Origin: Tribonema minus
Taxonomy: Eukaryota; Sar; Xanthophyceae; Tribonematales; Tribonemataceae
DNA length: 64,000 nucleotides
Assembly (NCBI GenBank): GCA_017506865.1
Contig: JAFCMP010000051.1
Coordinates: forward strand, 124,001 to 188,000
Reading direction: 5' to 3'
Positions 1 to 64,000 of the stretch are shown here, one piece after another (the stretch's first letter is position 1; the number at the start of each line of letters is the position of its first letter). Both the position numbers and the translations under genes were made by a program. A model generated the notes under the pieces. That model saw only the letters and a program-made list of their open reading frames with translations. It ran no database searches and was not told the origin of the DNA.

Positions 1-2022
1 CTGGCACTGCCTGATGACTGCAAGGTGTGCACAGTTCGCAGGACGTTTACACTTGCTGAGCATTGTCACCATCTGAGCGCAGAGCACTGTCAACTTCACC
101 TCTGAACTTCACTATGAGGGCCAGTGTAAGCTTTAGCCGAGGAGATGGCCCATGGCGCATGTGCATTGAAGTTAGGGTCATACATGTCAATGTATAATGG
201 ACTATTTGCAGTGAATGCCATACTGACCCCAGGTGCAACTGCTGGTACTGCAGATTAAGATGTTGCGTCAACGGACAAAGCTGGATATAATGCAGGGCAG
301 TGGGCGGCTTGGGCTGGGCCCTCGCGGTTGTAATTGGGCGCGTTCCTCAACAGCACACAGTGATTCTCTATGATAGAGCATGGTGTCGATGGTAGCCCTA
401 TAAGGGGCTGCTACCGCGAATAACTGCATGAACCTACTCAAAAGTAGGTGTATCAAATACCAGTACTGCTGCATGGCGTGCATAGGCGATTAGCTGTCAC
501 TGCTGCGAATAGATTGCATACACTGATTTGTAGCAACGACCAACATGATAGCTGCCTGGTGTCACAGGCCGTCAGATGGAGGGGGCGCTCGGCTCACCGT
601 CGCAACTATTGAAGTTTGTAATGGTATCAGCCCACTGGCACAAACAACCCTTGCTGAGCAGGGGGCGTCGAAGCGAATCAGGAAGATATGCAAGAGGCCT
701 ATCGTGCAAAAGGGGCATCGTTGTATCTCGCCAGGGAGTGGATCGCTGATATACAAGTTGATTTGCAGAGGCAGGTACTTAAGCCGACCCTTTTCCATGC
801 CTATAACCCTGGTGTGCTCTCGACTGGTGCAGAACTCCAAAGAACCGGTTCTGGCTAAATCTGCGTGAACTGACATAGCGGCTCCTACACAGGGACAGAA
901 GGTTGAAGCTGCGCTTATGGCCGATTCTGGCTCTCTGCAAACGATGCTTCACCAACCAAACCAGGCCGTGTCCACCCACCTTCACAAAGACCTTTGTCGG
1001 CACAGCAACACCAGCTCTCCCACTAACAAAGATTGTATGCTTCGCCCGCTCCGGCGTATTGCAGAGGTGTGCGATGGAGGAACTCTGCTGCTGAATCACC
1101 GGTGGTCGTTCTCTAGAGGCTCTTGACACCAGTAGCCCGTGCAGCTTTTGGTCAACTGACAGGCAAGAAACCGTTGCACAAAACCGCCAAATCCGACATG
1201 GTACCGCGATTTGCAGTGTGCCGGTGTTGGGCCGCTGATCAGCTGAAATGGAACCTTTGTGCTTGGTGGGCGCGAAGTACTGCTGCAGCACAACGTACTT
1301 CTGTCAAGTATGGCATCCCTGGCACCCCCTCTACACACGCCCCCATGCGGGCGAAGTGGGGGGGGCGTGGGGACAAATGTCAACATTCATAGTATCATTT
1401 TGACAACCTGATGATTTATAAATGCAATGCAAATGCACCTTGTTACCCCCACGGCTTCCAGTGGTTCATCTGCTATGCACTTCAACTTGGCTGTCGCCAG
1501 CTTGGAGTGGAAGTTGTCATGCCACACATGGGCAATCAACGGCAGCACTTGTGACGAACAATGATGCGCTGCAGAAATGTCGCACAGGGCGGTTTCGCTT
1601 TACCCAGCAAGGCCCTGAACCCAATCCGCCACATACAAGCCTGGGCAAGAGAACGGCAGACAACCTGAAACCACTTCATACCGCGCACAACCCACGGAAT
1701 TGTGAGCCGTTGTCCAGCGCACAGTGCTAAAGAGCAGAAGTGTTCAGCAAAGCAAGTAGAGGCAAGGTGCACCAAGCAGACACCACACGGGCATGAATGT
1801 GCGCGCAAAACGTTTGTAAATTGTCGGGTAAAGTGAAGCAAAAACTGTGTGACGTCGTGCTGAGGCTCGTGACAATGCTGACGCACCGCACGCACAAATG
1901 TACGCACGTCACGCGATATCATGACTTGATGCCAACGTCTTTCAGCACCTCTTCAACCGGTGGCCTTGTGCTGAGCGATGCCACAACGCTCATGTACGAG
2001 GGTATGCATGTATCATATGAGA
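1..2022. other. No recognised gene; region 3' of the PRXL2-like gene
   Basis: I recognise no coding exon here; the open frames are short and look like chance. The last stretch, about 1932-1966, resembles the coding 3' end and stop region of the neighbouring peroxiredoxin-like gene at about 2035-2075. It is therefore an echo copy of that terminal exon lying downstream of it. Confidence 0.5.
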
Positions 2023-5000
2023 TCAGGGCTTGGCGCCAACCTCCCTCAGTACCTCGTCGACCGGCGTATAGGTCAGAATGCCCCTGTCGTTGTACTGATA
2101 GACGACCTCCTTGCCGTCAAATATGAGTGTCCTGAGGCAGCAGCAAGACATTCGAGAGGGGGGAATGCTCAGCAAAGGAACGTGTATCGGCCCCATTACT
2201 CAGCATGCCTGCTCATGGTTGAAATGAGCGTGTTTTTGATACACTGTTTTTGTTGGTTCGCGTAGCGCGTGAGGAATACCAGACAAAGATGAGCGTAGCG
2301 TCCTGAGGCAGCAGCAAAGACGTTCAGAAGGGCAACATTGCTCAGCGGAAGAACATACGTCTCACCCCCAGGTCTAGTCACTGAACAGCATGCCTGGTCA
2401 TGGTTCCGATGGGCAATTGGTCACCAATTCTCGTTCCAAGGCATGCAAGAACAATGATGAATGCTTCAATTTTGTGACATCAAAAGTATCTCTTACAGTA
2501 CTTACACTAGTAGCAGGCGGACCGGTCTATTGTCGGCGGAGAATGGCGCACTACAAGTTGGCCAACAGCATTGCATTGAATGCAGCAAGAACCTCAGCTG
2601 AGGTCTTCATCATCATGCTCATGATGTCAAAAATATGCTCACCACTCCTTGTCATCTAGAGATCTACGATATTTTGATTCGTTTTCATCGGGGTTTTGAT
2701 GCATCATCACATGGCATCGTTTTGGGGAGACCAAGCAAAAAAAAAAGTGGGTTACCTTGTACGAGTGCCGTATCTTCACTGTTTTGTTTGTGCAAATGAG
2801 ACAATTGTTACAAGTGGATAAAGCACGCATATTACAATCAAGAAGCCCAGGTATAGGTACCTACTTACCCCCCCTGCCACGTGAGCTCCGTCTTGACGAC
2901 GAAAATGAACGAGTGCCGTATCTTCACCATCGCTTTTGTGCAAATGTGACAGTTGTTACAGATAGGTAAAGCACGCGTTTAATCAACAAGCCTAGGTTTA
3001 GACTACTACTTACCCCCCCTGCCATGTGATGAGCTCCTTGTTGGGGGGGGACAAGTCGTCCCAGCGAGTCACAATCTCGCGCATGTTCTGCACGAAGGCG
3101 GCAAGCAATGCCAGCGCTGACACCGTCAGTGCCAGAGCACAACATATTTCATGAAAGTGATTGTTAGCAAAGGGCTTACCACCCCCAATCAATTTTCGGC
3201 AAGGGTGATTGCCCCCTCCCTTGCTGACTTTATGGCATCGAGTACCCCCAATTACTTATCAGTGAGTCGGAGTCACAATCTCGCGCATGTTCTGCAGGCA
3301 GGCGAGACACAATGCAAGCGCTGACATTGTCAGTGCGGGAGCGTAGTGGTCTGCAACAACCAGATTGACCATCAGTTGAGGGCTTGGCACCCCCAATTAA
3401 TTCTTGTGATTACCAGGAATGATGATTGGCGAAGGGCTTGCCACCCCCTATCAATTCCCGGCGAGGGTGATTGCCCCCCCTACCTCGCTGGCGTGGTGGC
3501 TTCAAAAACCCCCGATTAATCACTGGAGAAGAGGGGCGCAGAAATTGGAATTGGTGGGTAAGCCATAACCCCGACCCTCCAGTTATTCACTCCGCTAATT
3601 CCAGAGCATCAGTGAGAGTGAGCAAGGAAGGCCGCCGCCTTGTTGCCAGTTGCCCGTGCACCAACATATTAGTTGCATCCAGTCGTCTCTTAACACGACA
3701 CGAGCATTGCGTAACTATGCATGGTGTGCGATATCCAATCGCTCACGAACTTTGACACTAAAAATGACCCATGATGACTTGGCCATGAGTGACTAGACGG
3801 GCCTCCGCTCCCTCTCTTTAGATACAGAAGTATGCAATTATCAACTGCCTTACTCTCAGTGTTGCACACAACTTCACACACGGCTGGCATCGGCACCACC
3901 ACTGAGGTGCCCAGGTTCCATTTGAGCACAATGTGCACCTGTTCTCTTAACTTCAACAATTGTGGCACAGCAACCTCTACAGCGTGCATACGTGCAGAGG
4001 TACTAGATGATGACCAGATGCTGCCCATGTGCTGTACTTCTACTTTCTGGTCCAATGCCCTTGCATGGTGGTCCATCGGCTACTCACTCAATACCCGGCA
4101 CCATTTCTTCCCCATCTGCTGCCGCACTGTGGCAACTTCAATACTGTGGCAACTTCAACTTGCGCCTGCGCTCCAAATACTTCAGGACTTGCTTAATCAC
4201 ATACTCTGAATCAACCTGCGCCCGCGCTGTAGCAACTTCAAAAGACCTCGCGCCCTGCGTCCCCAGCACGTTAAACCACTTCATTCTCAACACACCTGCG
4301 GCCGCACTGTAGCAACTTCAAACGGCCGCGCCCCCTGCGTCCCCAGCACATCGAACCGCCTCTTTTCCACCAGCTGCAGCGTGCTCTCAACCACTCACTT
4401 ACTCACTCACTCGCTCATTCACTCTCCACGCACCTGCAGCCGCACTGTGGCAACTTCAAACGGCCTCGCGCCCTGCGTCCCCAACACATCAAAGCGCCTC
4501 TTTTCCACTAGCTGCAGTGTGCTCTCCACCCAGCTGGCATCCGCATCTCGATCGCCGACATAGCCGCGGAGCACTGCCTGGATTGTGCCTGGAGAGCCGA
4601 TGCCGGCCAGCATAGGCAGCAACTTCAAGTATGGGTTCACCTGCGAATCGTGGCATGCGCGGCGTTGAAGTAGGGCATTAATGAGTGTTTTCATGATAGA
4701 GCATGATTGTAGCTAGTCTGTGCTCCAAAGTACGATTGCAGCTGATCAGGAGTGGTTCAGTCCTAGTCAACATAGCCGCGGGGCACTGCCTGGATAGTGC
4801 CCGGAGAGCCAATGCCGGCCAGCATAGGCAGCAACTTCAAGTATGGGTTCACCTGCACAGCGCACGTTGGGTAGGACATTATACTAAGAATGTACTCAGA
4901 CTGTATTCAGAATAACAATTGTCGTTAAACAGGTGGTACAGTCCTAGTCAACATAGCCACGCAGCACTGCTTGAATTGTGCCCAGGGAGCCGATGCCGGC

Positions 5001-6192
5001 CAGCATCGGGCAGCAACTTCAAGTACGGGTTCACCTGCACAACGCACGTTGGGGTAGGACATTATACTCAGAATGTACTTCAGACTGTACTAAATAACAG
5101 TTGTCGTTAAATAGGTGGTACAGTTCTAGTCAGCGCAGCCACAGAGCACTGCCTGAATAGTGCCTGGACAGCCAATGCCAACCAGCATGGACAGCAGCTT
5201 CAAGTACAGGTTCAGCTGTGCAGCGTGATACACACGGCGTTACGGTAGGACGATGCAGTGGGAATGACGTGGGAATGCGAACGACAATACCGGGGCAACA
5301 ACATGAGAGGTTTGGTTTCACCTGCGCACCGACATACAGTTGGAGAAGTAAGTTGCTGTGTGAAAAATGATCCCGGCCAGCATAGTAGCAAATCCCATCA
5401 ACACACGCCACGTAGCCCCTTGAGGTACAAATTTGCATGCAGAGCTGCAGTGATTGTCACTGCTGTCTCGTGTCGATGAGCATGCCATCGATGACAAGAG
5501 TACAGTGTGTGTTGTCCAGGTAATCAGCGGCCATGCTAATCCCCCGCCTCAGTACGCATTGAGCCCGGCGGATGTAGCTGCGTGCATCGTTTTGCAAGGT
5601 CTGCTGATGAAAGCGCATGTACATTGCACCACCGAAGCACACAGCACGCGATGAGTATACGACTCACTTTGACCGGGGGCTGGAACCCCTTGCTGAACCC
5701 CAGCTCCTCATATGCCCGTCCCGTCTCGTCCACATACAGCCGCTGCAACGGAAAGTTGGTCAAGCTTGCAAACTCCTTCGCCGCAGCCACTGTCCCCAAC
5801 CCCACTGCGATCACCTCCGCTCCAGCGTCGTCGATTGCCGGCAGGTAGTGCCTGAGTTTCTGGGCGTACTCCCAGGCGTTGAAGTCGGCGAAGTGCGTAA
5901 GGAATGCTACGACGGTTTTCTTGCCCTTCTTGGCCTTCCAAGCCTGTGTCAAAGGCAGCGGCTGCCCAGTCGCTGCTGACAGTACATTCACCTCTGACAG
6001 GACATCGAACGCCGTCTCGCTGGCGCCTGTTCTGCTGCTCACAGTCGACGAGCTTGCTACCGTGAGAAGTCGCAAGGCCCCTCTGTTACTTGCAATGCGC
6101 AAAGGTGATGCGCTGCCGGGCTGCGCAGCAGGCGTGAATGCCACGGCTGATGCTGACAGTGCCGTCAGCACTAGCGCAAACATGCCTTTCAT
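2023..6192 (-). CDS. PRXL2/AAED1-like thioredoxin-fold protein, plastid-targeted
   Basis: Four exons join in phase: 5668-6192, 4434-4640, 3014-3087 and 2023-2131, giving 304 aa. Introns start GTGAGT, GTGCGT and GTAAGT and end CAG. The start is the Met beginning MKGMFALVLTAL, because it opens a hydrophobic signal peptide followed by SAVAFTPAAQ, an ASAFAP-like ochrophyte plastid-targeting motif. The mature part reads like the AhpC/TSA_2 (PRXL2, AAED1) family: FLTHFADFNAWEYAQKL, IAVGLGTVAAAKEF, LPMLAGIGSPGTIQ, RPFEVATVRLQ, and a terminal TLIFDGKEVVYQYNDRGIL. The Cys-containing motif of active relatives (HFGCPxC type) is replaced by HFADFN, so a classical peroxidatic cysteine is absent, as I recall for some chloroplast AAED1-like members. 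Role inferred: stromal redox-fold protein of unknown reaction. All exons after the first have edge echoes in adjoining introns. Confidence 0.85.
2757..3350 (-). repeat. Echoes flanking PRXL2 exon 3
   Basis: Exon 3 (3014-3087) has an acceptor-side copy upstream at about 3263-3345, repeating the NMREIVTR coding bases. It has a donor-side copy downstream at about 2757-2895, repeating the C-rich donor end and about 110 bp of intron. A smaller copy of the exon 4 acceptor lies at about 2298-2345. Confidence 0.8.
4110..4395 (-). repeat. Donor-side echoes of PRXL2 exon 2
   Basis: Segments at about 4299-4395 and 4214-4290, with a weaker one near 4110-4175, repeat the last bases of exon 2 (the FDVLGTQGARPFEVATV coding part) and the donor side. 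They lie downstream of the real exon on the minus strand, that is, inside intron 2. Confidence 0.8.
4771..5217 (-). repeat. Three acceptor-side echoes of PRXL2 exon 2
   Basis: Copies at about 4771-4854, 4952-5038 and 5135-5217 repeat the first ~80 bases of exon 2 (NPYLKLLPMLAGIGSPGTIQ) with its CAG acceptor and upstream intron. The period is about 182 bp between copies. The real exon edge is at 4558-4640. The copies carry substitutions, and one has lost its frame. Confidence 0.85.
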
Positions 6193-6627
6193 GTTGCCAA
6201 GTAAGTACCAGCTGTTGCTGGACCTCAGGCACAGCACTACGCTACTGGCTACGATTGACTAACTGGCCCTAGTGAGCACAGCCTGGTCACACCGTCAGAG
6301 AGCTCAGAAAAACTTCAACAGTTGCTATCTTCACAGTTGCATTTGAACTTGAACTCTACTCTGGAGGTTTTCAAAAAAATGCCGCCTGGTGTCAGGTAAA
6401 CAAACGCAAGGAATATAGACAAATGCAAACCTGAAGCACTACATACGCCCAGTGTTGTTCAGGGGCTTGCATAGCAGCCAGCGGCTCCGTGCATGGAAGT
6501 AGTGCACTCCTTGCTGAGAGAGGCAACTTACATCTGCGAGCTGCTGCACAGTGGCACGTCACATACACACACAGACACACACACACACACACATACACTC
6601 TCACACACATGCACGCACGCACGCACG

Positions 6628-6661
<34 letters not shown>

Positions 6662-6745
6662 GCATTGGCGGCCGCACAAGACAACACACGCACTCTGTCA
6701 ACGCAAACCACTTTATTAATGCCCAGGCAGCAGCGCTCCGATGAC
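6193..6745. other. Intergenic DNA with an AC microsatellite
   Basis: This gap separates the start of the PRXL2-like gene from the end of the glycosyltransferase gene on the same strand. It holds a long interrupted (AC)n tract at about 6563-6658 and no exon that I recognise. Open frames in the tract encode only His/Thr or Val/Cys repeats and are not credible genes. Confidence 0.7.
6563..6658. repeat. (AC)n microsatellite
   Basis: An interrupted alternating AC/GT tract of about 95 bp with a GCAC-rich middle. Alternating purine-pyrimidine DNA of this kind can adopt Z-form. Confidence 0.95.
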
Positions 6746-9700
6746 CTACGTCGCGCCCAGCTGCTCCCACTTGTCGCGGTTCTTCAGCTGCTCTTCAGGG
6801 ACATCAGTGAGTTGCCACGTAGGGTTCTGCTGGTCACTGGGGCACATGGCCTTCCTGAAGTCCCGTAGCGCCTCGTTGAGAATCTTGGTGAGCGCACAGA
6901 TGACAAACGCGTGGCGCTTGGCTAGCAGCGGGGACAGGGGAGCCCCATCTAGGTGGTCGGGCTCAATCTGACGGGGGGGGCAGAGGCAGCAGCAGCGGGG
7001 GGGTTTGGGGGGGGGGGGGGGGGGTTCCAGTCAGTTCCTGGGACGTGATTATGTAGAAGCCAATTTAAGCAGTTGCATGTGATTGAACAGTGCCGCGGCC
7101 AAGTTGTGGAGCATGCAGGTGAAAAAAGGAATTTACGACTGATTCTCATCTTACTGCTGGCCTAAGTTGCGCTTGGCAAGAAGCAGGGTCAGTGCAGCAT
7201 CGCCAAGCTGGAATAGGCCAGATCGTCATGTCAGCAACAAGCTTGCACTGGGCGCTGCATTCAAGACATGGTGAACACTAGTGCGACAACTGCAGACTTT
7301 TTCACCAACTAAGTGCAGCCAGATATGTGAAGGGTTGAGCACCATACCGTACTCGTTGCAGTACAACATCAAATGGACCACAAGTGTCAGCTTTAGATTT
7401 CGTCACCCATAAGAGATGCCACCCCAACTACATCGTCTAAACACCACATGCAACAGGGTAGTTCCCAGACGGACTTGAGATTCCTTTCTGAAGGTGAAGC
7501 GAAGAGATCAGCGTCTGGCACCCTCTTCCTTGCACCGCAACGCATAGCAGGGTTTTGTTTCCCCACTCACCTGAATTGCACTATTTGTCCCTTGCAGCCA
7601 AAGCTCTCAATCTCAAGTTCACTATTATGTCTCACCCATCGAGTTGACATAGTGCATTTCGTGTCTGAACCACGGTCTGAACTATTATGAAGCACGCAGC
7701 AGCAGACAAGAAAGTACCTGCTATTTCGCCTTTTTGGTCATCCTTCTAGTTCAGAGTGCATGTGTCCATGAAAGGGGTGTACACTGTGCATGTTTACGGT
7801 CTATCATATTTCAAGGTATATGTGTACTTCTAGACAAGTACTTCGAGTATACACTTTGCAGTATACATAGTCCACAGTAGAGAGGCAAACAGGTACAGGC
7901 ATGTGTGCGTACCTTGATGCGTAGTGATGCCAGGTGGTCAGGGGGGTCCAGCAGGCCTTCGCAACCGAAGCTCTTAACCTCAACTTCACAACTAGAACAC
8001 CCATGGAGTTGACTCTGCGCATTTCGTGTCAAGCACGGTCTCATTGGCTTCCAGGCATACAGCCTCTACATCTACTTGAAGTGTACACTCTGCAGTACAT
8101 GTGTACCTTGATGCGCAGCGAGGCCAGGTGGTCAGGCGGCTCCAGCAGGTACGGAGAGTCACACTTGAAGAGCTCCTGCAGCTTCGGCTCCCACTTCCCC
8201 CACGAGTAGATGCCCACGCGGAAGTGCTGGCAGTAGTGTATCACCACAGGCAGCGCGCTAGTGTCCGGGGCATTGTGCGCGTTGCAAACTTCGTCTTCGC
8301 TGAGCTTGTCAATGAGGGGCCAGCCCTCGTTGCCGTCGTCCGCGTTGGAGACCATGAACGTTCGCACCACTGCAATGCGGGGGGGACAGGCGTTTCGGGT
8401 AGGGTTTAGGCTTAGGGTTGGTGCGTAAACGTGCGCACCACTGCAATGCGGGTGCGGCAGGCATTAGGGTTAGGGCCAGCTTTTACAGGGTTTAGGGTTA
8501 GGGGTAGTTCGCGTCAGACACCATGAACGTGCGCACCACTGCAACGGGGGGGCGGCAGGCGTCAGGTATAGCTTCAGCATTAGGGGTAGGCTTAGGCAAG
8601 AGTTAGTCCGCTCTATCAGCGGTCTCATGCAATGCTTGTATATCTTGCACCGTTGCCATGTAGACAGACTAAGGTTTATGACTATCAATGAGCATAGTAC
8701 ATCGTGTACTGCAAAAGGCAAACTACTTCTATATAAGGATAGCTTAGCAACCTTGTTGAAACACACTCTTATATCTGCAACAGTAACACCATCAAGTAAA
8801 TATCTGAAATCAGGCGAGCACTCATCGGTGTGCAGATGCAACGCACAGCGCACACGTTTCACCATAGCACAGTAGCTCAGCAACCTATCAGCATGTGAGT
8901 TTCAGAATCCGTGCTCAGGGTGTGAGAAAGCCAGATCAATGCACACGTCAACCTGGCTCTGCCAGAGTCTACGTATGCACGTGTGGCAAAAAATCTTCTC
9001 CGTGCATATTGACAATCACTACATCCGTAATTGAATAAGGTGATTCTTGCAGTGCCTACTTTGAAGTATGCATGAAAAAACGCGGCAGCCAAACCACCAA
9101 TGAGCACTAGGGTTAGGGTTAGGTGTGCGTCGCACAAACGCCATGCACAGCGCAAGCATCTCCGACAGGAGGTGCGGGTACTCAATGTATGCATACTTCA
9201 CTATGCTTGCTAGTCAAAGTACTTGACGCGTCACCATATGCATATATGGAAGTATACTACATGTATACGAAAATGTTCAATCCAGCACTCACCAGTGTGC
9301 GGCAGGCGCAGGTGTGCAGATGCGATGCACAGCGCAAACATCTCCGACAGGAGGCGCGGGTACTCAATGAGTACATGATCCAGTGTACTTCTACTGCAAA
9401 GTATACTTCAGTATACTGTAAGTACCTAACGTGTCCCCATATGTGCAAATATAAGCATCAAGATATACAGGACTCACCGGTGTGCGGCAGGCGCAGGTGC
9501 GCGGACGCGATGCACAGCGCAAACATCTCCGATAGGAGGTGCGGGTACTCGATGAGGGAGCGTGGCATGAACTCCACCCACTTGTCGGCCATCTTGAGCC
9601 AGTCCCTCACGTGGGCCACATAGGGGGGCCCTATAGGGTAGTGGTCATCTGCCAGTTGCGGGTCTACGGTAAGGGCTGGGGACTTCTCGTCTTGGACAAT

Positions 9701-12700
9701 GCGCCCGAGACCGTCCCACCGGCGCCATTCACTCCCCAGCCCATATCTCTGCGCAGCACGCATGAGAGCACACTTTAGCAGTTGAGTAGCTGTGCAGGGC
9801 GCTGGTTACTCTGGGGTTTATGATGCACAGCAGCGTACATCTCACAGTTACATCTGTAACAGTTGTTTGGACGATGCGCCCGAGACCGTCCCATTGGCGC
9901 CATTCGCTGCCCAGCCCGTATCTCTGCGCAGCACGCATTCGATCATGATGTAGCAGTGTTTCACAGGGTGCTGATCATAGTGGGGTCTACAACACAACAG
10001 CAGCCTATGTCTCGACCTGACCTGAGGCGGGACGCTACCTAACTACCTCTGCTTCCGTAGAAGAGGTTATCAGTGATGCGAAGGTGTAATGGGGCCAAGT
10101 GCTACACTGCATGTAGGCAGTGAACCAGCGATAACCTTCCTGCATGGTTCCTGCACTTTTGTCGGCCTCCCTCCAATTACAACAACAACCTCCAATTACA
10201 AAAATAACACTATGAGTTTTACAACAATAATCTCCAATTTCAAACTAACACTGCAAGTTCCACAATGGCATACCGACATGTGTAAGCTGCTACCGCTGCG
10301 TCCGGAACGCATCTGTTGTTCATAATTGCCCACCCCCTGTGTGCTGCTTCAACTGCAACTGCAGCTTGCCGTGATGAGGTATGTAGGTATACGCATACTC
10401 AAATGTACCCTACATGTACCAATTATGTACCCCACCTGCAGATGCGGGGTACATACCCCTCAGTAACCACGAGCATGCTGTTGAACCTCATACATACATA
10501 CACCCTCGTGCGCTATGTCCTGGCTGCATACAAGATATATCACAATGGCCCATCTGACATGCACATTGCCGCAGCCACGCCTTTCAATAACAAAAAGTAA
10601 TGATGCCACGCCGGCATGTCTCTTGCAGTACACACAGACTCAGTGTACAGTAATCTACTTGTACTGTTTGTAGGCTCAGTGTACTCTACGTGTACCATCT
10701 GTGTACCCACCTGCGACGCAGGGTACCCCTCAGTGATCACAGGCATGCCATTGAATCTCAGCGGCGGCATGGTGTTCCTATCCGCCAGTATGGTCGTGTC
10801 AGGGTCCAAGAAAGGGGTGAGGGGCTTCATGAACACTTGGTCGGGATCGAGGACGGCTACGATGGTGTTGGTGATGGGAGGGTTGGCGGTTGCCAGGAAG
10901 TGCTGCATGCCAAAGGGCTTGTTGTAGTAGGGGTACCTAGTGGAAGCTCAAGCGGAAGTTGAAGTGCGGGGTGGAAGGAGGGGGGACAGGAATGTCAGCC
11001 ATCAGTCGCAGGAAATTGCTGCCAGAGTCTGACGTACAAGGCATTGTGTAATTGTTTCAAGGTTAATTGAGTGGTGCGCCTACTGTCAGTATATGACCAC
11101 TGATTGATCACTGATTTTATTGTGAAATCGTAGTTGTTGAAAATCGGACTCTGCACGGTGCGCACAAAACTGGGGCACCCGTAAAGTTGATTGATGCTCA
11201 GGTTGAGGTCTGGATCACATGACCACATCTTTGCGCACCATAAAGTATGTAACACAAGGGACACATGAGTTTCTGGTTGCCTGCTTGACATCAACCATCT
11301 GAGCTTCTGTGCGACCCTGAGTGAGATTCAGTAAATGTACACACCGCATGTATCACGTGCCTCGAGTCCAGAACGTACGTGACGGTGGCTGGGGTGTTGC
11401 TTTTACTTGCGGGGGCAAGAGTTCTCAACCATGAGCACTGTACGCGCTGGATTAGAATTGATTGGGGTTAGCAGTCAGCAACAACGCTCAGGCACAACGG
11501 CGCTGCCGGCAGTGAAGTTGCCATACAGCTTGATGTTGCGGCAGGTGCTCCAAAGAACACAAAGTGCAGAGACTGCGCATTATATGTTCCTGTATGAAAA
11601 GTTACACTGTTGAATGCATGCAAGGCGCACTCAAACAGACGTCAGCATCCTGACTGGTAGCCCTGTAACCCTACATAACCCTCGCAATTTGCCGTTAAAG
11701 CTGTCATCACATAAGCTTCAATGTATACTTCAGACCCACAAAAATGGTATTGGCACGCGAGCGAGGTGGAGATATACCTACCTACGCGTGCCTACCTGTG
11801 CCCGGTGCTGCTGATGACGCTGTAGTCTGGCGTGAAGTGCACGCGGTGGTGCGGAGGCATGTGCTGGTGCAGCTTAAGTATCTCCGTTTGCTGTGCATGC
11901 GCAGAGAAGTAGCAGGGCAACCAACATGTCAGCCCCTCTGTGCGCGCAACTGGAACTTGAAGTTACAAAGCCGTGCTCAGCACAGGAGGCATGTGCTGGT
12001 GCAGCATCAGTATCTCCGTTTGCTGTGCGTGCACGCAGAAACAGCAGGGCAATCAACGCGTCAGCCGCTGCTGACCCTGGAAATTGAAGTTACGGAGTCG
12101 TGCTCAGCACATGTTGAAGTTGGCTTTCTGCTGAGCACCGCTGTGTCGGTTGTAAGGGTGGACATGGGGAGCAGATATTGCATGCTGTCAATTTCAGTTT
12201 TGTCAAGCTAGCTCAAGTGGAAAAGTTCAAGTCTGGTTGCACTGAAACTTCAAAATCTAGAGCTGAAGTTGAACTTTATGCTATTTGCGAGGCACGAGGT
12301 TATGAGTGAAGCACCTCCATACAGGTGTGACAAAGCTGACGGTAGCGGCTGGCGGCGGGCATGAGCGCATGCAGGGATCACCACACGAATTAAGTTTGGC
12401 CATTTTTATTGCAGTCTGTTGGCGGCAGTGTGTTAGGAGGACTCTCTGCTCAAACTTCAAACCAAGCTCGCGGAGGCAGTCCGTGGCGAGACTTTTGATC
12501 CCACGCACACGGGCATCAGTGCGCGGCTGAAGAGCTACCGGTACCTTGCCACGTGATTTTGGCAGTTGCTAAGAAAGATCTCTTTGTTCAAACCTTGAGC
12601 CAACAGCTTGTGCTCCGGCTGCTTTCAGAAGCGGCAGCCTTACAGACGCAACAGACATGCTGCTCACTTGAGCTCTTCTGAGCAATGCCGCGTCGCGTCA

Positions 12701-15700
12701 GACAGCGGCGTCATAACCGCGTGTATGCGATCACAGCGGTATGTATGCGGCGCACCCACAGCACTAGCATTTATAATTAGAGTTAGGGCACAGCGCAGCA
12801 GTGCTCAGGCTCGTGGCGAGCAACCGCCTGCACTGCGTGTGATCCTGTCATTTCATGCCGCTGGCTGAGCGGCAGCAAGTCAATCACCTACACTTGCTGC
12901 GCTGTTGCTCATTTTCGTGCCTAATTGAGGCGCCAAGCGGCAGTGCCCATATGTTCAAGTACTCCGTGACAGCGTGTGTTCGCTATGGCGAGCGTGTTGT
13001 GACCACAGGGCTAGGGTCAACGCTAGCCAGGGTTAGCACGCACTGCAGCAGTGCTCAAACTTTCAGCACCAGCCCCCGCCAGGTGCGTGAGTGGCATATA
13101 GAGACAGCACACGCACTTTCACAGAGTACTTTGCGAGCGCTTTTATGCGCCCATGGTGAGCACGGCTAGGTGAGAGGGGTTACTGAGCTGAGCGTCAAGT
13201 AGCGCTACTGGGATTGACATGAACCAGGCTTACTAGGATTGGGGCTGGTTATGTTTAGCATCAGTGCAGCAGTGCTGAAGCCTGCTCAGGCAAGCACCCC
13301 CCGCGAGGCCCCCTTGTATCCCCCGCGCGTCGCGCTCAACAACGGACGGCATTACGTAGTGACTACGGGTTGAAAGCTACTTAAGCCGTTAGCTTTCACG
13401 GTCAACCACAGTCACTAGGGTTAGGGCCAACTAGGGTCATGCAGCGTAGCATCGCGTGCAGCAGTGCTCACACCTCCTTTCAAGTAGCGTTACTGGTGTT
13501 GATGAGAGCTAGGGTTGTCAGGATTGGGAGCTAGGGCTACTAGGATTGGGACCAAATACAGTTGGCATCACATGCAGCAGTGCTTAACACCTTCTCTGGC
13601 GAACACCCCCCTGCGAGGCGCGTAATCGGTCCCTTGTGCCCCGCGCGCGTCGCGCTGAAGAACAGCAGCAGCGACTGCCAGTCCTGGTACGAGCTGCACT
13701 CCGTGCTGAAGACCACGTGAACGTCGTGCTCGTCGCGCGGCACCGCCGTGATGCCCGTTAAGTCCACGCCGCGTTTTTCTCCAACGTTGTGGTCCGGGGA
13801 GTCTGCGATGCGGCGGCGAGAGCATGGGAAGCAGTGCTCAGCCACTATCATGAAGTTCACTTGGGGTGAAATGAATGAACGAGCTGCACTCCATGCTGAA
13901 GACCACGTGAACATCGTGCTCGTCGCGCGGCACCGCCGTGATGCCCGTTAAGTCCACGCCGCGCTTCTCTCCAGCGTTGTGCTCCGGGGAGTCTGCACGT
14001 GCAACGAATGTGCAGCATTGCTTAACTACTGTCATGAAGTTTCACTGTGGGTGAAATGAATGAATGAATGCGTGAATGAATGAATGAATGAATGAATGAG
14101 TGTATGTCGTGCTCGTCCCGCGGCACCGCCGTGATGCCCTTTAGGTCCACGCCGCGCTTCTCTCCGACATTGTGGTCCGGGGAGTCTGCGCGTGCAATGA
14201 ATGTGCGCAGCTGATTTCAGCAGTGCTCAACCACCATACTAAAGTTCACTGTGGGTGAAATAAAATGAGTGCACGCCGGGCTTCTCGTGAGCACTGCCAC
14301 AGGTGTGCGCAGCAGTGCTCAACCGCTGTCATGAAGTTTTACTTTGGATGAAATAATCAGATGAATGAGTAAACATCGTGCTCGTCACGCGGCACCGCCG
14401 TGATGTCAATCTTGTGGTCTGAGGAGTCTGCACAGCGGCAACATGGCGGCAGCAAGTGTGCTGCAGCGGACTCTAAACAGTGCTCAACCACGAATGTATA
14501 ATTCAGTGCATGCTTTACTAACCTCATGTAGGACCTGTACGCTGGAGTACCCCTGCACTCTGACGCGCTGTGTCAGCAACGCTCAGTAACACTCTATCAG
14601 CACACCTCAGCAACGCTCCATCAGCGATGCTTAGCACAGGTGTGTTCCATATGGCAGTGCTCAGCAATCTCTATCAGCAATGCTCAGCGAGGCTGTATCA
14701 GCATTGCTCAGCGAGTATCAGCATTGCACAGCAAAGCTGCGTCAGCAATGCTCAAGCACCGCAGAATCTGCTGTGGGTGTTGATTCGTTGAAATCACCCT
14801 TCATCTCAGGCAATCTACATTGTGAGCAACGCTCAGCAACAGTCGATCAGCACTGCGCAGCAACGCTACATCAGCGATGCTCAGCACAGTTGTGTCAGCA
14901 GCATTCAGCAACACAGAATCTGCTGTTGATTTGTTGGTACAAGAATACTTCTGGTATCACCACTCATCTCAGGTGATCTACATGATGAGTATCGTCACAG
15001 TATGCCCATGCCGCAGCACTCCAATATTCATGAGAAGCCATGCGGATTCGTCAGTGAATGCTTGTGTACACCCAAATGACATATGTACCAACAGCTGAAA
15101 CAAACCGATCCTAACAGCTGAAGAGCAGCAGGTCTTCCTTCAACTAGATAGTGTTGACTGAATTGACTTCACTAGGCAGCACTTGCAGTCTCTGCTGGGC
15201 ATCTATTCGTCGTGGCATGCGGCGGACGATACCCTTACCCTAACCCTACTTTGCAAAATTGCTGCTCTGTATGGAGCTGTCAAATCCGTTCAGGCCGGCA
15301 ACTGTCAACTTCTACATTCAAACGCAGCGGCAGGGATCAATGTTTTTTGACCCCGATACTAACCCAAACCCTACTTGATAGATCAAGTAGAGCGGCAGCT
15401 TATTGCCTAACCCTAACCCTTACCCTAACCCTAACCCTAAGCAGCTTATCGGGCATCCCTCACAGGACAGGGCACAGTGATGCAATACGACATTGATCCA
15501 TGTTGTCAGCTCCGTATTTTTGTACTTTCTGTTGCTACTCTGCGCGTACAAGCCCCTGTCAAACCTCCAACGAGTCAGTTCATGGCGAAGAAATGCGTTG
15601 TTTGCACGGCAAATGTCAACTGTGTCAGCGTGCACTCTGAGCACTGCTTTGAGCGATAGTGCTCCCCAATACGCAGCACACGTCTGATGTACATGAGGGT

Positions 15701-17241
15701 CGATTTCAGTCATTGGTCTCAGCACTTGTTGCAGAACCACAGCTGAGCAGGTCAACCTTCACTATTCACTAACTTGAATGTAAAACGAATCAAAAGATCG
15801 TTGAGCTCTAGGTGACAAGGGATGGTTAGCCGCAAGTGCCTTCCACCAATAACCGTGGTCGCCGCTGCTGCAGTCATTGGCCACGAGTCAAACAGTGCCA
15901 CCATGACCACAGTACTGCTCATGGCAAGTGTCAGGTTTGTGTCGCATGGCGCTGTATGAAGCAGTTCCGTACGTAACATTTGCGCGCAGAACAGATGTTC
16001 GCAGCACTGCCACAAGCTATTCAATCTAAACGAGGGTCACTTGACTGGATGGTGTCAGTGCTCGCCATCTCCCATGTAATGTCAGCGCTCTGCGGCGATG
16101 ACTTGCAACCTCAACTCTGAAGTGTTATCGAAGTCAAGCATATATGTAGACCCTTTCTAGACGAGTTTGTGATGGTGTCATGTGGAACAAGATTGTGTAC
16201 TTCTAGATAGGTTGAGCTGTACCGAGATGCATACCATACAGTGTGCATGGCTGTCACGAGCGTGTGCTAAAAACAGACAAATGGAGATATGCATGCGGCT
16301 GCGCATGATGCCTAAAATAGGTTGTTTTGTGTTGTCGCCTGCTGATGCCATCCGCTTGTGGCGCTGGCAGCGCTGTCCTGTCGCATTATTCTGTAGGGAC
16401 GGCTAGTGCGACCATGTGCTGATGTGCCTTGACACTGCTGCACATCATCGAACGTTTTCAAGTAGTGGCCTTGAGTGATTTGCGTCAAAGCTGCGTAGTG
16501 CAATAGTAGTTTTCACCTCTGGCACATGCTTCACTGTACACAATGCGCATCGGATTGCCTGAAGGTGGGTGCAAGAGCCGAAGTAAACCCAACAAGAAGC
16601 CAAGTGCTACCTTCACAGAGGCGGCAGCGGCAAATCGTCAATGGCGAAGTGGTGAAAACTGATGCCTTCCAAGTTGTGACCACTCAATATTAGATCCGCA
16701 TCACAACATGCTGGCTCCGGCACTATCACTTCGGTCATTGAAATAGGTGCCACATTCGTCATGCAGCCATGCTGCAGCGGCGGCAGCGTAAACGATATGC
16801 CAGTGCTGGCGTTTATCTGACATGAAGCGCTTCAAAAAAAGACGTACATAGATAATAGCAGGTGTTGGTGTTTTATGTACGCCTCTGTGGCGAAGTCCAA
16901 TTACGTCAAATTAAACACTCACGTCCTAGCTGAGGCCCCGGCTTCCTGCGAAAATGCATGGTGTCCTCGCCATCGTCGCTGGTGATCACCGCTGCCGGTG
17001 GCTCTGCGCCTAGCACCGGCGGCAGCGCCATTGCAGGTAGCTTCGCCGCCTCCGCAGTCGCCTCAGCATCCGCGCTAGGCGATCCTGCAAACTTGACCAG
17101 TGCACACACCGCCAACACGGCCAGGACGACCGTGGGCCACCCCAGATTCTTCAGGCGGTTGACCTGCGCTCTGCCGCCATTGATAAAGCCTCCATGGGTG
17201 TCATGACTGATTGGCAGCCGCCTATGGGCTCTGGATGCCAT
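6746..17241 (-). CDS. SERGT1/HPAT-like peptide glycosyltransferase, type II Golgi membrane protein
   Basis: Seven exons join in phase: 16923-17241, 13591-13802, 11796-11881, 10711-10936, 9478-9748, 8107-8369 and 6746-6967, giving 532 aa. The start Met (MASRAHRRLP) precedes one hydrophobic segment at residues ~35-52 (WPTVVLAVLAVCALVKFA), a signal anchor. Family landmarks in order are HVVFSTECSSYQDWQ (~135-149), GPITRLAGG, HFTPDYS, RYPYYNKPFGMQHFL (~206-220), a DXD-like DPD at ~236-238, SQRYGLGSEW, PIGPPYVAHVRDWL, EYPHLLSEMFALCIA, HYCQHFRVGIY, and a cysteine-containing C-terminus. These match peptidyl-serine alpha-galactosyltransferase and hydroxyproline arabinosyltransferase relatives, which glycosylate secreted proteins in the secretory pathway. 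The exact donor sugar cannot be read from the sequence. Exon 2 ends at an unusual donor, GTGTTA. Nearly all introns carry edge echoes. Confidence 0.88.
7915..7970 (-). repeat. Donor-side echo of glycosyltransferase exon 6
   Basis: Repeats the end of exon 6 (coding PPDHLASLRIK) and its GTAC donor at 8106, downstream in the intron. Acceptor-side echoes of the same exon lie upstream at about 8423-8460 and 8510-8560. Confidence 0.8.
9121..9370 (-). repeat. Donor-side echoes of glycosyltransferase exon 5
   Basis: Copies at about 9121-9190 and 9293-9370 repeat the last ~75 bases of exon 5 (coding EYPHLLSEMFALC); a faint one lies near 8825-8870. An acceptor-side echo of the same exon (coding QRYGLGSEWRQWDGLGRIVQ) lies upstream at about 9870-9935. 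Confidence 0.85.
10424..10490 (-). repeat. Donor-side echo of glycosyltransferase exon 4
   Basis: About 65 bp repeats the end of exon 4 (coding MPVITEGYPAS region, 10700-10775), including the ACCTGC donor context, about 290 bp downstream in the intron. Confidence 0.7.
11980..12115 (-). repeat. Acceptor-side echo of glycosyltransferase exon 3
   Basis: The stretch from about 11985 repeats the exon 3 acceptor edge and the coding bases for LHQHMPP, with about 100 bp of upstream intron. It lies upstream of the real exon at 11796-11881. Confidence 0.7.
13262..14433 (-). repeat. Echoes on both sides of glycosyltransferase exon 2
   Basis: Acceptor-side copies (coding DSPDHNVGEKRGVDL and ITAVPRDEHD) lie upstream at about 13917-13998, 14107-14190 and 14380-14433. 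A donor-side copy with part of the exon lies downstream at about 13262-13350. Real exon 2 is 13591-13802, inside this span. The copy at 14107 adjoins a GAAT tetranucleotide tract at about 14053-14100. Confidence 0.85.
14570..14930. repeat. Degenerate CAGCAACGCTCAGC tandem repeat in glycosyltransferase intron 1
   Basis: Roughly twenty short units of the kind TCAGCAACGCTCAGCA and TATCAGCATTGCTCAGC follow each other with indels. The array consists of the over-represented word described in the findings. Its short open frames are compositional. Confidence 0.8.
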
Positions 17242-17583
17242 CGCGAATATCCTCGCTACGGCAGGTCTGGCAGTTTTTGACCTAGTGCGCAACGAGCACG
17301 ATGTGCTGTCGAACCTAGCGTCGGAACACGCGCATTGCACCACACGCAGTACGCCAGCCTCGCCTCTCCGTCGCCTCCCTGCGCGCAGTGTGTGTTTTGC
17401 TTCGGCTAATTCACGCCCGAGCCAGCCCCTTTGCAACTTTATTTTCCAACCCCCGAATGTAACCGTCGAGAGAGCATGAGCATTGCAAAGGTGTGTGTGT
17501 GGGTCGTTGGTGTCGGTTGTCGTTGACGTCCCTCCGCCTGTCACGTGCACATAATTTACATTTGTGCTAGAGCAGACATAGCG
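17242..17583. promoter_or_regulatory. Head-to-head intergenic region, likely bidirectional promoter
   Basis: Only 342 bp separate the start codon of the glycosyltransferase gene (minus strand) from that of the dynein-arm docking gene (plus strand). Both promoters must lie here or in the 5' untranslated regions. I see no clear TATA box. Confidence 0.6.
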
Positions 17584-20500
17584 ATGAATACCCGAGAACG
17601 GCGGCAACTGGCTGACAACATATCCCAGCTGCAAGCCAAAGCAGATGCCCTGACTCGAGGCACCATTCTGGAGCAGAGGAGAGTGGGAGACCTGGAGCAA
17701 GCTCTGAAGTCTGCTACAGCTGAGATAGCGACCTACAGGCAAAGAACGAAGCAGGCCGCTGTAGACGTCCTCAACTTGCATCGTAGCACCTCAAACCCAT
17801 CACACAGCAGGGCTGATGGCGCCGACCCGACCAAAGACGCAGACAGAAATCAGAAGAGGCTGGTGGGGATCATGGAGGCCAGGCTCAACAAGCTCCTCGT
17901 GCGGCATAGCGAGGTTGTCAATGGCAACAGCGAGCTGCGGGAGGAGATATGCCACATGAGGAAGCAGCGGATCACGACTGATGACGTGCGTCGGCAGTAC
18001 GAGACCGATATAGTTGACGTCCGTCGCAACATCGCCAGCTACCTGGAGCGTGCGGAACAGGTTACGGAGGAGCGAGAGCGCATAGTAAAAGAGAAGGAGG
18101 AGCTGCTCAGCGCAAACGGCAAGGAGGCAGACGAGCACGACCAGCACATCGACACCGTGGCCTCATACGTGGCGCAGCAGAACACAAATCTGGAGCACAG
18201 CATAGAGGAGGCGGCGCGGGACGCCGCGCGCAACGGCCCCCTGCCCGACGTCGATCAGGCCGGTGATCTGAGCTTATATGAGGAGACGCAGCTGAAGCAG
18301 CAGCTCGTGACGCTGGCACAGGCGGAGCGTAAGGAGCACGATCTCACAAAGTCGCTGGGGGCGCGCCTGGCGTGGTTCAATATGGCCTCCGATGAGCTGC
18401 GGAGGGTCAGCGGCATCAGCGATCTCGACCAGCTCATTAAGAGCTTCATGCTGCAGGAGGCCAACAACTTCTCGCTGCTGAACTACATACAGTCCATGGG
18501 GCAGGAGGTGGACCAGGGGCTGGACGTGGCGGCGGCGCTGGAGCAGGACATACAGGTGTGTTCAACATACATACATACCCGCGCCAAGAGCTTATTTACA
18601 TACCTACATACAGTAATAACAAAAAGTACACACTTTGGAGAAGGAATGTTGCGTCGAGTGCACATCCAAACAGAGGGCTTTTCGCGCCCCTAGCGAAGCG
18701 AAATAAAAAATGTACACATTCGAGATGCCATTTGGCGGCGTCGTTTAAATGGTTGTCTTTCGAACACTTTCAGACTGTCACATCACACGTAGATTCCGTA
18801 CAGCAAGCTTAGATACCATTCATCTGGGCTCTTTCGTGCGCTGAGCAGGAACTAATAAGAAGCACGTACCCATGCCGACACATAGAAGTATGTACATACA
18901 GTAGGACATACATCGAACATGCTTGCAGAGTACACAGGGAGCCAACATAACAAACATACAGGTGATTGCTACATCCTGTTGAAGGGCGGCACTGGAGCAG
19001 GACAGGCAGGCAAGCATCATACACCAACAACAAGAGGTACCTACCTATGCACATGCTTCACACCGCGTACGTGGCCATGAGGCGCATGCACGCACTGCAA
19101 TGGCAGCTTCTGCTTCCATGCACTCAACTGTTTGTCAGCAGCAGCAGGCAATGCGCAACACTGCCCGTATCCTATACACCTGTCTATTCTTAGGGCATAT
19201 ATTGGCCCCAAGTTAGCCGGTCCTTGATGACATACTTGCTGAGCACTGCGCATGCAGAGCTGAGCACTGCACATGCAGCGCTGCTCAGCCCGTGTGGCAG
19301 CACTGATTCTTACGCCGGCTGCACATGCAGCATGCACGCCGCAGTTCAACCTGTGAAGCGGGGCGCAGTGCTAGCCAGCACTGCCACCTGCACAGGTCTG
19401 CTGGTGGCAATCAGCAGGGTTAAGGGAAAGGGCCGTGGCGTGACGGGCCAAATAACCCTAACCCTAAGCTGTTGCTTTCATGCCAGCTGGCTACCTCGCC
19501 TCAAGTTATTATTGATATACGTTGCGCCAAATACATTCTTTGCCACTGTGCTGAGATGTGTAATGCCTCCACACACACACACGGACATGTGGTTGTGACA
19601 TCGCACAACATCAGTTATAGATTCATACGAGTAGACCAGTGCAGCACGCGCACCGTTTAGTACACCATGTGCACCAGAGTAGGACGTAACTACCTAGACA
19701 AGAAGCTCTGCCTTGGTAGCAGACGGCGACATTGAGGAGAAACACAGCAAATGCAGCTGCTCCATACACGCAATAAACGCCGCTTGCGCCCATGCTCACG
19801 TACGATATACACACCCACACCTCCCGGTCCAAACGCAAATTACACAAAAAACATCATCACCTTGATGCCTTACTTAGCCCCACTTCCGTCAACCTAAATG
19901 GGCAGCACCTTGAAGCGAGGTGCATGGCGGAGGGGAAACGCATACATACCCCCAGTACTCCCCCCCTGTTGACACACATGCCGCACAACTCACCCCCACT
20001 GGGCCCTCTTGCCCCTTATTGCCACACAACAACTCACCTCCATTGGGCCCTCTCGCCTCTCAATGCCACACAACAACTCACCTCCATTGGGCCCTCTCGC
20101 CCCTCGCGGCCTTCAAGAGAAGGTGGCGGCTCAGCTGCAGGCGCGCCGTACATATATACATGCATACATACGGCGTATGCGGCCTGCTCACATACATTTT
20201 GTCGCACCCCTCCCAGCGCTACGAAGCAGAACAGGAGACGGAGGAGAAGCAGAGAAACGTCATCATACGCGGCCTGGAAGAAAAGGTGGCGGCTCAGCTG
20301 CAGGCGCGCGATGAGTGGGCGGCACGCATGGCCGCCGCGGCCGCGATATCTGAGCTTGTGGCCAAGCGCGTGCAGTCTATCTTCTTCAAGATACAGTGCG
20401 ATCACTACCTGCAGACGCTCATGAAGGACTCGGCCGGGGGGGGCGCGGGGGGGGCGCGGAAGGTGCAGGTGTGTGTTGGGCATGTATGTATGCATAGGGT

Positions 20501-22984
20501 TGTGCTTGCCAGGTCTAACGTGTGCATTGGGTATGCACATGGTGTTTTGTTGCAATGGACTGGCTGTGCGTGACACAGCATCTACAAATCTCGTCTCTTC
20601 TGTTGCTGTGAGTTGAGGGTGCTCTGTTGAACTAGACAATGCTTGGCAACGTGGTCCCAGGCTAACAACATCCCTGCGAACGTGACTTGTGAACTCGAAC
20701 TCCGTCATATTTACCAATGTACCTGCCTGCGTGGCCACCTGCCTTTTAACCCACTTGCCTGCCACTCTACCTGATTGCCTACCTATGCTCAACCGAATGT
20801 CTACCCACGCGCCCACCTGCTCTACGTGCACATCTACACACCTACTTGCCGCCTGACAATGTGCTGACCTGCCTGCCTCACCTGAACTGTCTACCCAATC
20901 CCCTACCTACCTACCCTGACAGGGTCTGGACGCGATGGCCACAATGCTCAGCAGCCAGGCCATCACCGAGAGCAACATGCTGGCGTACATGAGCATCATC
21001 GAGAGACGCAGCGTGCAGATCGTCACCACCTACGCGCAGCGATTACAGGCAACGGGGCTCCCCGTCAAGTTCCTCAGCGGGCCGCAGCGGCCACCGGGGT
21101 GGGAGGTATGTATCATACCCTCTGGCAAACCTGGCATTACTATAGCACCCAAAGACGAAGACATCATCACCATTCATGCGCAGCGTCTGCGGGCTTTCAT
21201 CGTAACGCATAATATTTAATCTCCATATTGACTGGCCACAGTGCTTATGTCGAGTTCCTCAGCGGGCCGCAGCGGCCACCGGGGTGGGAGGTATGTATGC
21301 TATCATAACTGCAACCCTACACCCTCTGGCAGACTCAAATGTTTTCGGCAATTTTGGCCCAAGATGAAGCCAATACGGTAGTGCCTAAAGATGAATACTG
21401 CAAAGCAGAGATCATCGCCATTCATGCGCAGCGGCTGAGTTCAAGTTACCAGGTTGAATGGTCACAGGGCTCCCCGTCAAGTTCCTTAGCGGCTGCAGCG
21501 GCCGCCGGGATGTATCAAATCATAACTGCAACACTAGCCTTTTTGACAAACCTAATATTACTGAGGCACCCGAAGATGGACTCCGTGATGCAGAGATGTT
21601 CACTACTAGTAGTCTTGCACAGCGGCTGCGGGCTCCGGATCTAAGGCATAATCTGTTAGTATCATACCGAATGGCCACAGGGCTTCATGTTGAGTTCCTC
21701 AGCGGGCCGCAGCGGCCACCATGATGGGAGGTACAATACTCAGCTTTAACCTTCAGGCCAGCACAGCAGACAGAGGTGATAGTTAGCATTTGGGCATGAA
21801 CAGCGTATGTCAACTGAAGTAACACAGCATTCAGGCATTAATGTAGCATTTGGGCATAAAGCGTGTACTTCAAGTGGAAAACGTCTCGTGAACAGAGTGA
21901 TACAGGTAAGTTAATGTAGCATTCGAGGCAGCCTACTTTAAGCGAAGTAATGTATTGGGTGTGAACGTGGTACTTCAAGTGAAGTAAAGTATGGTGGTCA
22001 TCACCATTTACGCGCAGCGGCTTCGGGCCACCTTCCCTCTCAATGAGGCATGCCCATGACATTTGTCAAACGTTGTTGTGTTAGCCAGCTGTATACCATG
22101 AGCAAGATGTGAGTAGCATGCTATGTCTATGTAGATTGCTTAGCATTTTCAGCAGCTACAAGCCGCAAATGCCTGTCAAGTTAGTCTGCAGTCTAGCCAG
22201 AAGCGGTCATGAAGGGCTCAACAGGTCTTGACCTCTCGAAAGTGCATCCATACACAGCACTGGTGGCGCTTAATCCTACTCCTAGCGCTCATCAGATGTT
22301 TCAGTACTCATGCCGTTTGTGAGATCCCAGTTGACTCTGATCTACCTCGCACGGTCTCAAAGACTCTGATTCAGCAGCTGTCAGACATACGACAGCAGTT
22401 GTGCCATTACATCGCCCAGTGGGTTCATCGGTTGCCCTGTAGGCAGCGGCTATGTCAACACAAAGCTTGGGCATTGCAGCTGTGCCCATGTTCCATGCTG
22501 AATTTGAGATGTGAATTACAGGCTGTGTGCCTGTGGCCCTTATAACGCTCGACCAGGCTTTGGGCAGGCTCACCTTTTAAGCCGCGCAAGCTTGTCGATT
22601 TGACGCACTGCAAGTAAAAGGCACCAGCATGTGCTCAATCTCATTCGGCTGCACAGCAACAAGCCCTCACCTTCACGTTTTCACACAGATGTCTACATAT
22701 AAATGTTGATGTAGACTACATGTATTGCAATGTACAATTTGTGGCAACAGGACGGAGGCGGAGCCGCGCAGAGCATTCCGGATCTCTCCGCTGAGAACAG
22801 CGAAGGCGAGGACATGCTGTCAGAACGGCCAACCTCTGTAGAACAAGCGAGAAAGGACATCAAAGCGAGACTGAAGGGCGATGCTGGCAAGAGGAGCCCC
22901 ATGGCTGCCAATGCGGGCAGGAAGCCGCGCGTATCGCACGGACTGACTGCGCAGCACAGCACCGCGCGGGCGGCCATCAGATGA
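17584..22984 (+). CDS. Outer dynein arm docking complex coiled-coil protein (ODA1/CCDC114-CCDC63 type)
   Basis: Four exons join in phase 0: 17584-18555, 20217-20468, 20923-21105 and 22751-22984, giving 546 aa. The start MNTRERRQLADNI is chosen because the upstream in-frame Met adds a hydrophobic stretch unlike the family. The protein is almost wholly coiled coil in residues ~1-430. Family landmarks are NKLLVRHSEVVNGNSELREE, a conserved GISDLDQLIKSFMLQEANNF followed by SLLNYIQ, and SNMLAYMSIIERRS. These match the DC2/ODAD1 (CCDC114, CCDC63) docking proteins that anchor outer dynein arms to axonemal doublets, so a motile flagellate stage is implied. The C-terminal tail is polar and variable. 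Echoes lie in all three introns, and the last exon with its stop codon is tandemly duplicated downstream. Confidence 0.87.
18722..18860 (+). repeat. Dispersed repeat R1, copy in docking-protein intron 1
   Basis: About 138 bp closely match 33598-33745, directly after the LINE relic. Shared blocks include ACTTTCAGACTGTCAC and GATTCCGTACAGCAAGCTT. This is probably a fragment of that LINE's 3' region; the direction of copying is inferred. Confidence 0.75.
18986..19012 (+). repeat. Donor-side echo of docking-protein exon 1
   Basis: Repeats the last ~25 bases of exon 1 (coding ALEQDIQ) about 450 bp downstream in intron 1. Confidence 0.65.
19985..20146 (+). repeat. 50-bp tandem repeat and exon 2 echo
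   Basis: Three units of about 50 bp sharing ACTCACCTCCATTGGGCCCT lie at about 19985-20105. They are followed at 20109-20146 by an echo of the internal exon 2 block coding EKVAAQLQAR. The real block is at 20278-20312. Confidence 0.8.
21172..21735 (+). repeat. Donor-side echoes of docking-protein exon 3
   Basis: Copies at about 21172-21300, 21415-21515 and 21605-21735 repeat the end of exon 3 (coding YAQRLQATGLPVKFLSGPQR), two of them with an intact GGAGGTATGT- or GGAGGTAC-type donor. A fragment lies near 22005-22030. The real exon edge is at 21030-21105. Confidence 0.85.
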
Positions 22985-23118
22985 CACAGTGCTCAGCAGT
23001 AATGTAGTACTGTATGTATTGATGCGCATTTATTGACTGCGCAGCACAGCACCGCGCGCGCGGCCATCAGATGACACAGTGCTCAGCAGTAATATAGTAC
23101 TGTATGTATTGACGCGCG
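22945..23118 (+). repeat. 90-bp tandem duplication across the docking-protein stop codon
   Basis: Positions 22945-23030 recur at 23035-23118 at about 95 percent identity by eye, offset 90 bp. The unit holds the last 12 codons, the TGA stop and the start of the 3' untranslated region. The second copy is downstream of the functional stop. Confidence 0.9.
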
Positions 23119-24740
23119 TCATGTTGTTGCACGGGCCAACTGCACATTTGTTTTAATGTGGGGTGCTGCGTCAAAAGTTCAGACGCTCATGAGGGGCGGC
23201 CACAACGCTCAGCAGTATTACAGCAGTGTATGTCTTCTCGCACAGATTGCAGTGTACCGCATTTCAACTGAACATCTGCCTGAACCTGGCTGGCTCGAGC
23301 AGATCTGGCAGTTTTTTGCAGGCAGAAGGCTCTAAACTTTCAAGTTGACAGGCAGGCACACAGGCCTGGGTGACACATAACTCGTGTTCTTCAACACTGT
23401 GCTGGCGTATGATTGCCAGTGCAAGGGACCCGCACCTGTTACAGTTGCTGTCTTTGTAGCAGCCCTTTAAAGCCCTGAGCAGCGACACATTAATTTCTCT
23501 TGAGACATCAGCTGTCCAAGTTGTGAACTTGACCTCTCTTGAGGCCTGGCAGCGAGTGCCTCTTTCATGCCGTCAAATGAACCGTGTTTCCGCACTACAT
23601 GCGTCCCACCATGCATGCGCGGCGCATTCGCACGCCGGCACACACTCACTTATCATTGACTCACTGTGAGTGGGTCGAACTCCTGAATTCGCAGTACTTG
23701 ATGTGCAGCCTGTATGCATACATAAGTGCTGCAGTACAAAACTCTGCACCTCAGTGCTGGGCGCAGGCATGCGGATTCCATATGTGGGCCAACCCGGCCC
23801 AGATATCTCGTGCGCCAGGTAGGCCAGATCATCAACGGCGTGCCTTCCAACAAGTGCTGCATTCAGAAGACACCAACTTAAAGCCAGAAACACCTGCAAG
23901 CACTCATTCATATGATACTTTGATACAAGGACCTGTCAGCACTTCAAGTCTTGGATACTCATGTCTGTGACTGTGGTCTACAGCTTACATGCATATGGTG
24001 CAGCCAGCAAAGTTGATCAAAGCACTGCCATAATCATTATGAGAGTACATGAACGTGTCATTGAAATTGCCCGGCCGGTAGACCCCCGCACCTCCCCTTC
24101 CCCCCCGCAGGGCCATCTGCTATATGGGGGGGTCTAGCTCAGTAAAAAGGCTTGAAGCAGCAGCCACAATTTAATAGTCAGCAATGCTCGAGCGTACCAC
24201 AGTGACATAATGCACGGTGCCGTGAACGCAGTGCTGTGTGCGGCAGCTTTCCGTCATGATGACACAAACTCTAGTTGGAATGTTCAGCCCTAGGTCTACG
24301 AATAGGGTAAGTCTAGGGGTAGCCCTGATCCTACTCAGTTCCAACACAATAAAGAGCGGTCACGGCATAAGAGCGAGTGAGTTAAGTTTTTCAATTGTTA
24401 GGTCTAGGGCTGCGTTGAGGCTGGCGGGGACGGGATCCCCTCAAATATCCAGTACAAGAGACTCTGGAGGCAGGCAGAACATGTCTGCAGACCTGCTCTT
24501 GTACGTGACCCCCCCTGCTGTAAGCCGGTATATGCTCGGTGAGGGTTAGGGTGAGGATCAGGATTTACCTCCTGGGTAGGCTTAGGGTTAGGACTAGGGT
24601 TAGGGCAGGATAGGGTTAGTTGAGGCTGGCGGAATGTATGTATCCCCCCTGTGCCTATGTACGTATGGACTTGTATTTATAAAGGCCCAAGGGAGGCCGG
24701 GTTGCCTATGCAATCGAAAAGCTTGCGTCAACGCAGCAGC
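22985..24740. other. Intergenic DNA without a recognised gene
   Basis: This holds the tail duplication noted above, C- and G-rich stretches near 24080-24130, and short telomere-like TTAGGG words around 24541-24615. I see no exon with convincing coding content. Confidence 0.6.
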
Positions 24741-27700
24741 CTAGTCTGCGCTGTGCCCTAGGAGTTTGGATACCGGCGCCGCAACACAGCCCAGCATTCG
24801 CGCTCCACGTGTGTATGCCATGACGCGCTCCGCCAACTCCCGCGCCAGCGATATGCTCAGCTCAATGTGGATCTGACGCTTAGCTAACCCGGCCTTGCGT
24901 AACACATCTGCCTTCCCCCCCCCTGAGCACAGTGCTGAGTGCATTGCCAACTCCTTAACAAAAAGGCTTGTCTGCTTGCCCAGCCGTCCGTACGACTCCT
25001 GCACGAATGGCACAAAAGCCCAAGATGACGTCAAGGTGCCGGTGTGGTGCTTGACCTTCGCGTCCTCCCCCACCCCAGCAGCATAGCCGTCCGTGTTCGA
25101 GGCATTTGTTTTGCCTGTCAGGTACGAGCTCGCTGTGGGTGCGCGCACACTTGTGTCTAGCACTATTCCCTTGTTACGGTATGCACTGCTAAAGTGCAGA
25201 CACCCTGGGTCAATGACTGTGTCCGCCCGATACCCCGGTACCTTGAAGACGCTAGCGTCCTCATTGCGGACAATAGAGACATGGTGCTGTCTCAAGATGC
25301 GCTGTAGGCACCGCTTTTGGGCAGTGTGTGTCGCGTTGTGCCCCCGTATGTGCTGGCTGGGGCAGCTGATCGCATGCGTGGAGGTGGGGCTCACGTCACT
25401 GCACCGCCATGGGCACACCTCGCCCTGTATGCCCCACCCGTCTATAAAGATCGCAACCATAATCATCGTGGCTGCTGCCATACTGGACATGGGCGCCGCA
25501 CCCGGGCGGTCATTGGCAGCGGGTGGCACGCTCATCCACGCCATTGCCCCGGACGCACGCTGGCTGCGCAGCTGCGCCAGGACCCGCGCGCTAGCCTGTT
25601 GGCGGCGGCGGCTGGTGTCACGCAAGTCACCAATAAGTGTAGCCTGCGTCGGCTTGCCCACGGCACCAGCCGAGGCAGCCTCTAGGTCCTCCACCAGGCA
25701 GTCCTCGTATTGACGTCGAAGAACATTTGAAAGGCCGGCTTGTAGTCCGTGCGTGAAGTGACCGCGCCGGCGGCGGGGCACTACCTTTCTGCAGATCTCA
25801 TCAGCATAGGCCTCCCAGTCGTCGTCGTCGTCCTCCTGCCCGCCGCTGCAGCTGCTTTCTTCCGCGCTAGTTTGTGTTTTAGCGGGCGTGGAAGAGGCAG
25901 CCGCGGCAGCGGCTTGAGGGCCAGGTACGGTCGCCGCCGCAGCGGCCGCCTCGGCGCCAGGCACAATGCCGTGGGTGTGTGGGGCTGGCTCAGTGGTCCC
26001 CGTCTCCGTGACGGCAGTTGCGGCGTAGATCGCTTGCACCGCAGTGGGGAGCGTCGACGCTGCGGCCGTTGTATCCGCTGCCCACCGTAGCAACGATGCT
26101 GGGAGCTGCTCGGCCACAGCTGTGCGTGATTTTTCGCCGCCATCAGCTGTCAGCGCTCGCGTAGAGCGTCGCACGGCCTCGATGATTGGCGGCAGTCCCT
26201 GGTCCTCGCGTATTGCGCATGAGTGCTGCGCGAACCAGGTGACTGCGCCGTGTTCGTCAGTGCCGAGCCTCAGGGCCCCTGCTGCCACAGTGGCATGAAT
26301 TATTGCAGGCCGCAGTGTTGTGCATGCCTGGGCCGTGTATGCGGCTGGTGCCAGTAGCCCCAAAAGCGGCATGCCCAGACCGCCTCGTCGCTCCGGCAAC
26401 CGTGACGCCCGCAGTGGCACTGCGATGTCCGTGAGTTCTGGCGGGCCCAAGCGCGGCAATACCAGCACGCTGCCACTGCTGGCTACCTCATTGTCACCAG
26501 CAGTGCAGGCGGCCAGCAGGTGTGACTTCATGACTGCCGCGGTAGCGCAGCCGTGCAGGTGCAGCATGCGTTCAAGCGTCCATGCACAGAACCCGTCAAA
26601 TGCGTGCAGCCATGTCTCACTCAAAGCCGTGTCAACGACCCGAGCTAAGAAGCCCATGCGCTTTGTCAGTGACCTGCGCAGAATGAATTGTGCTGCCTGT
26701 AGGTGATGCCGCGCCATCCCAGCTAGCTGCCACGACAATCGCCATGTCCCTGCGTCAACAAGATGCTTGCTCATGGCAGCATGCACATAGGCTGGGTGCC
26801 CTACCGGTACCCCGACCGACGTAAAGCCCTGACTGGATTCTGGCATGGTGGCGTCCACAAACGGTATGTCAAGGGCGCGCAGGCGTGCTCTGGCCGCTTC
26901 ATCAAACACTGTGCCGCGCATGGCAATGGCCAGCGACTTGTCTGGTCGAACGCGTAGGCCCCCTGCCGCAAGCCGACGGATCACCTCTGCCACCCCAGCG
27001 GCCGCTGCATCGTCGAAGTAGGCAGCTTGCAGCACGTTGAGGTCATCCAGGAAAGCGCAGTGCGGGGCTGGCGGTTCCGCTGTGCTGTGGCCGTAGGCCG
27101 GCATACTGCCGGGCGTCGCACTCACTCCATCAGGGTAGAAGAGTAGGAATGCCGCTGCCACTGCAAAGTACAGCGGCCCTAGAGGGTCCCCTTGCTGGCA
27201 CCCTAGGTGGGAGCAGATAATGCGAGCTTCACCGTTCACCTCCACTCGCATCTCTGGGGCAGTGTCACCACAGTATACGGACTCAAAGTGCGGGAGCAGC
27301 TCCGGACAGAAGAGCATAAGTCCCCGCACAATGGCGGCGCGATCCACACTGTTAAATGCGTTCTCACAGTCCAGCTGGATTGTGGTGCCATACAGCTCGT
27401 GCCACACGCGCGCGCGCGCTGCCACATGCTCGACGCCAGACCGGTATCCTACGCCAAACTGCGACATGGAGGCCAGCAGCCCCGATATTTTGCCCTTGAC
27501 ACCCCGTGCCGCTGTGGACCCGAGGAGTCTGCGCCAGACACTGGAGCAGGCGATCGGACGCCGCTTCTGTCCTATGCCTGAGAGGGCCGCGGCGCGGAGA
27601 AGCCGTTGCGATTGCTCCGGCAGCAGTTCGGGCTCAACAAGCAGCGTCGTGAACACCTTGGCCAGGTGATGGGCGAATGCCGGTTCCATCACATCCGATT

Positions 27701-29492
27701 CTGAATCACCAGCTAGTCCTGGCGAGGCACTGCCCACGGGGCGGGTGGCTGCTTTCACTGGTGCACCAGGCCCAGCGGCCATCAAGAGGTGTTCATAGCG
27801 TAGGCCGTCCAGCCCTCCTGCCTTCCCCGCCCCTGCTGCGGACAAGGTCGACAGTATGTCTGTCGCCTCCACCTCGAGGCGCCGTCCGGCTGCGCTGGCA
27901 GCATCCTCAGGCCTATCGCTGCGATCATGCGCCTGACCCGATTCGAAGACGGGACTGCCGCTGCCAGCGGGCCCGGCGGTCGTTGCCACCCCTGCGCCGT
28001 GCAAGCAGTGCCGCCGGGCGTCGCGTACCAGGCCGCGCACTTGCTCCATTGGCGTATCGACTACCCCGGGCCGGGTGCCAGTTTCAGGGTGCTTTGCTGC
28101 CAGCACCTGTGCCGTGACCTCGTCTGCTGGGGCGCATGCTTCACGCGCCTCTAGTCGTGCGGCAGCCAGGCCTACCCCCCGTCGCTTGCCTGAGAGGGCA
28201 GCGCATGCTGTTTGCTGCCTGGAGTCAGCCTCCGTCCAGTCGGCATCGAAGTTCGTTTGTGCCGACGCCGTAGCTGCGTTGTTTGGTTTGGGGGCCCGCA
28301 GCGCCGCTGCTGCTGACAGCGTCTTTCTCAGTAGCTCCGCAAAGTCGCCAGACAGCAACGCTGCCAGCCGGGCCGCAGGCGGCATACCGGTTCCCTCCGG
28401 TTGCCTACCAAAGGCCATTGCTGCTAGCAGGTGCAGCAGCCTGTAGCCGCGCTGCACTAGAGTCTGAGAAACCTGATGAGCAAACGCCCCGGCACCATGG
28501 TGGAGGCGCACCCGTGCCGCCTCACGTGCACTGTCTGTGGCGTCCGCCAGTAGTCGTGTGGCGTGCTCCACTAGCCGTGCCCACTGGGTGCACTGCAGCT
28601 GAGTGCGGAAGGGGTTGGCAGTCGTGGTGAACCGTAGCAGCAGTAGATCCGCCTCATTGGTCTGGTCAAGTGCGTGGACGACCGAGGGCGTCGAGAGGTC
28701 CCAAGCCAGGGATGCTCGTGACTGGGGCTTTGAGGGCCTGCCACTGGTGGTGGTGGTCGGGGGGGGCGGTGACGCGGCATCGTCCGGCGGGTCCAAGTCC
28801 ATGTCCGCCCATCCCACGGCCGTCCCGTGGGGGGGGCTGCTGTCCTGCAGCCTTAGGCTGTTAGACTGAGTGCGGCTGCCGGCGCTGCCAGGCGGTGCTG
28901 CAGCAGCTGCCGTTCGGCGCCGGCGTTGCGCGCCGGTTGCCGTGGCCGCCGGGCGTTTCTTGCTGGACTTTGAGTTGGCAGCGCCACTAGCCGGCACCGC
29001 CGGTGGCTTTGGAGGTGTCGCTGCGGCAGCCCCCGCCGCCGCGGCCGCGCCGTCGCTACCCGCACCCCCGCCCTCGGACTGGCCCGGGGGTACTGCCGGG
29101 CGTGCGCGCGTGGGGGCGCTTCCATTCCGTCGACACGTGTGGCATGGCGAGGTCAGCGCGCATTGCCTCTGCCCCGCGCTGGCTGACATATGGACCAGAC
29201 CGCAGGCACCTGTGCATGCACTCAGCTTCCTTACCGCCCGTAGGAAGTCTTCTGCCGTGCAACCATACATGGTGCTCATCTCCTGCACACGCTTGGCATG
29301 GTGTGCCCCAGTGTTGCAGGTACTGCTGCCTGAAGGGGCACGGTCACCGGATGGGTCGTGATCAACCTGCTGCCGGATGCCCTTGGCGTATGCTGCCGCC
29401 AGATTTTGCTGACAGTGTGATGTGCTCGCCTCAGGGTTCAGCATCGACCTCGTGCAGCTACCACCGTTGAAGTGGGCCACTACCGGTGCCAT
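24741..29492 (-). mobile_element. LINE (non-LTR retrotransposon) ORF with reverse transcriptase and restriction-like endonuclease
   Basis: One uninterrupted frame runs to the stop at 24741. The frame is open to 29849, but its first ~120 codons cross a tRNA gene, so I place the likely start at the Met of MAPVVAHFNGG (29492), giving about 1,583 aa. In the full 1,702-codon frame an Ala/Pro-rich N-terminus is followed by reverse transcriptase motifs: GLDGLRYEHL (~680), RPIACSSVWRRLLG (~765), LDCENAFNSVDR (~827), GCQQGDPLGP (~883), the catalytic FLDD (~933), and KSLAI (~971). The C-terminus has a zinc-knuckle-like C-x3-C-x8-H-x3-C-x3-H (~1479-1500), then a PD-(D/E)XK-type domain with YRADTVIDPG and VLDTSV. 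No apurinic endonuclease is seen. This is the architecture of RLE-type LINEs (R2/NeSL-like). The ORF looks whole. No poly(A) tail or target-site duplication was recognised. Confidence 0.9.
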
Positions 29493-29748
29493 GCGGCTCG
29501 CAGCTGACAGTTTGCCTCGCTGTTTGCTGTCCTCTTTCTGACCAAGCTGCCAAAATGCCAGTGTGCATAAAGGACACCTCAGTGGCTCAGGCTGCTGTGG
29601 CAACTGCAGCGCAGTACGGGGCTGTGTCCGACTCGGAGCCGTGATGTGGGTGCTGTTAGCTTGGCCTATGTACCACCGAGGCAAACTGAACAAAAAACAA
29701 CTCCAACGAACGAATCGTTCGATCACTGTCAGCGGCAAAAGCAAGAAA

Positions 29749-29830
29749 CGGAAGGAGCAGGGATCGAACCTGCGCAGGCAAAGCCTACTGGATTTCAAGT
29801 CCAGCCCGTTAACCACTCCGGCATCCTCCC
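29749..29830 (-). tRNA. tRNA-Ser (anticodon UGA)
   Basis: The minus strand folds as an 82-nt class II tRNA. The acceptor stem GGGAGGA pairs with TCCTTCC (one G-U), with discriminator G. The anticodon loop CTTGAAA carries TGA, there is a long variable arm as expected for serine, and the T arm is GCAGG-TTCGATC-CCTGC. Box A (TGCCGGAGTGG) and box B (GGTTCGATCCC) are intact. A TTTT Pol III terminator lies nine bases past the 3' end (29737-29740). There is no intron. Confidence 0.96.
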
Positions 29831-29849
29831 CAGGCAGTTTGGTCGTCAC

Positions 29850-31640
29850 TCATTTGTTACGTTCATGCTTGGCATGTCCTGAAGGTGCACTACTGCTCAT
29901 CGACCTAATGCATCTCTCGTTGTGCTCTTGGAAGGATGATCCGACCCCGTCCTTGAAACGAGCATCTAATGCCATCATGTCCCTGGGCAGGGCCTAGAAG
30001 CCTTTGAAGGTGCCACCGCACTTGACATCGGACTGCTCTTGTCGCAGGTCAACTCTGTGCATGCTTAGCCATTGGTGCAAGGTGAAGCTCATCCCGCTGC
30101 CAGTTGCTGCCATAGGGGCCGAGCTCGATGGGTCATCGGACCGCATCAGTGTTACCAGGCAGACGACCTTGCCATATGCTAGTTCCCTGGCTCGGCGGCG
30201 CCGGCAGCCGGCGGCGGCGGCGGCGGCAGCGGCGGCAGGACGCGCCGCAGCAAAAGACATGGTCGCAATGAAATGAATTTTGAAGGCTGTGCTGTGTTGT
30301 AGGACTGCTGCTTTAGCACGACGCCGATGTTGCTGAAGCTGCTCTTACTCCGAGGCTCCTGCTGCTGTCACTGCCACAACCACACATGTCCTAGCTAGCT
30401 CTCATCTCCTATGTTCACTTCACTCTTAGGCAAAGCCGACACTTCTACAGTGCACTGGGGAGAACATGTGAGGTGGCTCACACATTTTTTGAAGTATTCA
30501 CCATTTCGATATATCTATAGGTTTCTGCAGTCACTGTGTGGAGACCTCCCAGCCAAGAGAGCTTAAGCATGTCCAAGCATGTCCGACACTCTACTGCCGC
30601 AGCTGCTGCCCTGCATTCAGGTACGCGTGGACACCTATTGGTATTTCTGGCACAGCATGCGTGCACAGAAGCCTCAGCTTCAGCCTCACCCACAACCCAC
30701 ATCGACACCAATAGACTCTTGAATAGAGGTCGCTGCATAAGTCCCATGGCAGAGCTGACGCCTCGAACCATTCACGACTGTTGAGCACCGATCTGCCGGA
30801 CTGTGTGTCTGCAGCACAAATGCGTCTTGAAATCAGGGTCGCCGAGCATGCCATTGGTACTACCAGTGGTATCTCTGCCAAGGGCCGCTTCACTTCCCAA
30901 GGCTTCTGAAAGTGCTTTTGGGATGTCATACCTCGTATACTTACAAGCAATGCAATTAGAATTGGTACCTTGCGCAATTGGGATTAGTACCTTGGGAACA
31001 GAGCATAGCCTAGGCTGTGAGTGTGGCAGCCTCATGCAAGCCATGCACGTCCTTCCGGGTATGGACAGCAGAGGCACGCACATGTGCAACCATTACAGCC
31101 TGCACCCGGCTGTCATTGGCGCCGTTCTGGTGTACCGGTTCTACCTCAGCAGCATGCATGATGAGTCATGTGCGTTGTGCCCACTATGCCTGTGCACACA
31201 AGAGTGGAATTCTTCCAGCTCACGAAGTGCGAGCACACACACTCCGAGCGACTCTTTCTCATTCCTCACTTTGCCAAAGACTGAACTCGTGACTATGACA
31301 TTCCTCACTTTGCCAAAAACTGAACTTGCGAATATGACAGAATACACTAGAAGCCGCCCCGATCAACGCTGGCCCTGGGTTGAATCAAGGGCATTGTGTG
31401 CTTGAAGTTTGCACACAGACTCAATCACGAACGGCAGCTTCACGTCCGACTGAGTCATGTCAAAAATTTCCAATTGGCGCATTGTTCAGAATTGATTCTC
31501 TACGCGCATCGAGACACATTGTCACCTCTGGTGCTTCCAGATTCTGGTAGCAAGTTCAACCGTTGTGACATCATGTGCGCTAGCTAGAGCTTTTTCATGA
31601 TGTAAGCAAACATACAACGAAAAACAACAAGCAAATACAA
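29850..31640. other. Region without a confident gene
   Basis: A minus-strand frame at 29994-30260 could encode 88 aa: an Ala/Arg-rich start, then a less biased part ending DVKCGGTFKGF. I do not recognise it and regard it as possible only. The rest holds repeat R2 and no credible exon. Confidence 0.4.
30625..30873 (-). repeat. Dispersed repeat R2, inverted copy
   Basis: About 250 bp match 33748-34005 in opposite orientation. Shared blocks include CAATGGCATGCTC, GCAGCGACCTCTA and GTTGTGCCAG-like ends. It flanks the LINE relic on its left while the other copy flanks it on its right. Confidence 0.75.
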
Positions 31641-31645
31641 GGTAC

Positions 31646-32500
31646 ATGCAAAAAGGCGCGACCGCTCCGGCAGCGGCAACTGCATCAGCGGCAGGCCGCG
31701 CTGCCGCCCCGGCGGCGGCGACAATTACAGAACTACTAGCAGTGGCTGCAGGCAGCACAGGCGCTCCAGTGCCGGCCGCTGATGGCGCAGCAATTCCGGC
31801 GACACACGGCCCAGCTGCCGCTGGACCAGTGGCCGCGGCGGCAGCGCAGGCGGCACCAGCGGCAGCAGCAGCGGCAGCGCACGGCGCAACTACTCCGGCG
31901 GCAGCAGCAGCGGCGGCAGCAGCAGCTGCTCCAGCATCAGAGGCTGCAGCAGCAGCGGCAGCACATTTGCACCTCAAGCTGCCTCGGCGGCATCACTAGC
32001 TGCAGCATCCGATCTGAGTCAACAGCAGCTGCTGCGGGCGTAGGCAACATAGCTGCTCCAGGGCCTAGAGCTGCTGCAGCACCTGCAGCAGGAGCGGCAG
32101 CAGGCGGCGCCGCAACCGTGCCACCTGCGACAGCGGCAACGGCGGTGATCACAAGCGGCCAATGCGGCAGGCGCTGCACCAGCACTGCAACTGCGGCAGC
32201 AGCAACTGTTACACCAGCAGCAGCAACGGCAGGCGGCGCAGCTGCTCCAGCGCACGCAGCAGCGGCAGCCGTCAATGCACTGCAGGCGCTATGCGTTCCA
32301 CACCAGCAATGCTACAAGGCGCAGCAGCGCGCGCCTGCCCTCATGTGGACGATCGCCACAGCTGCCGCATCCCTACGTGCAGCAACAGGTGACAAGCTGG
32401 AACATATGCTGCCACCAGCGCTTATGCCACTGCAGCAGCAGCCACGTGTGCAGCAGCCGCCGCCGCCAGCAGGTGGTGGCACCGGTGCGGATGCTGCTAC
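31646..32500. repeat. GCN/CAG-rich low-complexity tract
   Basis: A long (GCA/GCG/CAG)-rich stretch gives Ala-, Gln- or Arg-rich open frames on both strands. No domain is visible and every frame is compositional, so I do not call a gene. It could be the Ala-rich linker of the adjacent LINE relic, because the intact LINE also has an Ala-rich linker before its C-terminal domain. Confidence 0.7.
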
Positions 32501-32559
32501 GGTGTACTTGACGTCAGTGCTCTGCAGTTGCAGCGTGTGTGTGTGTAGCCTGAAGCGCC

Positions 32560-33745
32560 CCAATCAGAGTGCGCTTGCAGATGCCGTCGCTACTGAGCTT
32601 GCAGATAAAGTGGAGGCGGACCTGCAACAGCTGCCGCAGTGCACGTAACGCACGCAAGCACTTGCTCGATTCCGGTCTCAGCGCCACACGCACTCGATCG
32701 GCATGGCATTCCTCAACGAGCCCATGTACTCCACAACGGCTTCGTTCGATGGCATAGTATCCTCAGGCTGGCAGCTGGCCGTCAAACGCGCCATCGCAGT
32801 AGAGGAGCAGACGACAGGCTGCAAGCTGTGCGGGAAGTCGCCGGGCGGCACTCTGCACGCGCGGCTGTGTCAAGCGCCACGCGTCAAGGCGCACGACACC
32901 ATTGTCCACAATAACAGATGAAGCATTTCACAAACATCACAAGTCCACGATCTTGTGCGCAGCGGAGGTGCGAGCAGCAGCGAGCAGCGGTGCAGCGGCG
33001 GTCAGCAGCAGCGGGCACCATGCACCTGAGAGCTGCTGCGTTGTGTTGCAGTGACAGCGAGCGACAATCAGTGCCAGCCGCGGCGGCAAGTAGCCGGGCC
33101 GCCGGGAAGTCGCAGGATGGACATCGTGCTGCCTGCCGACGCCTTCCCGGTGACCGGCTACGACGACCCGTCCCGTCACCTACCACTCATGGTGGACGTT
33201 ACCTGCTTCGAGGCACAGGCGGCGTCGCGGGCGCAGAAGACTGCAGCAGACCCCGAGCGTTGCTGCCGCGACCAAGAGGCCGCCAAAACTACCCACTGGC
33301 ACTATTTTGGTCATTATGATCAGGATTGTTACAAACTGACCACTTTGGCAATCGGGTCATTTGGCAGCATCGGGGAGCAGGGGCGGAAGCTGCTGGAGGC
33401 TGTGGCGACGGAGTATGCCAGCAGGATGTCAGTGCCCGGAGGAGCGCGCCCTAAAGCTTTGAGTCTTAAGGGCATCGCCCTCGTGCGCTTACGCTCGGCA
33501 CTGTTGGCAGCGCTCCACATGGCGTACTCCGGCCGTGTCATGACACACATGGCAGAATTCAGAGGGGGCACATGGAGGAGGACGTAGGGGAGGACCCCGA
33601 GATGCCATTCGGCGGCGGCGGCGTTCGAGTGGTTGTCATTGAGACACTTTCAGACTGTCACACGACATGCAGATTCCGTACAGCAAGCTTCAAGTTAGAT
33701 GCCATTCATCTGGGGTTATTTGCGCCCTGAGCGGAACTTCAAAAA
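32560..33745 (+). mobile_element. Decayed LINE 3' end (zinc knuckle plus restriction-like endonuclease)
   Basis: Two frames with LINE C-terminal features are visible. One, at about 32703-32921, contains CKLCGKSPGGTLHARLC, a zinc-binding C-x2-C-x8-H-x3-C pattern. The other, from about 33117 to 33587, contains RMDIVLPADAFPV, LPLMVDVTCFEA and a IGSFGSIGEQGRKLLEAVA block. The last block parallels QESYGRLGKQTSLFVKELA of the intact LINE at 24.7-29.5 kb. The relic is on the other strand, divergent, and split between frames; coding-like sequence continues past the last stop in another frame (EDVGEDPEMPFGGG). The reverse transcriptase part is missing, consistent with a 5'-truncated and mutated insertion. 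Confidence 0.75.
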
Positions 33746-34005
33746 TAAAAAGTACTACTAGTATCAATGGCATGCTCTGCGACCCTGGCTGCAAGAATTT
33801 CAACTCGTCCTTTCCTTTATGTGGCAGACACACAATCCGTGCTCTGAGTCAACAGGTACCTACGTGTGAATGATTCAAAGAGTCAGCTCGGGGGGCTTGA
33901 GCAGCGACCTCTACTGGTATCGTTGTGTCTCTTGGGTGAGGTTGATGCTGAGGCTCTGTGCACACATGTTGTGCCAGCAAAACCACTCACAGGTGGGCAC
34001 AGGGG
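33598..34005 (+). repeat. R1+R2 composite tail next to the LINE relic
   Basis: Positions 33598-33745 match 18722-18860, and 33748-34005 match 30625-30873 inverted. This is the only place in the window where both parts are contiguous, suggesting it is the parent arrangement, perhaps the 3' region of the LINE family. Confidence 0.7.
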
Positions 34006-36232
34006 GGGGGTTGCAGGGGCATTGTGGAAGGTCGGGGGGCAACACCCTGTCAGACCCTCTAGAGGGTCATCTCGGGTACATGATTTAGAGGGGTCTGGAG
34101 GGTAGGGGTTTCAGAGGGCCTGGCACGGGAGACCCTCTGGAGGGCGTATACATTGTGCAGAAGGGTTGAGGGTGTTGACGCCACCGCCTTGAGCGTGGTG
34201 TACGCCTTCTGGAAGGGCTATCCAGCAACACGTTGAGCAGGGCATACAAACATGCAAGGGCTACAGCACGACACCTTGTGACACGCCGTACAGGGCCCAT
34301 TTGGGCACGCAGGCAAGGCAGAGGAGACCATGTACAAGGTAGCAATGACGAATGCAGGCCGCGCAGTGCATGCACATGTACAGCATCAAGCATGTGAGAA
34401 CGCGCGCACGCATTGAGAGCGTGCGCGCTCGCAAACAGACCGTAAATGCCATGAATTCGCACAACATGTCATGTATATTTGGTGTATTGTGGTGATGTCA
34501 GCGCGCTGCTCTGTGGTGCTGCTCGTGCGATAGTTGCTCATATACATGTCGTGCATCATACTATAGTACATGGCATCTACAGTGTGCACATCATTATGTG
34601 TAACAGACACTTGAAGTACTTCTTGAAGTACTATCTGCAGCGCCGCCCCCCCCCTCCCCCCCACCCGCTAGCAACCTGTTTATATATATATATATATATA
34701 TACTTTAAAGCATTGTGCTCCCCAAGCAGCATGCGCATGCACGTTGCATTGCCTCCATGCGCGTCACCGTGGCAGCTTCACCAGTATGCCCCCCTCTATC
34801 CTCCTACCCCCTCTGTGTGCGCTTGTGCCTCAGATCCATAGAGGCGGCTGCTGCAGCACTTGCCTGCCTTGCACACCGCGTGTGCTGCTGTCAAGTACTT
34901 CAAGTGCGCGCATGCTGCTGGTACCCTGTCAACAAAGAGCGCGTTGGCAAGTGCACAAACACTAATCAGCCATCACAGCTAGCCTGAACGTGGACATTGC
35001 AGGTAGTGAAAGCAGCATGTTTGAAAGGTGGGGTGAGGATGCAAACTATGGGCGGCACGGAAACCATCCATGAGGCACAGGATGTGTATGATAACATTAT
35101 ACGAAGTATTGTAAATAATATACTTGGATGTAGTTCTACATTGACAGTGAACGCTGCTTCTGACGTCAGATACAATGTCTGTGACATCTGTCATTTCATA
35201 CTGCGAAGAGGTGCTGCTGAACAGAAGAACGTTGGGTTAGGGTTGGGGTAACGCTAACCCTAACCCTAACCACATGCGTAAAAGCACGCGACGAAAACTA
35301 CCATCAATAAATGTTGCGCTGCGATGCGGAGCCATGGATGTATTGTGTGTCATCGACAAAGCAGTCAGACCATGAATGCGGCGCACGTCCAGAACGTTTG
35401 GCGAGGCTGGCAAGCACAAACCCGGGTTTGTGATGGAGATGCGCTGCTGTGCTGGTGTTGCTCTTGCTGGTATGCGTGCAGGGTTTGCTGTTTACACCGC
35501 ACAACAAGCTTGACAACGAGCTGCAGGGGCGTTTCTCAAAATTGTGAAAATAACGAATCACCTTCAGTGGCGTCGTTAGTTGTTCGTTGTACAACGAATA
35601 TTGGAAAACTAATGAAGCAACACAATGTTTCTTGATTCGTTCTGTAACTCTAAGGTAAGGGTGCACTTGCACAATGTTCTGGTGTCAGGCAAGTTCCATG
35701 CATGAGCTAGCGTGCTACCCCGCCTGCCATCCCCTGGCATAGCGGAAGTCATCGTGATGCCACTGGTCTGTGCACGCCCCTCAGGGGCAGGTCTTGCTAT
35801 TGCTGTACCTTAAAGTACACACGTACTCTCCAAAGAACTGATGCTGATTGTACTTGAAGCACTGCGCAGTCAAGTTCACAATGTAAGTACAACCCACCTT
35901 CAGGAGCGCTGAGGCAGAACTCGCTCTTTTACCATCTGAAACATGTGCACTCGACGAAAGTATTCGGTACTGATACCTGAAGCACTGCGCCCACAGGTTC
36001 ACCCTACCTGAGCGCTGAGGCAGAACTCGCCCTTGCCGCTGAGCCGCGCCTCAAAGTTCATGTGCACTTCACAAAGTATGCTGATACTTGCAGCACTGCG
36101 CAGCAAAGTCCATCATTGAAGTACACCTCATCCTGAGCGCTGACGCAGAAGTCGCTCTTGCCGCTGAGCCCCTGGGCCACGGCGAGCTGCTTAAAGTTCA
36201 GAATTGAAGTTCACAATTGAAGTACGCCTCAC
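34006..36232. other. No recognised exon; repeats and (TA)n
   Basis: A (TA)n tract of about 20 bp lies at 34680-34700 and short TTAGGG/CCCTAA words at 35233-35272. Minus-strand donor-side echoes of the cyclase exon occupy 35905-36180. I looked for further cyclase exons on the minus strand and recognised none. Confidence 0.5.
35905..36180 (-). repeat. Donor-side echoes of cyclase exon 36233-36355
   Basis: Copies at about 36129-36180, 36007-36050 and 35905-35935 repeat the bases coding AQELSGKSEFCLSAQ plus the donor. Confidence 0.8.
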
Positions 36233-36439
36233 CTGAGCGCTGAGGCAGAACTCGCTCTTGCCGCTGAGCTCCTGCGCCACGGCGAGCTGCGCAATGACGG
36301 GGCCGCACACGAACGTTTCCCACTCCTTCTTGTTGTTGAACACGATGCCGCCGACCTGATGCCAGGCGGGGGCGCGGAGGGGAGGGGCGTCACATATGAA
36401 GTTACTCGTGAAGATAGTCATATGTGTGCTGTGTGCTTT

Positions 36440-36755
36440 CAACACGAACGTCTCCCACTCCGTCTTGTTAATGAACACGATGCCGCCGACCTGGTTGGGG
36501 CAGGGGCAGGGGCGTCACACACAAAGTTAGTCATGACGTTAGTCATATGTGCTGTGGATTCAGCACGAATGTCTCCCACTCCGTCTTGTTGTTGAACACA
36601 ATGCCGCCGACCTGATGTCATCGGGGCGCGGGAGGGGGAGCTGCGTCACACATGAAGTTAGTCGTGAAGTGAGTCATGTGTGCTGTATTTTCAACATGAA
36701 CATCTCCCACTTCGTATTGTTGTTGAACACAACGCCGCCGACTTGGCGCCAGGGC
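36440..36755 (-). repeat. Acceptor-side echoes of cyclase exon 36233-36355
   Basis: Three copies at about 36440-36498, 36562-36620 and 36697-36755 repeat the CAG acceptor and the bases coding VGGIVFNNKKEWETF, with period about 125-135 bp. All lie upstream of the real edge at 36355. Confidence 0.88.
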
Positions 36756-37163
36756 GGGGGCAGGCGCGTCACACATGACGTTAGCCATGCGCTGGGTGTT
36801 GTTGTCAATTCCTGGGTTGAAAACTTGAGGAGCGCGCAGAGAGGGGGGGGCAGGCCGTGCGAGGCCGGTCGCACGCGCCTCGAGCTACGATAAGATCAAG
36901 CAACTCTGACCCTAACCCTTACCTATCCCTAACCCTACCTAACCCCCATCCCCATCCGCCCCCCCCCCCCCCCCCCGACCTCTGCCCCCCCTCCCTCTCA
37001 CCCGCGCCTCTGATACGTGCTCGGTGCGCGTCGCCATATTGTATACCCCGACGAAGCCACATGCAGCGTGGGCAGCACCCCACCACTGCGCCCCATTTCA
37101 ACACAATAACCCTGCGCGCTGCGGTACCATATCCCACAGGCAATGTACCCCCCTTCTCCGCAC

Positions 37164-37948
37164 TCACCTCCACGCCGGCAATGTCCAACACGCTGATGCA
37201 GCTGCGCAGCGTGAGCGCCCCCCTGTTGACCCACCCCCCCCCTACTTCCGTAGCATACCCCGCAACCATGTCACATACTTCAACTTTGAAGTATGCTGCA
37301 CTCGCACACGTGCGCGGCAAACGCACCTCCACGGCGGCAATGTCCCCCGATGCAGCCATGCAGCGTGAGCGGCACCCCGCCCCTGCCCTATCATATACTT
37401 CTACTGCCCTACCATATTCTTCAACTTTGAAATATCCCCCACACCCTTCGTGCTCACCTCCACAGCGGCGATGTCCCCCGCGCCGATGTAGCCGTGCAGC
37501 GTGAGCGGCACGCCGTCGCTGCCCTCTAACATACTTCAAATTGAAAGTGTCCCACATCCGCACACGCGCACGGCAACACACCTGCACAGTGGCGATGTCC
37601 CCCGCGCCGACGCAGCCGTGCAGGGTGAGCGACACCCCGTCGCCGCCTCGCTTTCTACACCTGATGGGCGCTGCAATACCTAACCCGAACCCTCACCCTA
37701 ATTCTCAACTACCGCGCCACCATACATACCAACCCCCCCCCACCCCTCTTTGCTCACCTCCACGGCGGCAATGTCCCCGCGCAGACGCAGCCGTGCAGCG
37801 TGAGCGGCACCGCGCTGCTGCCCCAATTGTAAACTTCAACTTTGAAGTACCCCGCATCCGCACACGCGCACGTCAAACACACATTCGGCAACAATGTCCC
37901 CCGCACCGATGCAGCCGTGCAACGTGAGCAACACGCCATTGCTGCCCT
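37164..37948 (-). repeat. Six donor-side echoes of cyclase exon 38012-38194
   Basis: Copies at about 37877-37948, 37755-37820, 37575-37650, 37454-37528, 37322-37393 and 37164-37232 repeat the bases coding LTLHGCIGAGDIAAVE and the donor. Several retain a GGAGGTGAG donor. Most are followed by an ACTTCAA/TTGAAGT hairpin. Spacing is about 120-170 bp. Confidence 0.9.
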
Positions 37949-38417
37949 GATATATACATATATACTTCAAATTTATGTATGCCACATCCGCACACGCGCA
38001 CGGCAACGCACCTCCACAGCGGCAATGTTCCCAGCGTCAATGCAGCCGTGCAGCGTGAGCGGCACGCCGTCGCTGCCCTCGAACGCGTACGGGCTCAGCT
38101 TGTTGAGCGGTATGCCGCCGCACTGGCACGTCGCGAGCGCCGCCAGCACCATCTCGCCGCTCCTGTCCGTCATTGGCGCCGCGCCGAGCATCTCCTGCGG
38201 CGGCGGCGACAGGCAGCAGTGTCAGGGTTTATTATTGGTGGAAGGCACTTGCGGCTAACCATCCCTTGTCACCTAGAGCTCATCAATCTTTTGATTCGTT
38301 TTTCATTGAAGTCATTTGCGTCATTCGTTGAGGAACTGGCAGGTTCGTTAGGCACGCGATGAGGATTAAGGTATATAGGTGTGTAGGGGCTGGCAGCGCA
38401 CAGCACTACGGGCCCAC

Positions 38418-38640
38418 TGTCAAGTGGCTGCGCCGCGCCGAGCATCTCCTGCAACAGCGGCGGCGGGTTTTGGACTGCATCATCTGACGTCGTGTGCAGA
38501 GGAGCTGGCGGATGAAATGAGGGTTAGGGCATGTACTTGGTATGTAGGGGGCGGGGCTGGCAGCGCACACCATACGCTCCTATCCGTCACCGGCGCTGCA
38601 CCAACCATCTCCTGCAGCGGCGGCGGCAGCGGTGGGATTC
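38418..38640 (-). repeat. Acceptor-side echoes of cyclase exon 38012-38194
   Basis: Copies at about 38418-38470 and 38571-38640 repeat the CAG acceptor and the bases coding EMLGAAPMTDRS, upstream of the real edge at 38194. A tandem duplication of a GGTTGGGGTATGTAGG unit follows at about 38700-38765. Confidence 0.8.
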
Positions 38641-38894
38641 GGACTGCGGTTTTGGGCGTCGTGCGTGGAGGAACTGACGGGTTCGCTGGGCACGAGATGA
38701 GGGTTGGGGTATGTAGGTATGTAGGGGCTGGATGAGGGTTGGGGTATGTAGGTATGTAGGGGCTGCAGCGCCTGACATGGAGTGCATGCCCAGAACGTGC
38801 GGTGCCGCTGAAAAGCAGCAAGTCGCGATGCGGCCTTCGCTGGCTATCGCGCAGGAGTCAGGGATAGGAATAGCGTACTGCTAGGTTCTAGGCA

Positions 38895-39230
38895 AGGCAA
38901 GAGCCGTAGCTCACTTACCGCCAGGGCGACGATCTCTGCGTTGTACACAAGCAGGGTCAAGGCTAGGGTTAGGGTACTCACGCGCCACCGAGCGCTGCCC
39001 TCGGCGTCCATGAGCACATCACCGGTGAGCCCCTCGACGACGTCAACGCGCGTTAGGGGTGAGTCAGGGTTAGGGTCAGGATTAACGGCGATCGCTCACC
39101 TGTCACGGTTCAATTTAAAAATCACGATTCACGGCGGCAATTTTCCTGGCGCCGCTGGATGCCCTCTGCCTCGTACATGAGCGCGTCGCCCGCGAAACAC
39201 TCGATGTCGCCGCCCATCAGGGATAGGTCG
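38895..39230 (-). repeat. Donor-side echoes of cyclase exon 39290-39468
   Basis: Copies at about 39147-39230, 38970-39045 and 38895-38935 repeat the end of the first cyclase exon (coding DAEGIARR). The latter two keep GTGAGT and GTAAGT donors; the first has lost both splice sites but keeps the best cyclase reading. Confidence 0.75.
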
Positions 39231-39468
39231 AGTTTCAACATATGGTCTACTTCAAATTTGCAGGATTACACTTGAAGTTGAAGTCTCACCCGCCGCGCGA
39301 TGCCCTCAGCGTCGTAACGACCATGAAGCACTCGATCGTCGCCGCCTGTGCCGCGGATGTACGACAGCAGCTCGTTGAGATAGCCGTTGATGATCGTCCG
39401 GAACTTCTCGATGCCTGCGGGCCTGTTGGATGCGAACCGCTCCATGCAAGCCGTGAAGCCGCTCACGT

Positions 39469-41550
39469 CTGCGCGGCGGCGGCAGCGGCGGCGGCGGCAG
39501 CGCTCAGATGTTGAAGATCACCGCAGCCGTCTACTTCAAGTAAAGGGGCGCGCCTCTCAGCGGTGTGTGCAGACGCGACGGCGGCGACGGCGGTGGTGGC
39601 AGCGGCGGGCGGCGGCGGCAGCAGTGCTCAGCAGCGAATTGTTCATTGTCATGTTCAAGATGATGTTTGACCTTCAGTAGCTGATCGTCTTCAGGATGAC
39701 CGACTTTTTCTTGCTGTTGTACTGAAGTCTGCTGCGGCCGTCCACTTCGAGCACAAAAGCTCGCCACTCAACGGTGTGTGTGTGGACATTGATTTGAACG
39801 CATTTATGCTAGCGGATTCAGCACGCGGTGAAAGCACACATACAGACACTGCATGAGCTAGCACACCAGAGTTTTGGTCATGACCCTAGTTTTGGTCATA
39901 ACCAAGTGCCGTACCTGGAAGTGCACCACAACGATCATTGGATGCTGCGCCTGCCTCCGGCCTCAAATATGGTGTAAAGAAGATCTTTCTGTGAGCAGGG
40001 CAGCTGCGCAGTGACACAAAAACGGGGACATGGGAGAGGGGGGAGGAATGAAAAGCACGTCAACCAGGTGCAATCAATGACTTCATGGCTGTGAATTTAC
40101 TGCCAAGTGCGTGCCAGCTCACCAATGAATCAGCACATAGCAGAATCAGAGGCTCGGCATACGCTTTAGCTGCTGACATAGCCAGAAGAACCAGCAAGCT
40201 TGAATACATAGCAGCACCCAAGTTCAACAGCCAAACACACCTGGCAGCGTGACAGGCACTCTCGACAGCAGAACACCATGATGGCTTAGGGTCTCAATGG
40301 TCGTTGGCCTCTGCTTCTTCGCTGATCCGTAATCTCCTTGCCCGTCGGCGGGCAATGGCTTTCAATGCGCACTGCAAGCGGGCTCAACAATTCACGATGC
40401 GTACACACCTGAGGGACTCACGGCGCTGCCAGTGGGTTGGGGTGGCGCGCTCCGCCGCCGCCGCCGCCGCCGCCGCTGGCCGGCCGCCCCGCCTGCACGC
40501 GGTTCTGCTGCATCGGCTGCGGCGAGGCCTGCGGCTGAACGCGCCAGGCGCGGGGCGCACATCGTGGCCCTGCAGGTACAGGCGGTTACGGGCAGTTACG
40601 GGATGAGTGGCGAGTGAGCAGTGCTGCGCTGCGCGGCAGGCACGCCTGCGGTTACAGGCGGTTCCGGGCCGTTGCAGGCGGTTACGGGCAGTTACAGGCA
40701 GTGCGTGAGGGTGGTGAGCGCCCCCTTTCAAGACAGGCGTCTTGCTGTGGTATAGTCTGTGCTCATGCACCTCGCGCCGTCTGCCGAATAAAGCAGCGCT
40801 CAGATCAGTGCACAGTGCTCAGTCACTCATCAAGCAGCTCAAAGAGGTGTAGCGTGTTGCGCTGCGCACTGTATGCGACGATCAAGCAGCTCTACTCACT
40901 TGAAGCAGCTTTTGAAGATCTTTCAATCGATCAAGCAGCTCTGCTCACTTGAAGCAGCTTTTGAAGATCTGTCAATCGATCAAGCAGCTCTACTCACTTG
41001 AAGCAGCTTTTGAAGATCTTTGAGGGGGTTCAGAGAGGAAGCGGGGCGGGATGGGGGCGGGTTGGGAAGGTGAGAAACGGTCGCGACTAAAGAGGGTCAA
41101 CTCAAGGCCCGCAGCCTCTCAGGTGCACTCTGTGATAGTGCGGTATGTGAGCGGTATCAGAGGATGAATGTGGTGTGGATGCGTGCTTAAAGGGGGGGGT
41201 CGTTCATGCATGTAAGGGAATGTGCGCGCAGACGCTCACGCGCTTCCTGAGCTTGGCAGTGACTTCAAAGACGCTGATGCCAATGCGCACCCGCATAGCA
41301 TTTATTGTGAGTGAGGGGAAACGAGGACAAAAGTGGGCGCGACAGCTGGCAGCGTTTGTTTGGAGTGTTGGTGGTGCCCGACATGGGTGTATCTTGAGTT
41401 TGCTGAACCAAGCACAGATGATCGCAAACCGAGGCGAACAGCAGGGCCGTGCCTGATGCTGTCGTAAATGCATGGCCTTTGGATTTTGGACCAGAGCTCC
41501 TGAATGCGAGCACACTAACACAATCAAACACAAACCCAAAAAAAACTCAC
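39469..41550. other. Region between cyclase fragment and XPA-like exon; no confident exon
   Basis: It contains GCC-rich low complexity at about 40450-40485, acceptor-like echoes near 39555-39600, and a 49-bp triplicate at 40879-41022. A minus-strand block coding FEVTAKLRKR at about 41250-41285, ending at a GTGAGC donor, could be a second XPA-like exon, but its phase does not fit the first exon. Confidence 0.4.
40879..41022. repeat. 49-bp tandem repeat, three units
   Basis: Units start at 40879, 40928 and 40977, each beginning CGATCAAGCAGCTCT and ending GAAGATCTKT. On the minus strand each unit contains CTTCAAGTGAGTAG, a perfect donor context, so this may be a donor-side echo array of an exon that I could not identify. 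Confidence 0.9.
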
Positions 41551-41907
41551 CCCCCGTTCGTCCGCCTTGACTCTGTACGCCTCGGTTCTCTGCTCGAGGG
41601 CCTTTTCTCTGGAGGCATTGCATTCGGCCGCCACCACGGCCACCGCTGCCCTGACGTAAAGGCGCATGGGAGGCCCAAAGGTGGCGTGTGGGTTGCGTCT
41701 GGTCTTGTACTGCAGGGTCTCGAGCGCTGCCGGGGTGACACCTTCCTTGAGGGAGTCTGTCTTGGTGATGAGATCTCTCTTTCCCCAGACACTGGCACAG
41801 TCTTCGCACACCAGCGTGAGCAGCACTTTTTCATAACTTCCACGATGATCAAGTGGCGCTGGGCAAGTGGCGCAGGTCTCGCGCTTCACTGGTGACATGA
41901 TGTTCAC
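41551..41907 (-). CDS. XPA-like nucleotide excision repair protein, first exon
   Basis: The exon encodes 119 aa from MNIMSPVKRETC to KADERG and ends at a GTGAGT donor in phase 0. A second Met (MSPVKRE, 41898) is an equally good start. Residues ~12-37 form a C4 zinc finger, CATC-x18-CEDC, close to the C-x2-C-x17-C-x2-C of XPA. Next come ITKTDSLKEGVTP and TRRNPHATFGPPMRLYVRAA, matching the XPA DNA-binding block (LITKTEAKxxYLL ... KKNPHxxxxxxMKLYL). XPA verifies damaged DNA and assembles the incision complex in the nucleus. The protein lacks the long N-terminus of animal XPA. A basic FEVTAKLRKR block at about 41250-41285 recalls the XPA C-terminal KKFDKKVKELRR, but the join is not in phase as read, so the 3' end is unresolved. 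Confidence 0.75.
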
Positions 41908-42131
41908 CTAGCTTGATGTAGAGAAACGAGCCCTCTGGTGCCGTTCTCGCTGTATCGGTTGTGGTGGTGCGCGACGACTACAAGCCTGTCAACGACACCG
42001 CACACGAGCACACGCCCCAGTGCGAATAACGAGCCACAATTCGTACAGCGTCATACGGTGGTTAAACGTTCGGTGCACGACGGTGAATCATCCGCTGCGC
42101 ACGTTAGACCTTCGGAAGACGAGTCATTGAT
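41908..42131. promoter_or_regulatory. Short head-to-head intergenic region
   Basis: 224 bp separate the XPA-like start codon (minus) from the start of the next gene (plus). This is the second compact divergent pair in the window, suggesting a shared promoter region. No TATA box was seen. Confidence 0.5.
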
Positions 42132-44608
42132 GTGATGTCTGTCGCAGTGCCGCTGGGGTGGTTTTGCGGCCTGCGTGAAGCCGCGAGGCTGCGAGATCGT
42201 GCCGAAGGTGTCCACCAGCTCACCGCCGCCCAATCCAGGCGGAGTTCAACTTCAAGCGATGACGTGGACGCGTTTCATGTGAAAGTTGCAGGCTCACTCA
42301 GGCTCGCCTCGGCTTCCCGCTCTCCGAAGTCCCCCCCGACCTCGGCGATGCCGTATTCGGCGACTACCTCTGGCCCGTCTCCAAGCCCTCCACCCTCCAC
42401 CCTTCGCCGCGACGTCAAGCGCGCGCACGCGCTCATACCGCTCGCCGCAGCGGCGTCCGCGCTCTTCGCGCCGCGCGCCGCCGCGCTCGGCTGCGGCCCG
42501 CTGCGCGCCGACGTACGCGCGGCAGTGCTCCGCTTTGCGCAGACGAGCGGCATGGCGGCGCCCAAGGCAGCAGACGCGGCGGCGGCGGCGGCAGTGCTCG
42601 CCGATGCGCTGCTGGCACGTGTGGAGCTCACGCGCGCCACGGTCGCCGCCGGCGCAGAGCACGTGCTGGCGGCGCTTGCTGCCTCCGACGCCGCCGCGGC
42701 GCGCAGCGCGCTGCCCGGCCTCGCCGCCGCTGCTGCCGCTGCCGCCAAGCCGGCGGAGGCTCTGCGGTGCGAGCTGGTGTGCCTCATTCAGGCTGCCCCC
42801 GCGGAGCTGGCTGTGTCCATCGTCAGCAGCAGCAGCAGCAGCGGGGGCGGTGGCGCCGATGGCAGCAGCAGCGGCGGCGGCGGCGCCGCTAGCAGCAGCG
42901 GCGCTGATGGCAGCAGCAGCGGCGGCGGCGGAGGCGGAGGCGCCGCTGGCAGCAGCAGCGGCGGCGGTGGCGGCAGCGGCAGCGGCAGCAGCGGCGGCGG
43001 CAGCGTCACCGCCGCCGCTGCGGCGGACGCGCTGCTCCAGGACCCCGCCGTGGCGCGCCGCCTGCGCGACTTTGCGGAGTTCCACATGAGCCCGGGCGCG
43101 ATGGCGCAGCGGCTGACGCGCTTGGCGGCGACGCAGAGCACTGCTGCGGCGGCGGCGCGGCGCACGGAGGAGCTGGCGGCGGCGATGGCGCGCCTTGGCA
43201 CGGACGCGAACAAGGTGAATCGGTGTGCGCGCGCGCATGAGCGCCGCGAGCGGTTTGAGAGGGGCGCTGTGGATCTGGACGCGGATGAGGTGGCGGCGAT
43301 GCTGCAGATGGAGGCGAAGCTGGCGGCGCTGCCGCTGCCGCCGTGCATGGTGGAGGCGGCGTGCGCGGACATGGAGCGGGAGTACCGGCGGCAGGTGCGA
43401 GTCTTGATTCTGAGTCTTGAGTCTGAGTCTAAAGCCTGTGTCGAATGCTCAGGTGCACGGGCGGGCATGCTGGGACGGTGCCAGCGCGTGAAGCTGCTGT
43501 ACAGGACGTCATTGAACTGTTATACAGTACCAGCACTGAACCGCTATACGGTACGGCATTGTACAGTGCGCCTCTGGACTGTGAGGTCTGATGGGAAACG
43601 TGGTGACCATTTTTTTTCAGCAGACGTACCATTGAGGCAGTGGGGCACTTGCCAAAGGCAGTCATGCAGCTGGCAGGAGCTGAAACTGGAATTATTGTGT
43701 TCTGGCACTGCTGATGGCTGGTCCTGGATCCTCATGACCTCACACACGCTTGCGAAGTATGAGGCTAGCGGTGATGGAGGGCCAGCTGCCCTAGAGATTG
43801 TGGCAGGGCCCAGCTCTTGAAGTTGAAGTGCTGTCCACAATTGTATTGGCCGCTTACTGAACATGAGGCTACCCAGTATCACGACTTTACAGTATCCCAT
43901 ATCCCAACTCCAAACTCACTGCAGTGTGTAGTACCTATTGCTGTCGCAGGAGTGAGGCGCGGTTGGTGTGTGCACCTTGCTGACTTTGGTTACGTATCAT
44001 ATAATGCCTAGAGCTCTAGCTACGATCTTTTGATTTGTGTTCATACTGCCTATTGCGGTCATCAGCTTTCGCACACAGCGACAGCAGTAGTAGCAGTCCA
44101 CCAAGGCACCTGGATTGTCTCGGCATCAGCTTCAGCAGACAGTGTCAGGCGTAGCACCCCCACCCACATGTTATCACCAACGCAGCCATTCGTGCCTTGC
44201 TGCATTTGATGGCAGCGCCTTCTGCAGTCATCAGCTTCAGCACAGAGCACCTGTCGTAGTAGCAGTCCATCAGGACGCCTGAATGGTCTTACCACCCACT
44301 TCAGCATGCAGCAACAGCCGTGATTACAGTTCAAAGAAAAAACTCAGCCGTGATTACAGTTCAAAAAAAAAACTCAATGCCGGTATATAATCTCACAAGC
44401 AGCTTTTTTGTTGTCTTGTTTTCAGGTGTACCAGTTTAGAACCTCAACATATGGTCTCATCTGCAGCGTGTCTTTCTCTGTTCAGGTGTACCAGTTTGGG
44501 CACAGCAGCAAGGAGGCGCTGCGCGTCGCCCGGAAGCGACTCGCCAGGGCGCGCCGCGATGCCAACGCAACCACCGCCTCGCCCTACTACGACTGCATGG
44601 ACTACTGA
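42132..44608 (+). CDS. Unrecognised Ala/Gly/Ser-rich protein
   Basis: Two exons, 42132-43394 and 44486-44608, join in phase 0 to give 461 aa; Met 42132 or 42135 may be the start. Residues ~100-225 are Ala-rich and probably helical. Residues ~230-300 are a Ser/Gly low-complexity linker built on (AGC)n and (GGC)n. Residues ~300-420 are helical and charged (DPAVARRLRDFAEFHMSPGA, then DADEVAAMLQMEAKLAALPL). The second exon reads VYQFGHSSKEALRVARKRLA and ends PYYDCMDY. I do not recognise a family. The non-repetitive helical part and the in-phase conserved-looking last exon argue that it is real. The last exon has an acceptor-side echo at 44415-44455 and a copy of its end at 44665-44700. Confidence 0.65.
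44060..44300. repeat. Tandem duplication in the intron of the Ala/Gly/Ser-rich gene
   Basis: About 65-80 bp starting at the word GTCATCAGCTT near 44060 recurs near 44222, sharing GTAGTAGCAGTCCA. Neither copy matches an exon of this gene. Confidence 0.7.
44415..44455 (+). repeat. Acceptor-side echo of the Ala/Gly/Ser-rich gene's last exon
   Basis: The sequence TTTTCAGGTGTACCAGTTT about 60 bp upstream of the real acceptor repeats its CAG and the first codons (VYQF). Confidence 0.8.
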
Positions 44609-46604
44609 TGCACGCTCATACTTCATGTTGAAGTATGACGTGCTCTGGATGCCCACACGGACCCCTACTACGAGTGCATGGACAACTGATGCACACCCAC
44701 AACTCGCCTAGCCTCGCGGAGAAAGAAGCAGGACATGGCCGTCCGAGACCTTTCATCCAAAGCACGTGCAATTTCAACTTGAAGTATGGTGTCACGCCAT
44801 GCACGCCCGCAGGTCATCGCCGCCGTGGCCTTCCCTGAGGGGTCCATGCGGTCATCCACAGCACGTACTACTTCAACTTGAAGTATGGTGGACGCCGCAG
44901 CGTGCATATGCAGTGCGCCGTGCGTTGAGACAGCGAGCGCGGGGGTCGGCCGCTGTTGTCCGGCGGGGAAGCTCATGCAGGTGCAGAATGTGATGCTGAA
45001 TGTATCCCGTGGCGTACGTATGAGTTTGTGGAGCAGAGGGGGGAGGGGTGGGGGGGGGGGGGGGGGGGTCAACTGTATATGTTGCAGTTGGTATATCATG
45101 TATTTGTGGCTTTGATGGCTGGGTATAGGTGGAGCGCGTTGACCGCAAATGTCATAGGCGCTGGCAGAAACTGCGGATTGCTGCAGCGTTGTAAGACCGC
45201 ATTGTCTTCCAACTTTGCACTTCAGCCTGGCTGTGGGGGGCGCAACGCTCAGCTGAATGCTGAATCAGCATACAGTAGGTATGCACTACATGCAGGCCCG
45301 AGCAGAGACTTGTGTAACGTCTACATGGCGGCAAAGCATTGTGTGTAGAGCGCAGAGGGAGAGCGCAGGAGGCATTCAAACATTGATTGCGGGGTATGTA
45401 GGTATATTGCTGAGACCCATGTACATTGCGGGTGCGCAAGTACACGTGTCCATATGTAGTATGCAGAAAGGTTACTGCTATACATCAGTACCATGTCTGG
45501 CACGCTACATATTGAGGATAGCCTGACAGCTGCGTTGAGTCCAGAGGCCCTCAATCGTTGTAGCGTTGCCCAGGCATGAACTTCATGCAAATCAGCACGC
45601 CAGCGCTCAACATCAATGCTATATGCTTTTCTTTCATTCCAAACGATCATCGTTCGTGATCATGTGGTGCGCATTGCTCTACCTGGACTTGCTCTTGCTT
45701 GCTCCATATTTATGGCACATGTAATGCATTTTTGCCTCTCCATGTTGGTCTGTTCAGCCTGAGGTTGACCACTGTGGCGTCTTCTTCCTGCTGTGCCAAC
45801 TGCACACATGTTCACACATGACCTTGAACTTCACATCCTATGCATGCCTGGACCACCAACGTTAAATTGTGAGCACACCAGCAGCTTCGCAAATGTGCAA
45901 CTCCTGATGCTTATGGGATGCATTGTTGCAAGTTGAGCAGGGTTTGGTAGTTGTGCGTGCGCCCAAGTCGAGAGATTTGTTGCTCACATTCTGTGACAAT
46001 AGATTTCAGAAATCATGACGCGTCTTGAGCTAGCGGCACAACCACAATTTCGAGCCTGCGCTCATGCGCTTCCTATGTAGCTCATGAAGTGTGCCCTGAG
46101 AGACTGTCCTGAGAGACTGTGTTCTGCAACTCTGCATACTTGAAATGAGGCGCCAGCGACAGCTCAGGATCCTGTGCGTCGGTAGTAGTCTATGCGATTG
46201 CATGGATCTCAATACCTGTGCTGCACAGGTGTTGCCGAGCAACAGCTCGTGCATCAGTACTGTAATACTCGTAGCACAAATTTCACCAGCTCCTGTAGAT
46301 TACTACCTCAGCATGTATTGCTGTGCCGATTGAATCTGTTTCCATAGATACCTGCACAAGGGGCCTGCTCACTGTGCAGTACAGAGAAGCAGCTGCAGTG
46401 CACGAGTTTTCATGCCAGCATCATGACTCGCATATCTGTCAGCATGTGCAGAGTTGCTGCAATTTGTAGATGTTGCCATTAATATTTGACTACGAGGTGT
46501 GTGTGCAGTTCATTTGCTGTTAATAGAGTCACCATTAGAGTGATGCTGCACTGAGCATGGCCAAATTGATTGAAGGCTGCAATAATATATTGCTGCCCCA
46601 TCAC
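44609..46604. other. Intergenic DNA with repeats; no confident gene
   Basis: It starts with a copy of the preceding exon's end (44665-44700). Then come two copies of a block with CAACTTGAAGTATGGTG near 44770-44795 and 44870-44890, and a 17-base G tract at about 45051-45068. Short open frames after 44810 have exon-like edges, but I cannot assign them. Confidence 0.5.
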
Positions 46605-47120
46605 TACCGTCATGTTGCTATTTAAGCCGGCGGGGCACCTAATTAAAACAGGCGTTTGTATTACTCGGACAAGCTAATTGAATCAAGCCTTTGTATCCCC
46701 AGGCTTAAACTAGGCTCGCCTGTATCAGACACCATTCACCACCACACAACAGGCCCCATACGATTGCTGTTTAGCTGGGGCACCCGGCGATTTTTTTAGT
46801 TCAAGTTGTTGTTGAATTTTGCGAGAGTTGAGTTTTCGCGTGACCTCCGTGCATGAAGCTGAAGCAGGCAAGAGGTCGCAGAGTTGAATGGCAGTGCTGC
46901 GTCACGTATGTCTTCAAGAGGGCGCCCTCTGCCACTCGTGCAGTGCTACAACAGAAACTTACAGCTCCGCGTGCAGTGCAAGGCTACATGCGTCACCAGC
47001 AAAAAGGGGGGGTCGGCTTAAGTTAAATCCAGCAAATGTAGTACCCAGGCTTAAATAGTTTTGGGGCCAAGTATCTTCTCAATTACGTGCCCCGCCGGCT
47101 TAAATAGCGACATGACGGTA
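46605..47120. mobile_element. MITE-like non-autonomous DNA transposon with 38-bp inverted repeats
   Basis: The left end 46607-46644 and the reverse complement of the right end 47081-47118 match at 36 of 38 bases, starting CCGTCATGTYGCTATTTAAG. Both ends are flanked by TA (46605-46606 and 47119-47120), the target duplication typical of Tc1/mariner-like elements, although a 2-bp match can be chance. Subterminal GCTTAAA words occur on both sides (near 46700 and 47050). The 516 bp interior has no transposase. It ends 151 bp before the start codon of the hydrolase gene, so it may affect that promoter. Confidence 0.88.
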
Positions 47121-47271
47121 ATGCCCAGTCCACTTTCCGCACTAAACTTCAAAAGGACGATTTATTCGCGCCTACACACGCCTATAGCCGGCGCCGCGAC
47201 AGCTTGATGCGGGAGCTCGTGCTCACTTTGGTAAGTTGGAGCAGCTGTCTGCAGTGGGTACGGGACTCGAC

Positions 47272-50200
47272 ATGCAGCTGAGTACGGCGCTGCTGGCCGT
47301 GACGGCCTGCCTGTCGTGCGCGTTTGCGCAGGACGCACCTGCCATCAAGCATGGTGAGCACGCATACGCATGCATACAGAGCACGGAGAAGAGCAATGAC
47401 TTGGCGACGGCGGCACGCTCATGCCAGTTGTCGCGCTTCTGTCACAAGCATTAGGTCTTGTATTTCTTCCCGTCTTGAGTGTGGCAGAAATGACTGGTGT
47501 GTTGCAGCGCAGCGTCGCAAGTGCAGGCAGCAGCACGTTCATGTCGAGTTTGGGTCGCATCTGTTGTTGCTCTAGACGCTGGCAATGAGAGGCCGCAGTT
47601 GTCTTGCCTGAAGGGAATGCTGTAGCATCCAGGTGTTGCATGCAGTGATCGCGCGAACACGAAAGCGCGCGAGACACGTGAGACACGATTGGCTGCACTG
47701 CAGTGCAGCGACTACCAATTGAGCCATGACGATGCTCCAGAGTACGTTATGTCGTCGCTAGATGGTCATTAGCACTCAAAAAAGTTCACGAGCTGAAGGC
47801 ATAACCAGAAAATGGTTTTGCAGAACATTTCTTGCAAACATCAACTTGATGTTGAATGACAGACACCTGTCCCTGTCGCCTCGCACGCGACTGCAGCACC
47901 AACTGCTCTGCCACTGCCGATGCTACCTGATGATTACGAGATGAAGGCATCAACAGAACATGGTGATGCAGTACATTGCTCGCGAACATCACAACTTGCT
48001 GTTGCATGACCAGCACCCCCCGTCATCTCTGTTACCTCGCAGGCGACGGCAGCACCAACTGCTCTGCCACTGCCGACGCTGCCTGATGTACGAGTTGCAG
48101 GCATCAACAGACGAAGACTCTGCAGTACATTGCTCGCTAACATCACAACTTGCTGTTGCACGACCAATATTTCTTTTTATCATCTCTGTCGCCTCGCAGG
48201 CGTCTGCAGCACCAACTGCTCCGCCACTGCCGACGCCGCATCAGGCGCTCAAACAGACCCACAATTGCGACCACAACCATCCGCCACGCGCCTGGTCGAA
48301 ATCGCAAGACCCATCATAGGCGCCACGCTGCACGCGGAGCTCTACGAGCCCGGCTGCGACGCAGCCATCTACCAGTGTGACGCGACAACCAACACAGCCT
48401 CCGTGCTGCGCTTCCGAAATCGGGACGAAATCTACGACGCCAGCCCGCACTCCGAACACGTTCCCCCCGCCTCGCCCCCCCACAAAACAACATCGCGCGC
48501 GGGGGAGGGGGACACCGGCAGCAGCGAGGCGTTCCACCCCCCTCAGGGGGATGTGCCCTGCGTCACACGCGCACCCGGTGATAAGCGCCTGGCGGTTCTC
48601 GTGCACGGCTTCCTCGCGTGTTCGCAGAAGTGGCACGACATTGCGCTGCGCCTCTCGCGCGAGGGCTTCGACGTCGTGCTGCCGCTGCTTCCGGGGCACG
48701 GCGTTTTGCCCACGCAGTCCCCCAGCCCCCTCCATCACGTCCCCGCGGATCACCCCCACACCCCCGTCTGGTCGCACGACGTCGGTTACGGAACGGTCGC
48801 GCGCGCGGTCGCGGACCTCGTCATCGCCGCCATGGAGCAATTAGACTATGCGGAGATTCTGCTGGGGGGGTTCAGTGCGGGGGGGACGGTTCTCACGGAT
48901 GCGCTGATGCTATTAGCGAATGACGCGCGCGTGAAGGATGAGGATTTCGCGCGGCTGCGCATCGTGCACGTGGCGACGTTTCTGGAGACGCCGGACAAGG
49001 TGATACAGCTGGCGCGCGACCTGCACCCGCTGCTGTGGGTGAACAAGCTGCGCATGGAGGGGAAGTGGTACGACGTGGAGAGATATAGCGGCCACCCCTG
49101 GAGGATCTTCCAGGTGAGGCGTGTGGTATCAGTTTTATATGTACTTCGTTAGTATTGCACAGTCGTTGGAGTATCAACTTGAAGTATGTCAACATTGGTG
49201 AATGAGGCTGCAGCATGCACGTACGACATGCACTTCAATTACTTGAAGTTTAAACTGACCATGGGCAAATGTACATTGGAGAGCGGTACAGCGGGCACCC
49301 CTGGAGGATCTTCCACGTGAGACAAGCTGTGTCAAGTAGTCAACTGTATCTGACGGAAGTGTGTTGGTTATGCTCATATACTTCAAATACTTGAAGTAAT
49401 GAGCTGCTGTGGGTGAACAAGCTGCGCATGCAGGGGAAGTGGTATGATGTCAGCGGTACAGTGGGCACCCCTGGAGGATCTTCCAGCAGGTGAGGCGCGT
49501 GTGGTCTAAATTGTACTGTTGTCTGTAATTCCTAATCTGATGTATACGGACTTCAAATACTTGAAGTAACAAGCTGCGCTCGGAGGGCAAAATGCTGTGA
49601 CCTGGAGCTGGAACAGGCGTCCTTGGAGGATATTCAAAGTGAGGCGCTGTTAAACACGTACTTCGAAGTACATGAGATCTGTCATGGTGTCATGACCACA
49701 TGGAGGCTGCAGCGCACTGACAGAGACTAGGTAGTTTGATCGTGCGTATGGAATGCACTCGCTGCTGTTAGCAAACTAGTCTCACATGAGGAGCGAGTGT
49801 TTCAAGTGGAGTGGTACAGTGGGCACACTGAAGCATGCAACCATTTCTGAATATTAACTACAGGTCCTGCATCGGATATAACAAGAACTGCTTAGCTCAG
49901 CATCGCCAATGTCAGCTCAAGCATGAACGCTCTGAGGAGAATGAGCTGTCGCCACATATGCCAGCAAAAGACCCCGTGCAGCGGCGGCTGCAATGTCATG
50001 GCCTGTATGGGAATGTAATCCCTAACTTCAACTTCAAGTGCAACAGCGAAACGCGCTCACCAAATGCACAACCCGCACCCACCGCAAGCACTACGTTTGC
50101 TGTGAATGTGTGGTTGTCTGGTATTGAACTTGCTCAGGACCGCACTATGCTTGCTGTGAATGTGTGACTGTCCGATGTCAAACTCAAGTTTTCACTTGCT

Positions 50201-53200
50201 CAGGACCGCGGCCGCAAGGGCTTGCTTACCGCAACGTGCTCCCATCAGATGCGCCTGCTGCTCTACATCAGCACATCACATGACAATGGAACTCATGAAC
50301 ACGTATCTCTCCTCGATCAGTGACTCTCCCACTTCAAACGTCAGGTCTGCGGCCGCAAGGGCTTCCTCTTCAGAATGCACTGCCACCAGATGCGTCGGTT
50401 GCATTACATGACCAAATCTCTATCATGACAACAGTTGATCACTGACAAAACACGCAGCACTTCAGCCTTACTCCATCAAAAAAACTCATGAAAGTTCAAC
50501 TCCCAGGACCGCAGCCGCAAGGGCTTCCTCGTCGCGACACGCTCCCACCAGATGCGCCTGCTGTGCTACATCACCAGTTCTCAGCAATTGATTGACTCTT
50601 CAAACCCCGCTTGATTCCTCAACTTCAACTGCCAGGACCGCAGCCCCAAGGGCTTCCTCGTCACCACGTGCTCCCACCAGATGCGCGTGCTGTGCTACAT
50701 CACCAAATCTCCTCTATCATGGCAAACGATCCCTGAAGCAACACGTGAAATTTTAACGTTACTCACAAACGTTCACAACACTTCAACTCCCAGGACCGCG
50801 GCCGCAAGGGCTTCCTCGTCACGACGCGCTCCCACCAGATGCGCCTGCTGCGCTACATCACCAAGGTCCGGCGCGCGTTCTCCAAGATCAGGACCACGTC
50901 GCGGAACCCGGCGCGGCGCCGCGCGGCAGCGCTCATACAGAAGACCCCCGTCCTGGCGGTCGTGCTGCTGAACGACGTGACGATTGTGGTGGATCTGCTG
51001 TTGGATGCGCTGGCACGGCATCACGGGGCGGAGGGGCGGTTGGTGTGCGGGCTGGAGAGCAACCATCCGGAGACGGAGATGTGCGGGACGTGCTGCGACG
51101 AGGAGCACTGCAGCTGGTTCGACGAGTACGACGACAGGTGAGCGCCTGCACCTTAAGTTCAACTTTGAAGTTGAGCTGTACACGCAGAGACGGAGATGCG
51201 TGGCACGTGCTGCGACGAGGAGCACTGCAGCTGGTTTGACGAGTACGCTGACAGGTGATCTCATCAACTTCAACAATGAAGTGAGGTTAGCTTAAACTAC
51301 TTGACATATTAACTTACGTTTGAAGTGGGGCGACCTTGGGACGGAGATGTACGGCACGTGCTGCGACGAGGAGCACTGCAGCTGGTTCGACGAGTACGAT
51401 GACAGGTGAGCATTTTGCCTACTTCAACTTAAACGCTGAAGTGGAGTCAGGTCAATACCACCCAGATATGCTAACTTGAACTCTGAAGTGGGGTGAGGTA
51501 TTTAATGCCTGATTGGAGACGGAGATGTGCGGCACGTGCTGCGACGAGGAGCACTGCAGCTGGTTGGACGAGGGCGACAACAGGTGAACATACATACCCT
51601 CGTCCTATACGGCAGACATGCCCTCGTCCTGGGTGAGAACATATTGCCCTCGCCTTAACTTCACCTACTCCGAGCCGTGAGAAGAGGTGACAGGGATATT
51701 TTCATTTAGAGGCGGTGATGCGGGAGATGTGCTGCGATTGCAGCTGGTGTGACGAGTGCGACCACAGGTGAGCCTGCTACTTCCCTTAACTTCAATACTG
51801 AAGAGGGCGAAAGTGCGTGGAGGTGCTGCGACGAGGAGCACTGCTGCAGTAAAGTTGCCGCTTCTCGCAGTGGGGGACAATGCCACTGCCCCTGCATAGT
51901 TGCGGCTTTCGGCTTGCAAACCCTCGGCTGTGCTGAGAGGTCGCCAGCTGCTGCATAAGCGTCGAGCACTGTTGCAGCTGAGTTGTGATATTCGTACAGT
52001 GACATGTATAAGACGGGGTTTCCGCGTAGTTGGGGGTTGCAGAACTGCTTGCGGCCTTTATATCATCAGCTGTGCTGAGCTGAGAACCCCCCCGCTGCTG
52101 CATTAGCGTCTGCAGTTTGCGGCAGCAACTAGGTATACAGCTGCGCACTCAAAGCATGTTGTCCATATTATCAAGAGCTGACTGCCGCTTGCAGTCTTCG
52201 TTGAGGTTGCCATTGGATTGACAGTTGGGCTGTGTCAAGCGCTTTGCAGCTGAGTTGATGCACTTGTACAGCCAGTGACATGCAAAGAGGGGTTTCTCGC
52301 CCTACATGGTGCAAGCAAGATAAGTTTGACAACACTACGACAACCATGAGGAGCAATGTAGTGATATTTAAGAAAGGCAAGTATCAAGTCGCACGCTCAT
52401 GCATAGGTACGCTTCACTTGGCAAGTTTCAACTTCAACCTGCAGTTATGCCGCCGTCGTGACGCCTCCGCCCTATCTTGCCTTTTCATTTAGTGCACTTC
52501 GCCCTATCATGCCTTTTCATTTACTACTACCAGGCACCCCGAGCTTGGCCACCTGCTGCATGCTATTGGCCACTGTGGACAGTACTTGACAGTCCTGAAC
52601 ATGTGACAACGACTTCAGTATAAAAATGCTTCTTTGGAAACAGCTCTGCCTTGAAGTATTTATAAGCAAGCAAATGTGAAACGCAGACCCCCTCCCCTCT
52701 CCCTTTGACCAACAGACAAATAGTCACAGGGGACTGGGCCCCGTGCTGCACGCTGTGGACAAACTCCGAGCACTTCATTGCTCCATGCATGTACTGCCCC
52801 CAAAGTTGCAGAGGCTTAACCCCCCCCCTCCCCAAACACCCAGGGCACCCCCACCCCGAGCTGGGCCACCTGCTGCACACCCCCGACTGCGCGCTCGTAA
52901 GCCCCGACACGGACCCCCCCTTTCGATCATGCACTACCCCAAAGTTGCCTTTCTTTCGTGCACTGCCCCAACCTTGCAGAGGCTCAACCCCCTCCCCCAC
53001 CCCCCTTCCTCTCCAACAACACAGGCACCCGGAACTCGGCCACCTGCTGCACACCCCCGACTGCGCGCACGTGGGCCCCGACACGGACCTGGCGTCGCCC
53101 GAGCACCACGCGTGCGGCGGCAGCGGCGCCGCCGACATCGTCCCCGACGGCCTCAACCACGACACCCTCCTCGACGCACAGTCGCGCGCGGGCAAGCCCG

Positions 53201-53544
53201 AGGGCTGGTGGGTCCCGTGCAACGCGGACGTGATAGTGCGCTTCGCGACGGCGGACGCCGCAACGGTGCGCGCGGTGGGGACGCCGTGGGGCGCCGCGGC
53301 GCTGCCGTGCGCGGTGGAGCCGCGCTGCGCGGGGCTGGCGCGCATGCGGCACACGGCGGCCGCGGGCTGGGGCAAGAAGGGGCACTGGGAGCGGGAGGCG
53401 TCCCCCTTTTCCGCTGCTGCTGATGGCGTGGCAGAGGGGGGAACAGGGGGGGTGGGCATGAATGACGCCACCGCTGCCGTCGCCGCTGGCATGCAAGAAG
53501 CGGAGAAGCAGGAGGCTGCGGAGGCGGTGGCGGCGGAGGCGTAG
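47272..53544 (+). CDS. Secreted alpha/beta hydrolase (serine hydrolase, lipase/esterase-like)
   Basis: Four exons join in phase: 47272-47353, 48200-49113, 50794-51137 and 53025-53544, giving 619 aa. The start MQLSTALLAVTACLSCAFAQ is a clear signal peptide, so the protein enters the secretory pathway. Residues ~157-164 (RLAVLVHG) form the strand-HG oxyanion region. LPLLPGHG (~188-195) follows, and GGFSAGG (~250-256) is a classic nucleophile elbow with Ser253. The fold matches monoglyceride-lipase or carboxylesterase-like hydrolases; the Asp and His of the triad cannot be fixed by eye. Exon 3 carries a Cys-rich block (TEMCGTCCDEEHCSWFDEY) that may form disulfides. The long C-terminal part is not part of the minimal fold and I do not recognise it. 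Every intron holds edge echoes: two before exon 2, about four after it, four before exon 3, five after it, and two before exon 4. Confidence 0.85.
47871..48080 (+). repeat. Acceptor-side echoes of hydrolase exon 2
   Basis: Copies at about 47871-47935 and 48017-48085 repeat the CTCGCAGGCG acceptor and the bases coding STNCSATADAA. The real edge is at 48200. Confidence 0.88.
49283..49830 (+). repeat. Donor-side echoes of hydrolase exon 2
   Basis: Copies at about 49283-49320, 49398-49497, 49570-49645 and a remnant near 49810 repeat the coding bases for WVNKLRMEGKWYDV and RYSGHPWRIFQ with a GTGAG donor. Most are followed by an ACTTCAA/TTGAAGT hairpin. Confidence 0.88.
50203..50705 (+). repeat. 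Four acceptor-side echoes of hydrolase exon 3
   Basis: Copies at about 50203-50275, 50343-50405, 50507-50575 and 50634-50705 repeat the CAGGACCGC acceptor edge and the coding bases for GRKGFLVTTRSHQMRLL. The first two have lost the plain acceptor; the last two keep CAG. The real edge is at 50794. Confidence 0.9.
51186..51850 (+). repeat. Donor-side echoes of hydrolase exon 3
   Basis: Copies at about 51186-51258, 51339-51412, 51514-51588, and partial ones at 51710-51775 and 51815-51850, repeat the coding bases for EMCGTCCDEEHCSWFDEYDD. Four keep a GACAGGTGA- or AACAGGTGA-type donor and stay open in frame. Each is accompanied by a TTCAA/TTGAA or GAAGT hairpin. Confidence 0.9.
52529..52910 (+). 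repeat. Acceptor-side echoes of hydrolase exon 4
   Basis: Copies at about 52529-52568 and 52838-52912 repeat the bases coding HPELGHLLHTPDCA. The second extends to the GPDTD coding bases. Confidence 0.85.
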
Positions 53545-54834
53545 CGCACAGACTGGATGGGGCGTTTTGCCATTTTTCCGGCTTGAACATGCGCACGGGG
53601 GCAAGGGCCCGCTGGCGGAAGGGTGGACTTCTCGGGGTGGCAGCGGAAGGAATGGGGGATGAGGGGGACGCCAGCATTGTTTGCTGGCAGGCAGAGCGGC
53701 AGCGAGAGCAGCAGCTGCGACAGATGTTGTACACCACAAGCCGGTGGAGTACCCCGCTTCAACTTCAACTTCAACCATGGGGCCAACTATTCCTGTCGCC
53801 ACTGCTGACAAGATGCAGTGGCGGCGGCAGCAGCGGCAGCGGCGGCACCGCCAGGCGCACCCGCAGTGCAGCAGCTGCTGCGCGATCAATGAGGTGACTG
53901 GCCCTCCCCTCGCCCAGCGCGCTGCTGGTACAGAGGCTGAGCACTGCAGCAGCGACAGCAGCGCTCAGCAAGGGGGTGCTGCTGCAGTGCTCAACCTGCT
54001 GCACCGCTCCTGAAGAGGCCGGAGGCGTTGCTTGAGGCCCCAACGTTCAGCATGGGGGGAGTGAAGAGTGGGGGGGGGGGAGGCGAGAGTACTACAAAGC
54101 TCAAGCGGCTGTGAGTCAGCCGTGACAACATCTCATGTAACCTGCAGTGCCCTGGAGGCTGTTGATAACTTCTACCATGTGTGTGCACAGGTGCAGTTTC
54201 TAAAGCGCATTACCACAGTTACAGCCAGATTACGTGGCCTTCTGGAGTAGGTACTCGCTTTGTTCATCACATTATATAGACGGTTTTAATGGTACTACAC
54301 CTCTTTCAGCGGAGATTATTTGCAACATTTCCCGTGTCTTGGCGCGTGTGAAGACTTGTGTAAAGTGATCATGATTTGGCATGTTACGGTGCGGAGTTTG
54401 TTGATACACATTTGCTTATGAATGTTTTGTCAGCGTTTTGCCGTTTGTTGCGCATCTTGAGCGCGTGGCACTGCTCTGCACTCACATGTAGACCCTCCTT
54501 TTTGTGTCAGATTTCCTTCAGAGCTGTTGTGATATGTATGCTGGAAAGTGTTCAAATGGTCGAGAGGTTCATGTTCATACATGTCCAGGAATGCATGTGA
54601 TGACCGCCTAGCGCAGTCTCGCTTTAGCCTGCGCAATTAGTGTAGACTGGCGCACTGGCACTTCTATGGCTGCCTCATTTTTTTGCCATGTCTTCGGCGA
54701 ACTCTTCGCGCCATGGTTTACAATGTTGTCCCCCCACCCCGGAACGTTCTTCAACTGTCAACTGTAAAAAAAAAGAAAAATCCATAATATCGCAATAGAT
54801 CGAGCAGAGGGAGGCAGCCCTCGTGCAGTAGAGT
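53545..54834. other. Intergenic DNA between hydrolase and WD40 genes
   Basis: No exon is recognised. GCAGCAGC-rich words and several CAGTGCTCA/TGAGCACTG words occur at 53937-54000. A G-tract lies at about 54070-54080. The promoter and 5' leader of the WD40 gene must lie toward the right end. Confidence 0.55.
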
Positions 54835-57800
54835 ATGACTGCTCAAGCTGCAAAGGTGCCTTTGCCGCCCACAAAACTCATTGGTTCTGCAGCAGGCAAT
54901 CATGCTGCTGCGTACAGCACACCAGCACCAGCTGCAGCAGCGCCGCTCACGCTGGATCGCGTCATGGGACAGACCTGCCTGCACAACAGTGCCCTGTCGG
55001 TCAACCCTGTCACTGGCGATGTGGTAAGTCGCGTTCATTATAGCTGCTCGTGCACTGCATGTATGCATTTTGTATTACTCTTCCAACTTGCTCTTCCTCC
55101 TTCTACTGCAAGATCGCCTGAAGTTGAATTCGCACCGTTCGTGTGCAGGCGTATCCGGCTGGGTGCGTGGTGGTCATCTATCAAGTGAGTACTGCTGCCG
55201 CTGCTGGATTTGCCTTGCGCCCAGCAGTTGAAATTTCACTCATCGTGCAACAGCACCGATTCTTGGCGTGTCGTCTGATTTCTGTTTGTTGGGCCACATT
55301 GTGCGCCGCTGTGTTGCCCAAGCTCGCTGTGGCTGATCAGACATCAATTACCGAGAGGGTCACTGGCAGTGTCATAGGTACTGTGTCTGTGCGCGCATCC
55401 ATATTGGCACACAGTGTCTTCAATATGCAATCTTAAGGACACATCCAGCAGGCTGTCTGGTGGTGTGACAACCACGCACTTAGAGAGAGAGAGACTATGA
55501 CCAATATCAGAGTTGGGCGAAGCGACGTCGTGACACTCAAGTATCCGCTGCTTCACGACGCATTCGACATGTACAATGCAGACATGGTTATTCATTTCAT
55601 AAATGTTTTAATTTATTCGTGGGTGCGAACGATGCACTGGCAAAGCAGTTGCGGTGCAGACATTCATTTATAAGAACAAGTTCTTGAACTTTTGGTTTTG
55701 TGAACCTTCGAATGTGGCTCATTGCTGAGCACTCCTCCATTGCTATCGCCTACATGAACAGTTACTACAGTTTGCATGTATCGTTGCTGAGCGTTGCTGT
55801 CCTATTTGAGCGTTGCTGTCCTATTGCCGCTGAGCGCTGCAGCCGCGCTGCAACAGTCACATCAAAACAGTTACCACAGTTACATGAACAGATATTACAG
55901 TCGCATGTATGCTCGATGCTGAGCGTTGCTGTCTTGTTGCCGTTGAGCACTGCAGCCGCGCCGCAACAGGCAGTTCCGCTACTTTCGCGCGGGGAAAACG
56001 GTGAGCTGCCTGGCGTTCAGCAGGGATGGGAGCATGCTGGCGGTGGGGGAGAGGGGACACTTGCCTTCCGTCATTGTGTGGAAGCTGGCGACAGGTGTGC
56101 ATATTGTCTGCGGGATAATAGCACGCATATCTGTACTTTACAGTTTATCGTTTATGCTTCCAAAGTATATGCGTTGCTGCACATGGTGTATATGGCGGTG
56201 GGGGAGAGGGGGCACCTGCCATGCGTAATTGTGTGGAGGCTGGCGACAGGTGCGTGGTGACTGTGTTATAAAGGCATATTACACTTGTACATCTATACTT
56301 CAAGAAACAACCTCAAAGACTGTACCATGGCATATGTACTTCAGGTATATTCACTTGAAGTATAGTGATGTGTACTTCCGGGGGGTATGTGTACCTCAAA
56401 GTGTATGTGGCGGTGGGGGAGAGGGGACACCTGCTTTCTGTCATTGTGTGGAAGCTGGTGACAGGTGTGCAACGGTGAATACGTAAAAGCACTAGAGTAT
56501 TATCATCAAGCATTAGAATTAAATTCAAATTTACCTCAAGCTTTAAATAATATTGCAGTCATTTATCATTATCAAGGAGTTTGACCGTAGGACAATGTAA
56601 TAGCTCACAATAGATGTAGTGCATATACCTCAAAGTGTATTGAATCCCGAAAGGTTGGGCACTTCAATCGTGATGAATGTATTATGCTTCGGAGCTTGTC
56701 GCATCGGTGTACCTGAGCATGAGCATGGGCAGTTGCTACACGGCATATTAAAAAAAGTAGCACATGTATGCGCACAAGGCACAATAGCTTGCCTCAATAG
56801 GCGGACAGAGGCAAGAGGTTTGCCTCAGAGCGTTTCGTAAGTAAGGTTTTCTGGTCATGCTCCTGCGTTGGTGATCTGTCAACGCACTGGTACCTTGAGA
56901 TGCCCGGTATCATGTGCTTCGGCGTGTATTAAAGACATGTGCAGTGCCTTTGCGTGCTGATGAAGCACTGTTGAAGATTGCCATGCAGTAAGTTAAGGTA
57001 CCATGCACCATATGCAGGTGTGGTACTGGCGGATGCGAAGGTATGCCGTCAGCATGGCAGTTACAATAGGAAGTGATACCTGAGAAACTGATTGAAGGTG
57101 GCGGTCCATGTGGAGATGCCAAATGCCCAGAAATGTGGTACACCAACAAAGCTAACAAGTACACGCGTTCGAATCCTAGGTCAAGCGGTCTCTTGTCAAA
57201 TGCTTGTTCGGAAGGCGGTGCTTGCATATATGCCAGGTGGGGCTGTGCAAGTGCCAAATGTACTGAGTCATGACGTGACAGCTGAACTTCGGCTTACGTT
57301 GCATATTTCAGAGAAGTCCATCGCAGGCATGCGTGTGTAGAAGTAGTACATACTTCTGAGGAATTAACTGCAACTGCTCATGAAAGCAAGGTAAGTAGTA
57401 CTTCTAGAGGTAGAAGTTCATATGGAAATGGCTGACATATAAAGTGCATACGAACTGAGATGTGTATGTGTTACTTCAAATGTGAAAGTTGTGCATGTGT
57501 GACGCACCTACAGGCGTTGTGCTTGCGGAGTTTAGAGACAGGCCACAAGTCGGTAATAAACTTGAAGTCTTGTGCTGCAGGAGTGCGTCAATAATGAAGT
57601 TCGTGTACTTCTATGTGTGATGCACCTGCAGGCGTCGTGCTGGCAGAGTTCAAGGGCGGCCGCAAGTAACGAGACTTACTCCAATAACTTCAATAATGAA
57701 GTTTGTGCATGTGTGACGCACCTGCAGGCGTCGTGCTGGCGGAGCTCAAGGGCGGCCACAAGTATGGTGTGGCGTGCCTGGCATTCTCCCCACAGGGCAA

Positions 57801-60800
57801 CGCACTGGTATCGGTGGGGTTCAAATATGACAGGATGCTGCAGGTGCGTGTATTGGTTCAAATACTTCAAGTTCAAGTAGTGTAGTGCTCATACGTTTTG
57901 GCATTCTCGCCACAGGGCAGCGCACTAATGCTACAGGTACATGATTGTCAGCGGTATTATTTTATTGTCGCAGCTTAAATTTCAATCAGGTGCACTTACA
58001 TGTATACTTCCAAGCAGAAGAAAGCATACGCTTTGGCGTTTCTCAGTGGATGACAGGATGCTGCACGTGCGCAATAGGCATATTTCTACACTCACCCCAA
58101 AGTATACATAACGCACTTATGTATGGTGATAGTAGCAGTACACTGTATTGCTTGTACATGTCTAATGACGTTCTCCGCGCAAGGCAGCACAGCCATATGG
58201 GTGTGATTGGCATTTGACAGGATGCCATAAGAGCAGAACAGTTTGCCTTCTGCGGCACGTAAGGTACCCTGAGACTTAGAAAGAGCTAGGCTGGTTCACC
58301 CTAAGTGTGCATGGCAGGCCCTTTATTGCAATGAGCTTGCAGATAGCATGTACGTACCTGGCTTACCAGTTCATGGCATAGTCAACTGCGCACTTCAGTG
58401 CCTTGAGAGCAAGCTACACTACGCTGCATGATCAAGAAAGAAAACCCGGACACAATTGATAGCACTAAGAATCTCAGTGCACACGAAAGGTTGAAGCGTG
58501 TGACAAACACACCTTGCTGACTGGCCCTGCTGAGGTTCACAGTGTGCCTGCGGAAATGTGTATATGATGGGGTGCCTGCTGGCATGTCGGTCATGGAGCA
58601 CTGCGAAACGCTGCACGTAACCGCTGTAACCGCTTTAACCGCTGGACACCTCTGACACATGGTGTACAGCAACAGAGTGGTGCATACCAATTCTTTGCCA
58701 TACCGCCATACCTACCGTATAGCACTGCTTTTTATATGGCAACGTGTAGATGCATGGTGTGATGTGCTATATATGTGTTTGTGTGCTGTATGTATGTGCA
58801 GGTGTGGGACCTGAGCACTGCTGCGGACGCTGGCCCGCCCGCATCCCCTGTGGACCTGGAAGCAGAGGTGCGTAACATGTGAATTGTGAGCACTTCAAGT
58901 GCTGCTATGGAGGAGCATTTGTTTTCAAGCGCAAGCGTCATGGGTCCGCATGATGCGACGTGTGCATTTGTGTATGCATACATGGCAAACACCCGGGTAA
59001 CGTTCTTGATGAGAAAAGGGCACCACTTGTGACTTCAAACTATATGCCGCAGCAGCGCTCAGCGCCAACAGCGCATGGCACCCGCACGGCTCAGCCAGCA
59101 CGCGGGGGCTCCACTTTATGACATGGGCATAAAACTCAGGAATATTACTAACAATTGCTTTCTGCAAACACGCTTTCAGGAAATAAACTCATTTTGTACG
59201 ATGAAGCAACGCTCAGCGTCCAAGCGCTGAGCTTTACAGCTTAGCCAGCACGTGGAGGGCTCCACTTGATCATACTTCTAAGCATTAGGGTTAGGGTAAC
59301 CCTAACCCTAACCCCAACCATACCTCCAAGCCATGAGACTCAGAAGCATCTCTCATAATCACTGTCTGTTGACAATAGGGTTGGGGTTAGGGTGAGGGTT
59401 AGGATTAGGGTTAGGTTTAGGGTTAAAGTTATAACTGCGTCAGCACTGCTCAGCGCCAAACCGCGTGTGGCACGCGGCACGCCTCACCCAGCACATGCGG
59501 GCGCCACTATATTATGATACGTTGTCAATATTGGGCATCAAACACGGGAGCACCGCAAATAGTCTTTTTCTGTAAACGTACTAATAACCTCTCTGTGTAT
59601 GCCGCAACAGCGCTCAGCGCCGAAGCGCATGGCATGCGCACGGCTCAGCCAGCATCACTGTGATACAGTACGTTGTTAATAATGGGTATCAAACACAGCA
59701 GTCTCCTTCTGTATAAATGATTGTTTTTGTGTGTGCTGTAGCAGCGCTCAGCGCAAAGCGTGGGGCGTGCGCACGGCTCAGCCAGCGCGTGAGGCACAGC
59801 AGTGCTCTACTCTACTCATGACTTGACTCATGTGGCGCATTCGCGACAATGCTGCGTCCCGCATGACAATGGGCATCAAACACGGGAGCACCACTAATTA
59901 CCCCCTTCTGTGAACGTACTGAAAACTTCTTGTGACTTTGCAGCAGCGCTCAGCGCTGCAGTGCGTCGCGTGCGCACTGCTCAGTCAGCTCATGGGGGGC
60001 GCCTCTTTATTACAGTACATTGTTTGACAATGACTTATTAATGAGCATCGAACACAAGAGCATCGAACACAAGAGCACCACCAATAGTCTCCTTCAATAT
60101 AGGCACTAATAAACCTACTTGTGAACGCTGCAGCACCGCTCAGCGCCGAAGCTCGTCGCGTGCGCACGGCTCAGCCAGCACCACTGTGTCACAATGCGTT
60201 GCTAAGAATGGGCATCAAAGACGGGAGCACCAGCAAGAATCTCCTTCTGTAAACGTACTCATAACCTCTCTGTGTATGCCGCAGCAGCGCTCAGCACCGA
60301 AGCGCGTGGCGTGCTCACGGCTCAGCCAGCGCGTGAGAGCGGTGGACTTCAGCGACGACGGACAGTTCTTTGTCACGGCGGGCGACGCCGGCCACGTGGT
60401 GTTTTGGCACATGGACGGCGCAGCAGGAGCGACACAGGTGAACTTCAATACTGCCTTGAAGTATGTATGCAGGGGTGTATTCTACCATGATACCAGTAGA
60501 TAGATCTATAGGGTCAGGGTTAGGGTCAGCAACCAGTTCTTTGTAACGGCGGGCGACGCGGGCCACGTGGTGTTCTGGCACATGGATGGGGGAGCAGCAA
60601 CAACACAGGTGAACTTCAACACTGCTTCCGGTATGTATGTATTGTCACGGAGGGCGATGCCGGTCACATGCTGTTCTGGCGCATGCATTCGCAGAGCAGC
60701 AGCAATACAGGTAAACTTTAAAAATGCATGGGGTGAAAAATGATGAGTTCGTTCTCAGCGCTGGCCACGTACGGCATGCCTTGCATCGAAATTTCAAGAT

Positions 60801-63800
60801 GCTTCAACTTGAACTGAGACATCAACGCTCCGTGCGCTCCCATTTCCACATGCAGAACGGCGCTGACAATGAGGAACACGCAATTGGACGGCGTTCCCTG
60901 CATTCATTCTGTGCACTTGAAGCTGATATACTTCAACTTGAACTGAGACAAAATCGTGTCGTGCGCTCCAATTTTTGTGAACATTGCAGAGCAATGCTGA
61001 CAACGAGAAAGGCGTGATACACGGTGTTCCCTGCCTTTGTCATCTGCATTTAGACATACTTCAAATTGAACTCTAACACCGGCGCTGTGTACGCTCCTCG
61101 TGCAGAGCGATGCTGACACCGAGGAACACGCGGTGGATGGCGTTCCCTGCATACAGGGCACACCCGCCAGCATTGAAGAGGACTTGAGAGACAGCACGTT
61201 TATGGACGTGGCTTGCGATAGGGGCGGGGAGGGGGAGGGGGGGGCGGCCGCGGGGCTGAGCACTGTGTTCTGCGTCACATCGAAGGGGATCCTGTGCACC
61301 TTCTCTCGGTGCGTGCCCGCAACAGCTGCAGTGCAGGGTTTTCATGTACTGCAAGCATATATACCAGTACTACAAAGACGTGCATTGAGTAAAATGTGTT
61401 GGGGGGGAGGGGGAGGGGGGCGCTGCCGCCGCGGGGTTGAGCACTGTGTTCTGTGTCACCTCCAAGGGGGTCCTGTGCACGTTCTCCCGGTGCGTGCGCG
61501 CAACAGCTGCAGTGCTCAGTGCTTTTATGTACTTCAAATATGTATATATCAGTCCAAGTACTACAAGAAGTCGTTTGAGTATTACGCGTCGGAAGGAAAC
61601 TCTCGCTGTGTTCTGTGTCACCTCCAAGGGGGTCTTGTGCACGTTCCCGCGGTACGTGCGCGCAACAACAGCAGCAGTGCTCAGGCCCCTTTGTTTATGA
61701 AGATGTACTGCAAATAAGCCCTTTGAGTTGCACGTGTCGGCAGAAGATGCTCGCTGGGTTCTGCGTCTATTCGTATACTTCTATAAACTTGAAGTATGCA
61801 ACTGCTATGATGAAGTCGACTACGACTAAGTCTACTACAAAGAAGTTCTTTGAGTATTGATTTCTAGCTGGTATCTCTCGCAAGTACCATGAAGAAGTCA
61901 CTTGAGTATTACCTGTTGGCAGGAAACTCTCGCTGAGTTCCGCGTCACCTCCAAAGGGATCCTGTGCGCGTTCTCCCAGAGTGCTCAGTCTACAGTGTTC
62001 ATGAAAAAGTACTGCAAAGACGTCCTTTGAGGTATCAACACACACGCGTCGGCAGGAAATGCTCACTGTGTTCTGCGTCTATTTTGTATGGAAGTACTTC
62101 TTTATTCTTGGAAGTATACAAGCACTACGATGAACTCTACTGCGACTTAGTCTAGTTCAAAAGGAGTCATTTGAGTATTGATTTCTAGCAGGACTCTCTC
62201 GCTGTGGCGTGCGTTGCTGTCTAAGGTGATCCTGTGTTTGAGTTCTTGGTGCAACAGCCATGATACTCTGTGTACTGTAAAGAACTGTTCATGTGTGAGT
62301 TCTCACTGTTCTCCCAATGCGCAAATGTCCGCAGCAACAGCCGCCGCAATCAGATTTTCCTCAGCAAGTGCCCGGTTCAACACCGGGGCGTCTGCTGCCA
62401 TCTTGTGAGTTTACGCCACAGTAAACATCATCACCCTGAATGAATATGACTGCGTGTCAACCTCCGTAACAGCCTCGTCCACCTCTGAATGCAACTTGTC
62501 TGCCCCCTCTTGACTCTGCCTTAGGGGTCACAACCTCAACATGCTTCTATATATGTGTATGCTTTGAACACCAACATGCCTAGTGCACACACGCCCTAGT
62601 ACCCCTACCCTTAACGCCAACCCCGTAAGTGATGTAGTTTATAGCGCGTGTGTGTCTGCGGCTTGTTGCAAGGAGTGTTTGGAGGTGACCGCTTACACAA
62701 TTCTTTTGTTTTGTCCTTTTTGAAATACAGAAAGAGTCAGGCTGACCCAATTTTCATTGCTGCTGCAGAACTCACGTCATGGAGCAGTGGGTAACAATCA
62801 AGAGCGCCACTGCCTACGGCGTCTCTGCTTAAAACAGCATGTCTCCTATACCTCCGCCTGTGGTGGTATATGCCTCATGGGCCAGAGTGCCACCCTTTCC
62901 TTTGCCTCCTCTTTTTTTTGTAAAAAATATATATACTTCTAAGAGGTAGGTACCTGTGGGGTCTAAAGCCAGCTATCTCTGGTTGCCTCTGCAGAACGCA
63001 TGTCATGGAGCAGTGGGTTACGCTAGAGAGCGCCACTGCCTACGGCGTTTCCGTTCAGGATGGCATGCTCGCCGCAGCCTGCTGCAACGGCGTCATCAGG
63101 CTCTTCAAGTTCAACTCAACTTCAAGTAACTCAACTTCAAGTGAGGGTGACGCATGCTCCAAGTTGCAGTACGTGGCCACCCTGCCCAAGCCGCCGCCCC
63201 TGGGACACGCCAACGTGGCCAGCCTCCAGGTACTCAAGGACTTGTGACTTGTACAGAAGAGTCTGACTGACTGAAGTCATGCAGGAACTCAAGGACTTAA
63301 ACAAATAGAGTCTGACTCATTGGCGCGTACTTCAGTAATGATGGTACTTCACGTGCATGTGCCAGCATGTAGGTAGGTAGGTACATAGTAGTGTTTTCGT
63401 GCACGGCTTGAACGTCTTCTTGCGTGCGGTGAAGTGTGGGCATTAAGGGTACAAACCCCATTTTTCATGTCAGGAAGGCCCCCCTCAGTGTTATTTCCTC
63501 AAATGCACTTTGATATCAAGGTCGATCATCATTTGAAGTTACCACTTGGGTCCCAGTCAGCTCTCAGTACCTCTTTCAGCACAGTGCTGACCTAACTGTA
63601 ACCCTACATACCCCTTGCGTACTGCGACCAGGAGCAAGAGCTACAATCAGTTGAAGTTACCGTCTGGGACCATTTGAAGTTACCGTATGGGTCCCAGTCA
63701 GCTCTGAGTGCCTCTCCTGCGCAATGCTAACCCAACTCAAGCCCTACTTCTTACGTATTCCGAGCAGGGGCTGCAAGAGCTGCAATCAGTTGGAGTTTGG

Positions 63801-64000
63801 GTCCCAGTCAGCACTGAATGCCTCTTCTGCGCAGTGCTAACCCTAATCGCTTACCCTACATACCCCTTGCGTACTGCAAACCAGGAGCTGCAAGAGCTGC
63901 AATCAGGCAGCAGCATGGAATCAGCATTGTCACCTCAGTGCGGTGCGGACGGCGCAGCAGCAGCTGCTGAGCACTGCTATGCAGCAACGCTCGGCGTCAG
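54835..64000 (+). CDS. WDR62/MAPKBP1-type WD40 repeat protein (5' part, runs off the window)
   Basis: Ten exons were found: 54835-55023, 55149-55184, 55974-56094, 57728-57843, 58802-58867, 60285-60437, 61106-61308, 62995-63229 and 63885 to beyond 64000 join in phase, making nine here with the tenth and later ones presumed outside. The visible protein is about 411 aa. WD40 landmarks in order are [43 protein letters not shown] followed by [55 protein letters not shown] followed by [34 protein letters not shown] and [15 protein letters not shown]. The block order and the LPKP signature match WDR62/MAPKBP1, a scaffold with tandem beta-propellers linked in animals to JNK signalling and spindle poles. 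The role in algae is unknown. Exon 60285 has a NAGNAG acceptor. Introns are crowded with edge echoes. Confidence 0.87.
55785..55860 (+). repeat. Acceptor-side echo of WD40 exon 3
   Basis: Repeats the upstream intron block with TTGCTGTCCTATTGCCG and CGCTGCAACAG that precedes the real acceptor at 55973. Confidence 0.75.
56191..56470 (+). repeat. Two donor-side echoes of WD40 exon 3
   Basis: Copies at about 56191-56258 and 56403-56470 repeat the bases coding [17 protein letters not shown] with the GACAGGTG donor. The second abuts a plastid DNA fragment. Confidence 0.9.
56471..56580 (+). other. ycf3: Plastid DNA insertion (NUPT): ycf3 fragment
   Basis: This 110 bp is sharply AT-rich (about 30 percent GC) against its surroundings. 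It reads [18 protein letters not shown], then [18 protein letters not shown], which is the third TPR motif of Ycf3, a photosystem I assembly factor encoded in plastid genomes. The frame is open throughout. It lies inside WD40 intron 3, directly after a donor echo, and cannot be expressed as Ycf3. The intact frame and plastid-like codon use suggest a recent transfer. Confidence 0.88.
57506..57670 (+). repeat. Acceptor-side echoes of WD40 exon 4
   Basis: Copies at about 57500-57552 and 57620-57670 repeat CACCTGCAGGCGTCGTGCTGG and following codons ([11 protein letters not shown]). A fainter one lies near 57013. The real edge is at 57728. Confidence 0.85.
57898..58240 (+). repeat. Donor-side echoes of WD40 exon 4
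   Basis: Decayed copies near 57898-57940, 58030-58078 and 58163-58230 repeat parts of the bases coding AFSPQGNAL and DRMLQ. Confidence 0.7.
59040..60284 (+). repeat. Array of seven acceptor-side echoes of WD40 exon 6
   Basis: Echoes start near 59046, 59200, 59437, 59600, 59738, 59940 and 60127; the real exon follows at 60285. Each holds the GCAGCAGCGCTCAGC acceptor edge, the bases coding [10 protein letters not shown], and about 100 bp of upstream intron including GGGCATCAAACACGGGAGCA. The period is about 140-235 bp. Confidence 0.92.
60533..60715 (+). repeat. Donor-side echoes of WD40 exon 6
   Basis: Copies at about 60533-60608 and 60648-60712 repeat the bases coding [15 protein letters not shown] with donors GTGAAC and GTAAAC. 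Confidence 0.9.
60733..61040 (+). repeat. Acceptor-side echoes of WD40 exon 7
   Basis: Copies at about 60838-60905 and 60965-61035, with a weak one at 60733-60785, repeat the CAG acceptor and the bases coding [14 protein letters not shown]. The real edge is at 61106. Each is preceded by a CTTCAACTTGAACTGAGA-type block. Confidence 0.85.
61405..62250 (+). repeat. Donor-side echoes of WD40 exon 7
   Basis: Copies at about 61405-61495, 61605-61660, 61740-61770, 61925-61985, 62060-62090 and 62200-62250 repeat parts of the bases coding [16 protein letters not shown], with decay increasing away from the exon. Confidence 0.85.
62758..62850 (+). repeat. Acceptor-side echo of WD40 exon 8
   Basis: Repeats the CTGCAGAA acceptor and about 70 coding bases (HVMEQWV...ATAYGVS) before diverging. 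The real edge is at 62995. Confidence 0.92.
63625..63800 (+). repeat. Acceptor-side echoes of WD40 exon 9
   Basis: Copies near 63631-63655 and 63768-63797 repeat the CAGGAGCAAGAGCTACAATCA-type edge (coding ELQELQS) found at 63885, together with about 100 bp of upstream intron. Confidence 0.85.

Follow-up and report, generated by a model that had tools for sequence, protein, structure and literature searches.

Tandem copies of exon edges occupy introns in a 64-kb window of Tribonema minus DNA

In a window of 64,000 nucleotides of Tribonema minus DNA, we found that introns carry head-to-tail arrays of partial copies of the exons beside them. Arrays were present in 22 of 27 introns, and 41% of intron length in the window lay inside recognisable arrays. 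The best explanation, which we regard as probable, is a founding duplication across an exon–intron junction followed by selective retention, in-register expansion and decay. This keeps much of a first-pass annotation of the same sequence (junction duplication, a side rule, decay, decoy splice sites and a selection filter) and departs from its independent serial origin of copies. The annotation also held that introns are built mainly this way, for which the 41% speaks, although “mainly” is unproven, and that every multi-exon gene is affected; splice-edge copies occurred in six of seven such genes (A, B, C, F, I and K), and the one copy that these thresholds revealed in gene H lay at its stop codon.

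Gene models (Table 1) were built from sequence only, using a fixed model with hand-chosen seeds and hand-corrected boundaries; a self-trained gene finder was dropped for drift and over-prediction. Genes A and I are open and in phase to their stops, matching Pfam AhpC-TSA_2 at 62.6 bits across exon joins (45.1 bits for the gene A exon-1 ORF alone) and Abhydrolase_1 at 35.1 bits. Gene C is open and in phase, matching ODAD1_CC at 96.7 bits with its best stretch across the C1–C2 join; its exon 1 ORF matches DC2 in PDB, and one scan of that exon against viral contigs found no relative. Gene B loses its phase beyond exon B2, and its model must therefore lack an exon or a boundary, and gene K, at 188.2 bits for PF24780, falls below the family cut-off of 496.3 and is therefore named by resemblance. 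GC content was 65% in exons and 51% in introns.

Table 1 Gene models and exon-edge copies in the window.
Feature	Position	Strand	Details
Gene A, PRXL2-like, AhpC-TSA_2	2023..6192	-	exons 5668-6192, 4434-4640, 3014-3087, 2023-2131
A2 acceptor-edge array, upstream	4641..5225	-	copies 4793-4852, 4975-5034, 5157-5214; exon part 83/83/79 nt
A2 donor-edge array, downstream	4113..4433	-	copies 4296-4355, 4216-4275, 4116-4158
A3 acceptor-edge copy, upstream	3088..3518	-	3270-3291 plus intron part
A3 donor-edge copy, downstream	2758..3013	-	2865-2895 plus intron part
Gene B, HPAT-like, exon model incomplete	6746..17241	-	Pfam HPAT 33.3 bits; exons 16923-17241, 13607-13802, 11796-11890, 10711-10936, 9478-9748, 8107-8369, 6746-6967
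B2 acceptor-edge array, upstream	13803..14405	-	copies 13933-13992, 14126-14185, about 14369-14405
B2 donor-edge copy, downstream	13311..13343	-	exon-edge query
B3 acceptor-edge copy, upstream	11985..12111	-	self-comparison, exon-edge query
B4 donor-edge copy, downstream	10404..10490	-	self-comparison, exon-edge query
B5 acceptor-edge copy, upstream	9867..9957	-	self-comparison, exon-edge query
B5 donor-edge copies, downstream	9138..9371	-	copies 9295-9352, 9138-9187
B6 acceptor-edge copies, upstream	8428..8596	-	self-comparison, exon-edge query
B6 donor-edge copy, downstream	7906..7955	-	self-comparison, exon-edge query
Gene C, DC2/ODAD1-like	17584..22984	+	exons 17584-18555, 20217-20468, 20923-21105, 22751-22984
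Copy of C2 positions 52-93, upstream of C2	20105..20146	+	self-comparison, whole-exon query
C3 donor-edge array, downstream	21249..21733	+	21249-21290, 21464-21512, 21673-21730
Gene C CDS-end copy with stop, beyond stop codon	23034..23117	+	90-bp duplication, 96% identical
Gene F, partial	36233..39445	-	exons 39290-39445, 38982-39032, 38012-38194, 36233-36355
F3 acceptor-edge copies, upstream	38430..38629	-	exon-edge query
F3 donor-edge array, downstream	37162..38011	-	six copies, exon part 68/67/66/73/68/50 nt
F4 acceptor-edge array, upstream	36356..36789	-	three copies, exon part 48-49 nt
F4 donor-edge array, downstream	35841..36190	-	three copies
Gene H	42135..44608	+	exons 42135-43394, 44486-44608
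Gene H CDS-end copy, beyond stop codon	44663..44689	+	stop-codon analysis
Gene I, alpha/beta hydrolase-like	47272..53544	+	exons 47272-47353, 48200-49113, 50794-51137, 53025-53544
I2 acceptor-edge array, upstream	47788..48199	+	47887-47923, 48043-48082
I2 donor-edge array, downstream	49114..49640	+	49281-49315, 49428-49486, third copy at distance 526
I3 acceptor-edge array, upstream	50191..50793	+	four copies, exon part 71/70/71/70 nt
I3 donor-edge array, downstream	51138..51847	+	five copies, exon part 68/66/69/68/57 nt
I4 acceptor-edge copies, upstream	52535..53024	+	52535-52560, 52852-52911
Gene K, WDR62/MABP1-like, uncertain start, continues past the window	54964..64000	+	all joins in phase; exons 54964-55023, 55149-55184, 55974-56094, 57728-57843, 58802-58867, 60285-60437, 61106-61308, 62995-63229, 63885-64000
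K3 donor-edge copies, downstream	56193..56464	+	exon-edge query
K4 acceptor-edge copies, upstream	57473..57727	+	self-comparison, exon-edge query
K4 donor-edge copies, downstream	57904..58065	+	third, weaker at 58171-58225
K6 acceptor-edge array, upstream	59043..60284	+	seven copies, exon part 46-57 nt
K6 donor-edge copies, downstream	60541..60727	+	exon-edge query
K7 acceptor-edge copies, upstream	60862..61034	+	exon-edge query
K7 donor-edge array, downstream	61309..62202	+	61431-61490, 61606-61652, 61933-61975, weaker copies
K8 acceptor-edge copy, upstream	62769..62825	+	exon-edge query
K9 acceptor-edge array, upstream	63530..63884	+	self-comparison, junction alignments

Two checks that the first-pass annotation had proposed, self-alignment and alignment of exon ends to their own introns, here run on the window, bore out its central observation that exon-edge copies fill introns on the intron side only. 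The window compared with itself (E ≤ 1e-6) gave 96 direct versus 5 inverted repeat pairs, with 95 of the 96 direct pairs less than 3 kb apart. From 54 exon-edge queries (27 acceptor and 27 donor edges, at most 60 nt each; E ≤ 0.01; matches overlapping the query exon dropped), we recovered 72 copies on the gene's strand within the intron that the edge borders, in line with an earlier count of more than 50, versus none in the intron across the same exon; other matches comprised three on the same strand (one noncoding, two in other exons) and eight on the opposite strand. At least one copy was found for 33 of the 54 edges (17/27 acceptors, 16/27 donors). These edge-copy counts, together with the lax-threshold, junction-HSP and frame and codon-difference counts below, predate small boundary fixes to exons A3, F4, I4, K3, K7 and K9, which leaves the junction counts there slightly inaccurate. 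Breakpoint, divergence, polarised, hairpin, intronic-family, stop-codon, array-span and whole-exon analyses used corrected exons, the breakpoint and array-span ones reusing earlier alignments.

Querying the exon-masked window with 35 whole exons from eight gene models returned 73 non-exon matches, 70 of them on the same strand within 1.5 kb, two far on the same strand and one far on the opposite strand. The side rule was obeyed by 70/70 local copies: the 33 upstream copies all derived from 5' exon halves and the 37 downstream copies all from 3' halves, two of the latter lying beyond the stop codons of genes C and H. Copies reached at most 114 nt from the exon edge, and none of the 73 matches was a whole-exon copy. 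Among 129 HSPs, 70 spanned the junction, 9 were exon-only and 50 intron-only, in a head-to-tail layout. Side-consistent, junction-spanning, head-to-tail copies support tandem duplication across splice junctions.

Successive copies were spaced at a median of 165 bp (interquartile range 135–194), with 64/69 spacings between 80 and 270, so the period of 90–235 bp given earlier was about right and the observed spread slightly wider. Across 33 hand-tabulated families, the exon part of copies measured 22–97 nt (median 57), and the minimum intron remainder at the true junction was 41 bp. Uniform breakpoint placement was rejected (KS P = 2e-6), while placement fitted once the true junction was required to keep 40–60 bp of intron (P = 0.09 and 0.4), which supports the proposed selection filter.

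If every copy were a separate random tandem duplication of an exon edge, as first suggested, the side rule and decay would hold as observed, and several arrays do have unequal exon parts: the donor edges of A2 (97/60/26 nt) and I2 (36/85/72 nt), the acceptor edge of I4 and the donor edge of K4. However, one exon breakpoint is kept in most arrays (median within-array difference 4 nt versus 19 nt when shuffled; 50/86 pairs within 5 nt), giving tandem units with common boundaries as in minisatellite arrays, and for 20/40 copies the closest relative was another copy and not the exon. Separate duplications are accordingly an improbable source of most copies, and these two results argue for a founding event after which arrays expanded mostly in register. 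A conveyor model, with the newest copy always beside the exon, performed weakly: the nearer copy was more similar in 48 versus 32 pairs and the nearest was the most exon-like in only 4/10 arrays. In our reading the most diverged copy was the outermost in 8/10 arrays (P = 7e-4), a distance that may be inflated where the outermost copy's flank extends past the duplicated unit.

The copies have decayed, as the first-pass annotation had proposed: they differ from their exons at about 12% of sites, and 23/31 gap runs in their exon parts break the frame. Many also make strong decoy splice sites, another of its points, with intact GT in 22/31 and AG in 33/38 copies and predicted strengths at least equal to the real site in 13/31 donor and 15/38 acceptor copies. 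This raises the alternative that the copies are genuine exons (alternative or cassette) or act as functional splicing elements. Unpolarised copy–exon differences were indeed rich in third positions (9.2, 8.1 and 20.0% at positions 1, 2 and 3). Because unconstrained copies preserve earlier exon states, they allow changes in the exon itself to be polarised. Exon-specific changes fell 6/7/25 across codon positions (28 synonymous, 10 not), whereas copy-specific changes fell 59/61/79, with no significant positional difference (P = 0.13). Synonymous-like changes were nevertheless in excess among the latter (79/199 versus a neutral expectation of 28.7%, P = 9e-4), which may reflect mis-assigned exon changes or weak constraint on some copies. 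The copies lack strong constraint and look nearly unconstrained; together with the frame-breaking gaps, this makes ordinary exons unlikely. No copy is a whole exon, and skipping the copies, as the spliceosome would presumably do, leaves open, in-phase coding sequences in A, C, F, H, I and K. The WDR62-like protein of gene K scored 194.9 bits in five stretches with copies included versus 188.2 in two without them. We give the alternative-exon reading little credence.

That introners or other mobile elements fill these introns is very improbable. A short dispersed hairpin, ACTTCAA..TTGAAGT, occurs at 44 sites, 33 of them intronic, yet similarity is local (more than 3 kb apart in 1/96 direct pairs, and in 4/129 at a laxer threshold) and hairpins lie away from duplication breakpoints. 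The motif is itself enriched (98 single motifs versus 8.5 expected; 44 hairpins, where 24 of 25 permuted controls gave 0–8 and the remaining one 27). A hairpin lay within 30 bp of a breakpoint at a rate of 0.20 versus 0.15 under the null (56/89 copies testable), and hairpin–breakpoint family medians were 369 versus 260 (P = 0.996); because the motif is not near breakpoints, hairpins were rejected as the driver of duplication. An assembly artefact or collapsed haplotypes can be set aside with similar assurance, given copies that differ by 5–25% in most arrays, lie on a single strand and obey the side rule.

We propose that introns lengthen by tandem duplication of DNA spanning the exon–intron junction. 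A founding duplication of roughly 100–270 bp (median period 169 bp) would take in the last tens of exon-edge bases and about 100 bp of the intron next to them. Duplications would survive when their outermost junction, adjoining the intact exon, retains functional splice signals and some 40 bp of intron or more; because working signals are kept beside the intact exon, acceptor copies would come to lie upstream and donor copies downstream. The homologous repeats could then permit in-register growth by unequal exchange or slippage, and copies outside the true exon would lose constraint and decay, the outermost usually most.

Random duplication plus selection leaves two features unexplained. Arrays were absent from 8.1 kb of chosen intergenic DNA (0 families versus 8.6 expected), and only 3/34 intronic repeat families were intron-only, versus about 79% expected under random duplication at present intron lengths; the other 31 touch or link to an exon edge. 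To fit, purely random duplication would require introns that were once about 130 bp long. CDS-end copies lay beyond 2/5 stop codons (genes C and H). Tentatively, duplications may arise or persist only at the limits of coding sequence within transcription units, at exon edges and at some stop codons. Such a junction-linked process, which might be coupled to transcription or to the change in GC between exons (65%) and introns (51%), could conceivably rank among the main sources of intron sequence in this lineage.

Intron growth is generally attributed to mobile elements. Gao and Lynch (2009) reportedly described internal gene duplication and tandem exon duplication, gene-internal duplications that include exon sequence. 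The duplications here likewise fall within genes and include exon sequence, but they involve exon edges only and copies seemingly outside the coding sequence; tandem or mutually exclusive exons would be whole exons with open frames, unlike these frame-broken partial copies. Intronic minisatellite arrays are tandem units with apparent in-register expansion, a likeness shared here, whereas our units carry an exon edge and splice site and are tied in position to the junction.

The Rogers model of intron gain by tandem genomic duplication involves a short within-gene duplication whose duplicate supplies splice signals (PMC3443670; PMC4974935), and in the potato RdRp case the duplicate covers the intron–exon structure (PMC4974935). 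Direct head-to-tail duplication of gene DNA is common to both. There, however, a new intron is created, using duplicated AGGT or similar sites, whereas here existing introns lengthen with the mature coding sequence apparently unchanged, the copies lying inside introns between in-phase exons whose frames close without them, and arrays are carried by most introns of the window. Introner elements are similar sequences dispersed across genes that contribute to intron growth in algae (PMC9860276); sequence growth in algal introns is shared, but arrays here match only their own exon edge, and highly similar introns at many sites were not seen within the window. In the parts of the open-licence literature surveyed, we found no paper that presents arrays across junctions as a general way for introns to grow.

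Arrays across junctions on this scale record intron lengthening in a concrete form that can be dated, and the many splice sites of nearly normal strength that accompany each true one constitute a natural experiment on how the spliceosome chooses among near-copies. Should the whole genome show the same pattern, a duplication route would stand alongside transposons and introners. The window has an overall GC content of 54.8%, and TTAGGG-like repeats occur in it.

Gene models were built from Pfam matches, one PDB match, a fixed-parameter exon model and hand-corrected splice sites, and every test was internal to the 64-kb window. The modelled set comprises 35 exons and 27 introns, the introns totaling 32.05 kb with a mean of 1187 bp. 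Skipping the copies, that is, the decayed intronic duplicates of exon edges and adjoining intron, yields open, in-phase frames in genes A, C, F, H, I and K; in gene B, reading phase is lost after exon 2.

Modeled genes and other elements in the window
Feature	Coordinates	Strand	Description
Gene A		minus	PRXL2-like
Gene B		minus	HPAT-like; model incomplete
Gene C		plus	DC2/ODAD1-like
Gene F		minus	no family name assigned
Gene G			XPA-like; single exon
Gene H		plus	no family name assigned
Gene I		plus	alpha/beta hydrolase-like
Gene K		plus	WDR62/MABP1-like; continues past window end
LINE-like frame	24744-29849	minus	1702 codons, unbroken; weak RVT_1 match (28.9 bits, cut-off 29.6)
tRNA-Ser(TGA) gene	29749-29830	minus	at 5' end of LINE-like frame
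Telomere-like repeats	15240-15440, 36909-36945, 59280-59425, others		interstitial TTAGGG/CCCTAA; several intronic
Degenerate array	14571-14989		gene B intron 1; CAGCAA..GCTCAGC units
Tandem repeat	40879-41021		49-bp unit x2.9, 95% identity; downstream of XPA-like exon on minus strand
Hairpin sites (examples)	37277-37292, 44870-44884, 49380-49397, 60442-60462		ACTTCAA, loop 0-15, TTGAAGT

Local direct repeats covered 36% of intron bases (30% after exon masking); for exons the figure was 21%, and for unannotated sequence 3.2%. Self-comparison of the window (E ≤ 1e-6) returned 96 direct versus 5 inverted repeat pairs, with 95 of the 96 direct pairs separated by less than 3 kb. The first-pass annotation had claimed that acceptor-edge copies lie upstream of their exon and donor-edge copies downstream, and this rule held for the local copies: exon-edge queries found 72 copies in the exon's own intron versus none in the intron on its opposite side (elsewhere, 3 same-strand and 8 opposite-strand matches), with at least one copy at 33 of 54 edges. 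Whole-exon queries, free of any edge assumption, gave 73 matches, none a whole-exon duplicate; 2 were far same-strand, 1 was far opposite-strand, and all 70 local same-strand matches conformed, upstream copies deriving from the exon's 5' half (33/33) and downstream copies from its 3' half (37/37). Copy depth was ~1.1 per edge at 0-19 nt and fell to zero past 120 nt. The exon-edge copy pattern is real and its geometry well supported. Arrays, or tandem rows of copies, occur in 22 of 27 introns, at both ends in 11, and spans from true junction to outermost copy sum to 41% of intron length, a figure that includes one weak 26-nt match at the donor edge of gene C exon 1.

Successive copies were spaced at a median of 165 bp (IQR 135-194, n = 69). 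Across 33 families, tabulated by hand from repeat alignments with one value per family, medians were 57 nt for the exon part, 169 bp for the period and 104 bp for the intron part, the smallest intron part being 41 bp. The exon breakpoint was mostly constant inside arrays (median pairwise difference 4 nt versus 19 shuffled; 21 families, 64 copies), with 50 of 86 within-array pairs lying no more than 5 nt apart; the departures were the donor edges of gene A exon 2, gene I exon 2 and gene K exon 4 and the acceptor edge of gene I exon 4. Amongst 40 copies in the 10 larger arrays, the nearest relative was the true edge for 20 and another copy for 20. Thus, while the proposal of serial exon-edge duplication stands as regards the tandem exon-edge copies themselves, these shared breakpoints and copy relationships favor a different course, in which one founding duplication per edge would have been followed by array expansion in register.

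Selection had been proposed to filter these duplications, and breakpoint placement agrees. A random-breakpoint null, with the exon part uniform up to the period, was rejected for the hand-tabulated families (KS p = 2e-6), but when the true junction had to retain 40 or 60 bp of its adjoining intron, the fit was acceptable (p = 0.09 and 0.4, respectively), so surviving duplications look random, limited by the need for a working true splice site.

Random duplication nevertheless leaves some observations unexplained. After exon masking, which removes any help that exon conservation gives to detection, 29 of 34 intronic repeat families were linked to an exon-edge copy under a lenient 30-bp margin, 2 abutted an exon and 3 did neither, one of these being the degenerate array in gene B. 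Under a null in which random duplications survive when intronic or spanning one junction, the junction-spanning share was 21% with introns as long as they are now, 39% with introns half as long and 94% with introns a tenth as long; therefore, either the founding events date from introns of ~130 bp or junctions are favored. In addition, 8.1 kb of intergenic DNA contained no repeat families versus 8.6 expected (P = 2e-4), a comparison of small numbers in intervals picked after window-wide local-repeat coverage was known. Copies of CDS ends occurred past 2 of 5 stop codons and upstream copies at 0 of 7 start codons, again small numbers, which indicates that the process extends beyond splice sites and is perhaps confined to transcribed DNA.

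Unpolarized copy-exon differences (9.2, 8.1 and 20.0% at codon positions 1, 2 and 3) at first look like coding constraint. However, exons themselves change at third positions: in families with at least two copies, where changes could be polarized, exon-specific changes numbered 6, 7 and 25 (28 synonymous versus 10 not) and copy-specific changes 59, 61 and 79 (p = 0.13). Divergence also matches the expectation for free copies, being at positions 1 and 2 about half that of the intron part (19.5%). Evidence against full neutrality is that, of 199 changes specific to copies, 79 were synonymous-like versus 28.7% expected (p = 9e-4); older copies retaining a base later changed in the exon would be scored this way, or some copies may be under weak constraint. 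Gap runs in copies broke the frame in 23 of 31 cases.

The dozens of decoy splice sites anticipated from the sequence are present. Depending on the alignment used, donor copies retained an intact GT in 22 or 27 of 31 cases, and acceptor copies an intact AG in 33 or 29 of 38. Intact copies far outscored GT or AG dinucleotides taken at random from introns, and the score of the true site was equalled or exceeded by 13 of 31 donor and 15 of 38 acceptor copies. These 31 donor and 38 acceptor copies bore no sign of decoy erasure.

Tandem duplication is described as a route of intron gain in PMC3443670 and PMC4974935, whereas here existing introns lengthen rather than new ones arising. Introners, as presented in PMC9860276, are mutually similar elements dispersed across genes, while the arrays here are local. 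Within this one 64-kb window, the elementary step is ordinary, and the pattern's pervasiveness and tie to exon edges are unusual. Our literature search, which covered open-licence papers, found no paper that treats such arrays as a general way in which introns grow, which does not prove absence.

Other repeats were also present. The short hairpin motif is scattered window-wide at 44 sites (33 intronic), some overlapping and some multiplied by arrays, versus 0-8 sites, and once 27, for 25 controls with permuted arms; it did not co-locate with duplication breakpoints in the window. Among telomere-like sequence, the 7-mer AGGGTTA occurs 38 times versus 3.4 expected. Finally, the position of the tRNA-Ser(TGA) gene suggests that the LINE-like frame inserted beside it.
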